NCBI GenBank assembly: GCA_964036195.1
Contig: OZ038458.1
Coordinates: 124,001-188,000 of the forward strand
Source of the DNA: Sphaerolaimus hirsutus
Taxonomy: Eukaryota > Nematoda > Chromadorea > Monhysterida > Sphaerolaimidae
DNA: 64,000 nt
Direction of reading: 5' to 3'
Part shown: positions 1 to 64,000 of the stretch, one piece after another
Numbering within the stretch: the first letter of the stretch is position 1
Layout of the letters: every line of letters begins with the position of its first letter
Made by a program: the position numbers and the translations under genes
Notes under the pieces: model-generated
The model's database searches: none
Told to the model about the DNA's origin: nothing
What the model saw: the letters and a program-made list of their open reading frames with translations, nothing else

Positions 1-121
1 CCAAGATTGACTCTGGGCAATGTAGTTTGGGAGCCCGGTTCTTGTGTGATCCCACTACACATCTATGCCCTCTGCCCGCACATCTAGTGCTACCCACTAC
101 TCATCTGTACACCTACCCGCC

Positions 122-1391
122 TTGGGTGGCAGACGGTACGGCTTTGCGGTAAACCGTATGGTATGGTAAATTTTCTATTTTGCGGTAAACTGTACGGTAC
201 ACGGTACGGTACAGTAAATCTTCAATTTTGTGGTAAATGGTACGGTACAGTAAATCTGAACAGTGTGGTATGCGGCAGTGGCGTAGCCAGGATTTTTGAG
301 CGGGGGGGGCGGATTGTATACGGAGCCCGGCGAACGGGGGGGGCGGCGCCCCCCCCCCCTAAAATTTGGCCCTGTGATAGCGGAATAGAGTTATGGCGCT
401 GGCGCCATTCGTAGGCGCCGCGCCATGGCGTGATTGGCGTCGGCGTTGGCGTCAATGGGTACAATATAAGAAAAAATTTATACGTAGATGTCTGAAAATT
501 TGTACCGCATTTAGTAATTTGAAGCGGTATTTATACTAAAGCGACGTACATAACAACAACAGAGATTGTGAGGAAAGAAATGCGCGCTTGCGCGCAAAAT
601 TTTTGAAAACAACCTACAAAATCGGTATAGAATAGTGGCATTCTCGGCAATTTTTATGTCCGGCCCGGGAAGGGGGGGGGGGGGGGCGGCCGCCCCCCCC
701 GCCCCCCCCCTGGCTACGCCACTGGTATGCGGTATGGTATGGTAAATTTTCAATTGTCAGAAATGTATCAATGCCAGACTACAGACAACTTTTACTTCAT
801 AAATTGACACCAAAGTCAATTACACAATTTGATTATGGATTTTAGAACACAATAACAGTATGTTGACATAAAATTACATTACCCACAATGCAGGGGCTCA
901 ATATATAGGCTTTTTCAAAGTACAGAAGGGAGAAGAACTGCTTAAAGTGAGCAAAAAATGCTAAAAGTAGGTTAAAATTAGTTAAAACTGAATACCTTGA
1001 GAGTGATGTTTTATGCTTTAAGAGCATGTGGAGGCACATTGGCTTGATTTTAATAACTGCATTACCTATACTAATGTAAATCATTACTTATCACAATATA
1101 GCATGCTGAAATGGAATGGCTGCAAATCAGTGAAAACAGTGTTTAGAAATCTGCATGCTTGCGCGCAGAAAAATTGCAGGAAGCTACATTAATTGTAATT
1201 AATAAATTGATAAATTTAAGGTCAATTTGAATGAAATTATTGTGGTAAATGAGTGTGGTACGTGGCAGTATGGTAAATTTTGGAAAATCAGTACATGGTA
1301 CAGTACGGTAAAATTCTAATAGTGTGGTAAACAGTATGGTATGGTAAATTTTACAAAAATGTGGTATGGTACGGTAAATTATGCCACCCCA
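122..1391. mobile_element. hAT-like non-autonomous element, GGTACGG/GGTAAAT repeats
   Basis: Ends TTGGGTGGCA and TGCCACCCCA, flanked by tacccgcc/tacccgca (7 of 8). Both arms hold many copies of short units such as ggtacgg, ggtatgg and ggtaaat. A second hAT element (276-724) is nested in it. No coding capacity. Confidence 0.65.
276..724 (-). mobile_element. hAT MITE, CAGTGGCGTAGCCAGG family
   Basis: Perfect 8-bp duplication gtatgcgg on both sides. The ends are inverted copies of CAGTGGCGTAGCCAGG. The interior has poly-G/poly-C arms, a GCGC-rich palindrome near 585 and GGCGCC clusters at 395-440. It is reversed relative to the other four copies. Confidence 0.92.
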
Positions 1392-1874
1392 TACCCGCAT
1401 GCTACTCATCGATACCCCATCCAATTTATAGGGAGTGTAGATGAGTAGTGGATATCACTAGATGAGTGGCATGTCACGGGCCCTTGTTCACTAGAAGATT
1501 TGCACAAAAGCTCTGGGCTTGCTTGCAACTTGAGCAAACACAAATACATGTTCACAAACAACACTTTTATATTGCAAGTTCTTGTAAATGAATAAATATA
1601 AAGAAATTGTCATTTTTTCATTTGTGGATATGCATTTGCTTGTGTAGAGCTGCAACTGAGTGAGGGCAGTTCAACGCTTCCCCACTTTGGTGAATTTTAT
1701 TAAAACATCTCAATCGCGCACCCTAGAGTTCAGGGAATATCGTTTCACTCCTGAAACTGCCACATTTGTGTGCACCAGCTATGAAACTCTTGAGTCGTTT
1801 GAAGGAAGGAGTTTTGTGGTGTTAATGCCACATGTGAGACATACATCAATCTGGTATTTAGAACTATTGACGTA
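1392..1874. other. No gene seen
   Basis: AT-rich sequence with no splice-bounded coding frame. At about 1410-1480 it carries an imperfect inverted copy of the ctacccactactcatc sequence at about 90-105. Confidence 0.5.
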
Positions 1875-1931
1875 CACTCCGGGAAAAATGCCATTATGTT
1901 CCTGGCCAGGAACAAAAATATCAATGTCTCC

Positions 1932-2400
1932 CAGTGGCGTAGCCAGGGGGGGGGGCGGGGGGGCGGCCGCCCCCCCCCCTTCCGGGGTGAGACATGGAAA
2001 TGTAAGGAAATGTGTTCTCCTGCAACGATTTCGGGGTCCATTTTCAAAAATTTTGCGCGCAAGCGCGCATTTTTGCTTCACATTACAGGCATTTTTACTT
2101 CACAGGTTGCGATTGCCTCAAGCTGGGTTAAAATGCACTCAATTGTGTCCATGTCGCTGTATATGTATGTAAATTACATACATTTACAGCGGTATGTGAC
2201 GCCAATGGCGCCATATCGCGGCGCCTACGAATGGCGCCAACACCATGGCGTGGCGCCTACGAATGGCGCCAGCGCCATGGCGCCAATTCCCTATTATAGG
2301 GGTCAAATTTTAGGGGGGGGGGGGGGCGCCGCCCCCCCCCCGTTCGCCGGGCTCCGTAAACAATCCGCCCCCCCGCTCAAAAATCCTGGCTACACCACTG
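1932..2400 (+). mobile_element. hAT MITE, CAGTGGCGTAGCCAGG family
   Basis: Perfect 8-bp duplication atgtctcc. It holds G/C runs beside each end, a GCGCGCAAGCGCGC palindrome near 2056 and GGCGCC-rich sequence at 2200-2285. Confidence 0.92.
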
Positions 2401-2609
2401 ATGTCTCCCCAATTAATGTACGACCTTTGTTTGGATGTAAATGGCATGAATTCTCGTAGATAAGGGTGATTTTTTACTACCGGAAATTTGACTTTGGATG
2501 GCCGTCAAACGAGCAGAAAAGCACCTAGAAACCTAAAAATCAACATGTGGCATAAAGGCACCCTTATCAACGAGAATTCATCCCATGTATATCCCAACAC
2601 AGGTCGCAT

Positions 2610-3107
2610 CAGGGGTCTCCAGGATTTTGGCCCTCGCGGGGGCTGGATAGGTAGCAAATCGCTCCTCCGGAGGGATAGATAGCTGGAAAAATTTTCTGGG
2701 GGGGGGGGCTGGCGGGGGCACAATATATAGGCTTTTTCAAGGTTAAGAAGGCAGAAAGGGGAAAAATCGCTAATAATCAGTTAAAAGTAGCCAAAAGTAG
2801 GTATAAAATGGCTAAAAATAGGTATATAACCATGTATATAGGCGGAAAGCACGAATTTGAAGGTGAAAAACTATAAAAAAGGTGCGAACATTAGTGATTT
2901 TGAGCGAAAATTTGGGCAAAATTTCTCAAAAACCACTCCAGATAGATAGATAGCTGAGCGATTTGGGGGGGGTCTTTTGGGGTAGTAGCCAAAAATTTTG
3001 CCTCGGGATAGATAGATAGCTGAGCGGCCTCCGGGATAGATAGATAGCTGGCCGATTTGGGGGGGGGCAGCCCCCCCCCAGCCCCCCCCCCCCCTAGGAG
3101 ACCCCTG
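2610..3107 (+). mobile_element. hAT MITE, CAGGGGTCTC family with GATA motifs
   Basis: Perfect 8-bp duplication ggtcgcat. The ends are CAGGGGTCTCC and its complement. The right half holds repeated gatagatagatagctg units; the left holds a single related unit and an aaaagtagg/aaaatagg array. Confidence 0.92.
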
Positions 3108-3316
3108 GGTCGCATGTTAATTGGGGAGACATTGAGTTTTTTTGTTCCTGGCCAGCAACATTAAGACATTTTTCCCGGAGTGTATATGCAGAGCATACAT
3201 CTGTGTGATTGGTGCTCAACGACAGTTAGCGAATTAGGAGTGAAACTTTAGAGTTTCACACATGGAATTCTTTCCTACGCCGCAACTGGCCAATTTGTGG
3301 AGATTAACGTGGACGC

Positions 3317-3618
3317 TAGGGTTGGGATTTTCGAAATTTTCGGTTCCGGTTCCCGGTCCCAAAATATTTCGGTTCGGGTAGTTCTCGGTTCCTCAAAATT
3401 TGCTGTTCGGGTATCGGTTCCGGTTCTCAGGTTGAAGGAATTGGGAGTTGCATTTTAAGAGGGATCTACCAGAAATTTTCCTCTGTGTTTGGTCATAAAA
3501 ATTTGTGAAAATCCTGGATAGGTTCTTTCCATTATCGAGTTTGGTTCCGGTTATTACGTTCGGTTATTGGTTCCCGTTCAGATATTAGCTCTGGTTCTGG
3601 TTTGTGTTCCCAACCCCA
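3317..3618. mobile_element. hAT-like element, GGTTCC repeats
   Basis: Begins TAGGGTTGGGA and ends TTCCCAACCCCA; flanks gtggacgc and gtggatgc (7 of 8). The interior is rich in CGGTTCCGGTT-type repeats. 302 bp, non-coding. Confidence 0.8.
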
Positions 3619-3962
3619 GTGGATGCCGAAACAGTTTTAATTTAGATTTTGGACGTTAAGTGTCCCGTTAAAAACTACTACAAAAAATATATAAACAAAT
3701 TTTTAAATTTGGTTGAAATAGAAAAAAGATAAGTTTTTACATATGGAGCCCCATATTTGGCTTGTTTCCATGCACTTAATCCTACAGTCGTTTATACTTA
3801 GACCCTGTTTACGTGGATTTTTTGTGACGACTCGACAACAATAAAACGTTCAATAAGTTGAGTAAAAAGGTTCCATATTCATTAGGCGGCGTTTACACGG
3901 ATTTGCTGTGACGACAAAAAATGCAATTTTTATAACTGTTCTTGTGGAATCAACGTGAAATA

Positions 3963-5223
3963 CACTACCGTGCAGAATAGTTGAGACTTTTCACACATAG
4001 AGAAACAGTGGGCTGGGGGTCCACTGCACTTTTTTTGCTTCTTAATTTCTTGTCCCTTGCCCAATTTTGATGTCGTTTGAGTATGTTGGGATTTAGTGCT
4101 GGGGCTACAACAAAAAAATTTTGTTTGCTCAAATAAACCCCCAGGCCTGAGATAAGGGGGGTCTATAAAAAGATGGTCAATAAATATACAAAAGATGGGC
4201 AATCTTGATGAGTGTCTTTGAAGCTTAATAACTCAACCATTTCTGGGCTGATTTGAATCATTCAACACTTCAAATGATCGGGACAACCTGCAGATTCTAT
4301 TTTTGTTGTCGGTTTAGTGATGTCTAAATTCTGTATGTCAATTTGACCCAGTTTTTGAACGTGAAAAAATATTTTTTTGAACATGCTATCATATACTTTA
4401 GACAACGAGGATTCATTTAAAACAGAAATGAGTTCAATATCTCTTTCCAATCAAAAGTTATGGCACTTCAAATTTTCAATGGTGTCTAAATATTTTATGC
4501 TTATTTTACTGGGGTTTGCAGCATGAAAATGTTGTTATTGAATAGTCTATAACATACTTTAGACAGAGAGAATTAATATGACAAAAACGTTTTTTCAATA
4601 TCTCTTTCCAATCAAAAGTTATAGCACTTACAAACTTCCATCTTCATTCCATCCAAAATAATTGCACATTACTCATTCACAGTTGGGCCAACTTATCTCC
4701 CTAATAGAGCAAGGCCAAAACCTCAAATTTACACACCAAATAGCCCCACCCAGTAGTATGCCTACCCCCATTTCAGAGTTGCTGGCAATGGATGCAAAAC
4801 TGCAGCAAAAATTAATCAATGCCACATTTCCATATATGCATTGCCATATGCTGTTCATGCTTAGAATGTTTCTTGCTGCACACAGAGCTCAGTGATGAAG
4901 GCAAGCAGTTGCCATGGTGAAAATTTTGTTACAAAATGAACATAGGAGGTGGATATAGACTTTAAAGTGAGATACTGGGTGGCTACAGCCCAAAACAAGA
5001 AAAGTCTCAACTATTCTGAAACATGAACAAACTGAGTTAATATGTTTGTACACTAGGAATATACGCAGATTTGAACTTGAGGGGCAGTCATCCCAGGCAT
5101 GTGTAGTCAACCCCCCAGGGTACCCATGCATAGTATCCAAATGTTTTGCATATCAACCATTTCGAAATTCTAGCAACATTAATCACGCAGTGCAAAAAGT
5201 CTCAACTATTCTGCACGGTAGTG
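3963..5223. mobile_element. Tc1/mariner-like element of 1.26 kb, copy 1
   Basis: Inverted ends CACTACCGTGCAGAATAG flanked by TA. It is homologous along its length to 22767-24006. Fish-type Tc1 ends (CACTACCGG...) are similar in their first bases. I find no transposase frame; the short minus-strand frames are not recognisable. Confidence 0.82.
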
Positions 5224-5502
5224 TATATCACATGTGTGATACCTCAATTGATCGTGATTGTGCCAGCTTCACTGCCTGGGGCATACATCAAATTCCATAA
5301 TTTCCCTAATCACGCACACTAGATCACACTTTTTTCATGTTGATGGAGGTTGTCGCCGCATTTGTTCTACGCCGCCTCGCCAGCGAGGCCGTGTAGAACA
5401 AACCCTCCGATAAACCTACGACAACAAAAAAAATACATTATCTGCTGTGCATTATTGCGTAATCTATAAAAATTAATTATTGTTCCATGCAATGGGGTCG
5501 AT

Positions 5503-6026
5503 CAGGGGTATCTTGAATTTTGACCCTCCGAGTGGTTGGATAGATAGCAAATCGCTCCTCCGGAGGGATAGATAGCTGAAAAATTTTCTGGGGGGGTTTG
5601 GGGGGGGGTTGTGGTGGTTCGATATATAGGCTTTTTTGGGGCATAGAAGGAAGAAAAGGGAGAAAAATCACTAAAAGTAGGTGTAAAACAGCTCAAAATG
5701 GGTATACAAGAGCATATAGTACTGAAAATAGCTGAAAATAGGCAGTTAGACGCATGAACCAGTGATTTTGGAGGTGAAAATCTATATATAGGTATGAAAA
5801 ATAGCGATTTTGAGCGAAAATTGGGGTATAGTTTCTGAAAAATCGCTCCAGATAGGTAGATAGCTGAGCGATTTGGGGGGGGGGGGGGGTTTAGGGGGTA
5901 GTAGACCAAAATTTTGCCTCTGGGATAGATAGATAGCTGAGCGGCCTCCGGGATAGATAGATAGCTGGGTGGTTTGGGGGGGGGGTAACCCCCCCCCCCA
6001 ACCCCCCCCCCCATTCAAGACCCCTG
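5503..6026 (+). mobile_element. hAT MITE, CAGGGGTCTC family
   Basis: Perfect 8-bp duplication gggtcgat. It has the same GATAGATAGCTG units, aaaatagg array and G/C arms as 2610-3107. Confidence 0.9.
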
Positions 6027-6181
6027 GGGTCGATGAAATAAAGATCAATTGAGCCGTCCGATCTATCTACTTATTGGTTTTCACCCATAAACATGGTTGA
6101 CAAAATCATAATTTTTGTCGTCACAAAGAATCCGTGTAAACACCGCCTTAGAAAAAGTGGTCAATTATACCTTCTACCTAA

Positions 6182-6580
6182 AGCTGCGTTTACACTGCAA
6201 CTTGTGCCGACAATTTTAAAAAGTGAAAAAGTTCCATAATTTTGGGATAAAGGTCCATATATGCAAGAAAATGCAGTGAAGCATACTCACTAGTTAAGTG
6301 CACTCACATGCCAATTTGTAGATAAATCGTCCATGTCGTTCCAGAGTTATAAGCATTTCAAAAAATATTTCACTTGTCGGTTCGCATTTTTCGAAATATT
6401 TTTAAAATGCTTATAACTATGGAACGACCTGGACGATTTATCTGCAAATTGGCATGTGAGTGCAGTTAACTAGTGAGTATACTTAACTGCATTTTCTCGC
6501 AGATATGGAACTTTATTCCAAAATTATGGAACTTTTTCACTTTTCGAATTGTCGGCACAAGTCGCAGTGTAAACGCAGCT
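6182..6580. mobile_element. PIF/Harbinger-like foldback, TAA duplication
   Basis: Ends AGCTGCGTTTACACTGC and its exact complement, flanked by TAA. The two arms (about 200 bp each) form an almost complete hairpin. Related copies are at 34762-35169 and 39694-40112. Confidence 0.85.
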
Positions 6581-7098
6581 TAAGCAAAATGCAGGCCAAA
6601 TTGCAGACTCGTGCTTGTAGCTCAAGATTTATAATGTTCAAAAAAAGTTTGCTATTGTTGCTGGCTGTCGGAGACAGTCGGACAACTGTCTGACAACTGC
6701 AAAAGTTTTCAAACGCCTTTAACTCATGAGCTACAAGCACGATTGTGCAATTTGACATGCATATTCGCCTAGGTAGTATGTATAATTGACCACTTTTTCT
6801 CATAAATATGGAACATTTTTACTCAACTTATTGAACGTTTGAGTTTTGTCAAGTCGTCGCAAAAAATCCGTCTAAAAACAAAAACGGGGTCTAATAGTTT
6901 TATATTATTTCCCAGATACATAGGCTGCAAGATATTTTATTTGTTCATCTGGTGTAAAATGTCATCCAGAGTGTCAAAAGTCATGAAAAATGGGTTGCGA
7001 AATGTCAAATATCATGCAAAGAAACAAAAGTCATGTATAATTTCATGAAAACTGTGAAACGTTCACTACAAAAATAAAATAACATTTTATATTTTACA

Positions 7099-7570
7099 CA
7101 GGGGTTTTGTAGATTTGGACCCCCGCGGGGGTTCATATAGATAGCAAATCGCTCCTCCGGAGGGATAGATAGCTGACAAATTTTCTGGGGGGGTTCGCGG
7201 GGGTTCAATATATAGGGTTTTCCTAGGTATCGAAGGAAGAAAAGGGGGAAAAATCGCTAAAAGTAGGTGAAAAAATGGCTAAAAATAAGTATATAAGCAC
7301 ATATATAGCCAAAATAGGCGATAATGAACATGAACTAGCGATTTTGGAGGTGAAAAACTATAAAAAGGTATGAAAATTAGCGATTTTGAGCGAAAAAATT
7401 TCAAAAATCGCTCTAGATAGATAGATAGCTGGACGATTGGGTGGGGGGTTTAGGGGATAGTAGCCAAAAAATTTGCCTCAGGGATAGATAGATTGCTGAG
7501 CGGGCCTCCGGGATAGATAAATAGATAGCTGGCGGATTTGGGGAACCCCCCCCCCCCTACTAAACCCCTG
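7099..7570 (+). mobile_element. hAT MITE, CAGGGG(T) family with GATA motifs
   Basis: Perfect 8-bp duplication attttaca. The body matches 2610-3107, but the ends read CAGGGGTTT rather than CAGGGGTCT, so it is a subfamily. Confidence 0.9.
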
Positions 7571-8640
7571 ATTTTACAGGATTCTACACTACTTTTAACA
7601 ATTTGCATGATATTTGCATGACATTTTGCAGTGTCTGGGAGTGGCCCCTGAACTGAATTTTCATAAAATATGTTTGCTGGTATGCTATTGTAATGATATT
7701 TTCAAGCTGAAAGCAGTATGTATGCATTGTTTGAATTGCCAATTTTTGACAGGTTATTAAATACTTTTATCATCTTTGTGCTGTTTGCAAAAAAATTTGA
7801 TTGCATCATTGTTGTTGTTCTGATCCTGACTCAGGTTGCAACTAAAAGTACCTAGTCATAGAAAAGTCGCCATTCCATTTTATATTCTTTATTTTAAAGT
7901 TCCCACCTGGACTTGGGTAGTTAATGTCCAGTACCTAGATCTAACCAGGATAAATTGAAACATTTTCATTTTGGCGATATTTCTTGGCCATCGTTTGGGC
8001 TGCATGAAAGCTTGTATTTGCTGCCAAGTCATGCAAAAATCTAGATATTTATCAGAAACATTGAAGAATACCCATCCATATGTGTGTTTCAGCTCAAATG
8101 TTTCATTTTCAACATTCAAACGCTATTAAGTCTTCAAAGAATTCAGAAATCTTATTGTTTTGTTGTTTCTAAACTTGAATTTCATCATCACTTCTCAATA
8201 TCTCAAATGCTAAGAGTACAGCAAAGTTGCACCCCACTGGTGCTGGTGAACAGTACTAATATTTTGCATGGTGAAATATTTGAACAAATTCTCCATTTTG
8301 GTGCTCTGTGGCAACATAAATGCCACCTTTATTCAGTATTTTGGTGATTTTAATTTGTCTCGTTGCATTGGTTTTGGTTGTCATGACGTTTTTGTGTAGA
8401 AAGTGCGCCAAGTTGGCATTCCGCTGCCACTGGCATTAGTAATGGTCGTCAAAAGCACTCTGGATGCGTTATGGCAATGCGGCGACAATATTCGCAAAAG
8501 TGCGGGGGCTAAATAGAAGTTTAGCCTAGACAGTGTTGCCAAGAAGTACTTTTTCTGTGTGTTGGTGTTCACAGGTGAAAAATGAGTTTGCAGAAGTGGG
8601 TGAAATAAGCTGCAGTGACGTTATCATGAAATTGTTTTTA
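7571..8640. other. No gene seen
   Basis: AT-rich sequence with short frames on both strands but no splice-bounded or recognisable coding segment. I looked here for 5' exons of the RRM gene and found none. Confidence 0.5.
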
Positions 8641-9290
8641 TGTAAACTGGTGGAAAATTTAAATGAGAAAATTACTTAATTGTATTTTACAAATCCCACA
8701 TGCAAGCTATAAAGCTTTCATCTTGTGTGTGGGTGCCCCCAAGTATTTACTATATATATATACCGTAGGGGGCACCCCCTCAGGCCACCCTTGGTGCAGA
8801 AAAATTTTTTCACATTTTTTATGGAAAATATAAATGAGAATTCTATCCAAGTTTTGTTCCCGATAAAATTTTAATTTTTAATACATTTTTCCTGGGCCAT
8901 TGAGACTAAAAAGTTTTAACTAATTTTACATTTTCAGTTTTAAGTATATAATTTTTATTTTTAATGAAAAGGCACCAACACACGGTATTCATCCCTTGTG
9001 TTGGCAGCGCACAAAAAATTGGCTGCGCATTTTACTGCAACATTATTTTTTTTAATTCTCATTTAAGTATTCCGGGAAAATATTGGAACAAAACATTCAC
9101 CAATCTGTAGCAGCAGAACAGGGGGGTGCCATGGGGTGCCACTTGGAATGTATGTAGGCAAATGTTGTGGGCACCCCCACAACAAATGACAGCCATATTG
9201 AGCTGCACGTTTCCAGTGAGATTGTTATGAAAAATGAGGTACCTGATTTCTCATTTAAATGTTCCACCTGTTTACACACATTTTTAGAAA
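8641..9290. repeat. Foldback repeat with AAACTGGTGGAA ends
   Basis: The left arm has aaactggtggaaaatttaaa and the right arm its near-complement at 9250-9275. The core (from gggggcaccccctcaggcc at 8768) recurs at 38197-39380. Probably mobile; borders not fixed. Confidence 0.55.
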
Positions 9291-9705
9291 GTTGCCAAAA
9301 GAGTCGACAAAATCTTCTGTTGACTATGATTATTAGATAAGAGAATAAAATGTGTCATCAGTGCATAATTATCTGCTGATAAATTTGCATAACGATCCAG
9401 AAAGATGAAATGTGCCAGTGCACTGTCAGTTAAGCTCGCAGCTTTTTCATCATGGTAATCATTAAACATCGATGTTGACAAAGTGACTTTTTGTTTGAAG
9501 TCCTGCAGACACTGCTTTTTTCTTACCCAACCGATCCAATGCTGTGGGGGTTTTGTTTTTCGCAAGTCTATTACACTCGAATATACATATTTTCTAAACA
9601 TTCTCATGCGTTCACCTAGATTCACAACACTTCATCTAGCAGTTATTCAGTTTGGTGAAAAAATAATCCTTATTCGATTCTAACCGGCCTTGCAACCCCG
9701 CCCAG
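9291..9705. other. Intron or upstream sequence, no gene seen
   Basis: AT-rich DNA leading into the acceptor of the first visible RRM-gene exon. No start codon with a convincing frame was found. Confidence 0.5.
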
Positions 9706-9954
9706 GTGCTAGTGAGCCAGCACAATGTGGCCGCAGCGCTGCGCGGCACACAGCCGCAGCACAATCCACAGCCGCTGCCGCCGCAGCAGCAACACCAAGT
9801 GCAGCCGCCGCAGCAGCCAGTGCAGCCGGGCGTCATGTACACGGCTGCCATGGCTGCCGGTCGTCCCGGCGGACCGCAGTTTGGCCAGGCGCCGCAGCCG
9901 ATGCCCGCCGCTGAGCAAATGGCCCCTTTTGGCAGTGTGCCAAGGCAGGGACAG
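9706..9954 (+). CDS. RRM-protein exon a (first visible)
   Basis: The acceptor is ...cccag before 9706 and the donor is CAG|gtgcgt at 9955. It has 83 codons, phase 0 at both ends. The residues are rich in Gln and Pro with a central MYTAAMAAGRPGG stretch. Its GC content is far above the flanking sequence. As it begins at a splice acceptor, the true N-terminus is upstream and not identified. Confidence 0.75.
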
Positions 9955-12900
9955 GTGCGTGTCCACGGGGATTCTTTAGTATATATGAGTTGGCCTGGTC
10001 GCCGCGTTTATGTCGGAAACGAAGATAGTAATAGATAGTCATTTTTACTTAATAGTGGCAAAAAATAATCGGGTTTTCGGAGGTTGGATGATATGAATTT
10101 AGACAATTCTCTAAATCAACTTTTTGGATGTATCGACTTTAAGAAGTAGATGCCTAATTTGCATGCGCATTTCCTTTATTCACCAATCATCGCAGATGGG
10201 CCCGCCTCCAAACATGTCGCAGCAGCAGCAACAGCAGCCGCCGATGCAACAGCCGCAGCCGTTCGGGCAGCCGAATCAATTTGACAACTTCCATCCGCAG
10301 CACGGCGGCCACCAGCAGCAGCAGCAGCCGCCGCAGCCACTCGCCCAGTTCAGAGCGCCGCTGGTTGGTACACTCCTGCAAAAATGTCTTTGTCCCTTTG
10401 TTTTTTTTGGTTCATTGGCGTGCCAAACAAAAAATATGTGTTTCTGAGGGGTGGAACTTATACATAGGGGGGTTCATTATGTCGACCCCCCACAGTAGAA
10501 ATCTGGCCTCCATCTTGTGCAGGGCCGTATCCAGGGGGGGGGCGGGGGGGGCTGCAGCCCCCCCCCTTCCCGGGGTGAGACAAGAAAGTGACCGGAAATT
10601 GCGACTTTTTCAACGGCAGTGTAAAAAATTTTCCGCGCAAGCGCGCATTCTTCACCACACATAAGGTACTATCATCAGATTTGCTACATGTGGCCGTAAA
10701 TCGTTATAAATGCACTCAATGTTGTGCTTTTTGCTGTTTTGTATATATTTTTACATACATATACAGCGTTCCATGGCGCTGGCGCCAACGCCATTGGCGC
10801 CATGGCGTGGCGCCTACTAATGGCGCAAGCGCCATGGCGCCATTCCGCCACTATGTAGCTAAAATTTTAGGGGGGGGGGCTGAGCCCCCCCCCCTCGCCG
10901 GCCTCCGTAAACAAGCAGCCCCCCCCGCTCAAAAATCCTGGATACGTCCCTGATCTTGTGTACATATCCAAGTTTTTGCTAACCGTGAACGCGGTGCCTT
11001 CCGCGAATTTTTTTTATTTTTTTACATTTCGCTAAATATGCGCAGCCATGAGCTGGCACTGTGCCAACATTTCATATTGTTCTTTAATTCAAAAATACAC
11101 ACCATCCCGGGTCGATATTTGCCTGCCGACTGACGGCAGACGCTTGTCAAAATCACAGTGAGTGTGACATTGAAGTGGTTGTCGGCTGTTTTCAACGATT
11201 TAGAGTTCAAATTTGTAAATAAGTGATAAAACTTTCAGCAGTACCGGTCTTATTCATTGTTTTAACATGTTTTTTCCCTTTGTTTTTACATTTTCACAAA
11301 AGGGACAGAGACATTTTTCCACCGGAAATTTGATTTTGGAAGGCTGCCAAATGAGCGGCAACGCACCCAGAAAGCTAAAAATCGGCGTGTGGCATAAAGG
11401 CACCTTAATCTACAAGAATTCATCCCATGTATATATCCACACGTTTCACTTGTTAGCACGGGAGACATTAATTTATTTTGTTCCCGATCAGGAGGACAAA
11501 GACATTTTTCCAGGAGTGTATATTGCGTTGTAAAAAGTAAAACTGACCGTGGGACTGACAGTCCCGCGCCCTGTAAATTGTAAAGTCGAGTGTCAAATGT
11601 CATGCAAAATGTCAATTAAGATGAGAAAATTATTGCCGGACTTTTGAGACCTTGCATAACAACTGACAAAATTGTAACATGCTAATACCGGCACCATGGT
11701 AATATTGTCACTGAAAAATACATTTATTTTTGCCCTCTGCTTATTGACAAATCATTCATGTGAAAATGTTTGATGCCCCCCTCGCCGCAGCAATCCGAGC
11801 AGTCGGGCACGCCCACTGCGCAAGCGGTCGCCGACGTGATGTCGCAGGCGCTCGGCCGGCAGCCGCAGCAGCACGTGCAGCAGCAGTTTCCCAGCGCGCC
11901 GCTGGACAACGACGGGCGGCCCGCCGCGCAACAGGCTTGGATGCAGCAGCAGCAGCTGCTGCAGCCGCCCTTTCAAGATGGCGTCCGATTTCAGCAGACG
12001 CAGCACGCTCACCAAGGTCTGTTTCGCTTGCTACATTTTTCCATTGAGCGCTCTCCTAAATTTTTTGTTTGTTAAAAAACTTGAGGGTGATTGGTGAAAT
12101 CACATTCCCCTCGACTACAGATTGGCGGGCCTCGCGGCAGCCGCAGCGCGACGATAGCTACGCGTCACAACCGCCGCAGCGCGACAGCAGCTACGGGTCG
12201 CAGATGCCGCAGCGCGACAGCTACGGGACGCAGCCGCCGCAGCGCGACAGCTACGGGACGCAGCCGCCGCAGCGCGACGTCAAGTATGGGGCGCAGCCGC
12301 CGCAACGCGACGCCGGTTATGTGGCGCAGCAGCCGCAACGCGACGGCGGCTACGGATCGCAGCAGCCGCAACGCGACGGCGGCTACGAGTCGCAGCAACA
12401 GCAGCCGCCGCGCGACGTCAACTACTGCTCCCAGCAGCCGCAGCGCGACAGCAACTACCGGTCGCAACCGCCGCAGCGCGACGGCAACTATGGGTCTCGG
12501 CCGCTGCAGCGCGACAGTAGTTACGGGTCGCAGCCGCCGCAGCGCGACGTGGCTGCAGAGGCTGGCGGCTGGCGCCCGCGACCCGACGTGCACAACGTGG
12601 AGCAGCAAGGATATGAGAGTAAATACAACCAGAGGATGGGCAACGTGCAGCCCAGTAGGGGGTTGGTTACGCTCAGAGGGCTTCCAGTGGGACAAGGGCA
12701 GGGGGTTCCATATGAAGGGTGTGCTTCTAAAAGTGCCGGTCTACAAATTTTTCAAATTTGAGTTAGGACCATTTTTGGGGTCCCCATAAAAATGCGCTTC
12801 AAAAATATATATAATATGTGGGGGGGTGCGAAATTCAATTTTGAGATATGGGGGGTCGAAAAAAGCAAAAAAATCGCAAAACACAGTTTTTGAAATTTTA

Positions 12901-15900
12901 AAAGTACCGATCTACAAGCTTTTTCAGCTTTTGTGTCTTTAAAAGTACCGATCTACACACTTTTTTCAAAATTGTTCTTTTAAATGTACCGATCTGCACA
13001 TTATTTTTTGTGCTTCTAAAAGTACCGATGTCAGATCGGTGTCCGGTTGCGCTAAAACTCATTTTGTGCTTTTTTATTATGGGTAAAAGTACCGATCTAC
13101 AGCTGTCTGATTTTGTGCTTTAAAAAATACCGATCTACACGCTATTACCAATTTGTTCCTTTAAAATGTACTGTACTACAAAAATACAATTCCCTAAATT
13201 TTATATAGCTAGTGTTATGTGTATAATCAATGATTATACCCATGCATGTGGATACCCAACAATATGGCCGAAATACCCTTACCCAAAATTCCCATACCCA
13301 ATACCCATGTATGGGTATTGCATGCTCCAAACTTTCAATCGCGATTATCTCAAAATCGCTTTTTTGTAGATCGGTACTTTTAGAAGCACACCCTTCATAT
13401 ATTTTGGACACATGAGTAGGGTTCAAACGGGATTGACTTTTCGGGATCGGGATCGGGATTCACTTTTTGAGATTTCGGGATCGGGATCGGGATTGGGGTT
13501 TCGGGATCGGGATCGGGATTGGTATTTTGAGATTTCGGGATCGGGATTGGCCGGGATTGGGGTCACGGGATCGGGATCGGGATTGGGATTGGCATTTTTT
13601 CGGGATCGGGATTGGGGTCTAGGGATAGAGATTTTCGTCACTGTTATGGCATTCACAGTTGTTTATAAAGGTCTCAAAACACTGCTGGATGCCAGAAAAG
13701 TGACATAAAATGGACGCTGGGGGTTTGCGTTCACATTTTTGCACGCAAAAATGTCATTTTTTTTCACTTTATATAATTTCCACTATTTTTTCCGGGATCG
13801 GGATCCCGGACTTGGGAGACTCTCGGGATCGGGATCGGGATTTGAAAGTTTTCGGGATCGGGATCGGGATTGGTATTTTTGGATTTCGGGATCGGGATTG
13901 GGATCGGGATTGGGGGATCGGGATCGGGACTGCTAAATCCCGGACTTTCACGGGATCCGGGATCGGGATCGGGATCCCGTTTGAACCCTACACATGAGAG
14001 GGACAGGTGACAGCGCGCCCCACTGTAGGTTTAGATAGCTCCAAAATGTGTGGCTGTTTTACCTTTCAATGCAAAAAGTTATGCGTCGATTGTTTTTGAT
14101 TTATGGGAATTGAAAATGTTTTTAATTGTTTGGGTAAATTGCACAAAATTCGGTCGTTTTGGAGGTATTTTTATGCTGCTATATTTACGTTTTCATTGTT
14201 TCCTGCGCTCGACCTAGGGTTGGAAAAAAAAACGTTTTTTTTAACTCGATGTTTTTTTATATAAAAAAACGTTTTTTTAAAAGCTCCCAGATATGACCTA
14301 GTGTCAACATATATAGGTATATCAGACAGTGGCAATACTCTGTGATGTTATATATGACCATATAATGGCTGTGAAGCCATGGGATTAGGGTGTCAAAAAA
14401 AATTTTTATGGAAAACGGAAAGGTAAAATTTTTTCACTTTACGGAAAACGGAAAGGTAAAAAAAAAATTTCTGCCGGAAAACGGAAAGGTAAAAAAATTT
14501 CACTCAGCGGAAAACGGAAAACGGAAAGGTAAAAAAAAATTGTCGGCCAGAAAACGGAAAAATGAAATGCCGGAAAACGGAAAGCAAAATTTTCACGGAA
14601 ACAGAAAAAATAAAGTGAAATTAGCACGGTAATAGACAAATTTGCAGAAGGAAAACCAGCATGCAGGTTTGCCTGTTTGGCTTTGATTGTGGTAGCTGTA
14701 CATTCTGGAACTATGGATCATGCCTGTAACTTCACTTGTAGTTCAAGCTTAACTGAACCAACAAAAAATCATCAAAAAGTAGCCATAGTGGCCATAGGAA
14801 AAGATTCCTTACCTGCCACACCAGCCAGTAATCACGCCGGGCAAATCGACATCATGCAGAATTGTGTACGATGGGTCGGCAGGTAAGCCCAGTTTCAACG
14901 AGTGCCTTTTTAGAGGACCAATTACAACACCATTAGCACTGGGCTTACTCCTGAGGTTCAGGCAGGCAATCTAGCATTAATTGCCGATATTGAAAAGGCA
15001 TTTTTGCAAATAGGATTGCATGACCAAGCTAGAGACTACACACAATTTTTCTGGCTGAAAGATGCCTCAAAACCAGTAACTGAAAATAACTTAATAGTAC
15101 TTCATTTTAAACGTGTACTGTTTGGACTTGTCTGCAGCCCAGCAATTTTGGGAGCAGGCAAAAATACCATTTAAATGTGACAATAAACAACATGAATGAA
15201 TATGAAGAAAATAAAGGGGAACAAAACCAGTTGGCGATGATAATAAACAACATTTACGTCGATAACTTCATCATGATTGTCACGAATAAAGTTGAAGCTT
15301 TAGAACTATATTACAAAGTCAAAGCTTTATTAAACCAATGTTCTATGAACATGAGGGAATGGCTGTCAAACTCCAGATCAGTCATGAATGAAATAGCAGA
15401 AAACGACAGGAGTCCAAAGGTGAATAAAATTGTCGCAGTAATGGGCATGAAATAAAGTCACCGAACGGACATGCTGGCAATATCAACACCAAAATTGCAA
15501 ATTGACAGCATCACAACACCAACCAGACAAAACTTGAATAAATTATTGGTGTCAGCATATGACCCAATTGGGTTCACAGCACCTGTTTCACTGACCCTGA
15601 AATCCCAGTTGTCAATGCTGCTCCAAGAGACAAAAACAACACAATGGGATGAGCCAATTGAAGATAAATACAGATTGGAAAAACAATGGAAAAATGCCAG
15701 AAAACTGAAAATCGAGCCAGAAAATGGAAAAATGGCCTGGTAAAACGGAAACAGAAAGGTAAAAAAATTTTCAGCCGGAAAACGGAAAAATGGGCCGGAA
15801 AAATGGAAACGGAAAGGTAAAAAATTTTCAGCTGCCGGAAAACGGAAAGGTAAAAATTTTTTGGCTGCCGGAAAACGGAAAGGTAAAAAAATTTTCCTGC

Positions 15901-18900
15901 GGAAACGGAAAACGGAAACGGAAATTTGACACCCTACATGGGATAGCATTATAAGTGGTTATTTGTGTCAAAAATATCCATTTTTTTTGTCGACATGTTC
16001 GTATATCGCCTTATAGTCGAATGTTTGTGGCTTAAGGTGAAGTTTGGCACGGAATAGTGATCAAACAAGGTTATAAAAGTAGGTTGTTACTTTGGGAGTG
16101 AAGTTACACACTGTGGACGTACATTGGAAGCACATTACCTGAATATTATATACTACAGCAACATCTGACGGCTTTTTTACCCATGGTAGCACATAGAAAT
16201 GGATGCTTTGATACTAAAAATGCCACAAAACCAATAAAAACAACCACCAATGTCAATTTGTGTGTGAAATTGCGCGCTTGCGCGCAAAAATTTTGCAAAA
16301 TACCTAGTGCTTAGTACTAAAAATTTCGGCCGATGTTTTTAAAAAAAAAAAAACATTTCGGACGTCATGTTTGTTTGTTTTAAAAACGTTTTTTTATTTA
16401 AAAAACGTTTTTAAAAAACATCGGCCAACCCTAGCTCGACCCGATAATTTTCTTGTCCTAGAACATTTTCAATCACTTCTGTGTAACAGTAACGCATAAT
16501 TTGAATCGACTTTGAATCTCACATCCACAGCGGCGGCATTGGCCGCGGCGGCGGCAGCGACTTCAATCCGCCGCCGCAGCGCGGCAGCCGCGCGAGTTTC
16601 CCCCCTGGTCCGGGCGCCGAACCGCCGTTCGGCCGCAACGTCGATCATAACGACTCGCCGTTTGCACGCGGCGGCGGCAGGGCGGCAAGTAGGGCGCGCG
16701 GCGCCGCCGAAAGTTTTACGCCGCGGTGCGTTTTTGGTTGAGTTACTTCGTGCAGAGAGTTCCAGAGGATTTTATAAAGCTGGGGGTATTCCCAGATCCT
16801 GCAAAATTTCAAATACCATGCAAATTGCCAAAAGTCGTAAAATGTTATGCAATTCGATATTCGATATTTTTTCAAAATTCTCGATATCGATATTCGATAT
16901 TTTTTCAAAATTTTCGATATCGATATTCGATACGATATGGACCCTTGATATCGATATTCGATATTCGATACTGAAAAATGGTCGATATTCGATATCGATA
17001 TTTTGATATTTTCGATATTCAATATTTAGCTTTTGGTATAGCAAGTCATATTTCAAGCAGCATATTGTATTGTCATATGGTTGCAAACATGGTTGATTAT
17101 CTCTTTACTGAAAGTACAATTGATTTTTAGCAAGGTTTACAATGGTCAGAATGAGAAAATCAAAGAAAAAACATGACAAATCAAATTGTATCAGACAAAC
17201 AAAAATTGGTAGATATTACAATTCATACTTATAACCCAATTGTTTAAAGGGCATGTTGCAAAAAAGCAGCATATCAGCATTTTCTGGCTTCAAATTTGAG
17301 GTAGGTAGTTCAGTAGGTATGTGGCCAAACCAAATACAAGAAATGTGGAGTAAGCACTCCAACAACTATGACATTAAATACTTTACTTTTACTCATCAAC
17401 TTAGATACTATTTATAAGCAAATCAAATTAATCACAAATATCTCAAAACAAAAATAATAACTTAATTAAGGACATTATACAGGTTCGATATATCGAAAAT
17501 ATGGTCGATATTCGATGTCGATATTCGATATTTTTTCAAAATTTTCGATATCGATATTCGATATTTGATATTTTTTCAAAATTTTCGATATCGATATTCG
17601 ATATCAAAAAATGGTCGATATCCGATATTCGATATTCGATACGATATATCGTTTGAACCCTAATGCAAATGAAGGCATTGTAGGATTGCCATCTAAAACA
17701 AATTCTGGGCTACTGGGATGGGAGCTAACAAAGTCCTAGCAACACAAATTAATACGCGCTTGCGCACTCCGCTCCAACACCCTGTCTTCTCCATACATCG
17801 TTCCACCAAAAATCAACTCCCCAATCCGCAGTGGGCGTGGCCTGTCGCGCGGCGGCGGCATGGAACGCGGCAGCGGCGGCAGCATGGAACGTGGCGGCGG
17901 CGGCAGCATGGAGCGCGGCGGCTTCATGGAACGTGGCGGCGGCAGCGTGGATCGCCGCGGCAGCGGGGGCAATCTTGAACGCGGCAGGTTCATGGATCGC
18001 GGCGGCGGCCCAGCGGAGCCGGTGGGCCAGTCGTGGCGCCCTGAGCCTGCAGCTGCAGTTGCCGCCGCGCCGCTGGCGGTCAAGTCTGAACCGAGGGATG
18101 TGAAGCCGGATGTTGGAATGTCGCAGGTGCAGAAGCAGTTTCAGGTGATATACTAATTTATGGTTCTCCATGGGTGTTTGTTTTGAGGCGGTCCGAATTG
18201 GAACTAATGTTTTCGAGGTTTTTCTGTTGTTCTTTTTCCTTGAAAAATTGTGCGATAGTGCAGCTTTCTAAGACATATTCTAGAAAAATATACAGGTGCA
18301 TCGAAAATCATGACACTTAATTATTTGAATTCTCACGTGTCAATTTGAATTCTCCCATAACGCAGAAATCGCTGGAATCGGCTACAACGGCATACAAAGC
18401 TGAGCAGCAGATGATGATGCAGCAACAGCAGCAGCAGCTGCCGCCCACTCCGCCCAAACCCAATATGCCGCCGGTTTTCGGCGCGCAGCCGGGCTCGCTG
18501 CTGGACCGCGTCGCACCGCCGCACCAAGTGCCGCAGCAGCCCACTGCAGCCGAAGCCAACAGGAGGGGTCTGGGACTGCTGGCGCCGCCGCCGCCGCAAC
18601 AGCGGCAAATGGACGCGCCGCCGCAGCAGCTGCTCACTGGGCAGCAAGTATTTGGCGCCGCTCAGCAACACGTTCGTTTTTGTGTTATTTGTTTTATTTA
18701 TTTTGTATTAAAAAGGATGTTTGTCATTGGCGCTTAATTTGACTCAATTTCTACAGAATGCCGCCGGTGCGTCGCCCAGTCTGACGTCTGTTGTGTCGCT
18801 GGGGCAGACAAATCTGCCGCTGAATCTGGCACCCAGTCCTTTGGTTGCTTCAGCGCAGCAACAACAGCAGCTTCAGCAGCAACAACAACAACAGCAGCAG

Positions 18901-21900
18901 CAGCAGCTGCAGCAGCAACAACAGACGCAGCAGCATCCGCAGGCGCTGCTCGACATTAACTTCTCTCCGTTTGCTAGTAAACCCCCTGAGGATGTGGGCG
19001 GGGCCAACATTTTGGACCGGCGTCAAAGCGCCGCCAATATGTTGGATCGCGTGCCGCCGCCGCATGCTGCAGGTGGATAACTTTTTTCTTGGCATGAAAA
19101 TTTGATTTTGATTTTTTTTTCTTATTTAGGATTGCATATTTGTGGTTGACTTCTCAGATACTTGACAGAGTTCAAAAAGTCGTAAATAAGAAACATTTGA
19201 CATAAAATACTTTGGGCTTAAGAAACTTCACACGACAGTTTGTGTGGAGTTTCTTAGGTTTTCTCATTTTGACTGGTCGCGGTCGGTGCCCATTTACAAA
19301 AAAAATTTATTGCGTATTTACACCAAACTGCAGCAATGGGTGGCACACCCACGTTCGGCGCCGCGGTGGCCGCATTTGGCTGCGACGCGCAGCCGGGCAA
19401 GTTTGCCGCGCCGCTGCTCATCCAGCCGTCGCCGCTGCGCTACCAGAAGCCGCAGCAAGTGCAGCTGCAGCAGCCGCCCGCCGCTGTGCCGCCTAGCGAC
19501 GCCTTCGGCGGCATTTTGGATCGATTGTGAGTCGGGAAATGGGACGAACGTTTCGACGGTTGCGATAGTGTTCGGATGTTATCGCGTCGCGGCTCTGAGA
19601 ATGCTTTATTTACATGTCCATGACAGGCGCAAATCAATGAGTAAAATAGATTTTTCTTTTACTGAAAAGGAGTTTTGACAAGAAATGATTACCGTATTTC
19701 CTCGAAATACCCCCCGGGGGGTGATTGTTTCATAGTGCTCCCGAGAGGGGGGGGGGTATTTCGAAGGGGGGGGGGGTTATTATTTCACAGGAAATTTTTT
19801 GAAATCCTAGTACAAAATCGTGGTTTGTGATGTGCGCTAGTGTAGAAAAATGCATCAATAACTGACATATATCAACTCCTGTATACTAATATTAGTACGT
19901 AGATGGTATAAACACTGTTCTAACGTGATTCCAACATTGTTTTAACGTGTGTTCTGCACCACGCAGAACACAAACTGCAGTATTTGTCATGTACGTTTTC
20001 TTTACACTCAATTTGGGGGGGTATTCCGAGGGGGGTGATTGTTTCATAGTGGTCTCGAGAGGGGGGGGGGGGTATTTCGAGGAAATACGGTGTGCTGAAA
20101 AGAAAACATCCGATTTGTGTGAAAATATCTTGCTCCCGTACATCGTGCGGCCTTGCCAATGTGTTCTGCTCATTCACACCTGTAGCTTTTCAGTATACTT
20201 ATTTGTGTACTTGCATAAATAAGAAATACGTTTGAAAAGGAAAAAGCCGGAGTCGAGTACAATCAACGTATGTTTCGTGTCTGAAACCATTTTTTTATAA
20301 TTTAGACTTTTTGAACGATGACATCACGATGGAGAGTTTGATTCAGAACCATGCATAGCACGCGGTCGCTGAGTATACAAGTGAACACTTTTCTCCCGCC
20401 GCAGCTACGTGCGCGTGAGCAACATTCCGCGGGAACTTCTGTCGCGCGGCCCTCCCGCCGTGGAATTGGGCAGGTTTTTCGGCCGCGACTTGACGCTGCG
20501 AGAAGCGGATCTGCACGTGGACAAACACAGGCGGGTGGCTGTGGTCAGGGTGAATAGCCAGCGAGATGTGGAGTCAGTTTGGTGGGGTTATGCCATTTGG
20601 AATGGTGCCAAATGAAGGGGGCAATGGCTGTTTTCTCGGGTAAAGGTCCCCCACACTTCAAAAATATATTGAAGTCAACATATTCGAGTTTAATTACTTT
20701 TTCAATTTAATTATCGCCCTCCATTTACGTCGCGATTAAAAATCCATTTTTTAATGTTTTTAAAAATCGTATTCACCCTTATTTAAAATCGTCAAGTTCT
20801 ACCCCGAAAAAAGTGTCACCCTGGTCGTAGAACGATCCGCACGAAGAACGGCATCATGAATGTGGTCGTGGGCGACTCCGCTGTGGACGAGTTCGACTCG
20901 GTCGGCCGCGCCGCCGCACAGGTTACTCAATTGCAGTACACGCTAGTTGACACTTGACATTTGAATGTCAATTCCGATTTTAATTGACACGTCGCACGAC
21001 GAGCTTCAAATGCACGTGCAGCTGTATGTATTGTTCCACGTTGCAGCATGTGCGGTTATAAATACTGCTACTGTGAACTTAGACATGATATCAACCGGTT
21101 GACATTCGAATGTTAACTAGTCCCAGACCCTGTAAAATGTCAAATGTCATGCAAAGTGTCTAAAGTCACGTACAAGGACGTATCCAGGGGGGGGGCGGGG
21201 GGGGCTGCAGCCCCCCCCGTTCCCGGGTGAGACCGGAAAAAATTGAGGAAAATGCCGTTTTCGGTACTAATTTCCAAGGTGCTATGTAAAAATTTTGCGC
21301 GCTAGCGCGCATTTTTCCACCGTCCACGGAAATCATTGGAAAATCGGCACCTGTACCTTCAAATATCTGTAATATACGTTGAATTTCGTGCCCATCTCTC
21401 CATATGTATGTATATTTACATACATATCAGCGGTTCATGGCGCCAGCGCAAACGCCAATGGCGCCATGGCGTGGCGTCTACGAATGGCGCCAGCGCCATG
21501 GCGCCATTCCGCCACTATACAGGTACAATTTTAGGGGGGGGGGGGCTGAGCCCCCCCCGTTCGCCGGGCTCCGTAAACAAACAGCCCCCCCCGCTCAAAA
21601 ATCCTGGATACGTCCCTGGTCACGTAGAATGCTCGGTAAAATGGCAAACTGGTAAAATGGTTCTAGACCCGTTCCAAACAAATTTTCGATAAAGGATTTA
21701 TGTTGGCGCATCAGGGAATCGTTCTATTATGAGGAATATTTGAACGGATGAATATTTTTCAATTTTTTATTGTATTTATGACCTTTTTAAAAAAATACCT
21801 CGTAAAATGTGAAATTTGCTGAAATTTGACGATACGAAAATATACAAATTTAAAGGTCACAAATCGCCAAATCGCTTACATGGTGGGTGCTTTATCGAGG

Positions 21901-24900
21901 ACACATTTTGTACCACACTTGCCTCACGCCAACCCCCAGGGCTCTAGCGGCACGACTGCAAATGCGAGCGTGGGCGCGGCGGCAGCGCAGCAGCAGCAGC
22001 AACAACCGACTGCAGCCGCAGCGGCGCCCAGTCTGTGGGTGTCGCTGAGCAACGTGCCCTACAGGAGCACCAAGGCGGACATCGACGACTGGCTGACGCA
22101 GCACAAGATGCCCATGCCGCTGACCATTGAGAATGTGTGTAGCATTGGTTTTTGATGTTTGTTTTGTTTGAGGGTCATAAACCAAATTTTCCGCATTTTT
22201 CCATCACACTGATATTTTCTAAGTAAATGAGTCGTCATACTGTCAATTCTCTACAAAGACACATGACCCGTCAGGGGTCTCCAGGATTTTGGCCCTCGCG
22301 GGGGCTGGATAGATAGCAAATCGCTCCTCCCGAGGGATAGATAGCTGAAAAAATTTTCTGGGGGGGGCTGGCGGGGGCACAATATATAGGCTTTTTCAAG
22401 GTTAAGAAGGCAGAAAGGGCAAAAAATCGCTAAGAATCAGTTAAAAGTAGCCAAAAGTAAAATGGCTAAAAATAGGTATATAACCATGTATATAGCCGGA
22501 AAGCACGATTTTGAAGGTGAAAAACTATAAAAAGGTGCGAAAATTGGGGCAAAATTTCTCAAAAACCACTCCAGATAGATAGATAGCTGAGCGATTTGGG
22601 GGTGTCTTTGGGGGTAGTAGCCAAAAATTTTGCCTCGGGATAGATAGATAGCTGAGCGGCCTCCGGGATAGATAGATAGCTGGCCGATTTGGGGGGGGGC
22701 AGCCCCCCCCCTAGGAGACCCCTGTGACCCGTGCACATCCGCTAAGCCGTTTGAACTACTGAAATACACTACCGTGCAGAATAGTTGAGACTTTTCACAC
22801 ATAGAGAAACAGTAGGCTGGGGGTCCACCACACTTTTTTGCTTCCCAATTTCTTGTCCCTTGCCCAATTTTGATGCCATTTGAGTATGTCGGGGTTTGAT
22901 GCTGGGGCTCCTACGAAAAAAATTTGTTTGCTCGAATAATCCCCCAGGCCCGAGATAAGGGGGGTCTATAAAATGATGGTCATTAAATATACAGAAAATG
23001 GGCAATCTGGATGAGTGTGTTTGAAGCTTAATAACTCTGGGCTGATTTGAATTATTCATCACTTAAAATGATCGGCATTACCTGCAGATTCTATTTTTGT
23101 GGTCGGTTGAGTCATGTCTAAACTCCGTATGTCAATTTGACCCAGTTTTTGAACATAAAAAATTATTTTTTTGAGCATGCTATCATATACGTTAGATAAC
23201 AAGGATTCATTTAAAACAAAAATGAGTTCAATATCTCTTTCCAATCAAAAGTTATGGCACTTCAAAGTTTTCAATGGTGTCTAAATATTTTATGCTTTTT
23301 ACTGGGGTTTGCAGCATGAAAATTTTGTTATTGAACAGTCTATAACATACTTATGACAGAGAGAATTAATATGACAAAAACGTTTTTTCAATAGCTCCTT
23401 CCAATCAAAAGTTACAAACTTCATCTTCATTCCATCCAAAATAATTGCACATTACTCATTCACAGTTGGGCCAACTCTTCTCCCTAAAAGAGCAAAGCCA
23501 AAACCGCAAATTTACACACCAAATAGCCCCACCCAGTAGTATGCCTGCCCCCATTTCTGAGTTGCTGGCAATGGATGCAAAACTGCAGCAAAAATAAATA
23601 AATGCCACATTTCCATATATGCATTGCCATATGCTGTTCATGCTTAGTATGTTTCTTGCTGCACACAGAGCTCAGTGATGCAGGCAAGCAGTTGCCATGG
23701 TGAAAATTTTGTTAAAAAATGAACGTAGGAATTGGATATAAACTTTAAAGTGAGATGCTGGGTGGCTACTGCCCAAAAGAAGAAAAGTCTCAACTATTCT
23801 GAAACATGAACAAACTGAGTTAATATGTTTGTACACTAGGAATATACGCAGATTTGAACTCGGGGGACTGTCATCCCGGGCATGTGTAGTCAACCCCCCA
23901 GGGTACCCATGTAAAGTATCCAAATGTTTTGCATATCGACCATTTCGAAATTCTGGCAACATTAATCACGCAGGACAAAAAGTCTCAACTATTCTGCACG
24001 GTAGTGTAATATATACCACCTGGAAAAATTAAATTGTGAACAAAAATTCGCGTCACATTACATTGCTGAACTGTCGCTGAGTTTGGCACGAAATTTTCAT
24101 GTGACTTCATCGTCAAATGACGGTAGAACTTTTTGTATACTTCAGTGGCTTCACACCGTGCACGCGTTGTTCAAGCTGGAAGCGTGCCAACTATATTTAA
24201 CGCAAGCGATTTAAATAAAAAGAGGAAAACTTCATTGCTGCTGTACGTTAAGGAATTACGACAGTAAATTTTTTACATCTTTTCACAAAATCGCACGCTT
24301 TAATTATCATTGGCACGCTTCCAGCGTGAGGCGTAAATAATTGCGCGTGCAGGGTGTCACGTGACTGTTCATTCTATATAAATAAAACCAGTTTCGCCCA
24401 CTTCAACCGTCACAATTTATTTCCATCCTGCCCGCAGAAACTGGCCCCCAATGGTCGCGCCTCGGACGTGTGGCTGCTAGAGTTCAGCAAGCTGGGCGAG
24501 TCTGCCAGCGTGCTCGCGTTGAACGATCGCCGCCCCAGTCCCGTGATCGCTGAGAAGGGCACCGGCAGGACTAGGATCGTCGGTTTCGAGTTTCGGTGGT
24601 CATTAGGGTTCAGACGGGACCAGTTTTTCGGACCGGGACCACCTCAGTCCCGACTTTTTGCCGAACCATGTACCGGGACGGCGGTCCCGTTTGAACCCTA
24701 GTGGTCATACTGAGTTTTTTGTTGAGGATGTGTAAATGCAATTTGTAATGAAGAAAGCATTAACATTATTTTGTAAAAATTGAAAAAAGAAGTGAAAATG
24801 TGTCATTAATCTGCGGAAATCAGCAAAACAATATTATTTGTTGCGCCGTTGTTAATTTGACTATAAATTTGTCAATTAATCTGTTAACTGAACCTCTGAG

Positions 24901-27900
24901 CTGAACACTGAGAAGTTTGTAGTAAAAAAACTGAAGTTTGTAGTAAGTGCGAGCGGTAACATTAATTCATTCTAAAAAAATCTAAAAATTCTAAATCTAC
25001 ATCCTCAACCCACGATGAACAAAACTACAACGATCAACATGCCCAGGTGCGCATATCTTACACGGCCGACCGGCCGACCACATTGGGGAAACGTGGCACG
25101 CGCAGCCGCTCGCCGCAGCACAAATTCGCGCCCAAGCCCAACAGAGACAGGTCGCCCGCGGTGAAGAAACACCGCAGGTTTGAGGCCGCTTTTTTCGGGT
25201 TTTCTGATTCTGATGTCCTGGGGTAGATTTTTTTTGGCGCCGTTGAGAAGTTTATTGTCCAGTGCTATTCGTGATCGGTCTCGATTTTTTATGCTTATCA
25301 AACACACGAAGCTGACGGGTCGAGCCTATTACGCATGTAAACCCATTATACAGTGCGCGCACACACAGGGTGCGGCAATTTACACGCCCCTCTAGATTTC
25401 ACTTCTCACTTCTCATTTTGCGGAACAGCCATAGAGCTCAGAGTATCGAGTTGCCCGACAACACATTACTTTTATACTTATGCTTGCCCAAAATTTGGGA
25501 TGATATAAATATTTTGTACAGTTCAAACAGTATTGACTTTTCGGATCGAAATTAGTTTTTCGAATTTCCGTGATCACGCGATTGGGGCCTCGGTGGAAAT
25601 TAGGGTGTCAACTTTCCGTTTTCCGTTTCCGCTTTCCGCGGGCAAAATTTTTTCCGTAAAAAAATTGTTGACACCCTAGTAGAAATTATGGGTATTTGGG
25701 ATCTGGATCTTCTTCGAACTCTACTACAAAAAATGTAGTAATCAGTATTGCGGAAAAAGGACACATAGATAGATACCCCCTATCCAGGGGTCTCCTAGGG
25801 GGGGGCCGCCCCCCCCCAAATCCCCCAGCTATCTATCTATCCCGGAGGCCGCTCAGCTATCTATCTATCCCGAATGCAAATTTTTTGGCTATATATCCCC
25901 CAAATCGGCCAGCTATCTACCTATATGTGTAGCGATTTTTGACTAATTTCGACCCAATTTTCGCTCAAAATCGCTAATTTTCGTACCTTTTTATAGTTTT
26001 TCACCTTTAAAATCGCGGTTTCGTCTATACACATGTTTATATACCTATTTTTAGACATTTTTTCCTTTCTGCCTCCTATGCATTGAAAAAGCCTATATAT
26101 TTTGCCCCCACGAGCCCCCCCCCCACAGGGCCGTATCCAGGGGGGGGCGGGGGGGGCTGCAGCCCCCCCCTCCCGGGGCGAGACCAGAAAGTGACCGGAA
26201 AATGCGACTTTTTCAACGTCAGCGTAAAAAATTTTGCGCGCAAGCGCGCATTCTTCACCATACATAAATGTATTATCATCTGATTTGCTCCATGTGGCCG
26301 CAAATCGTTGTAAATACACTCAATCTTGTGCTTTTTGCTGTTTTGTATGTATATTTACATACATATACAGCGTTCCATGGCGCTGACGCCAACGCCAATA
26401 GCGCCATGACGTGGCGCCGACTAATGGCGCCAGCGCCATAGCGCCATTCCGCCACTATTTAGCTAAAATTTTAGGGGGGGGGCTGAGCCCCCCCCCCTCG
26501 CCGGCCTCCGTAAACAAGCAGCCCCCCCCCGCTCAAAAATCCTGGATACGTCCCTGCCCCCCAGGAAAATTTTCAGCTTTCTATCCCTCCGCAAGAACTA
26601 TTTGCTATCTATCCAGCCCCCGCGAAGGCCAAAATCTTGGAGACCCCCGCCCCAATCATATGCGTACTTCCCAGCGCAACATAAAACCCCCTCAATGGCT
26701 GCCCAGATCGCCCGAGCACCAGCGCAACGGGGATGCGCACAGACCTGCGGCGGCCGGCCGCGGCGCCCCGGCGGACAAGCGGGAACCCGTCAAACTGGGC
26801 CACGGGTCTGGCGCCGGCGCCAAGCGACGCACGCCCACGCCGCCCAAGAAAGGTGCTCACTGCTTTTTGGCGGCCCCTGTGCCGGTGCACAAGTTTACCC
26901 GGTGCACAAGTAACTAAAGTAGTAAAAGGGCGTCATGGAGCGACGTACTTTGGCGCTCTCAATTGGTGCCATTCCATCACTAATCATGTGTATACTTGTT
27001 GTTTTGGAGGGGGGTTCGCAGGGGTTCAATATATAAGGAGAAGCTTTTCAAGCTTTAGAAGGAAAAAAAGGAGAAAAAATCGATAGATATGTAGATAGCT
27101 GTAGTTTTTTGGGGGTAACCCCCCCTCCAACACCCGATACTGAACCCCTGCAGTGCCCATGGAGACCCAGTGCTCAAATACGGGGGCCTCAACCAAGCAC
27201 CGGGTCTACATTGGCACCTACTTGTGCACTGGGTTCTATCCGTTTGGCACACCATTGGGGAAAGCTAGAACACAGGGGTCTCCAGGATTTTTACCCTTGA
27301 CAGATACCAAATCGCTCCTCCTTATATAGGTTAATGTTGTTGGGGGGGGGGTTTGCGGTGGTGCAATATTTTGGATTGTCTATATATTTAGGAGTGAAAA
27401 TTGTGGAAAAATCGCTTTGTGTGAGGGGGGGATTCAGGGGTACTAGTAAAAATATAATTAGCTGAGCGGCCCCATGTATAAGATAGCTGGGCGATTAGGG
27501 GGGTAACCCCGATTGCATAATACACACCTAATGAACAAACCCCAATATCTCAACCACCCTGACTTCTCGCAGCGCCGACGCCCGAAACGGAGTTCTGGGT
27601 GTGCGCCAGCTCGCTGCCGTCGGACATGTCGGCGGCGGCCGTGCGCGCCCAGTTCATCAAAGCCACCGACTGCGACGTGCTCGACGTGCGGCACCGCATC
27701 GACCAGGGCAAGGCGTTCGTGAGGCTGCCCAGTGCGGACGATAAGACCAGAGCGTTGAGGTTGGTCGCTGGCCGCACTACCGGACCCTGGAGAATGTCAA
27801 ATGTAGTGTAAAATGCACTGGACAAGTTCTTTAACTATTTTGCGTGACTTTTGACACTTTGCATGACATTTTACATTTTACAGGGCATTTTTCAAAGTCT

Positions 27901-29320
27901 GGGACTTGTACCTGGTCGATGTTTTTTTTGGGCGCCATTTTTAGCTGGGTGTACTTTTTACCGGCGGCTGAGGACATTGCTTTCAAAATGACTTTTTGTA
28001 GTTGTCGTGTGATTCAAATTGTTGCATTGTTTTTAAGTCATCCGATTTNNNNNNNNNNNNNNNNNNNNNNNNNNNNNNNNNNNNNNNNNNNNNNNNNNNN
28101 NNNNNNNNNNNNNNNNNNNNNNNNNNNNNNNNNNNNNNNNNNNNNNNNNNNNNNNNNNNNNNNNNNNNNNNNNNNNNNNNNNNNNNNNNNNNNNNNNNNN
28201 NNNNNNNNNNNNNNNNNNNNNNNNNNNNNNNNNNNNNNNNNNNNNNNNTACGATCCTTACGAAAATTTCTGACGAAATAATAAACCCCCCCCCCCCCCCT
28301 CGAATAAACCCCCCCCCCCTCGAATTAACCCCCCCCCCCCTTAAATTTTGCTGGCGAAATAATAAACCCCCATGGGGGTATTTCGAGGTAATACGGTAAC
28401 CCATTATTAAAAGAAAAATAAATGTAGCTGATTAAATAACTTTCTCGCAGGTCACATTTTGTACGTGCCGCCGGGCGCGGCGCCTCCAGAAGCGGCAAAA
28501 GTGCCTAAGAAGCCTAATCGTGCTCTCATGGATGATCTGAGGAAAAAGTTTCCTGGCGGCGGAGTTTTGAGTACCTCTGGATTGCCTGTGAGGCGTTTTT
28601 TCCTTTCTTTGATCGAACGTAGTGTTTAAAAAAAAGTCCACAAATGAGCATCAAAAAGACGACCTATAACTGGCAAGTAATTAACAAGAGCCAATTATAA
28701 AATCAAGAAAGAAGTCGCTTTATGAGTGTCAACTGAAACGACAAATAAGCAGCCAAAAGATATCAAAACATGTCAATATAAGTGGCAAGTGAAGAGGCAG
28801 TGAAAAAATCAAAATACAAGTGAGATGTAAGGAGACGAATGGCGAGTAAAAAAACATAAATGGAAACAAGTTTTTCACGCTTTCTCGTCACTTGTCACTT
28901 GTCTTTTAACTTGCCATTTATTGTCACTTGCCACTTAGAAATTGACTTCTCATCTAATTTTTTACATGCCTTTTCGCTTGCCACTTCTCAAATTACTTGC
29001 AACTTACAACTTATCGTCATACTTCTCCACTTGCATAATAGACTCCGTATATATTTATCTATATATCTATTTCTTTCCCCCCCCCACAGCACGACACCAA
29101 AATGGAGGACCTACTGTCGCTGTTCTCCGCTTACGGGCTGCAACGTCTCTCTGTACGCATGTACCACGTGGCAAATACGCAAACCACCGGCGATTGCGTG
29201 TTGCTGTGCCGCGACTCTAAAGCGGCCGCCCAGGCCGCCAGACAACTAGATGGATGTCCAGTCAGGGGTAATACTCGATTGGGCGTTGTCTGTTATGGAG
29301 ACTTGCATTTGGATGTCTAG
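9706..29320 (+). CDS. Multi-exon RNA-binding protein gene (Q/P-rich, four RRMs), 5' end missing
   Basis: Eighteen exons were placed by AG/GT boundaries and by requiring phase to carry across every junction. A nineteenth is hidden in the N gap and is read from the second copy at 55778-55931. The sum is 4092 nt, a whole number of codons ending in TAG at 29318-29320. Layout in the visible protein: residues 1-215 Q/P-rich; 215-395 PQRD repeats; 395-565 Gly/Arg-rich; 565-835 Q/P-rich with LDR motifs; RRM A about 836-922; RRM B about 950-1045; an RS/KR-rich linker; RRM C about 1130-1210; RRM D about 1280-1360. Several RRMs joined by RSRSP-like linkers recall RBM12/SWAN proteins of the nucleus. A role in RNA processing is inferred from the domains only. 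No start codon or promoter was found; the 5' exons lie upstream or were missed. The weakest junctions are the donors at 12662, 24579 and 27764, chosen for phase. Confidence 0.82.
10196..10363 (+). CDS. RRM-protein exon b
   Basis: The acceptor is cgcag|ATG and the donor CTG|gttggt. It has 56 codons, phase 0 at both ends. It encodes MGPPPNMSQQQQQQPP followed by more Gln/Pro and a QFDNFHPQHGG segment. A TA-flanked element begins 8 bp after the donor, so the first bases of the intron lie right beside mobile DNA. Confidence 0.75.
10371..11518. mobile_element. TA-flanked foldback element in an RRM-gene intron
   Basis: Left end CACTCCTGCAAAAATG, right end the near-complement, TA on both sides (10369-10370 and 11519-11520). 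A hAT MITE (10520-10952) is nested in it. A right-hand fragment of the same family ends at 48801. It starts 8 bp from the exon b donor. Confidence 0.8.
10520..10952 (+). mobile_element. hAT MITE, CAGGGCCGTATCCAGG family
   Basis: Perfect 8-bp duplication atcttgtg. The ends CAGGG(A/C)CGTATCCAGG are a variant of CAGTGGCGTAGCCAGG; the interior (GCGCGCTTGCGCGC-type palindrome near 10637, GGCGCC cluster at 10775-10840) is shared with the first group. Confidence 0.93.
11791..12016 (+). CDS. RRM-protein exon c
   Basis: The acceptor is cgccgcag|CAA and the donor CAAG|gtctgt. It has 226 nt, entering in phase 0 and leaving one base (G) that joins AT of the next exon to give Asp. The product is Gln/Ala/Pro-rich (QSEQSGTPTAQAV at the start, FQQTQHAHQ at the end). 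The carried phase makes this junction well supported. Confidence 0.78.
12121..12661 (+). CDS. RRM-protein exon d, PQRD tandem repeats
   Basis: The acceptor is gactacag|AT; the reading frame gives DWRASRQPQRDDSY at the start. It holds about 12 copies of a degenerate 11-residue unit, roughly Q-P-P-Q-R-D-x-x-Y-G-S, ending near 12560, then a non-repeat tail (WRPRPDVHNVEQQGY). A Tyr/Gly/Ser/Gln repeat of this sort is typical of disordered, condensate-prone regions of RNA-binding proteins. The 3' end is uncertain. The donor G|gttggt at 12662 was chosen because it leaves the two bases needed by the next exon; donors at 12619, 12645 and 12655 break the phase. Confidence 0.78.
12714..13396. mobile_element. 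Element with repeated AAAAGTACCGATCTAC units
   Basis: Inverted ends GAAGGGTGTGCTTCTAAAAG, flanked by ATAT. About eight direct copies of a unit like taaaagtaccgatctacac occur at irregular spacing (near 12727, 12899, 12941, 12990, 13017, 13085, 13125 and 13162), and the right end carries it inverted. No coding. Confidence 0.75.
13417..13990. mobile_element. hAT-like element filled with GGGATC repeats
   Basis: Perfect 8-bp duplication cacatgag. Ends TAGGGTTCAAACGGGA and exact complement. Both arms consist largely of GGGATCGGGATT units in the same orientation, broken by short spacers. Close relative at 31640-32205. Confidence 0.93.
14386..15936. mobile_element. hAT-like element with GGAAAACGG repeats carrying retrotransposon sequence
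   Basis: Perfect 8-bp duplication catgggat. Begins TAGGGTGTCAAA and ends TTTGACACCCTA. Arms of about 250 bp hold repeated ggaaaacggaaaggtaaa units. Between them lies the BEL/Pao-like fragment at about 14650-15740. Much smaller relative at 25601-25678. Confidence 0.9.
14865..15740 (+). pseudogene. Broken BEL/Pao-type reverse transcriptase fragment
   Basis: Three frames together show BEL/Pao reverse-transcriptase features: RIVYDGSAGKPSFNECLFRG at about 14865-14925, then after a frame change LIADIEKAFLQIG at about 14975-15015, FKRVLFGLVCSP near 15120, and later NNIYVDNF and MNMREWLSNS at about 15250-15370, then AYDPIGFTAPVSL near 15560 and WDEPIED. Stops and frameshifts separate the parts, so it is not functional. 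No LTRs, protease, integrase or gag were found. It sits inside the arms of a hAT-like element, either captured or inserted. Confidence 0.82.
16531..16725 (+). CDS. RRM-protein exon e, Gly/Arg-rich
   Basis: The acceptor is atccacag|C and the donor GCG|gtgcgt. The frame reads GGIGRGGGSDFNPPPQRGS at the start and ends ARGAAESFTP plus two bases. This frame has no Met near its start, so a simple ORF search misses it. Joining its last CG to T of the next exon gives Arg. A donor AA|gtaggg at 16689 looks stronger but breaks the frame. Confidence 0.65.
16845..17662. mobile_element. hAT-like element with TCGATATT repeats, left end degraded
   Basis: Right end GTTTGAACCCTA, as in 36871-38118, whose interior it shares (ttttggtatagcaag near 17034). 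Both ends have arrays of tcgatattcgatattttt. The left TAGGG terminus is missing; atgcaa occurs on both sides. It lies in the intron before exon f. Confidence 0.7.
17832..18144 (+). CDS. RRM-protein exon f, MERG repeats
   Basis: The acceptor is atccgcag|T and the donor CAG|gtgata. The frame reads GRGLSRGGG, then six or seven copies of a unit like M-E-R-G-G-G-G-S, then a Pro/Ala segment and KSEPRDVKPD. Arg-Gly repeats of this type commonly bind RNA and are arginine-methylated (family knowledge). An alternative in-phase donor (CAG|gtgcag) lies 18 nt earlier. Confidence 0.75.
18366..18671 (+). CDS. RRM-protein exon g
   Basis: The acceptor is aacgcag|AAA and the donor CAC|gttcgt. It has 102 codons, phase 0 at both ends. 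It starts KSLESATTAYKAEQQMMM, then Gln and Pro runs, and holds SLLDRVAPPH, the first of the recurrent LDR motifs. An APPPPQQRQMDAPPQQ segment follows. Confidence 0.78.
18757..19072 (+). CDS. RRM-protein exon h, long poly-Gln
   Basis: The acceptor is tctacag|AAT and the donor GCAG|gtggat. It has 316 nt and leaves one base. A CAG/CAA run at about 18856-18940 encodes a long Gln tract, likely length-variable. It is followed by DINFSPFASKPPED and two LDR motifs (NILDRRQSA and NMLDRVPPPH). Confidence 0.78.
19334..19526 (+). CDS. RRM-protein exon i
   Basis: The acceptor is actgcag|CA and the donor TT|gtgagt, a strong consensus. The frame reads AMGGTPTFGAAVAAFG and ends DAFGGILDR plus TT, which joins C of the next exon to give Phe. 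This is the fourth LDR motif, directly before RRM A. Confidence 0.78.
19690..20092. mobile_element. CCGTATTTCCTCGAAATACC element, copy 1
   Basis: Ends CCGTATTTCCTCG and its complement; TA precedes the left end, while the right flank is tg. Long G runs occur next to gtatttcgagg motifs. Same family as 33003-33424, where the TA duplication is proven by an empty site. Confidence 0.75.
20405..20572 (+). CDS. RRM-protein exon j, first half of RRM A
   Basis: The acceptor is gccgcag|C. The frame gives YVRVSNIPRELLSRG (strand 1, RNP2-like), an ELGRFFGRDL helix, then LHVDKHRRVAVVRVN (strands 2-3, RNP1-like) and QRDVE. The donor GA|gtcagt at 20573 keeps the frame into exon k; the nearby TCA|gtttgg does not. 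Confidence 0.8.
20831..20921 (+). CDS. RRM-protein exon k, end of RRM A
   Basis: The acceptor is gtcgtag|A and the donor CAG|gttact. It encodes TIRTKNGIMNVVVGDSAVDE, the second helix and fourth strand, closing RRM A. Only 91 nt long. Confidence 0.75.
21173..21618 (+). mobile_element. hAT MITE, CAGGGACGTATCCAGG family
   Basis: Perfect 8-bp duplication gtcacgta. The left end has one substitution (CAAGG). It contains the GCGCGCTAGCGCGC palindrome near 21296 and a GGCGCC cluster at 21438-21508. It lies in the intron between exons k and l. Confidence 0.92.
21940..22134 (+). CDS. RRM-protein exon l, start of RRM B
   Basis: The acceptor is cccccag|GGC and the donor AAT|gtgtgt. It has 65 codons, phase 0 at both ends. 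An Ala/Gln linker is followed by SLWVSLSNVPYRSTKADIDD, a clear first strand and first helix of an RRM, ending MPLTIEN. Confidence 0.82.
22272..22724 (+). mobile_element. hAT MITE, CAGGGGTCTC family
   Basis: Perfect 8-bp duplication tgacccgt; ends CAGGGGTCTCC and GGAGACCCCTG. Nearly identical in order to 2610-3107 with small deletions. Confidence 0.93.
22767..24006. mobile_element. Tc1/mariner-like element of 1.24 kb, copy 2
   Basis: TA-flanked inverted ends CACTACCGTGCAGAATAG. Collinear with 3963-5223 with scattered substitutions and small deletions. No transposase recognised. It lies in the intron between exons l and m. Confidence 0.82.
24009..24437. other. Intron sequence, no gene seen
   Basis: AT-rich sequence holding two agcgtg-type inverted segments (gcttccagcgtg near 24316 against agctggaagcgtg near 24173), perhaps an old foldback. 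Confidence 0.4.
24438..24578 (+). CDS. RRM-protein exon m, middle of RRM B
   Basis: The acceptor is cccgcag|AAA. It encodes KLAPNGRASDVWLLEFSKLG (third strand, RNP1-like) and a helix ending VLALNDRRP. The donor ATC|gtcggt was chosen for phase 0 into exon n; the CG|gttt four bases on breaks it. A 97-bp hAT-like element sits 25 bp downstream. Confidence 0.75.
24604..24700. mobile_element. Minimal hAT-like element, 97 bp, GGGACC type
   Basis: Perfect 8-bp duplication gtggtcat. Ends TAGGGTTCAGACGGGAC and GTCCCGTTTGAACCCTA. It is little more than two ends of the element type at 59636-60445. It sits 25 bp after the exon m donor. Confidence 0.93.
25047..25177 (+). CDS. RRM-protein exon n, end of RRM B and RS-like linker
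   Basis: The acceptor is gcccag|GTG and the donor CGCAG|gtttga. It encodes VRISYTADRP (fourth strand) and a basic linker with RGTRSRSPQHKF and NRDRSPAVKKHR. RSRSP linkers between RRMs are also seen in RBM12. The last two bases (AG) join A of the next exon to give Arg. Confidence 0.78.
25178..25592. other. Intron sequence with two repeat ends
   Basis: At 25316-25345 gcctattacgcatgtaaaccc recurs at 63955-63975 at the window edge. At 25365 cagggtgcggcaattta matches the ends of the element at 35624-36154. No coding frame. Confidence 0.45.
25601..25678. mobile_element. Minimal hAT-like element, 78 bp, TTTCCG type
   Basis: Flanks gtggaaat and gtagaaat (7 of 8). Ends TAGGGTGTCAACTTTCCG and TTGACACCCTA: a tiny member of the family at 14386-15936. 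Confidence 0.88.
25785..26649 (-). mobile_element. hAT MITE, CAGGGGTCTC family, interrupted
   Basis: Flanks cccctatc and ccccaatc (7 of 8). It is split by the hAT MITE at 26126-26556. In copy 2 the same element continues without that insertion (54033-54240). Confidence 0.85.
26126..26556 (+). mobile_element. hAT MITE, CAGGGCCGTATCCAGG family, absent from copy 2
   Basis: Ends CAGGGCCGTATCCAGG and CCTGGATACGTCCCTG. The duplication is a C run plus A, so its edge is fuzzy, but the unoccupied site in copy 2 (about 54125-54142) confirms the borders. GCGCGCAAGCGCGC palindrome near 26236. Confidence 0.92.
26707..26852 (+). CDS. RRM-protein exon o, basic linker
   Basis: The acceptor is gcccag|A and the donor AAAG|gtgctc. 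The frame reads SPEHQRNGDAHRPAAAG, then DKREPVKLGHGSGAG and KRRTPTPPKK. It leaves one base that joins CG to give Ala. The second copy at 54280-54424 is one base shorter, which shifts the frame there. Confidence 0.78.
27006..27512. repeat. Two degraded CAGGGG-family fragments
   Basis: 27006-27150 and 27274-27512 hold atagatagct, aatcgctcctcc and aaaaatcgct motifs of the family at 2610-3107. Both are shared with copy 2 (54580-54722 and 54835-55058), so they predate the split. They fill the intron between exons o and p. Confidence 0.65.
27573..27763 (+). CDS. RRM-protein exon p, most of RRM C
   Basis: The acceptor is tctcgcag|CG. The frame reads APTPETEFWVCASSLPSDMS (first strand), AAAVRAQF (helix), CDVLDVRH, GKAFVRLP (third strand) and DDKTRALRL. 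The in-phase donor is TTG|gtcgct; the more obvious GAG|gttggt four bases earlier breaks the frame with the next exon as read in copy 2. Confidence 0.82.
27775..27912. repeat. Short foldback with TGTCAAATGTCATGC-like sequence
   Basis: Left arm aatgtcaaatgtagtgtaaaatg and right arm cattttacattttacaggg pair imperfectly, with gactttgaaaaatgccctg-type ends. Related units occur near 6965-7070, 11575-11610, 21125-21170, 44890-45010 and 51885-52175. It begins 12 bp after the exon p donor. Confidence 0.5.
28049..28248. other. Assembly gap (200 N) hiding RRM-protein exon q
   Basis: Exactly 200 N, so the size is nominal. In the second copy the matching intron interval holds an exon (55778-55931) needed for phase and for the last strand of RRM C. 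Sequence after the gap is the inside and right end of a CCGTATT element, ending TAATACGG|TA near 28397. Long C runs (28285-28340) probably broke the assembly. Confidence 0.85.
28451..28587 (+). CDS. RRM-protein exon r, start of RRM D
   Basis: The acceptor is ctcgcag|GT and the donor CCT|gtgagg. The frame reads GHILYVPPGAAPPEAAK, then RALMDDLRKKFPGG and GVLSTSGLP, the first strand of RRM D. It enters in phase 1, matching the single base left by the exon seen at 55778-55931. Confidence 0.8.
28655..29035. repeat. CACTTGCCACTT foldback in the last intron
   Basis: The left part reads ggcaagt units on the plus strand and the right part reads the complement (cacttgccacttc), so the intron folds on itself. 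It is shared with copy 2 (56855-57735), where a hAT MITE has inserted into it. Confidence 0.6.
29090..29320 (+). CDS. RRM-protein terminal exon, rest of RRM D and stop
   Basis: The acceptor is cccacag|CAC, phase 0. It encodes HDTKMEDLLSLFSAYGL (helix), RLSVRMYHV, GDCVLLCRD (RNP1-like third strand), SKAAAQAARQLDG (helix) and RLGVVCYGDLHLDV, then TAG. The protein ends right after the RRM fold, as RBM12 does. No convincing AATAAA signal is visible close by; the 3' UTR start runs into a foldback hairpin at 29411. Confidence 0.85.
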   Translation, partial: HDTKMEDLLSLFSAYGLQRLSVRMYHVANTQTTGDCVLLCRDSKAAAQAARQLDGCPVRGNTRLGVVCYGDLHLDV

Positions 29321-29410
29321 AGGGCTTGGTTTGGGGTTTAGGTGATATTTAGAGTCTCGTTTTGGAGTTTGCAGTTTGTTTTTGTTTTTGAGGATGCTTA
29401 GTGGATATTG

Positions 29411-29582
29411 GCCCCACCCACACTAGTTTACCAACATGAAATGCTCGACCATTTTGGTAAACTGTTTTGACAAAACGGTACGAAACACCGTACAAATCTG
29501 TGCAGTGTTTCGTGCTGTTCTATCAAAACAGTTTACCAAAATGGTCGAGCATTTCATGTTGGTTAACTAGTGTGTGTTTTGG
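29411..29582. repeat. Near-perfect inverted repeat just after the RRM-gene stop
   Basis: Arms of about 75 bp from cacactagtttaccaacatg to its complement, loop near 29495. Copy 2 has it at about 58080-58252. It starts about 90 bp after the stop codon, so it is probably in the 3' UTR. The ends resemble other foldbacks with ccacacactagttgac ends. Confidence 0.85.
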
Positions 29583-30192
29583 CATTATCTAAGTAGCTGC
29601 GTTGTTCGGATTCGCGTTTTTTCGTTAATTGAATTTTTGGTCATCTTTGTGTTGACCCGAATCGAAAAACATGGCATCCGGTCACTGAAAATCAAAGGTA
29701 TTTTAGATAAAACGTAGAAATCTTCTGAAATCTAAGGTTGAATTTCAACTACCGAAATCTTGAGTAAAAATACCCTGGGCTTTTGGCATGAATTCGTCAA
29801 GGCCAATCTGTTGGATCATTTTTGTTTCATGGTCAAACATTTTTTGTTCGTTTTTTTGCGATCTTGCTTTTTCATATGTTACGAATGAGTCGATGTCGAT
29901 AGAATGAATTTAGTCTGATTATGAGAAATGATACAGTTTTCATTTTGTTACTCTTGATTTGTCTGTTGTATTGTCACTCATTTACAAGGTTCTCGCTTTT
30001 CTGTCTGATCATTTTTTTCACCCGATTATGTTCATTTATTAAGTGTATCTGTGGGCAAGTTTTTATTCAATAATTTTCATTTGCATATGTAGATGTTGAT
30101 TATGAGCTTGCAACGCGTCAGTTCAAGTAACGTGAATACACGAATTTCATGGAACATTACATTGCGCTGTATTTACCGTCCGTATCTCATCG
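29583..30192. other. 3' flank of the RRM gene, no further coding
   Basis: AT-rich sequence, closely matched by 58253-58864 in copy 2. Likely 3' UTR or downstream sequence. No obvious AATAAA signal was seen in it. Confidence 0.4.
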
Positions 30193-30194
30193 TA

Positions 30195-31448
30195 AACACC
30201 TTCCCGGTCAGGTCCGGCACCCTATTTTTGATTTCGGTTATGTTACCTTTACTCCCGCTGCGCGGGTGGTAGAACGTTGAATATGCGCGGTTATATAGTT
30301 GTAACCCCCCTCTACGCCACATCAATGGGGGAGGCTACGGCGACTCACTACAGGGTGGGTCGCCATATATGCAAAGTTTTTTCCCAGCTTTTCCAGTGTC
30401 CCTCAAAGTTCAGGCACCCATCGGATTTCGTTACACAGTGGGTGCCGTATCTTCAGCTAGGTGGGGAGTGGAGAGCTGAAATTTGGGGGAAGTTCAGCCA
30501 ACACCTTCCCCTACTATACACTTGTGGGGAGTCCGCCAGCTGCTCACTATAGGGTCACTGCATTTCAATTTCGTTTAAAAAATCCCTACAGATCCCACCA
30601 ACATCCTTAGTGTCTGACAAAAAATTGACTTTAGGCAACTTTTTTATTAGACACTTGAAATGTTGATTTACAGTGACTCACAGGGGAGTGTTTAAGGTTC
30701 AAGGTTGCGTAAAGAACATGGCCTTTAAAATGCATCCTTTACAAAATTTACTCGGGGTACATTTAAAAGTTGTTTTTGTCAAATTTTGTTCCTGCAATGA
30801 TCTCATTATGACATCAAAAAAATTACCCCAAGTAGATTTTGTAAAGGATACATTTTAAAGGTCATGTTCTTTACGCAACCTGAACCCTTGAACCCTCCCC
30901 TGTAAATCACCATAAATCAACATTTCAAGTGACTAGTTCGATGGTAAGTTTTCTGGTTTGGGATTAGGGTCAGTATAGCGGCCACCAGATTGGGGTTGTT
31001 TTTTAAATAAATTGAAATGTTTTGAAAAAATGAGGTTTTGCATGTGGTTCGCTCAAGTGTTCTATTGCAAAATTTCATGCATGGGTGCTATTGCGACCTC
31101 ATAAAAACACAGACGGTTGCCGGACCGAAATGGGACACTTTGATTTTTTTAAACTAAAACGCGGAAAACGGCGCTATAGTAAGTCGCGGACAGTCGCCCC
31201 ACTGGTGTACAGTAGAGAGGAGGTGTTGGTTAAACTCACCCCAAATTTCAGCCTTCTATCCCCCACACAGCTGGAGGTACAGCACCCGTAGTGTAACGAA
31301 ATCAGTGGGTGCCGGTGCCGGACCTGTGTGGGACACTGAAAACGCCCCCAAAAATGTTGCATATATGGCGTCCAACCCTGTAGTGAGTCGCCGTGGCGCC
31401 CCCCATTGATGCGGTGTAGAGGGTGCCGGACCTGACCGGGAAGGTGTT
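30195..31448. mobile_element. TA-flanked long foldback, absent from copy 2
   Basis: Ends AACACCTTCCCGGTCAGG and exact complement, TA at 30193 and 31449. Copy 2 has the empty site at 58861-58875. The arms pair imperfectly over more than 250 bp; a second palindrome (about 30660-30935, caaggttgcgtaaagaacatg and complement) lies inside. Confidence 0.88.
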
Positions 31449-31639
31449 TATATTCGCACCGAGTTGTTGTTTTTTTCATTTATTGTTCAACCTCGTAGCG
31501 TAGTGTATTTTACAGTCGAAATTGAATACAAATAAAATGGGAAATTTTGCGCATGCTTCTTTGTGATGAATCGGAACATTTTTCGGCACTTGAAAATTGT
31601 CCTACTATCCGTCAACAGAAATAGTAGTTGACATGGGAA

Positions 31640-32205
31640 TAGGGTCCAAACGGGATTGACTTTTCGGGATCGGGATCGGGATTCACTTTTTGAGATTTCG
31701 GGATCGGGATTGGTGTTTCGGGATCGGGATCGGGATTGGTTTTTTGAGATTTCGGGATCGGGATCGGGATTGGCCGGGATTGGGTTCACGGGATCGGGAT
31801 CGGGATTGGGATAGGCGTTTTGCCGGGATCGGGATTGGGTTCTAGGGATAGAGATTTTGACCATTTTTCTGGCATTCACAGTTGTTCATAAAGGTCTCAA
31901 AACACTGTTGGATGTCAGAAAAGTGGCATAAAATTGATGCTGGGGGTTTCCGTCCACATTTTTGCATGCAAAAACGTCATTTTTTTACTTTTTATAATTT
32001 CCACTAATTTTTCCGGGATCGGGATCCCGGACTTGGGAGTTTCTCGGGATCGGGATCGGGATTTGAAAATTTTCGGGATCGGGATCGGGATTGGTATTTT
32101 TGGATTTCGGGATCGGGATTGGGGTTCCGGGATCGGGATCGGGACTGGTAAATCCCGGAATTTCACGGGATCCGGGATCGGGATCGGGATCCCGTTTGAA
32201 CCCTA
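31640..32205. mobile_element. hAT-like element with GGGATC repeats, absent from copy 2
   Basis: Perfect 8-bp duplication catgggaa; the single uninterrupted site is at 59053-59060 in copy 2. Ends TAGGGTCCAAACGGGA and TCCCGTTTGAACCCTA. Closely related to 13417-13990 along its length. Confidence 0.95.
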
Positions 32206-32213
32206 CATGGGAA

Positions 32214-33002
32214 CCAGTTGACAGTCGAGTGTGCAGCCCTTGATCCCTTCGGTTTCGCTCCATGTATCATAATTGAGCCATTCATTTCCCCAATGTGCTT
32301 TCGACCGCTTTGGTGGCGGAAAGGACGCTTGCTTTTTGATTTTCGACGCTTGTTATCGACTTTACGCTTACACTTTTCTTTTCACTTGTCCGTCTGCGGA
32401 ATACTAAGTTTTTATAGTGCCATGCGTAGATGTAGGAATGCTTCCTACCCCCTGACGCCCCTGAAAATGTTGCTAGGTATGTTTTCCTCTTGAATGCAAT
32501 GGAAATAAAATCAGCAGACTAGCATTTGTTTGCGCGGAATGCAATGCTTAAGGAAAATGTGTACAAAAAAATTGCATTTGCATTTCGTGCCCATTCTCTG
32601 TGATTCAGGCGTCGCGGTTTTCCACCTTTGTCGCTTCAAAATGTGCTCGAAATATTTCTGTAGACAGTTTGAAGAAAAAAAACTGTATTATACTCGGCGG
32701 ACCGCAAAGTATGCTCAAAATCCTACCATAATTTGACGAATAAAATCTTGCGATAAATTTCGTAATTAATGATTCCATAGTGAAAACAAAATATTATGAT
32801 GAAAAAACTGTAAAATTTTGGTTCATTATTCAGATGGGGTATGGTAGGTTTCCATACTAAGTGTGATGTCCATCGAGTATACTATTTTTACATCAACAAA
32901 ATTCTTCTTTACTGTGAAAGAATTAGCGTAAATGATTCAGTAGTATTCTAGTTTTCGCGTAAATATAATGACTGCAAACAGAAGGTATCGTATATACTCG
33001 AC
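32214..33002. other. Unassigned, shared with copy 2
   Basis: Matches 59061-59287 and 60486-61053. No splice-bounded coding frame. An aataaa lies near 32512. It may hold the promoter of the zinc-finger gene, but no motif proves it. Confidence 0.4.
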
Positions 33003-33424
33003 TACCGTATTACCTCGAAATACCCCCATGGGGGTTTATTATTTCGCCAGCAAAATTTGAGGGGGGGGGGGTAATTCGAGGGGGGGGGTATTCGAGGCGG
33101 GGTTTTATTATTTCGTCAGAAATTTTCGTAAGGATAGTAGGCATTTGCGTACCCAAAATAGGTAATAAATGTGTCCAAACAGGATATATTTGGACATAAA
33201 AACGTAGATAGCTACACAAACTAGTCTATGTGTAGCTGCAATGCAAATTAACAGTAATATACATCATGTACATTGCGTACATGACGTATTTATTATGTAC
33301 ATGACGACGTACATCATTCCGAAGGGGGGGGGGGGGTATTTCGAGGGGGGGAGGGGTTTATTCTTCCCCAGCCCATTTTGAGGGGGGGTTAATTCAAGGG
33401 GATGATAATTCGAGGTAATACGGT
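33003..33424. mobile_element. CCGTATT element, absent from copy 2
   Basis: TA at both edges, ends CCGTATTACCTCGAAATACC and complement. Copy 2 has the uninterrupted site at 61051-61058. This fixes the family as TA-duplicating. It is nested in an older gaataattcccc element spanning 32988-33716. Confidence 0.9.
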
Positions 33425-33849
33425 AATTCCCCCGCCTTGAAAAATATACACTCGAATAATTCCCCCCTCTTAGACGAGTGAGAAAAAATAATTCCCCCTC
33501 AAATAATCCCCTTTAGGCATATGATAAAGTTTTTGCACACAATTTGAACAAATATTGTACGTTATTTAGTAAATAAAGCATATTTTATGATATTAGTCAA
33601 TAGAAACATGCTTTACATTTTTGATGAAATAATAATCCCCCTTGAATAATTCTCCCCTCATAAAGGTCTGACGAAAAAAATTCCCCGGGGGGATTATTCG
33701 AGTACATTCGGTAGTTTCACTTTTTTTCCTATTTCGGTGACGTAATTCCATGGATAACATGGCTGACAATTATAATTTTAATCTGCATATGCAACTCAAT
33801 TGACACAGTGAACTCGCGAGCGAACTCATTCCTGTAGCTGCTGCTATCA

Positions 33850-33900
33850 ATGGACGAGAGTTTGCAATTGCAAATCCAAGTCCGAGTGTGTGCACTGTGA
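33850..33900 (+). CDS. Possible upstream ORF, 16 codons
   Basis: ATG to TGA encoding MDESLQLQIQVRVCAL, ending 8 nt before the acceptor of the ATG exon. The same ORF is at 62225-62275 with two substitutions. It would act as a translational brake only if this region is transcribed and not spliced out; otherwise it is chance. Confidence 0.25.
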   Translation: MDESLQLQIQVRVCAL

Positions 33901-33908
33901 TTTTGCAG

Positions 33909-33972
33909 TGGACGACTCGCTGCACTGGACATCCAACGCAGCGCCACGGCCATGGCGTCAGCGCCAGCCAAG
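33909..33972 (+). CDS. Putative first coding exon of the zinc-finger gene (ATG at 33952)
   Basis: The acceptor is ttttgcag and the donor CCAAG|gtcagt. ATG at 33952 has a near-ideal start context (gccATGG) and gives MASAPAK, ending in phase 0 as required by every downstream finger exon. The exon is conserved in the second copy (62284-62355). An 8-nt difference between copies lies before the ATG and would break any frame running through from upstream, supporting untranslated sequence there. Linking it to the finger exons is inference. Confidence 0.5.
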
Positions 33973-36900
33973 GTCAGTGGTCGTAATTAGTGTGTCCAAT
34001 ATCCGTTTTGGTACATTTTTTGCCTTCTATGTTCGGGCCGCTGAAATTTTTTCCGTTTTCTGGCCACGAAATTTTCCCTTTTCCGTTTTCTGGCTAAATT
34101 TTTAGTTTTCCAGCTTTTTTCTATTTTCCAGCTAAATTTTCTGTTTTGCCACCTCATATTCCCTTTGTCCGGCTCAACTGTCTGTTTTCTGTTTCGGCCA
34201 AACCGGTAGACATGCATGCATAATTTCAATTATGTTAATAATTTATCAAAATTCCAGCAATTTTTACCATTTCCAGCAACTTGCATTTCTGATGCTAAGC
34301 TAATAAAAACTGGTGGCTTTTTTAAAATTTATACTGGTCTGTCGCAAAAGTTTTTTCCGTTTTCGAATCGCGTCGTATTGTATCGCCATTGGCGATCCTA
34401 GTGGCTTCCAGCCGGGGTATATAAGCTGGAGTTAATTGGTGTATAATTTCCCGCGAAATTGAATGGGTACATAAAAGTGGACTCTGTACTAATTCATCTC
34501 TATCGAGTTCAAAACTCAACATGCACTGTCCACCGTTTCCGAGATTTCCGAGGTGCATTTTTCAATGAATATCTATGTAAAATCATTTATCCACTTTTGT
34601 AATCAATTTCGCGGTAATTTTTATTCTTGAATGTTTCAGCTATCTGTAATACCAGCTAATACACCTCAACTGAAACCTTACGATTCACGACGAACCAATG
34701 GTAGACGATGCGGAAACGGCTAGTACAAATAGCTAATGCATCAACAAAAACCGAATCCTTAAGCGGTGTTTACACTGCATTTGGTGCCGACAAAAAAAAA
34801 GAAGACAGAAAGTTTTATAATTCCACAATAAAGTTCCATATCTGCAAGACAAAGCAGTGAAGTATACTCACTAGTTGAGTGTACACACATGCCAATTTGC
34901 AGATAATTTGGGCATGTCGTTCACAAGTTAAAAACAAATTACACTTGTCGGTTCGGTTTTCGTTTTGAAGAAACCGAACCGACAACTTTAATTTGCTTTC
35001 AAGTCTTGAACGACAGGCGCAAATTATCTGCAAATTGGCATGTGTGTACACTTAACTAGTGAGTATACTTCAGTGCCTTTCCTTGCAGATATGGAACTTT
35101 ATTCCCGAATTATGGAACTTTTTCACTCGTTTTTTTTTTGTCGGCACACGAAACCGTGTAAACGCCGCTTTACTTTTTTCTGATCATTTTAAGTTTTGCT
35201 GTCCGAATCCATTCAGAAATGACGTAGATATGGTGCCCACACACGCTAGTTGACATAGCAAATTTGTGTGAACTCAATGTCAACTAAATAACACAAAAAA
35301 TTAAGGCATCACACTTTCCATGAAGTATGAAAGGTAACGCATGCATTCTCAGCGTTTCCAGTGCAAGTGGTGCAACAAGTGCTGCACGTGGAAATCCGGA
35401 TTGGAACAGCACATGCGCGTGCACACGGGAGAGAAGCCGTTCGCATGCAAACAGTGTGATGCAAAGTTCACCACAAGCTCCAGCCTGATAAGACACTCGT
35501 CACGGCACGACAGCAGCCTGCCGCACGCGTGCTCCCTGTGCCAATGCCACTTCTCCACACCAAAGGGCCTCAGCCATCACTGCAACAGAGCACATGGAAT
35601 AAAGCTGAACGTCAGTAGTTATACAGGGTGCGGCAATTTATACACCCCCCTAAAGTTTCCCAATAGTCGGATTGATGTCAAATTTTAGGTCAACATTAAC
35701 AACCAAAAAGGGAAGGATGCCTGTAAATATGGCTGCGATAGCTCCACTCGTTCCCAAGTTTTTCATGCAAATGCGTAATTGTCACTTTTCCACCACCTCG
35801 CTCTACGACCAATTACGCAAGCGCCCGACGATTTCCTCATGGGCATAGCGAATTGGTGGCGGGCGTGCACGCATTTAGGCATGCCGCTGCGAAAAGAAAA
35901 TCAGAAAAAAAACTGAACAACCATCCGGTCCCGAAAAGTCAATCACGTTTGAACGATATCACAAGGTGGTGGAAAAGAGACGATTACGCGTTTGCATGAA
36001 TAACTTGTGAACGAGGGGAGCTACCGCAGCCATATTTTTAGGGATCCTTTCCTATTCAGTTGTTAATGTTGACCTAAAAATTGACGTCAATCCGACCACC
36101 CAGTGACAAGTTATTTGAAAACTTAGGAGGGGGCGTCTAAATTGCCGCACCCTGCACTACAAGTCGACCTTCTCATTTGTATTGCATTTTTGCACAAATC
36201 TTTCATCAACCAACACTCATAATTTTCTGAAAATTTGTCCTCAACATGTGCACCGTTTGCAGCGTTTCCAATGCAAGTGGTGCGGCAAGTGCTTTCCCCA
36301 GGATGCCACCTTGGAGAGGCACCTGCGCGTGCACACGGGGGAGAAGCCATTCCAGTGCAAGCAGTGTGATGCAAGGTTCACAAGAGACAGGTGCCTGATG
36401 GCGCACTTGGCGCGACACGACAGCAGCCTGCCGCACGTGTGCTCCCTGTGCAAGTGCCACTTCTCCAGTGTGCAGGCGGTCAGCTTACACAGCACCACTA
36501 TACATGGAGTAAAACTCGACAAAGTGAGTAAACCCCCCCCCCTCCAAATTGTCCAGCTATCTATTTATCTGGAGCGATTTTTGAGAAATTGTACCCCGAT
36601 ATTCGCTCAAAATCGCCAATTTTCATACCTTTTTATAGTTTTTCACCTTCAAAATCGCTAGTTCAGGTGTTTATTGCCTATTTTCAGCTATTTTGTGCAC
36701 TATATATGTTTATATAACTATTTTGACCTGTTTTTCACCTACTTTTAGCGATTTTTCCCCTTTTCTTCCTTCTATACCTTGGAAAAGCCTATATATTGAA
36801 CCCCTGCGAACCCCCCCCCCCCAAATAAAACCCCAACCCCCCGCCCCAACATTTTTTTTTGCTATCTATCAAGGGTTCAAACGATATCACTTTTCGATAT

Positions 36901-39900
36901 CGATACTCGATATTCGATATTTTTTTCTGAAACTCGATATTCGATATCGATACGATATGGAACCTCGATATCGATATTCGATATTTGATATTAAAAAATG
37001 GTCGATATTCTATATTTTCGATATTCGATATTGCGATTTGCTTTTGGTATAGCAAGGCATATTTAAAGTGGCATATTGTATTTTCATGTGGTTGCACATC
37101 TGGTTAATCATTTCTTTACTGGAATGTGAATCGTACAACGTAGGGTTGGCAAGCGATTTTTTTTGAGCGATTTTTTTTAAAAATTCCGATTTAAAAAAAA
37201 AATCGCAACCCCTGTTATCTCATTCATTCATTAATCTCAAAAAGATTCATCTCAAAAATCAATGCAAAGCCATTCATGTTCACTTCCAAAATGATTTAGG
37301 CAGTGTTCTCAGTAAGAACCATGCATTTTCTACCAAGAAATTTGCAAATGGTCAATGAAATCTAAATCACACTGCAAATATAACAAATTATCTACCTCTA
37401 GAATCGAAAATAATTTTTTCCAGCTTTTCCAAAGCTCTACAGGAGTTATACTTACACATAGAACATAACAGTACACAGAATATGATTTTATATAGCTTTT
37501 TAAGTTCATTTTTAGCCCCCTCAGGTTATTTAGACGAAAAATAGGGCTTATTTGACTCCAGCGATTTAAAAAAAATCGATTTTTATTTGAAAAAAATCAG
37601 GGTCGTTAAAAAATCGATTTTTTCCCAACCCTAGGTACAAGTGATTTTGACAAGGTTTACAACACTCAAAAGTAGAAAATGGAAGAAAAACATGATGAAT
37701 AAATGTGTATCAGACAAATAACAATTGGTAGATATTTATTACTGTTCATACTTATAACCTAATTACTTAAGGGCATGCTGCAAAAAATAGCATATCAGCA
37801 TCTTCTGGCTTCAAATTTAGCACTCCAACAAAAATGACATGATAAATACTGTACTTTTACTCATCAAATACAATACTGTAAGCACATCAGATCGATCATA
37901 AATAAATATCTCAAAATGAAAATAATAACTTAATTTAGGGACACAATACAGGTTTGATATATCAAACAAATGGTCGATATTTGATATCGATATTCGAGAT
38001 TTTTTCAAAATTTGCGATATTTTTTCAAAATTTTTGATATCAATATTCAATATTCCATATGAAAAAATGGTCGATATCCAATATTCGATATTCTATAAGA
38101 TATATTGTTTGAACCCTATATCTATCCCTCTGGAGGATCGATTTACTATCTATCTGAACCTCCAGAGGGGTCCAAATCCACTAAACCCCTGCCCTAGGGG
38201 GCACCCCCTCAGGCCACCCTTGGTGCAGAAAAATTTTTCAAAAATTTTGATGGAAAATTTCAAATGAGACTTCTATACAAATTTTTGTTCCTGGTGAAAT
38301 TTAAATTTTAAATACATTTTTTTCTGGACATTTTAGACCAAAAAGTTGTTTTAACTCTGGTAGATTTTAAGTATGTGCAACTTTTCTACCCCATCAGAAC
38401 CACCAGAAGCCCCACACAATGATGGTGTTGTTGATTAAACTGTAAAATTTTTTTTGAGAAAAACATAGGTTTGAAAATGTGGACAATCCAATATCCCAAG
38501 CTATTCATGGAACACATGGGCACCAGAATTGGGCCACACATGGGTACCAGGGTGTCAGGAGCAACATATGGCTGCTTCTGGGCCCCGTTTTTTTACTTAA
38601 ATATTTTTATAGCTAAATATAAAAAAATGATGCCATGTAAAGAGGGCACTTGCATGACAGCATGTCCAACACCTGCAATGTCACAATTCAAATTTCGAAA
38701 TGCTTGTGTCCATTCAATGTGGGCACTAATTATCTGTTAAAAATCTATGGAGGCCAGTGAAAAATCTGCCAAGTATCTAGTGTGAATGGGCAAGATAAAA
38801 AACTAGGTCATATCCAGAAAGTTGAAAAACATGGTTTTTCAATTACAATCACAATTTGGATAATCACAAAGTTTAAAATCATTGTTTACATGGCTTCGTG
38901 GCACATGCCTGCATATTGGGGGCTATGTGTGGGGGTAGTGGACTGTGGGTCAAAATAAAGCCCCGACTTATAGACCAGTGGGTCAAAAGATGGCTTTGGG
39001 CAAGCAAGCCACAAGGAATTTTTATTTTTTGAAAAAGCACTAACACAAGTGTATTCATCTCTTGTGTTGTCAGCACACCAAAAAAATAGCTGCACACTTA
39101 ATCGCAGCTGTTATTTGTGCAGCAATTTGAAAATTCTCATTTTTATTTTCCAGAAAAAAATTGAGAAAAAGTATGTCACTTTGTAGTGGCATAACGGGGG
39201 GGGGGGGGGTGTCAGGGGCGTCACTTGGTATAAAAAAAAATATATATATATTTATATGTAGACAAATGTTGCAGACACCCCACAACAAACGGCAGCCAAA
39301 TTGAGCTGCACGCTGCCTTACGTGATTGTTATGATAAATGAGGTAGGAAATTTCTCATTCAAACGTTCCACCAGTTTAGTAATGGTGGGAAAAGTACCAT
39401 GCGCATCATCACAGAGCATCCCTTTTTACTCCAAGTACATCTCATACTTGTTAAAACGTATTTACATATATATTTAAAAGCCATTCGAGTGCGAACAGTG
39501 CGACACCAGGTTCAAGACTGGGCGCTGCCTGGAGAAGCACTTGCCGCGGCACAACAGCAACCTGCCGCACATGTGCTCCCTGTGCAAGTGGCACTTCGCC
39601 ACGCTACAGGGGCTTGGCAAACATTGTAAAGCTGTACATGAAACAACTGGGGTAAAGGTGAGCAATTTTTATCATCCTGTAAATGTACCGTAATGAGGCG
39701 TTTACACGGATTTCATGGCTACGACAAATCTTTTTTTTAAAGTTCCATAACTCCGGAATAAAGTTCCATATTCACGAGCAAAAATGGTTGAGTATATATC
39801 ATACTTAGGTGTATATGTGTGTGTAATTTCAGTTCAATTGGCTCAGTCATAAAATAGTTATGGACCGTTTAATTTTTTTTATCCGCCGGGCCTTCCGACA

Positions 39901-42900
39901 GCTTTCCGACAAATCTGAAAAAACTCGATTTTCACGCTGCGACAGTGCGACGATCACAGATTGTCGTCGCACGCAGAATCTGACAGGACGACAAAGTGGT
40001 TGATAACAAGGCCGATTTGTTGTCACACACGTAAAATTTGCAATTTTCATAAAAAAATGTCTGTGACGACACACATTTTTTGTCGTCACACGAAATCCGT
40101 GTAAACACGGCCTAAAGAGTGGTTCAAGTGCTTGAATTTGACACAACACCATTCCCTTCGTGCATGCATCCATTTACAGAGTTTCCAGTGCAAGTGGTGC
40201 AACAAGTGCTGGCCAAAGAAATCTGGATTGGAACAGCACATGCGCGTGCATTCGGGAGAGAAGCCATTCGAGTGCCAACAGTGCGGCGCCAAGTTCGCCG
40301 TACGCCGCAACATGGAGCAGCACGCTGCGCAGCGGCACGACGGCAGCAATCGGTTCGTGTGCCCCGTCTGCCAGTGGCGCTACTCCACGCGCAGCGGCCG
40401 CACCAAACACATCCACCAAGTGCATACAGGAAAAAGGGACAAAATCGATATGGTAAGCTATCGCGTAGAGTTGTCGAAATTAATTTTTTTTTCTCCTAAA
40501 TTCCTAAAAATCCTTAAAAAACCTCAACTTCCTAAAAAAATTCGAAGTAAACTCATGGACATCATGGAGTCAATGGTCTAAATTATATAGGAACGAGTGT
40601 CGCTATTAACTATAGATCGGGTAACATGTGAACTTGGCCCACGTCCAGTTGCGTGTTATACTAACAAGGGTGAAAAACGCGTCACTGATTATGTTTGTTT
40701 GTCAACCAATTTGTTTTCACGTCACTCATTTTGGCCGCCGAACACAATTATGCGACCGCAAATGATCGACAATTGCGGCCCACACACTAGTTGACACATT
40801 AGCGACCACTTGACGTCGCTTAATTGCATTCCGCGGCCATAATCAGTGACGCGATCATAAATCATGCATTTCTCACCCTCTATAACACGCAACTGGACGT
40901 AGGCCAAGTTTCACATATAGGTAGGTATCTATCACATTCGTATTTATGTCTTCCAGAGGAATTTGTCAGCACTGTTTGAGCGAGATATCAAGCTTTCCGA
41001 CAGTGTATATTTATATCCTCGTCAAATTCATTTCTTTTTCGCATTTGAAAGTTAAATACCGTATTTCCTCGAAATACCCCACAACCCTTGAATTAACCCC
41101 CCTCGAAATACCCCCAGGTGTTTTCGAGCTAGGGGAAAAAATAACCCACCCTCGAAATACCCCCCCCCCCGTCTGGAAAAAGGTACATCATGTATATACC
41201 GTATTTCCTCGAAATACCCCAGGGGGTTTATTTTTCAGAGTGGAAATTTTGAGGGGGTATCTCGAGGGGGGGCTTATTCGAGGGGGGTTTTATTATTTCG
41301 TCAGAAATTTACATGAATATCATAGTAAAGAGTGCGCGTTTTCATACCCAAAACCGGTAATAAACGCGAGAATATAGGATATATTCGGACATATCGGGTA
41401 TATGAACGTACATCTGTATACATATTAGCGTGTATGTGCATCTGCGATGAAAATTGGCGTCAATAAATACATCATGTACAGTGCATACATGATGTACATC
41501 ATGCCAGACGGGGGGTATTTCGAGGGGGGGGGTATTTTTTCCTCAGCCCGAAAAGACATTTCGAGGGGGAATAATTCAAGGGGGGGGGGGTAATTCGAGA
41601 AAAAACGGTACGTTGATATTTGTCGAAATATCCTGTGAGGTCACCTTTATCACTGTTTTGTGTATTTACGTCAAACCCCATTCATTACTACCACCTCTTA
41701 CAAAAATTTTCTGGCGAAATAATAAACACCCCCCCCCCTCGAATAAGCCCCCCTCGAAATACCCCCTCAAAATTTCCACTCTGAAAAAATAAACCCCCTT
41801 GAGGTTTCTATTTCTAATAAACCCCCTTTTCTATGTCCAAATATATATCCTGTTTCGTCACATTTATTACCTGTTTTGCGTACGCAAATGCCTACTATTT
41901 ACTACGATCCTTACGAAAATTTCTGACGAAATAATAACCCCCCCCCCTCGAATGCCCCCCCTCGGATTTCTCCCCCCTCAAATTTTGCTGGCGAAATAAT
42001 AAAACCCCATGGGGATATTTCGAGGTAATACGGCATTTCTTAATTGATTTACCGTTTTTGCTTGAATAGTTCCCCCCTTGAATATTTCCCCCCTCGAATA
42101 ATCCCCCCCCCCTGTTAGACAGGTGAGGAAAAAATAACTCCCCCCCCCTTGAATAATCCCCCTACATATGGACTAAAAACGGAATGTAGGTAAATTCATG
42201 CGTGTATACTAGGCATACATGATACTATACAAGTTTGGTTTACTTATGTTTCGCTTCGCTGAGCGTCAATGAAATTCAACGCCTTACTGAACAGCGAAGT
42301 GCGATACATCTTAAATACAGTAGAAAAATGGTGCACAGTGGGTCGTAAATGTGTGAATATGTATAGTCAACAGACATATCATTCTACAAAATCGGAAAGT
42401 TATATTTTGTTCTTGTAGAGCGAACGAAGAAGGAAATTAGTAAAAAAGAAAATATAAAGATAGTAAGAAGGAAAATAAAAATGTGCTGTTCTTTACGCAC
42501 TTGTTTACTCCAATTTTTGTGCCGATAGGTGCTGCAAATTTTTGATTATACGTTTACCTACGTTTAATCTAATTCATATTTAGAAAAGTTACAGGCTATC
42601 GATTCATTTTGAAGAAAACTGTTACATTCGAAATTTTAAATTCGGAAAACGTTCCCGCTTTGTATTTATTCAGATGCTGTCCATCCAGACGACGCTTGGA
42701 TGACATCATGCCAAATAACTCAATTACACTTTGATCGAGTGTTTGAATTGCGCAGGCACAACTGAATGGTTTCATTCCGTATATGCATAAGCACGAGTCA
42801 CCAAAACAGAGTTCTACGGGTTGGATACAGCGTGCATGATATGACATCATGCGACTCATTGTATAGTATCATGTCTGCCGAGTTTACACATTGTACACAT

Positions 42901-43485
42901 GAATATGCGCCGACGCTGATGCATTTGAATATTAATTTAAGGCATTTGATAAATGTTTTGTGTTTGTGTGACATTTGAACAAAAATGTCATGTTGTCTTG
43001 TTAATAAGGCATTTTTTTGCAAAATGAATTAATAGAAACATGCTTGAAAACATTGACGAAATAATAATCCCCCCCCTTGAATAATCCCCCCTCCAATAAT
43101 CCATCCTCAAAAATGTCTGACGAAATAATAATCCCCCAGGGGGATTATTCAAGCAAATACGGAATTATTGTTTTTTATTTGAATTTTTTTAAATATAAAT
43201 ATATTTTTTTAAATTTATGTAAATCCCGCTGAGATATACTATTGGCGTGTACGATAAACAAAGATTATATACTGATTGAAAAATACAATGTCACACATTA
43301 AAATAAATTACTGTTTCGTGATATATTTTATTAGGATACAAATGAGGGAAAATCGTTGTTTACATTTGCAGAGGCCGCAACCCAAACGCTACGAACACAA
43401 GAATAATAGCCGAGACGCTAAGGTGCTGCTAACCGCACAAAAATCGTTTAGGTCTCTATTTGAAAATGTTGTGATATTTTCATAA
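33909..43485 (+). CDS. C2H2 zinc-finger gene, cassette-exon structure
   Basis: Four finger-coding exons (35353-35610, 36263-36523, 39481-39657, 40180-40452) follow a small ATG exon; all are phase 0 at both ends. Three of them share one layout: R/S-F-Q-C-K-W-C to start, three C2H2 fingers, a TGEKPF or SGEKPF linker between fingers 1 and 2, and a short basic tail. Spliced together they would give about 11 fingers; used one at a time they would give alternative three-finger tails. Two candidate terminal exons exist (40957-41055 and 43372-43485). C2H2 proteins of this type usually bind DNA in the nucleus. No BTB, KRAB or other partner domain is visible. Introns carry large foldback elements. Confidence 0.65.
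33973..35352. other. Putative first intron of the zinc-finger gene
   Basis: Contains TTTTCCGTTTTCTGGC repeats (33985-34200; a degraded TAGGGTGTC-family element), the site empty of the CAGAGTTG element (34401-34408) and the foldback at 34762-35169. No coding seen. Confidence 0.45.
34762..35169. mobile_element. PIF/Harbinger-like foldback, TTA duplication
   Basis: Ends AGCGGTGTTTACACTG and AACGCCGCT, TTA on both sides. The arms form a hairpin like 6182-6580. It lies just after the right edge of duplicated copy 1. Confidence 0.75.
35353..35610 (+). CDS. Zinc-finger cassette exon 1 (three C2H2 fingers)
   Basis: The acceptor is tctcag|CGT and the donor AAC|gtcagt. It has 86 codons. Finger 1 has CKWC and HMRVH, finger 2 has CKQC and HSSRH, finger 3 has CSLC and a variant HCNRAH end. 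HTGEKPF links fingers 1 and 2; the link from 2 to 3 is the unusual DSSLPHA. Confidence 0.88.
35624..36154. mobile_element. Foldback with CAGGGTGCGGCAATTTA ends, zinc-finger intron
   Basis: Inverted ends are clear; the target duplication is not. The inner arms pair over about 100 bp (aatgcgtaattgtc against gacgattacgcgtt). It starts 13 bp after cassette exon 1 ends. Confidence 0.75.
36263..36523 (+). CDS. Zinc-finger cassette exon 2 (three C2H2 fingers)
   Basis: The acceptor is tttgcag|CGT and the donor AAA|gtgagt. It has 87 codons. Fingers: CKWC..HLRVH, CKQC..HLARH, CSLC..HSTTIH. It closely resembles cassette exon 1 (RFQCKWC, HTGEKPF and DSSLPH are shared), so it arose by exon duplication. 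A hAT-like element remnant starts within about 10 bp of its donor. Confidence 0.88.
36871..38118. mobile_element. hAT-like element with TCGATATT repeats
   Basis: Perfect 8-bp duplication tatctatc. Begins AAGGGTTCAAACGATAT (first T changed to A) and ends TTTGAACCCTA. Arrays of gatatcgatattcgat lie at both ends. A further element is nested at 37141-37633. Confidence 0.9.
37141..37633. mobile_element. hAT-like element nested in the GATATC element
   Basis: Begins TAGGGTTGGCAAGCGATTTTTT and ends TTTCCCAACCCTA; gtacaa occurs on both sides with one-base slippage. The relative at 16845-17662 is uninterrupted at this point (about 17115), acting as an empty site. Confidence 0.82.
38192..39480. repeat. 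Repeat shared with 8755-9290, then no gene
   Basis: From gggggcaccccctcaggcc to ttctcattcaaacgttccacc it follows the order of 8768-9275 with about 600 bp of extra sequence. It is in the intron between cassettes 2 and 3 and may have removed the 5' part of cassette 3. Confidence 0.55.
39481..39657 (+). CDS. Zinc-finger cassette exon 3, 5'-truncated (two fingers)
   Basis: The frame CCA TTC GAG gives [14 protein letters not shown], then [18 protein letters not shown] and [12 protein letters not shown]; the donor is AAG|gtgagc. Finger 1 and its linker are absent: homology starts in the GEKPF linker, right after tttaaaag. The poor tract before this AG makes it doubtful that the exon is still spliced; it may be a decaying cassette. 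It is not the longest ORF here, so it is easily missed. Confidence 0.65.
39694..40112. mobile_element. PIF/Harbinger-like foldback, TAA duplication
   Basis: Ends with GGCGTTTACACGGATT and its complement, TAA on both sides. Inner sequence gtcgtcgcacg and complement pair. It lies in the intron between cassettes 3 and 4. Confidence 0.75.
40180..40452 (+). CDS. Zinc-finger cassette exon 4 (three C2H2 fingers)
   Basis: The acceptor is tttacag|AGT and the donor ATG|gtaagc, both strong. It has 91 codons. Fingers: CKWC..HMRVH, CQQC..HAAQRH, CPVC..HIHQVH, then TGKRDKIDM. The linker is HSGEKPF. Finger 1 matches cassette 1 ([11 protein letters not shown]), while fingers 2 and 3 have diverged. Confidence 0.88.
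40617..40912. repeat. Foldback with GGCCCACGTCCAGTTGCG arms
   Basis: gtccagttgcgtgttata near 40645 pairs with tataacacgcaactggac near 40882. The inner part has cccacacactagttgac. A related left arm is at 51326-51385. Non-coding. Confidence 0.7.
40957..41055 (+). CDS. Candidate terminal exon A of the zinc-finger gene
   Basis: The acceptor tgtcttccag is followed by an open phase-0 frame of 32 codons ([20 protein letters not shown] at the start) ending in TAA. The stop lies one base before the TA of a CCGTATT element. There is no homology to go on, so this rests on the acceptor, phase and AT-poor start only. Confidence 0.3.
   Translation, partial: RNLSALFERDIKLSDSVYLYPRQIHFFFAFES
41057..42037. 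mobile_element. Cluster of CCGTATT elements
   Basis: One intact copy at about 41197-41610 and partial copies on both sides (start at 41057; end near 42033 with taatacgg). Repeated cctcgaaatacccc and long C/G runs. The cluster begins one base after the stop of candidate exon A. Confidence 0.7.
42038..43371. repeat. Degraded CCGTTTTTGCTTGAATA element and unassigned sequence
   Basis: From ttaccgtttttgcttgaata (42049) to attcaagcaaatacgg (about 43162), with gaataatcccc runs near both ends and about 900 bp of AT-rich sequence between. cgctgagcg near 42260 recurs inverted near 48277. No gene seen. Confidence 0.5.
43372..43485 (+). CDS. Candidate terminal exon B of the zinc-finger gene
   Basis: The acceptor tttgcag is followed by a phase-0 frame of 37 codons ([18 protein letters not shown] at the start) and TAA. 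The first half is basic and hydrophilic, like a zinc-finger protein tail. An internal AAG|gtgctg could serve as a donor instead. It is an alternative or addition to the exon at 40957. Confidence 0.35.
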   Translation, partial: RPQPKRYEHKNNSRDAKVLLTAQKSFRSLFENVVIFS

Positions 43486-43675
43486 ATTTTTTTATATTGA
43501 AAATTCTCTTTGATAAATGTTAAATGGATCTGACACGGATTAGGATTTTGGATGTTTGTTTGATTTTCGTATTCCTGTCACGTTTTACTGCCTCGATAGA
43601 AATAATACACATTTGCCATTGACTTAGAGCATTCACGTGGTATGAAAATCACAACCTGTGCTGTGCCAAATATAA

Positions 43676-43875
43676 AATTGAGGCGTCTAATTCTAAAAGT
43701 CGACAAGTCCACAAAATGTGATTTTGAGTAAATTTGGCACTATGCCATATGGGCATGTGAGGTCAAAAAATTTATGGAAAATTATGAAAAATGTGCAGAT
43801 GTAACCCCAGATGATGTTTCCGGGCCTAACTCGAAAATTTCATATTTTGGACTTTTAGAATTTGACGCCTCAATT
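43676..43875. mobile_element. 200-bp foldback with AATTGAGGCGTC ends
   Basis: AATTGAGGCGTC at the left and GACGCCTCAATT at the right, followed inward by taattctaaaagtc and its near-complement. Target duplication not resolved. Confidence 0.7.
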
Positions 43876-44036
43876 AGGTATATACGAAGACAAAAACCAA
43901 CAAAACAACAAAAAGTTTTTAAAAAATCAAACTTTCTATCCGAGAAGCATGCACAAAAAACAACAACAAAAAAATATTTGAGCCTACATGCGGCATGTCA
44001 GTCGTTCTCAGAGGCAGCAAAGCACCCTCAGAGTAT

Positions 44037-44465
44037 TACCGTATTTCCTCGAAATATCCCCAGGGGGGTTACTTTTTCAGAGTGGAAATTTTGAGGGGAG
44101 TATTTCGAGGGGGGCTTATTCGAGGGGAGGGGGTTATTATTTCGTCAGAAATTTTCGGGAAAATCATACTAAAGAATACCCTTTTACATAAATACCCCAA
44201 ACCGGTAATAAACGTGACTAAATAGGGTATATAAGGACATACAGGGACGTAAACGTACATCGATACACAAACTCGTATACGTATAACTGCAATGCAAAAT
44301 GGTCGCAATAAATACATCATGTTCCTTGCATACATGATGTACCTTATTCCAGAGGGGGCTATATCTAGGGGGGTGTAAATTTTTCCTCAGCTCGAAAACA
44401 CCTATGGGTATTTCGAGGGGGGGTTAATTCAAGGGTGGGGGGGGGTATTTCGAGGAAATACGGTA
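44037..44465. mobile_element. CCGTATTTCCTCG element
   Basis: TA at both edges, ends CCGTATTTCCTCGAAATA and TATTTCGAGGAAATACGG. The inside resembles 41197-41610 (ggtaataaacg and catcatgt motifs). Confidence 0.82.
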
Positions 44466-45177
44466 GATAAAATTTGTTAAATAGACCTGGCGAATAGCCG
44501 TTAAATTTTTTAAATGTTTCACGGCCCTTGAAAAAAAATTTTCTGACGTTTTTAATTTTGCTTAACCTTTGACAAATTTTTCTGACATTTTACACAGAAA
44601 CAGACATCAATCGACGCCACGTCAACTAGTGTGTGCAGGGCCCATCGACTAAACACCTACAATACCACTCCCCATCCCAAAATCACCCAACCCTATCCAG
44701 CACCCCCTTCAACAACCCCTGACACCCCATAACATCCCCCAAATCGCACTCTTCCCATTCGTCCACGTCGTCAATGTCCCCTCTGGCTTGGCGTTGTGCC
44801 AATTGGTCACAGGTGAGCATGGCCACCCCAATTGTTCACTTAGCGCCATGGGCTTCGCCATGCATCTTTGGGTGGTCCCAGAGCTCGTAACATGCCACTG
44901 AAAATGTCTAATGTCATGCAAAGTGTCTAGAGTGATGGAAAATGCTCTGCAACGTACGTTTGCCATTTTGCAGGGCATTTTCTGTGACTTGAGACACTTC
45001 GCATCGCATTTGCAAAAAAGATCGGTTTTCAAATTGACGAAATCAATAGACGGGCGGTCTCCAATAGAAGGGTAGGTAAAAAGTTAACGAAAAAAATATA
45101 AGGGCGCCTTTCTATTAGAAGAAATACGGTAGTTTTTATGGAGAAGTCTTTTATTTAATGATTTTGATTAGCATATG
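44466..45177. other. No gene seen
   Basis: Holds a gtcaactagtgtgtgc repeat end near 44624 and an atgtcatgcaaagtgtc foldback at about 44890-45010. No coding frame supported. Confidence 0.45.
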
Positions 45178-46104
45178 TACCGTATTTCCTCGAAATACCC
45201 CCCTCGAAATACCCCCTCCTGATCGGGAAAAAAATATTCAATGTCTCCCCTAACGATGGCAAACAGTCGAAAAAAAAGTATTTAAATTTTAAAGTGTTTT
45301 TTCTGAAGTGAATTTTCGAATTTTCGAATTTTTCCTAAAAATAATTTTCGAATTTCGAATTTAATTTTCGAATTTCGAATTTTCGAATCTTTTTTGGCAA
45401 TTTTCGAATTTTTTTGGCTACTTTTCGAATTTTTTCAAATAATTTTCGAATCTTTTTGGAAAAATATTGAATCTTAAGCTTTAAACACAGAATTTGGACT
45501 GTCTTCATGTTCTGCCCAGTTGTTATGACCTTATTTTAACCATAAATTAGCATAAAAAATGGTGGAATGAGTTATGCAAACCAGTGTGCTGCTTCTTCAT
45601 TTAATTAACACATTGATACATTTAATTCATTAACAGAGCGAAGGCAATAAAAACAACAATTTAAAAATTGACGTCAAATAAAATATCAGCATAACATACA
45701 AAATTGGCTTTAAATACCGTATCATTTTTTCAGAGTGGAAACTTGGGGGGGTAAACGAGGATGGGTATTTCGAGGGGGGTGTATTGCTTTGCCAGCAATT
45801 TTTCAAAATCCCAGTACTAAATTGTTGTTTGTAGGTAACACAAATGTCAAAAAATGCAACAAAAACTGCCTTTTATAAGACTCTATATACTTATATAAGT
45901 ACGTAGATGGTACAAACCCTGTTCTACACAACACAGTCATTGTTTTTAACGTGTGTTCTGTGTTTCCCAGATCACAAACTGCATTACGTTCTCTATACAC
46001 CAAATTGGGGGGGGGGGTGGTATTTCGAGGGGGGTTTATAAATTAATAGTGTAAATTTTGAGGTGGGTATTTCGAGGGGGGGGATATTTCGAGTAAATAC
46101 AGTA
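45178..46104. mobile_element. CCGTATTTCCTCG element with a TTCGAA-rich insertion
   Basis: TA-flanked, left CCGTATTTCCTCG, right AAATACAG (degraded). The tract at about 45305-45470 is repeats of ttttcgaattttcgaa, resembling the repeat-filled elements elsewhere. Confidence 0.65.
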
Positions 46105-46635
46105 TAAAAAACGGATGTGTCGAAGTCCGCCTCTTCCGCCATGGCGACATTTCAACGTTTTTTTGTTACGTTTCACTTTTCCATACGCGCCGCGTATCAA
46201 TTGTTGATTTATTTAGCACGTTGAACTTAACAGTGTGTTTTGTTGCCTTGAATTCCTTAAAAAATTCGAAAACTATTTTTCGTAAAAAAGCAAGAAAGAA
46301 TCGCGGAAGGCACTGCGTTCACGGTTAACGATTTATTGACTATATACGCAGGAGCTAGCGTCACTTCACATCCTGGACAGTTCACATTCTCTGTATTTGG
46401 ACACTTTACATTCCAGAGTAAACTCGGGTTACTTAATGCCATACAATTCTGCTGACCGTACCCGTGCATGACGTCATTTTTGGAATTCGGCCAAAAATGA
46501 AAAATGGGTTAAATACAATGCATAACGAAAATGATGAAATTGCGCTCTACTCGCGTGCTGAGGGCACGCCGATCCGACGGGCTGCACACTAGCTGACACA
46601 AGGTCTGTGTCAACTCAGATTTCGGCTTAACGTGA

Positions 46636-46672
46636 AAAAAATATAGAAAATATATATAAAAATATATATATA

Positions 46673-46712
<40 letters not shown>

Positions 46713-46720
46713 AAAATATA
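46636..46720. repeat. AT microsatellite
   Basis: Long run of (ta)n with a few breaks. It adjoins the end (near 46881, gagccctа-like) of another degraded TAGGG-type element with gaaccc/aaaccc repeats. Confidence 0.85.
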
Positions 46721-46907
46721 AAATGTCAGGGGGCTATAATTGATTGTCAAGGGTTGGGAACCCGGCACGATCTGAAACTGATACCCACACATTGTTGGAA
46801 TAAAAACCAAATACCCAAATTCAACTACTACCTGAACCCAAACCTGACACATGAACCCAAAAATCGAAATTCCGAGCCCTAGAGTCAACGCGTACAAAAA
46901 GTAAACT

Positions 46908-47559
46908 TCCCCCAAATTGCCCAGCTATCTACCTATCCAGTAGGGATGGCCAGCATTTTATTTCAAACGTTTTTTTTAAAGAAAACGTTGTTTTTTTAAA
47001 TGCAAGCATCAAAACCATTTTATTTAAATGTCAGCCAAAAATTTTAGTACTAAGCACTGGGTATTTTGCAATTTTTCTTCCACAGCCATTCTTTGGCTAC
47101 ATATAACATCACAAAGTACTGCCAGTTGTCTAATGTACCTGTATATGGGGACCCATAACCATATCTGGGACTTTAAAAAAACAACGTTTTTTAAAAAATA
47201 TGGGGTCATTGAAAAAAACGTTTTTTTCCATATCTACTATCCAGAGCGATATTTGAGAACTTTAATTTTTGCCCAAAATCGCTAATTTTCATAACTTTAT
47301 ATACATTTTCACCTCCAAAATCGCTAGTTCATGTGCCTAACAGCTATTTTTAGTACTATATGCTCTGGTATACTCATTTTGAGCTACTTAACACCTACTT
47401 TTAGCATTTTTCTCCTTTTCTTCCTTCTACATCCCGAAAATGCCTATACATTGAACCCCCGTGAACCCTCCCCAGAAAAATTTTCAGCTATCTATCCCTC
47501 CGGAAGAGCGATTTGCTATCTATCCAACCCCCCGGAGGGTCAAAATCTAGAAACCCCTG
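46908..47559 (-). mobile_element. CAGGGG-family element, interrupted
   Basis: Right end AAACCCCTG at 47559; cagctatct, aatcgctaatttt and gctatctatccctcc motifs in reverse. Left end lost. Split by 46941-47236. Confidence 0.7.
46941..47236. mobile_element. hAT-like element, ACGTTTTTTT type
   Basis: Perfect 8-bp duplication ctatccag. Begins TAGGGATGGCCAGC and ends CCATATCTA. aaaacgttttttt occurs at both ends, as in 14215-16433. Confidence 0.9.
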
Positions 47560-49023
47560 CCTGCAGGGGTCCAAATATACAAAATCCCTACCACGCGGTT
47601 CTTTTGCTGCAGCGTTTGAACGTTTTTGCATGCTGAACTACTTTATTTTCAGCGTTTGTAGTTCAGTGTGCAAAAACGTTCATTTGAACACAAAATTTCA
47701 AAGCGAATGCACATTTGGGGATTTTGGCACAAATCCAAAACATCATATCAATGAATTGTGACAGTCACACACAGCAAAACGTACATCTGGCAAAGTGCTA
47801 ACCGCCAAGAAGATGCATTTCGTGTGATGCGGCCTCATCGGTCAAAATTTTATGTCACATGTAAATTTGTAAAAAAATTATCGCCTAAGAAAATCAAAAC
47901 AAAAATTTGTACTCACCTATCATTTTTCTTGTTCCATTCCATCAGAATGTGCATTTTTGATGTAGTTTTATTCATTATAATCGGTAATGTTACTCCTAAA
48001 AAAGCAAAAATGAGACAGTAAAAATTACTTGATGTCACATTTGAGCGTTTTTAGGATTTTAAAACACTTTTCACCCGATAAAAGTATGGTTTACAATGAA
48101 TGTAACAAATTGTAAGTAAATATAATAATTTTCAGTTGTTAGCGCAATTCCATTTTTGTTATTTTCGGAAATGTCTTTCTTCCGATTGACTAGCAAAAAA
48201 TATTTTTTTATTATATTTCTTTTATTCTATTTTAATCGGCAGTCGGAACTTATGTTCCGCCTCAGTCGACGCTCAGCGAAGGGAAACATAAGTCAAACAA
48301 AACTGATTCGTTTCATGTATGTCGAGTTTTCCGCGCCTGCTAACATCATGTAAAAAATGTATCATCCCGAACTTTTAGCACACTTTACATTCAAGGGTCA
48401 TGCAAAATCATGAAAAATTTATGAAAAGTCCATGGCTCCACAAAATCAGCATGGGTATTGGCACAAAGCTATTGGCATGCACCGGAATTTGATTTGTGTG
48501 GCAAGTGGGAAATGAATTGAACCCGAGATGAAAATCTTCAAGTACACACAACAGACAACACACTTTCCTACAGAATGCGCCATAGGATGTAAACTGTCGC
48601 TTTGTGGAAGAATGTAAACTGTCCAGGATGTAAAGTGGCCAGGCCTCTATACGCAGTAGGGGGCCATATTTCTACTGTGGGGGGTCGACATAATTACCCC
48701 ACCTATGTATGAGTTTCACCTCTCAGTGACCCATATTTAATGTTTGGTTCACCATTGAACCAAAAAAACCAAAGGGATAAAGACATTTTTCCAGGAGTGT
48801 AAATGACAGAAGCTGCGGTTTGTCATCCCGGCAATGCAGAACTCTGTTATGTGAGAACAGTGTTTTTACCGTCTACACACTTTTACAAGTCTATAGAGTC
48901 TTATAAATGGCGATTTTTGTTGCATTTTTCAACGTCTGCGTACGTTTCAAACGACAATTTATTTACTGGGATTTCAAAAAATTTCTGGCGAAATAATAAC
49001 ACCCCCCTCGATTAACCAAGTAT
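47560..49023. other. No gene seen; element fragments
   Basis: Includes a right-hand fragment of the 10371-11518 family (about 48655-48801, ending ccaggagtg|ta). The rest is AT-rich and non-coding as far as I can tell. Confidence 0.45.
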
Positions 49024-49407
49024 TAGGGTTCATATTTACGCACGGGATCGAGTTTTCAGGATGGGGGTTGGTTTTTGAATTTTCTGGATTAGGGTTGTGG
49101 TATCGGGAGTTTGGGTTAAGATCAGATACTCAGGGTTATTCTCTTATCTGTAAATTTTAAATAAAAGGTTTAAATACGCTTTGGTGGCGAAAAGGGCACT
49201 CTGTATGTTTCTTTTCACATTTCTCTGTGCAAAAAGTCATCGGCAAATTTTTCCGGGATCGCGATTTATTTAAATATTTTTATCGTGGTCGGGTTTGGAA
49301 TTTGAAAACTTTTGGATCGGAATTATTGGCTTTCAAATTTTCGCAATCGGAACCGCAGGATCCTGAGAATGATCAGCATTCGAGATCGGGACCCCGTTTG
49401 AACCCTA
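49024..49407. mobile_element. Old hAT-like element of the GGGATC group
   Basis: Begins TAGGGTTCATATTT and ends CCCGTTTGAACCCTA; flanks ccaagtat and ctacgtat (6 of 8). The repeats are decayed, so it is an older copy. Confidence 0.7.
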
Positions 49408-49477
49408 CTACGTATTTATGTTATCCACATCATTGGCGCTAATTCTAACGAGGGCAACTGAAATCTCGTGTATTTTG

Positions 49478-49926
49478 CAGAGTTGTGAAAGCACTGGTAT
49501 TTCTGGAAAGCGTAAGTGTAAATACACTTTCCAAATGTTGAGTATTTTGACTAATGTTTATGGTATTTTTAAAATACCGAGGAAAGCGTAAAAAAGCGTA
49601 AGCCTAAAAAAATTTGTTCGAAAGTGCTTTCACTGTCGAGTATTGAAAAACACCTTTGTTTTCACTTTTAGTTGAGTTTATAAATCATTTCCATGTATTA
49701 TTTCACATTTGTATCATCAACAAGAATATCATGTAAAACAATGCTTACACACACATGTACAAATACACATTCAAATCACTAATTAAGTATGTCTCTCACT
49801 GTACACATTGACAAATTGCATATTAAAATACTGAATTTCCTCATAATACCCCCAAGAGAGTTTATTATTTCGCCAAATACCCGGGTACTTTGGGTAATTA
49901 AGCGTAAATACACTTTCCCAACCCTG
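49478..49926. mobile_element. hAT-like element, CAGAGTTG ends, GTAAATACACTTTCC repeats
   Basis: Flanks gtattttg and gcattttg (7 of 8). Begins CAGAGTTGTGAAAG and ends CCAACCCTG. agcgtaagtgtaaatacactttcc units lie at both ends. Relative at 62804-63577. Confidence 0.82.
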
Positions 49927-50618
49927 GCATTTTGTTTCTGTTACTGCATTTTGATAAAGCCGACTAACTCAATTGGCTTAATTTACGGTGCAAAATTGCC
50001 ACCGTCTGCGCAATGGAATTAATTAACACATTTTGATTGTGTTATTTTAACTCGCTTGATTATAAGGCGGGTTTGTAAGCAAAAATGTGCGCAGTGTCTG
50101 TGAAGTGTGTGCTAATACTAATGTAGTCTCCTCTGATTATGATTAAACCATAGTTTTCGTTTATGTAGTCTTTGATAGAAAATGTGATGGTTTTTGAATA
50201 GGACCCCCCTCCCTGTTGGCTGGGTGAGCAAAAAACATCCCCCCTCGAATAAATTACCTCTCTGATGTGTGGAAAGACAACATGTAATATAAAATACTTA
50301 TGTATCAACATGTGACCTTTGTGTTCTTTTGCAACTGACTTTCCCTTGTAGCATTGATTTCATTGATTAATAATAACTCCTTCCCATGAATAACTCCCCC
50401 TTAAAAACTTCTACGAAGAAGTAACTTCTATCCCTGGTTATATATTATTTGTGCTACCATTCTTGGCTATTGTGGCCTACTTTTATTTGTTTTTATCCCA
50501 TTTTTATATGCCCTGAAAAACCCTCATATAAAAGCCTATCTGAGTCTATCGAGTACTTTCAAACTGCATATGTGAAAGCGAGTACACGTGCTTTTTTCAG
50601 ACGAAACGTAAATATATT

Positions 50619-51096
50619 TACCGTATTCCCTCGAAATACCCCCCGGGAGGTGATTGTTTCATAGTGGTCCCGAGAGGGGGGGGGGGCGGGGTTAAACGAG
50701 GGGGGGTATTTCGAGGGGGGGGGTTGTTATTTCACAAGAAAAATTTTCAAATCCCAGTACGAAATTGTCGTCTGAAACGTACGCAGACGTCAAAAAATAC
50801 AACAAAAACCGCCATTTATAAGGTTATGTAGAGTAATATTAGTATGTATTTAGATGGTATAAACACTGTTCTAACGTGATTACGACATTGTTTTAACCTG
50901 TGTTCTGCACTACGCAGAACACAAACTGCAGTATTTGTCATGTACGTTCTCTTTACACTCAATCTGGGGGGGGGGGTATTTCGAGGGGGGGTGATTGTTT
51001 CATAGTGGTCTCGAGAGGGGGGGGGGGTCAAACGAGGGGGGGGTATTTCGAGGGGGGGTATTTCGAGAGGGGGGAGTATTTCGAGGAAATACGGTA
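50619..51096. mobile_element. CCGTATTCCCTCG element
   Basis: TA at both edges; inside, gtgattgtttcatagtgg occurs twice, as in 19690-20092. Long G runs. Confidence 0.82.
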
Positions 51097-52920
51097 GGTA
51101 CTCAGTATCCGAGAACCTGTTTTACCTACACTTTTTTCGGTTCGGTAAATAGTTTACCGAACCAAAGTTGGTTTTAGTAAAAATTTTTTTACTAAAATTG
51201 TATTCAAATTGTAAAAAAAAAGTCGGCAGACGTATCGCCCTACAAACATTTGCGTCAATCTCTCCAGTGGAGAGTGCATGACGGCATTAGGTATTGTGAC
51301 GCAATATTTTAACCATTGGAATAGATCGGGTCACGTATGAAAACTTGGCCCTTATCCCAGTTACCAGTTGCGTATTATACAAATGAGAGTGAAAACTGAA
51401 AGTTAGCTAAAAATCGTTAAAATTTGCTGTGCTTTGCCAATTTCCACCTTCATAATTGCAAATTGTTTATATACATGGTTATATAGCTATTGTGAGCCTA
51501 TTTTATTCATATTAATAGCGGATTTCGAAATTTTGGCCGGCTGCCAAGTTCTCTTCTGTTGGAATGGAGCCAACAAATGAAAAATAAAATAAAAACAAAA
51601 ACGGTAGTTTGAACTGTAAAACGGTAGTTTGAACTGTAAAACGGTAGTTTGAACGGTCAACGTTCTTTACGAGCAATGTTGAAAATGTAGATAACTAGGG
51701 CGTGGCACGCACGGACGCAGCGAAACGTCCATTTTTCTTTTAATATGATTTTCTTTTTCAATTTCTAGCGTCCGCGTGGGACACAAGTTTCGTTGTTCGC
51801 TCTATTCACGAGCGAATTCTAACTCTCCGATTTTGTAGGGTGAAATGTCCGCCGACTTTACTTTATTTTTTTTTCAAATGCAAATGTGTCAAATGCAAAG
51901 TCAAATGTAAAGTCAAATGTCAATTGTAAAAACGTAAAATCGTAAAATATTGAAGAAAAAAGAAAAATATTAAAAAGAAATTCACGAAATCTGAGTGAAA
52001 TGTATTCCGACATGGAAAGTGTATGTCGACGGTATCGTGACATTTGACTTTACATTTGACACTTTACTTTACACTTTACTTTACATTTGACACTTTACTT
52101 TGCATTTGACTTTACTTTTGACATTTGACTTTGCATTTGACTTTACATTTGACACTTTACTTTACACTTTACAGGGCTTGGGACTGCCCCAGGGTTGGTT
52201 ATAGTGAAAAAATTTGGTAAAATTGTACTTTATTCTTATTTTATTCATGTTTTATTTTATTGTTTAGTTTTCCATTTTATTTTTATTTTTTTCTGAGATT
52301 TTGCCAACCCTGTTCATGACAGTCCATTTCTGACTGTGATGACAAGTGGCGTTGCGATGCACTTCGAATATCTCCGTCTATCTCAGTTGACAAAAGTAAC
52401 TTCTCCACTAATTTCTCTGGCTTTTTTAACTATTAAAAACGTTAAAAAACAAGCTCCTTTTCTGGTAAATAGAAATGTATATTTTACTTGGAGTATATAA
52501 TACATATTTACATGCATGCGTTTCATACAAGGAAAGTCTGATTGAGCGGGCTTAATTCAATGAAACCTTCGGATTTGACTTGATTCAATTCTTTCAATTT
52601 ATGCACCCACTTTATTTCCCTTCTAAAATAAAATATCTGTGACGATAATAGAATTTACTTGTATTATATTTGCAAAGACTTGACACCGTTAAAACTTATA
52701 AAAAATACTTATTTCTTTTTTCATTGTGCTATTTTACGAAGATGGTCGAACATAGGAACAGGCGATTTGGAGTGTACCTAAATACGTTAGAAAAGCATTT
52801 CTCGACAATGCAGAATACTAAAAAAAAATGTCCAGCTCACGACGGGTCCTCCAAAAAGCCCCCACTTGTATTGTGATTTGTGAAATGACCGCAGCGGGCG
52901 AAAGTGCACACTGAGATAAA
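51097..52920. other. No gene seen; several short repeats
   Basis: Three tandem copies of acggtagtttgaactgtaaa at 51600-51660; a TTTACATTTGACACTTTAC array at 52040-52180 whose complement lies at 51880-51935 (a foldback). The remainder is AT-rich. Confidence 0.5.
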
Positions 52921-52922
52921 TT

Positions 52923-53336
52923 GATACCGTATATTTTCGAATAAATCCCCATGGCAGTTATTAGAGTGTGGGTTTTTTTGTGGGGGGGGGGAGTTATTCA
53001 AGCGGGGGGGGGGGGTATTTTATCCTCAGAAGTTGCACTTTACTCATTGTATGAATACATTCTATAAACTAATGTAATTCAAGTATTTAAACGTTCAACA
53101 ATAGCAAAAACATGGTATCCATGCTGAAATTCATGTTCATTGGCATCCAAATCATTCAAATACATATTGTGGATACACATATAAAATATCTAGAGGGGTA
53201 GTTATTCAGGAGGGGTAGTTATTCAGGAGGGGTAGTTATTCAGGAGGGGGAGTTATTCAAGGGGGCACCTTTTTCCTCACCTAGCCAGCAGGGATGACTT
53301 TTCAAGTGTGGGGACTTATTCAAGGATATATGGTAT
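52923..53336. mobile_element. Degraded CCGTATATTTTCGAATAA element
   Basis: Left taccgtatattttcgaataa, right ttattcaaggatatatggta. Four tandem copies of ttattcaggaggggtag at about 53200-53260. Confidence 0.6.
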
Positions 53337-53668
53337 TTCCAAAGGAAATTGTCCACGTCTATTTTAAGATTTCCTACATCACATGTGCAACAATATCTCA
53401 TTCTTGCCCCAGAGCATGATATCCACTTGATATATAAAAACTTAATAAGTGCATTCCTGTCACATGCGTATATTAAATTACAGTTTCATTAAATTCAATG
53501 ATTTCCGTCATTCATCATACCATGGGGATCTTGGCCGACTCGTGTCTGCTACCGTATTTCACTGAAAAGCCCCCCCGCTAAAAATTTGCTTTTACTATAC
53601 CGTATTTCCTCGAAATACCCCCCCCCCTCGAAATACCCCCCCCCCTCGTTTGACCCCCCCCTCTCGAG

Positions 53669-53868
53669 NNNNNNNNNNNNNNNNNNNNNNNNNNNNNNNN
53701 NNNNNNNNNNNNNNNNNNNNNNNNNNNNNNNNNNNNNNNNNNNNNNNNNNNNNNNNNNNNNNNNNNNNNNNNNNNNNNNNNNNNNNNNNNNNNNNNNNNN
53801 NNNNNNNNNNNNNNNNNNNNNNNNNNNNNNNNNNNNNNNNNNNNNNNNNNNNNNNNNNNNNNNNNNNN
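53669..53868. other. Assembly gap (200 N)
   Basis: Exactly 200 N inside a CCGTATTTCCTCG element that starts at about 53600. The left border is a run of c and tctcgag as in 51005-51020. The true length is unknown. Confidence 0.95.
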
Positions 53869-54279
53869 CAAACAGGACATTTTTCCTAAGAATCATTTAT
53901 CAGCAGAGAACAACACATCTTTGAATTTTTTCAGGGTCAAAATTGCAACAAAAAAAACGATTTTTATGTTACGTTTGTGAGAAAAATACCTACTTTTACG
54001 TTTTCTGTACACACGTTTATACACGGAAAGGATGTCTATACACATGTTTATGTACCTATTTTAGCCATTTTCCCCCTTTCTGCCTTCTATGCATTGAACA
54101 AGCCTTTATATTTTGCCCCCACGCCCCCAGCCCCCCCAGAAAAATTTTCAGCTATCTATCCCTCCAGAGGAGCGATTTGCTATCTATCCAGCCCCCGCGA
54201 AGGCCAAAATCTTGGAGACCCCGCCCCAATCGTACCCCTACTTCCCAGCGCAACATAAAACCCCTCAATCGCTGCCCAG

Positions 54280-54424
54280 ATCGCCCGAGCACCAGCGCAA
54301 CGGGGATGCGCACAGACCTACGGCGGCCGGCCGCGGCGCCCCGCGGACAAGCGGGAACCCGTCAAAATGGGCCACGGGTCTGGCGCCGGCGCCAAGCGAC
54401 GCACGCCCACGCCGCCCAAGAAAG
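54280..54424 (+). pseudogene. Copy-2 exon o, frameshifted
   Basis: It is 145 nt against 146 in the first copy: CCCCGGCGG there is CCCCGCGG here. Downstream of the deletion the ancestral frame is lost, while the splice sites (cccag and AAAG|gtgatc) are kept. Confidence 0.75.
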
Positions 54425-55120
54425 GTGATCACTGGTTTTCGTGGCCCCTGTGCCGATGCACAAGTTTACCCGGTGCACAAGTAACTTAAGTAGTAACAAG
54501 GGCGCCATGGTGCGCGTACTTTGGCGCTCTCAAATGGTGCCATTCCATCACTAATCATGTGTATACTTGTTGTTTTGGAGGGGGGTTCGCAGGGGTTCAA
54601 TATATAAGGAGAAGCTTTTCAAGTTTAGTAGGAAAAAAAGGAGAAAAAATCGCTAGATATGTAGATAGCTGTACTGTTTGGGGGGTAACCCCCCTCCAAC
54701 CCCCCATACTGAACCCCTGCAGGGCTCATGAAGACCAGTGCTCAAATGCGGGGGCCTCAACTAAGCACCGGGTCATTGCTACTTGTGCACTTGGTTCTAT
54801 CCGTATGGCACACCATTGGGGAAAGCTAGAACACAGGATTTTTACCCTTGACAGATACCAAATCGCTCCTCCTGATATAGGTTAATGTTGTTGTGGGGTT
54901 TTGCGGGGGTGCAATATCTTGGATTGTCCTATATAGGAGTGAAAATTGTGGAAAAATCGCTTTGTGTGAGGGGGGCTTCAGGGGATACTAGTAAAAAAAT
55001 AGACAGCTGAGCGGTTCCCCGTATAGATAGCTGGGCGATTCGGGGGGTCACCCCAATTGCATAATACACGCCTAATCAACAAACCCCAATATCTCAACCC
55101 CCCACCCTGACTTCTCGCAG

Positions 55121-55311
55121 CGCCGACGCCCGAAACGGAGTTCTGGGTGTGCGCCAGCTCGCTGCCGTCGGACATGTCGGCGGCGGCCGTGCGCGCCCAG
55201 TTCATCAAAGCCACCGACTGCGACGTACTCGACGTGCGGCACCGCATCGACCAGGGCAAGGCGTTCGTGAGGCTGCCCAGTGCGGAGGATAAGACGAGAG
55301 CGTTGAGGTTG
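55121..55311 (+). CDS. Copy-2 exon p (RRM C)
   Basis: Same length as the first copy (191 nt), same acceptor and same in-phase donor (TTG|gtcgct). One coding change is visible near the end, PSAEDK for PSADDK. Confidence 0.75.
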
Positions 55312-55777
55312 GTCGCTGGGGGCACTCCCGGACCCTGGAAAATGTCAAATTAGAGTAAATGCACTGGACAAGTGATTGAACTATTTTGCGTGACTTTTGA
55401 CACTTTGCATGATATTTTACATTTTACAGGGCATTTTTCAAAGTCTGGGACTTGTACCTGGTCGATGTTATTTTTGGGCGCCCTTTTTAGCTGGGTGCAC
55501 TTTTTACCGGCGGCTGAGGACGTTGCTATCAAAATGACTTTTTGTAGTTGTTGTGTGATTTAAATTGTTGCATTGTTTTTTAAGTCGACCGATTTTATTC
55601 GGTCGATTCCTAGACGTCGTGCTGTAGCGGCTTTATAGAGAATTTTTCGAATTATTCCCCCCGAAATCGCAAAAAATCTGTCAAAGAAGTGTCAAATGCC
55701 AGTATGATATTACAGTGTACGTACACCAATACAAGTGCCCAATCCCCTCAAAATACCCCCCCCCCCCCCCCTTGCAG

Positions 55778-55931
55778 ACTGACGGCAAGTACGTGGGTCT
55801 GCAACGCATCGTGGTGCGGTCGTGCAGCATGCGGGACGCGCACACCGTCGCTCGACCCCGAGCCCCTGCCGCCGCGCCCAATGCCGAGTGCAACAGTGGG
55901 GAGGATAACTTGCCCCATGCTCATCCGCCGG
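55778..55931 (+). CDS. Copy-2 exon q, end of RRM C (missing from copy 1)
   Basis: The acceptor is cttgcag|ACT after a long C run; the donor is CCGG|gtaagt, an excellent match. It encodes TDGKYVGLQRIVVRSCSMRD (fourth strand of RRM C), then a Pro/Ala linker ending NLPHAHPP. It leaves one base, as exon r needs. The poly-C acceptor tract explains the gap in the first copy. Confidence 0.78.
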
Positions 55932-56131
55932 GTAAGTGGTGAGAGTTGTTAGAACTTGGGTGAGGGTGATATGACTTTTGGATGTGGATGTCGGATTTGT
56001 TTTCGCTGGAAGTCGATTCAGTAGAAAATGTGGTCGATATGTGATATTATAAATGTGTGAAAAAGTCGATAAAAAAGTTCGATTTTTTTATTCTTGAAAT
56101 CTAAATTCTATATGATATAATACTCGATATC

Positions 56132-56362
56132 GGGCCCCCACACACTGGATGTCAACTGAATTCGTGTCAACTCAATGTCAACTGAATTTAAATGATACTG
56201 TGATTTCAACTTATCTATCTGATAGAGCATAGTTAAATTTACATCATGACACTTCATTTTCATTGTTCCTGTTAAGTGTGATGCTTTATCAAACTTCTTG
56301 TTTTATTCGATTGACACTGAGTTGACGCGAATTTGGGATGTCAACTAGTGTGTGTGGGCCCA
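56132..56362. mobile_element. Foldback with GGGCCCCCACACACTGGATG ends
   Basis: Left end ccacacactggatgtcaact, right end gatgtcaactagtgtgtgtggg; arms pair with a gtgtcaactcaatgtc core. It lies in the intron between copy-2 exons q and r. Same family as 59288-60485. Confidence 0.75.
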
Positions 56363-56627
56363 TAGTTACGATAGCTCTTGCAGCCGTACTGTCTGATACC
56401 TTTCTATCAAATTTGAATGCATTGGCTCTACACACGAGCTTTTTCAGCCGAAACTTTGAAAACTCACAAATGACCTGTCAACTACTTGAGTCTTGTGGAA
56501 TGTTGTGTCCGTCAACTACAGTTAAAAACGTCAATTAAAAACAACTCATAAATATTATTCAATTAATCAATTAACCCATTATTCAAAATATAAAAAATTG
56601 TAGCTGAATCAATAACTTTCTCGCAAG

Positions 56628-56764
56628 GTCACATTTTGTACGTGCCGCCGGGCGCGGCGCCTCCAGAAGCGACAAAAGTGCCTAAGAAGCCTAATCGTGC
56701 TCTCATGGATGATCTGAGGAAAAAGTTTCCCGGCGGCGGAGTTTTGAGTATCTCTGGATTGCCT
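56628..56764 (+). CDS. Copy-2 exon r (start of RRM D)
   Basis: It has 137 nt, as in the first copy. The acceptor has one extra A (cgcaag for cgcag) but AG is kept. It encodes GHILYVPPGAAPPEATK and ends GVLSISGLP. Confidence 0.75.
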
Positions 56765-57006
56765 GTGAGTCGTTTTTTCGTCATTTTTTTTCCTTTTTTC
56801 GATCGGATGTAGTCTTGAAAAAATTCTGCAATGAGAATCAAAAAGACAACCTATAAGTGGCAAGTAATTTAATAAGAGAAGTAAAAATCAAGAAAGAAGT
56901 CACTTTAGGAGTGTCAAGTGAAGGGACAAATTACAAGCCAAAAGACAGGTCAATATAAGTAGCAAGTGACGAGGCAGGTAAAAAGTCAAAATACAAGTAA
57001 CGAGAC

Positions 57007-57528
57007 CAGGGTCTCCTAGGGGTCCAGGGGCTGCCCCCCCCAAATCGGCCAGCTATCTATCTATCCCGGAGGCCGCTCAGCTATCTATCTATCCTGAGGC
57101 AAAATTTTTGGCTACTACCCCCAAAGACCCCCCCCCCCCCAATCGCTCAGCTATCTATCTATCTGGAGTGGTTTTTGAGAAATTTTGCCCCAATTTTCGC
57201 TCAAAATCACCAATTTTCGCACCTTTTTATAGTTTTTCACCTTCAAAATCGTGCTTTCCGGCTATATGCATGGTTATATACCTATTTTTAGCCATTTTAT
57301 ACCCTACTTTTGGCTACTTTTAACTGATTATTAGCGATTTTTTCTCCTTTCTGCGTCATAACCTTGAAAAAGCCTATATATTGTGCCCCCGCCAGCCCCC
57401 CCCCAAGCCCCCCCCCCAGCCTCCCCCCCAACCCCCCCCCAGAAAAATTTTCCAGCTATCTATCCCTCCGGAGGAGCGATTTGCTATCGATCCAGCCCCC
57501 GCGAGGGCCAAAATCCTGGAGACCCCTG
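57007..57528 (-). mobile_element. hAT MITE, CAGGGGTCTC family, absent from copy 1
   Basis: Perfect 8-bp duplication aacgagac. Ends CAGGGTCTCC and GGAGACCCCTG. Copy 1 has uninterrupted sequence at about 28822-28840. It lies in the last intron of the gene copy. Confidence 0.95.
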
Positions 57529-57775
57529 AACGAGACAAATGACAAGTAAAAAAGATAAATGGAAAAAAGTATTTCACGCTTTCTCGTCACTTGTCATTTG
57601 TCTTTTAACTTGCCATTTATTGTCACTTGCCACTTAGAAATTGACTTCTCATCTAATTTTTTACATGCATTTTCGCTTGCCACTTCTCAAATCACTTGCC
57701 ACTTACAACTTATCGTTATACTTCTCCACTTGCATAATAGACCCCTGTATCTATTTCTACCTCCCCCCCCCACAG

Positions 57776-58006
57776 CACGACACCAAAATGGAGGACCTAC
57801 TGTCCCTGTTCTCCGCTTACGGGCTGCAACGTCTCTCTGTACGCATGTACCACGTGGCAAATACGCAAACCACCGGCGATTGCGTATTGCTGTGCCGCGA
57901 TTCTAAAGCGGCCGCGCAGGCCGCTCGACAACTCGATGGATGTCCAGTGAGGGGTAATAATCGATTGGGCGTGGTCTGTTATGGAGACTTGCATTTGGAT
58001 GTCTAG
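57776..58006 (+). CDS. Copy-2 terminal exon (RRM D and stop)
   Basis: It has 231 nt, the same frame and the same TAG as the first copy, with one residue change (GNNRLG for GNTRLG). The substitutions seen are mostly silent, which argues for constraint or recent origin. Confidence 0.75.
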   Translation, partial: HDTKMEDLLSLFSAYGLQRLSVRMYHVANTQTTGDCVLLCRDSKAAAQAARQLDGCPVRGNNRLGVVCYGDLHLDV

Positions 58007-58252
58007 AGGGCTTGGTTTGGGGTTTAGAGTGTCGTTTTGGAATTTGGAGTTTGCTTTTGAGGATGCTTAGTGGATATTGGGCCCACACACTCTAGTTTAC
58101 CAACATGAAATGCCCGACCATTTAGGTAAACTGTTTTGACAAAACGGTACGAAACACTGTACAAATCTGTGCAGTGTTTCGTACTGTTCTATCAAAACAG
58201 TTTACCAAAATGGTCGAGCATTTCATGTTGGTAAACTAGTGTGGGTGTTGGC

Positions 58253-59287
58253 ATTATCTAAGTAGCTGCGTTGTTTCGGATTCGCGTTTTTTCGTTAATT
58301 GAATTTTTGGTCATCTTTGTGTTGACCCGAATCGAAAAACTTGGCCTCCGGTCACTGAAAATCAAAGATATTTGAGATAAATTTAGAAATCTTCTGAAAT
58401 CTAACGTTGAATTTCAACTACCGAAATCTTGAGTAAAAATACCCTGGGCTTTTGGCATGAATTCGCCAAGGCCAATCTGTTGGATCATTTTTGTTTCATG
58501 GTCAAACATTTTTTGTTCGTTTTTTTGCGATCTTGCTTTTTCATATGTTACGAATGAGTCGATGTCGATAGAATGAATTTAGTCTGATTATGAGAAATGA
58601 TACAGTTTTCATTTTGTTACTCTTGATTTTTCATGTGTCTGTATTGTCACTCATTTACAAGGTTCTCGCTTTTCTGTCTGATCATTTTTTTCACCCGATT
58701 ATGTTCATTTATTGAGTGTATCTGTGGGCAAGTTTTTATTCAATAATTTTGATTTGCATATGTAGATGTTAATTATGAGCTTGCAACGCGTCAGTTCAAG
58801 TAACGTGAATACACGAATTTCATGGAACATTTCATTGCGCTGTATTTACCGTCCGTATCTCATCGTATATTCGCACCGAGTTGTTGTTTTTTTCATTTAT
58901 TGTTCAACCTCGTAGCGTAGTGTATTTTACAGTCGAAATTGAATACACATAAAATGGAAAATTTTGCGCATGCTTTTTTGTATCAGATGAATCGGAACAT
59001 TTTTCGGCACTCGAAAATTGTCCTACTATCCGTCAACTGAAATAGTAGTTGACATGGGAACCAGTTGACAGTCGAGTGTGCAGCCCTTGATCTCTTCGGT
59101 TTCGCTCCATGTATCATAATTGAGCCATTCATTTCCCGAATGTGATTTTGACCGCTTTGGTGGCGGAAAGGACACTTGCTTTTTGATTTTTGACGCTTGT
59201 CATTCGACTTTACGCTTACACTTTTCTTTTCACTTGTCCGCCTGCGGAATACTAAGTTTTTATAGTGCCATGCGTAGACGTAGGAAT
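58253..59287. other. Copy-2 3' flank, no gene seen
   Basis: Matches 29583-30194 and 31449-32440 of copy 1 with those elements missing. A useful reference for the empty sites at 58865 and 59053-59060. Confidence 0.55.
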
Positions 59288-60485
59288 GGCGCTACACACT
59301 GGATGTCAACTGTTTCGGTGTCAACTCGATTTTGGTTGAATTTAGGTAGCAAGACAATTTTGAAGGACACCTGCGGCAATGTCGAAGAGGAATTTATATT
59401 GTCATGTGCATTTGAACACGGTTTCGCAGCCCATAAACTAAAAATTTACGAAAAACTGTCGGCCCAGTTGACATCTGGATGTCAACTGGGCCGACAGTTT
59501 TTCATAAATTTTAAGTTTATGGGCCGCGAAACCGTGTTCAATTGTACATGGCAATATAAATTCCTCTCCAACATTGCCGCATGTGCCCTTAAAAACTGTC
59601 CTGCAAGCTACAGTGTCATAAAATCGAGTTGACACTAGGGTTCAAACGGGACCAGTTTTTCGGACCGGGACCGGGACCGGGACCAGAAATTTTTCTTATC
59701 GGGACCGGGACCGGGACCGGGACTAGGTGGTCGGGACCGGGACCGGGACCGGGACTGGCATTTTTCAATTGTCGGGACCGGGACCGGGACCGGGACTGGG
59801 GCATCCGGACCGGGACCAGGATTTGCCGAACCAGGTACCAGGACCACAGCCCCCCCTTTGAGCCCTATCGGGACTGATAACCATTTGAATGTATATTTTC
59901 AGAAGTTTCATACGATTTTTACACTTCATTCAATCAAAATTGTCATCAAAAATATAATAAAAGTCACAAAATTCAATTGAGTGACAAAAAAGGACATAAC
60001 GCACGAAAATTATGACAGTGAGTATTGATACATAAGCTGGCACAGTGCTTTCTGAAGGAAAATAAATTTTTCAGCCTTCTCTGATGTCGAACATGAATGA
60101 GAATGTTTGGAACTCTCCAAAAAAACGTCAAAAATTCGTCAACGGAATGAGAATGCGCCAACTGGCGCATATTTTTTCGAATTTTACAAGTATTTTAAAC
60201 GCAAAATTTGGATAAAGTCCGGTCAATCTTTCTTATCGGGACCGCTGAAAAATTCCGGGACCGGGACCGGGACCGGGACTGGGTGGTCGGGACCGGGACC
60301 GGGACCGGGACTGGCCTTTTTCAATTGTCGGGACCGGGACCGGGACCGGGACTGGGGTGTCGGGACCGGGACCGGGACCGGGACCGCCCCAGTCCCGACT
60401 TTTTGCCGAACCATGTACCGGGACCGCGGTCCCGTTTGAACCCTAGTTGACACCGAAACAGTTGACATCCAGTGTGTGTGGCACC
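59288..60485. mobile_element. Foldback with TACACACTGGATGTCAACTG ends, absent from copy 1
   Basis: Left ggcgctacacactggatg, right catccagtgtgtgtggcacc, AAT on both sides; the empty site is at 32437-32439. The inner arms pair around 59475 (cagttgacatct and complement). A GGGACC element is nested near its right end. Confidence 0.88.
59636..60445. mobile_element. hAT-like element filled with GGGACC repeats
   Basis: Perfect 8-bp duplication gttgacac. Ends TAGGGTTCAAACGGGACC and GGTCCCGTTTGAACCCTA. Two blocks of (GGGACC)n flank about 330 bp of unique sequence; gccctatcgggac at about 59865 suggests that two elements have merged. Confidence 0.92.
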
Positions 60486-61033
60486 AATGCTTCCTACCCC
60501 CTGACGCCCCTAAAAATGTTGCTAGGTATCTTTTTTCTCTTGAATTCAATGGAAATAAAATCAGCAGACTAGCATTTGTTTGCGCGGAATGCAATGCTTA
60601 AGGAAAATGTGTACAAAAAAAATTGCATTTGCATTTCGTGCCCATTTTCTGTTTGTGATTAAGGTGCCGCGGTTTTCCACCTTTGTCGCTTCAAAATGTG
60701 CTCGAAATATTCCTGTAGACAGTTTGAAGAAAAAAACTGTATTATACTCGGCGGACCGCAAAGTATGCTCAAAATCCTACCATAATTTGACGAAAAAAAT
60801 CTTGCGTTAAATTTCGTTATTAATCATTCCATAGTGAAAACAAAATATTATGATGAAAAAACTGTAAAATTTTGGTTCATTATTCGGATTGGGTATGGTA
60901 GGTTTCCATACTAAGTGTGATGTCCATCGAGTATACTATTTACATCAACAAAATTGATCTTAACTGTGGAAGAATTAGCGTAAATATTCAGTAGTATTCT
61001 AGTTTTCACGTAAATATAATGACTGCAAACAGG

Positions 61034-62091
61034 AGGTACCGTATATACTCGACTAATTCCCCCGCCTTGAAAAATTCCCCCTCGAATAATTCCTCCCTCA
61101 AATAATCCCCTTTAGGCATATGATAGTTTTTGCACCCAATTTGAACAAATATTGCACGTTATTTAGTAAATAAAGCATATTTTATGATATTAGTTAATAG
61201 AAACATGTAGTGATAGAAAAGCGCCAGAAAAAAGGGCGCCATGGCGCCATTCGGAATGTGGGCGCCAAACGCCAAGGGCGCCACAGAAAAAGGGCGCCAA
61301 GCGCCATTCGGAAAGTGGTCGCCAGGGGCTCCACGGGAAGAGGGCGCCATGGCGCCATTTGGAAAATAGGGCGCAGGATAAAGAAGTGCGTACAACACCC
61401 TAGAAGTGCTAAAAATGTTTCTTCAGCGCCATTCAGTGCTACACGCATTCACTTCTTTATTGGCATTTTCCAGGATGTAATGCACAAAAACAATAGTAGC
61501 AACAAAAAAATTTGTAATAAAATCCATATGACGAATACAAACAAAATGGAAATTGTCATTTGACAACAATCCATTCACTTCAAATAGACTTTTCCAACCA
61601 ATGTTTCCATGAAATGGACAAAAACGGAATTGCAACAATTTGAATCCGTTCATTTATGATTTTGCAAGTTCAACGGTTCATCGTTCTTATCTTCTGATCC
61701 ATCAGACACATCTGATGAACCGCTGGATGAAAGATTTCCACCCGTTCACACCACTTCGTCCATTTTTCCGGCGAATTTAGATTATCCACGCATGCGTTTT
61801 TTTTCATTTACCCCATTTCCATTTATCCCTTTTAAAGCAGGGCGCCAAGCGCCAAGGGCGCCATGGCGCCTTTCAGAATGTGGGCGCCAGGCGCCACAGA
61901 AAAAGGTCGCCAAGCACCAATGGCGCCATGGCGCGGCGCCCTTTGGCGCCAGTTCCATGGCGCCAATCCATCACTAGAAACATGCTTTACATTTTTGATG
62001 AAATAATAATCCCCCCTTGAATGATTCTCCCCTCATAAAGGTCTGACGATAAAAATTCCCCGGGAGGATTATTCGAGTATATACGGTAGTT
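61034..62091. mobile_element. CCGTATATACTCG element holding a hAT-like element
   Basis: Left taccgtatatactcgactaa and right ttattcgagtatatacggta. It is present in copy 1 as the shell around 33003-33424 (32988-33716). Split here by 61208-61976. Confidence 0.75.
61208..61976. mobile_element. hAT-like element with GGCGCC repeats, absent from copy 1
   Basis: Perfect 8-bp duplication gaaacatg; single empty site at 33603-33610. Begins TAGTGATAGAAAAGCGCC and ends GGCGCCAATCCATCACTA. Both arms hold many GGCGCCATGGCGCC and related units. Confidence 0.95.
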
Positions 62092-62283
62092 TCACTTTTT
62101 TTCCTTTTTCGGTTACGTAATTCCATGGATAACATGGCTGACAATTATAATTTTAATCTGCATATGCAAATTAATTGACACAGTGAACTCGCCAGCGAAC
62201 TCATTCCCATAGCAGTCGCTAACAATGGACGAGAGTTTGCAATTCCAAATCCAAGTCCGAGTGTCTGCACTGTGATTTCGCAG

Positions 62284-62355
62284 TGGACAATAGCTGCAGC
62301 TGGACATCCACAGCGCCAACGCAGCGCCACGGCCATGGCGTCAGCGCCAGCCAAG
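62284..62355 (+). CDS. Second copy of the zinc-finger ATG exon
   Basis: The acceptor is tttcgcag and the donor CCAAG|gtcagt; the ATG at 62335 gives MASAPAK. It differs from 33909-33972 by an 8-nt duplication (acagcgcc) upstream of the ATG. No finger exon follows within the window, which ends 1.6 kb later. Confidence 0.45.
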
Positions 62356-62369
62356 GTCAGTGGTCGTAA

Positions 62370-63667
62370 TTAGTGTGTCAAATTTCCGTTTTGGCAGTTT
62401 TCTGGCCACGAAATTTTTTTCCCGTTTCCATTTTCTGTCTCATTTTCCGTTTTCTGGCTAAATTTTTAGTTTTTCCAGCTTTCTATTTTCCAGCTAAATT
62501 TTCTGTTTTTCCACCCTGTTCATTTTCCGGCTAAATTTTCTGTTTTGCCACCTCGTATTCCCTTTTTCCGGCTCAATTTTCTGTTTCAGCCAAACTGGTA
62601 AACGTGCATGCATGATTTCAATTACCTATGTTAAATTTTTATCAAAATTTCAGCAATTTTTACCATTTCCAGCAACTTGCATTTATAATGCTAAGCTAAC
62701 AAAAACTGGTGGATTTTTTTAATTTATACTGGTCTGTCGCAAAAGGTTTTGCCGTTTTCGAATCGCGTCGTATTGTATCGCCATGGACGATCCTAGTGGC
62801 TTCCAGAGTTGTTAAAATACTGGTATTTTTGGAAAGTGTAAGCGTAAATACACTTTCCAAATTTTGAGTATGGATACCAAAAGTGTAAGGTATTTTTAAA
62901 ATACCCAGGAAAGTGTAAAAAAAGTGTAAGTGTAAATTTTTTTTAGAAAGCGCTCTCACTGTTGAGCATCAGAAAACACCACTGTTTTCACCTTTAGATT
63001 AATTTATTTATCATTTTCATTCATTATTTCACATTTTACTGCCAATTATGAAACGTTTCAGACTGTAACAAATTTAGTGGTTTGAAGTTGCCTAATAATG
63101 ACACTTTTTCAGTGTTGATATTTTACTGATTAAGCAATGTTATACACACTGTTTAAATTCAAAGAATGTACATGCAGCAAATATCAATGCAAAAGCCAGT
63201 CGACTTTGTGTCCAGCTGGTGAATTTCAATTGATCTTGTCCTTTTTACAAAAGTATGATGAAACTGTAGAATACCATGAGTACTGTTCAAAAATCAGAGA
63301 TAGTGCTAGTTTGCGCATTTGCCATATTTTCTACATTCTGCATAACTGCATATGTGCACTGTGCAGTTATTTTTTGTACATGAACCTGTTTTATGCTTTC
63401 TCAAAAGCATAAAACAGGGCCATGTGAAAGGAAAAAAATACACTTTCTGTACCCGGGTATTTTACCCAGGAAAGTGTAAAAAAAGTGTATGGGTATTTTA
63501 TGAAAGTGTAAGTGTAAATATAAATACCCATTTACCCGGGTATTTTGGGTAAGTGTAAATACACTTTCGCAACTCTGGTGGCTTCCAGCCGGGGTATAAT
63601 GGAAAGGAAAATGGAAAGGTAAAAAATTTTCCTGTGGAAAGGCGGAAACGGAAATTTGACACCCTAG
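62370..63667. repeat. Degraded TAGGGTGTC-family element with a later insertion
   Basis: Begins tagtgtgtcaaatttccg and ends ggaaatttgacaccctа-type sequence at 63667, with ttttccgttttctgg repeats on the left. Copy 1 has a shorter, more decayed version from 33992. Flanks match poorly (5-6 of 8). Confidence 0.5.
62804..63577. mobile_element. hAT-like element, CAGAGTTG ends, absent from copy 1
   Basis: Perfect 8-bp duplication gtggcttc; single empty site at 34401-34408. Ends CAGAGTTGTTAAAA and TTTCGCAACTCTG. aaagtgtaagtgtaaatac units sit in both arms. An internal hairpin (gcataaaacagg near 63408) is also present. Confidence 0.95.
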
Positions 63668-64000
63668 TACTGATTCATCTCTATCGTGTCCAAAACTCGA
63701 CATGCACTGTCCACCGTTTCCGAGGTTACTGATTTTTCAATGAAATTCTATGTAAAATCATTTGGTATAAAATAAAACCATAAACTTGGATACGTGTAGT
63801 ATCATCCACTTTTGCAATCAATTTCGCGGTAATTTTTCTTCTTGAATGTTTCATCTATTTATCTGTAATACCAGCTAATACACCTCAATTGAAACCGTAC
63901 GATTCACGACGAACCAATGGTAGACGATGCGGAAACGGCTAGTAGAAATGGGTCAGGCCTATTACGCATCTAAACCCATCACGCATGTATATCCATTATA

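Follow-up and report, generated by a model that had tools for sequence, protein, structure and literature searches.

Two very probably allelic copies of a zinc-finger locus laid end to end in a scaffold of the nematode Sphaerolaimus hirsutus

Introduction

Tandem allele misassembly has been described for the genome of Ciona savignyi, both as a term and as an error, in a paper that also tabulates haplome-specific hAT, Harbinger, PiggyBac, Pogo and other elements (PMC1868934). Gaps between duplicated pairs were put forward as a mark of false duplications by Ko et al. 2022 (PMC9516828). High heterozygosity has been reported for Botryllus schlosseri (3.63%; PMC12448946) and for amphioxus (3.2-4.2%; PMC12862219).

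Here we describe a locus of Sphaerolaimus hirsutus at which two collinear segments follow each other on one scaffold. We consider it very probable that they are the two allelic versions of one locus, carried by an animal of very high heterozygosity, and hence a retained haplotig or tandem allele misassembly.

Methods

The window, the whole stretch of DNA that was analysed, comprises 64,000 nucleotides (C14:124001-188000, where C14 stands for contig OZ038458.1). Other C numbers denote other contigs of the same assembly, which holds 348,482,957 bases in 762 contigs. Flanking DNA (C14:44001-124000 and C14:188001-308000) was compared along with the window, 264 kb in total. Positions without a contig name are those of the window. 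Two runs of exactly 200 N, at 28049-28248 and 53669-53868, delimit three pieces: A, which ends at 28048, B, spanning 28249-53668, and C, which starts at 53869. Copy 1 lies in A and B, copy 2 in C. For the refined divergence estimate, the zinc-finger pieces of the alignment were redrawn by hand and two pieces beyond an LTR element were left out, giving 39 pieces. The 26 large differences scored as possible insertions are one-sided, and further two-sided differences lie outside this count.

Results and Discussion

Self-comparison of the window recovers the collinear pair proposed in the first-pass annotation, 26023-34730 against 54034-63949 on the same strand, but the block ends given there (34730 and 63949) were wrong. 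Copy 1 continues to 53600, and copy 2 extends to C14:208902 and then, past an LTR element, to C14:217755. Both 200-N gaps, one of them inside copy 1, also went unmentioned there. The chained alignment of A plus B against C consists of 40 pieces, all in order and on one strand. Piece B (C14:152249-177668) is collinear with C throughout except for 148 and 68 bp at its ends, matching from C14:152397 to 177545, and to 177600 past the LTR element that is present only in C. The last 2.0 kb of A (from C14:150023) overlap the first 1.7 kb of C (C14:178034-179595), and opposite the first gap C has 976 bp that lack a counterpart. Two arrangements known from assembly errors are thus found together: similar copies adjoin on one scaffold, separated by assembly gaps, and a contained contig (B within C) is accompanied by overlapping contig ends (A and C).

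Runs of 200 N are by established practice the mark of a scaffolding join. Neither join is spanned by sequence, and the tandem order is therefore a product of scaffolding only. Copy 2 begins to match 165 bp after the second gap. These first 165 bp of C (53869-54033) resemble a dispersed repeat and have no match in A, with a best local score of 25 against a shuffled maximum of 28. Their lack of a match counts against an allelic origin of the copies; an insertion present only in C would explain it, and a duplication breakpoint would do so too. Coordinates of the features in the window are collected in Table 1.

Table 1. Features of the two copies in the window (TIR, terminal inverted repeat; "target" denotes the duplicated target site)
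Feature	Position	Strand	Remarks
Terminal part of piece A, beginning of copy 1 (probable allele 1)	26023..28048	+	Matches C14:178034-179595, the start of piece C
Copy-1-only element	26126..26556	.	TIR CAGGG; 7-bp target CCCCCCA, low complexity, weak
E1 copy 1, exon-like open stretch	27584..27769	+	
Assembly gap inside copy 1, 200 N	28049..28248	.	Hides at least the counterpart of 976 bp of copy 2
Piece B, 25,420 bp, probable retained haplotig	28249..53668	+	Collinear with piece C from 28397 to 53600
Fragment of poly-C TA-type inverted-repeat element	28249..28396	.	Piece B starts inside the element
E2 copy 1, exon-like open stretch	28453..28587	+	
E3 copy 1, exon-like open stretch to its stop	29090..29317	+	Weakly RRM-like, below Pfam cut-off
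Copy-1-only element	30195..31448	.	TA target, 16/16 TIR match
Copy-1-only hAT-like element	31640..32205	.	8-bp target CATGGGAA
Copy-1-only element	33005..33423	.	TA target, TIR CCGTATTACC
Copy-1-only palindromic element	34762..35169	.	TTA flanks; not in the first-pass annotation
Copy 1 chimeric C2H2 three-finger exon	35339..35620	+	5' part as first, 3' part as second of copy 2's tandem exons
Copy-1-only element	44039..44463	.	TA target, 16/16 TIR match
Copy-1-only element	50621..51094	.	TA target, TIR CCGTATT
Related poly-C element fragment	53601..53668	.	CCGTATTTCCTCGAAATACC; piece B ends inside the element
Assembly gap separating the copies, 200 N	53669..53868	.	
Start of piece C (probable allele 2)	53869..64000	+	Homology to A/B from 54034, past the window to C14:217755
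E1 copy 2	55132..55317	+	
E2 copy 2	56630..56764	+	
Copy-2-only hAT-like element	57007..57528	.	8-bp target AACGAGAC
E3 copy 2	57776..58003	+	
Copy-2-only element	59288..60485	.	3-bp target AAT
Copy-2-only hAT-like element	61208..61976	.	8-bp target GAAACATG
Copy-2-only hAT-like element	62804..63577	.	TIR CAGAGTTG, 8-bp target GTGGCTTC
Copy-2-only 838-bp element, first 51 bases in window	63950..64000	.	9-bp target AGTAGAAAT; continues past the window

Both terminal fragments of piece B derive from one type of poly-C element, whose members begin with CCGTATT; such elements at both ends of the piece may be where reads failed. A third 200-N gap in the compared DNA, at C14:305218-305417, has a 59-bp satellite on its left side and no overlap. 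The satellite forms an array at C14:301738-304668, and the start of the unplaced contig C596 carries the same repeat.

The first-pass annotation had left two readings side by side, haplotypes laid end to end and a true tandem duplication. We favor the former because B is contained in C, because both joins are 200-N gaps, and because an unplaced contig discussed below displays the same pattern. Allele 1 would have come out of the assembly in two pieces, A (its end) and B, and piece C would represent allele 2. The redundancy of B would have gone undetected, since only about half of the sequence is common to the two alleles, and scaffolding would have put B between A and C, across two nominal 200-N gaps. 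The real order would then be either A followed directly by C, or A followed by B's allele.

The competing tandem duplication would span ~ 28 kb, would be old enough for 5% divergence and many transposon insertions, and would have its junction in the second gap. The A-B-C order in the scaffold and the unmatched first 165 bp of C agree with it, but the junction of the copies and an internal point of copy 1 both fall in unsequenced gaps, and the whole of B has its counterpart inside C. That the junction between the copies was not found in the sequence, where the gap lies, excludes nothing by itself. A search of the assembly with 601 bases of the block gave 1,062 candidates, of which 40 were scored; exactly two of these match at 89% or more, which fits two alleles and a tandem duplication as well. 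Given the gaps and the containment of B, together with the evidence from exons and from the unplaced contig given below, we regard a duplication of this kind as improbable.

The shared sequence of the copies differs at 685 of 13,729 columns (5.0%), with 189 small gaps, in the 39 hand-refined pieces; the first alignment of 40 chained pieces had 771 differences in 13,666 ungapped columns. Shared bases amount to 13,895 of 27,446 in copy 1 and 13,913 of 30,869 in copy 2, i.e., about half of each copy. With this level of substitution, the small gaps and one restructured zinc-finger exon, the earlier wording that the segments differ "almost only by" transposons is too strong. Under the allelic reading, the alleles would differ by ~ 5% substitution and by insertions of many unrelated transposon types, the insertions having entered after the two lineages split.

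Among the 26 large one-sided differences, 19 display a target duplication together with terminal inverted repeats or LTRs, 7 of them in copy 1 and 12 in copy 2. Their targets comprise eight of 8 bp, five TA, one TTAA, two of 3 bp, one of 9 bp, one low-complexity target of 7 bp, and one 4-bp target of an LTR element; support is weaker for both 3-bp targets and for that of 7 bp. The remaining seven differences (i15, i20, i22, i24, i26, i31 and i36) have no convincing ends. The occurrence of such insertions in both directions upholds the proposal that transposons of several unrelated types were mobile after the two copies had separated.

Elements of the hAT class leave 8-bp target duplications and have terminal inverted repeats beginning with CAGGG, TAGGG and similar motifs. 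Eight of the insertions (i3, i5, i9, i10, i13, i27, i29 and i30) combine an 8-bp target duplication with terminal inverted repeats and can be classed, by their ends alone, as hAT-like non-autonomous transposons. At 62804-63577, a 14-bp target duplication was considered and rejected, as the true ends of a related copy give 8 bp plus the terminal inverted repeat. The empty site of 57007-57528 reads AAGGAGAC with seven further bases, GAGATGT, just before it, and is not perfectly clean. For several elements, relatives that possess both ends occur at other places in the 264 kb; 26126-26556 has six of them.

Eight of the nine elements originally listed as present in one copy only are indeed confined to one copy and flanked by target duplications. 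The ninth, described as an element ending at 28397, is cut by a gap: what remains is 148 bp immediately following the first gap, where copy 2 has 976 bp without counterpart. Since a gap-adjacent fragment here faces 976 unmatched bp, it could not be scored as a clean insertion.

One insertion, at C14:208903-217692 (8,790 bp), is present only in piece C and has GTGT target flanks. Its paired LTRs of 585 bp differ by 2 mismatches, have TG...CA ends and are bordered by the short target duplication; by its LTRs and ends, we identify it as a young LTR retrotransposon. It entered well after the copies split, because 2 differences in 585 bp between its LTRs are far below the 5% between the copies.

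Three neighboring exon-like stretches, E1-E3, are open and intact in both copies. One base differs between the copies at the splice acceptor of E2, with the AG kept. Pooled over the three stretches, there are 12 synonymous changes in 134.0 sites and 4 non-synonymous changes in 415.0 sites (dN/dS 0.10). Besides C2H2 fingers, a Pfam search gave no name to the coding stretches, E3 being RRM-like at E = 0.044, under the cut-off; the best solved-structure match of E3 is hnRNP Q (E = 0.48). An upstream coding-looking stretch, 18321-19080, presumably belongs to the same gene. Of 90 candidate places in the genome, 40 were scored, and a single one matches this stretch over its full length, so that after a tandem duplication the E1-E3 of copy 2 would be an orphan 3' end. 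Had copy 2 evolved without constraint from the split onward, its lineage alone would be expected to carry 10.4 to 19.7 non-synonymous changes, whereas 4 are seen (P 0.023 to 2e-5). This argues against a duplication that left an orphan, on the assumption that E1-E3 form one gene with 18321-19080. Two functional alleles explain the constraint simply, and two functional paralogues would fit too.

A second pair elsewhere in the assembly behaves alike. Nine zinc-finger matches at C14:2682773-2694570 have counterparts on the unplaced contig C653 (25,525 bases), in the same order and strand pattern. The two differ at 139 of 3,053 ungapped columns (4.6%; three pieces, from 3.1 and 4.2 kb). A CCGTATTTC element stands at a TA on C14:2.69 Mb only, the site on C653 being empty, and a second block of ~ 680 bp on C14:2.69 Mb is absent from C653. 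We take this as an independent case of the same pattern, and the existence of a similar pair that has no tandem placement speaks against a tandem duplication at the main locus. C653 might, however, not be an allele but a paralogous cluster of zinc-finger exons, which counts against our preferred explanation. The gap at C14:305218-305417 with its lack of overlap does so as well, and so does the start of C500, which does not behave as a simple haplotig: the 3,000 bases concerned recur identically in C204 and C56 and in part, at 88-94%, on C6.

The 3,000 bases shared by these three unplaced contigs, at 100% identity, lie at C500:1-3000, C204:3279-6278 and C56:6564-9563, and are in part 84-94% identical to C6:3.00-3.12 Mb.

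The zinc-finger exons had been regarded as unique, but a second copy of them lies beyond the window; as they are present in both copies, they would mislead as a read-depth reference. Two three-finger exons stand in tandem in copy 2 (C14:188996-189279 and C14:189369-189634), and copy 1 has one, a chimera that displays a single clear switch between the two copy 2 exons with few exceptions. Its simplest cause would be an unequal exchange or deletion between two tandem exons. Clusters of the same exon family are located at C14:0.75, 0.955, 1.09 and 2.61-2.695 Mb, at C1:2.41 Mb, at C13:5.36 Mb, and on two unplaced contigs, C653 and C557, often on both strands. The frequency of these clusters on C14 and their local multiplication would suit a mixture of real local duplication and haplotype mixing, with B, for example, allelic to a second, unassembled copy, but no third copy is required, the block query finding two places at 89% or more among 40 scored, and we consider such a mixture highly improbable.

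Returning to two alleles of one locus, we hypothesize, tentatively and with some doubt, that one allele alone acquired the chimeric three-finger exon by unequal exchange. The allelic repertoire of the cluster would then be reshuffled within the species, in alleles that share about half of their DNA, diverge by 5% elsewhere and keep being separated by transposons of at least five target-site classes.

Tandem allele misassembly is already known, and the locus shows nothing new in kind; what merits attention are the half-unshared alleles and the chimeric exon. The locus matters mainly as a caution. Gene counts would be inflated here, with the zinc-finger exons and three further exons listed twice, and the pair could be mistaken for a recent segmental duplication. 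Read as alleles, the pair would offer a direct view of both, in which dated transposon insertions with their target sites, and the chimeric zinc-finger exon, form a small natural data set.

Comparison with Known Systems

In the ascidian mitochondrial code, AGR stands for Gly. In mitochondrial COX1 of the present assembly (C762), six of the nine AGR positions aligned to the best solved chain face Ser and one of the nine faces Gly, so that AGR here probably reads Ser, unlike in ascidians, which points to an invertebrate outside that group.

The divergence of the copies is of the same order as the heterozygosity values cited above for Botryllus schlosseri and amphioxus, but it refers to aligned sequence at one locus, whereas those values are genome-wide. 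By the definitions of purge_dups, piece B would be a haplotig (a contained duplicate) and the ends of A and C a heterozygous overlap (PMC7203741). The gaps within a pair on one scaffold resemble the false heterotype duplications of Ko et al. 2022, and the duplication of some exons beside their gene resembles the ZBTB11 example in the same paper (PMC9516828). Purge_dups also draws on read depth (PMC7203741) and Ko et al. 2022 on half-depth and k-mer criteria (PMC9516828), whereas our comparison is one of sequence.

The Ciona savignyi study, based on Sanger data with paired reads, was genome-wide (PMC1868934), whereas here the comparison covers the assembled sequence of one locus and one unplaced contig. 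For the classes of misassembly removed in that study, median lengths were 0.7-3.5 kb (PMC1868934), against ~ 27.6 kb here. The arrangement itself is the same as we propose for Sphaerolaimus hirsutus, with two alleles adjoining in one scaffold of a highly heterozygous animal (PMC1868934).
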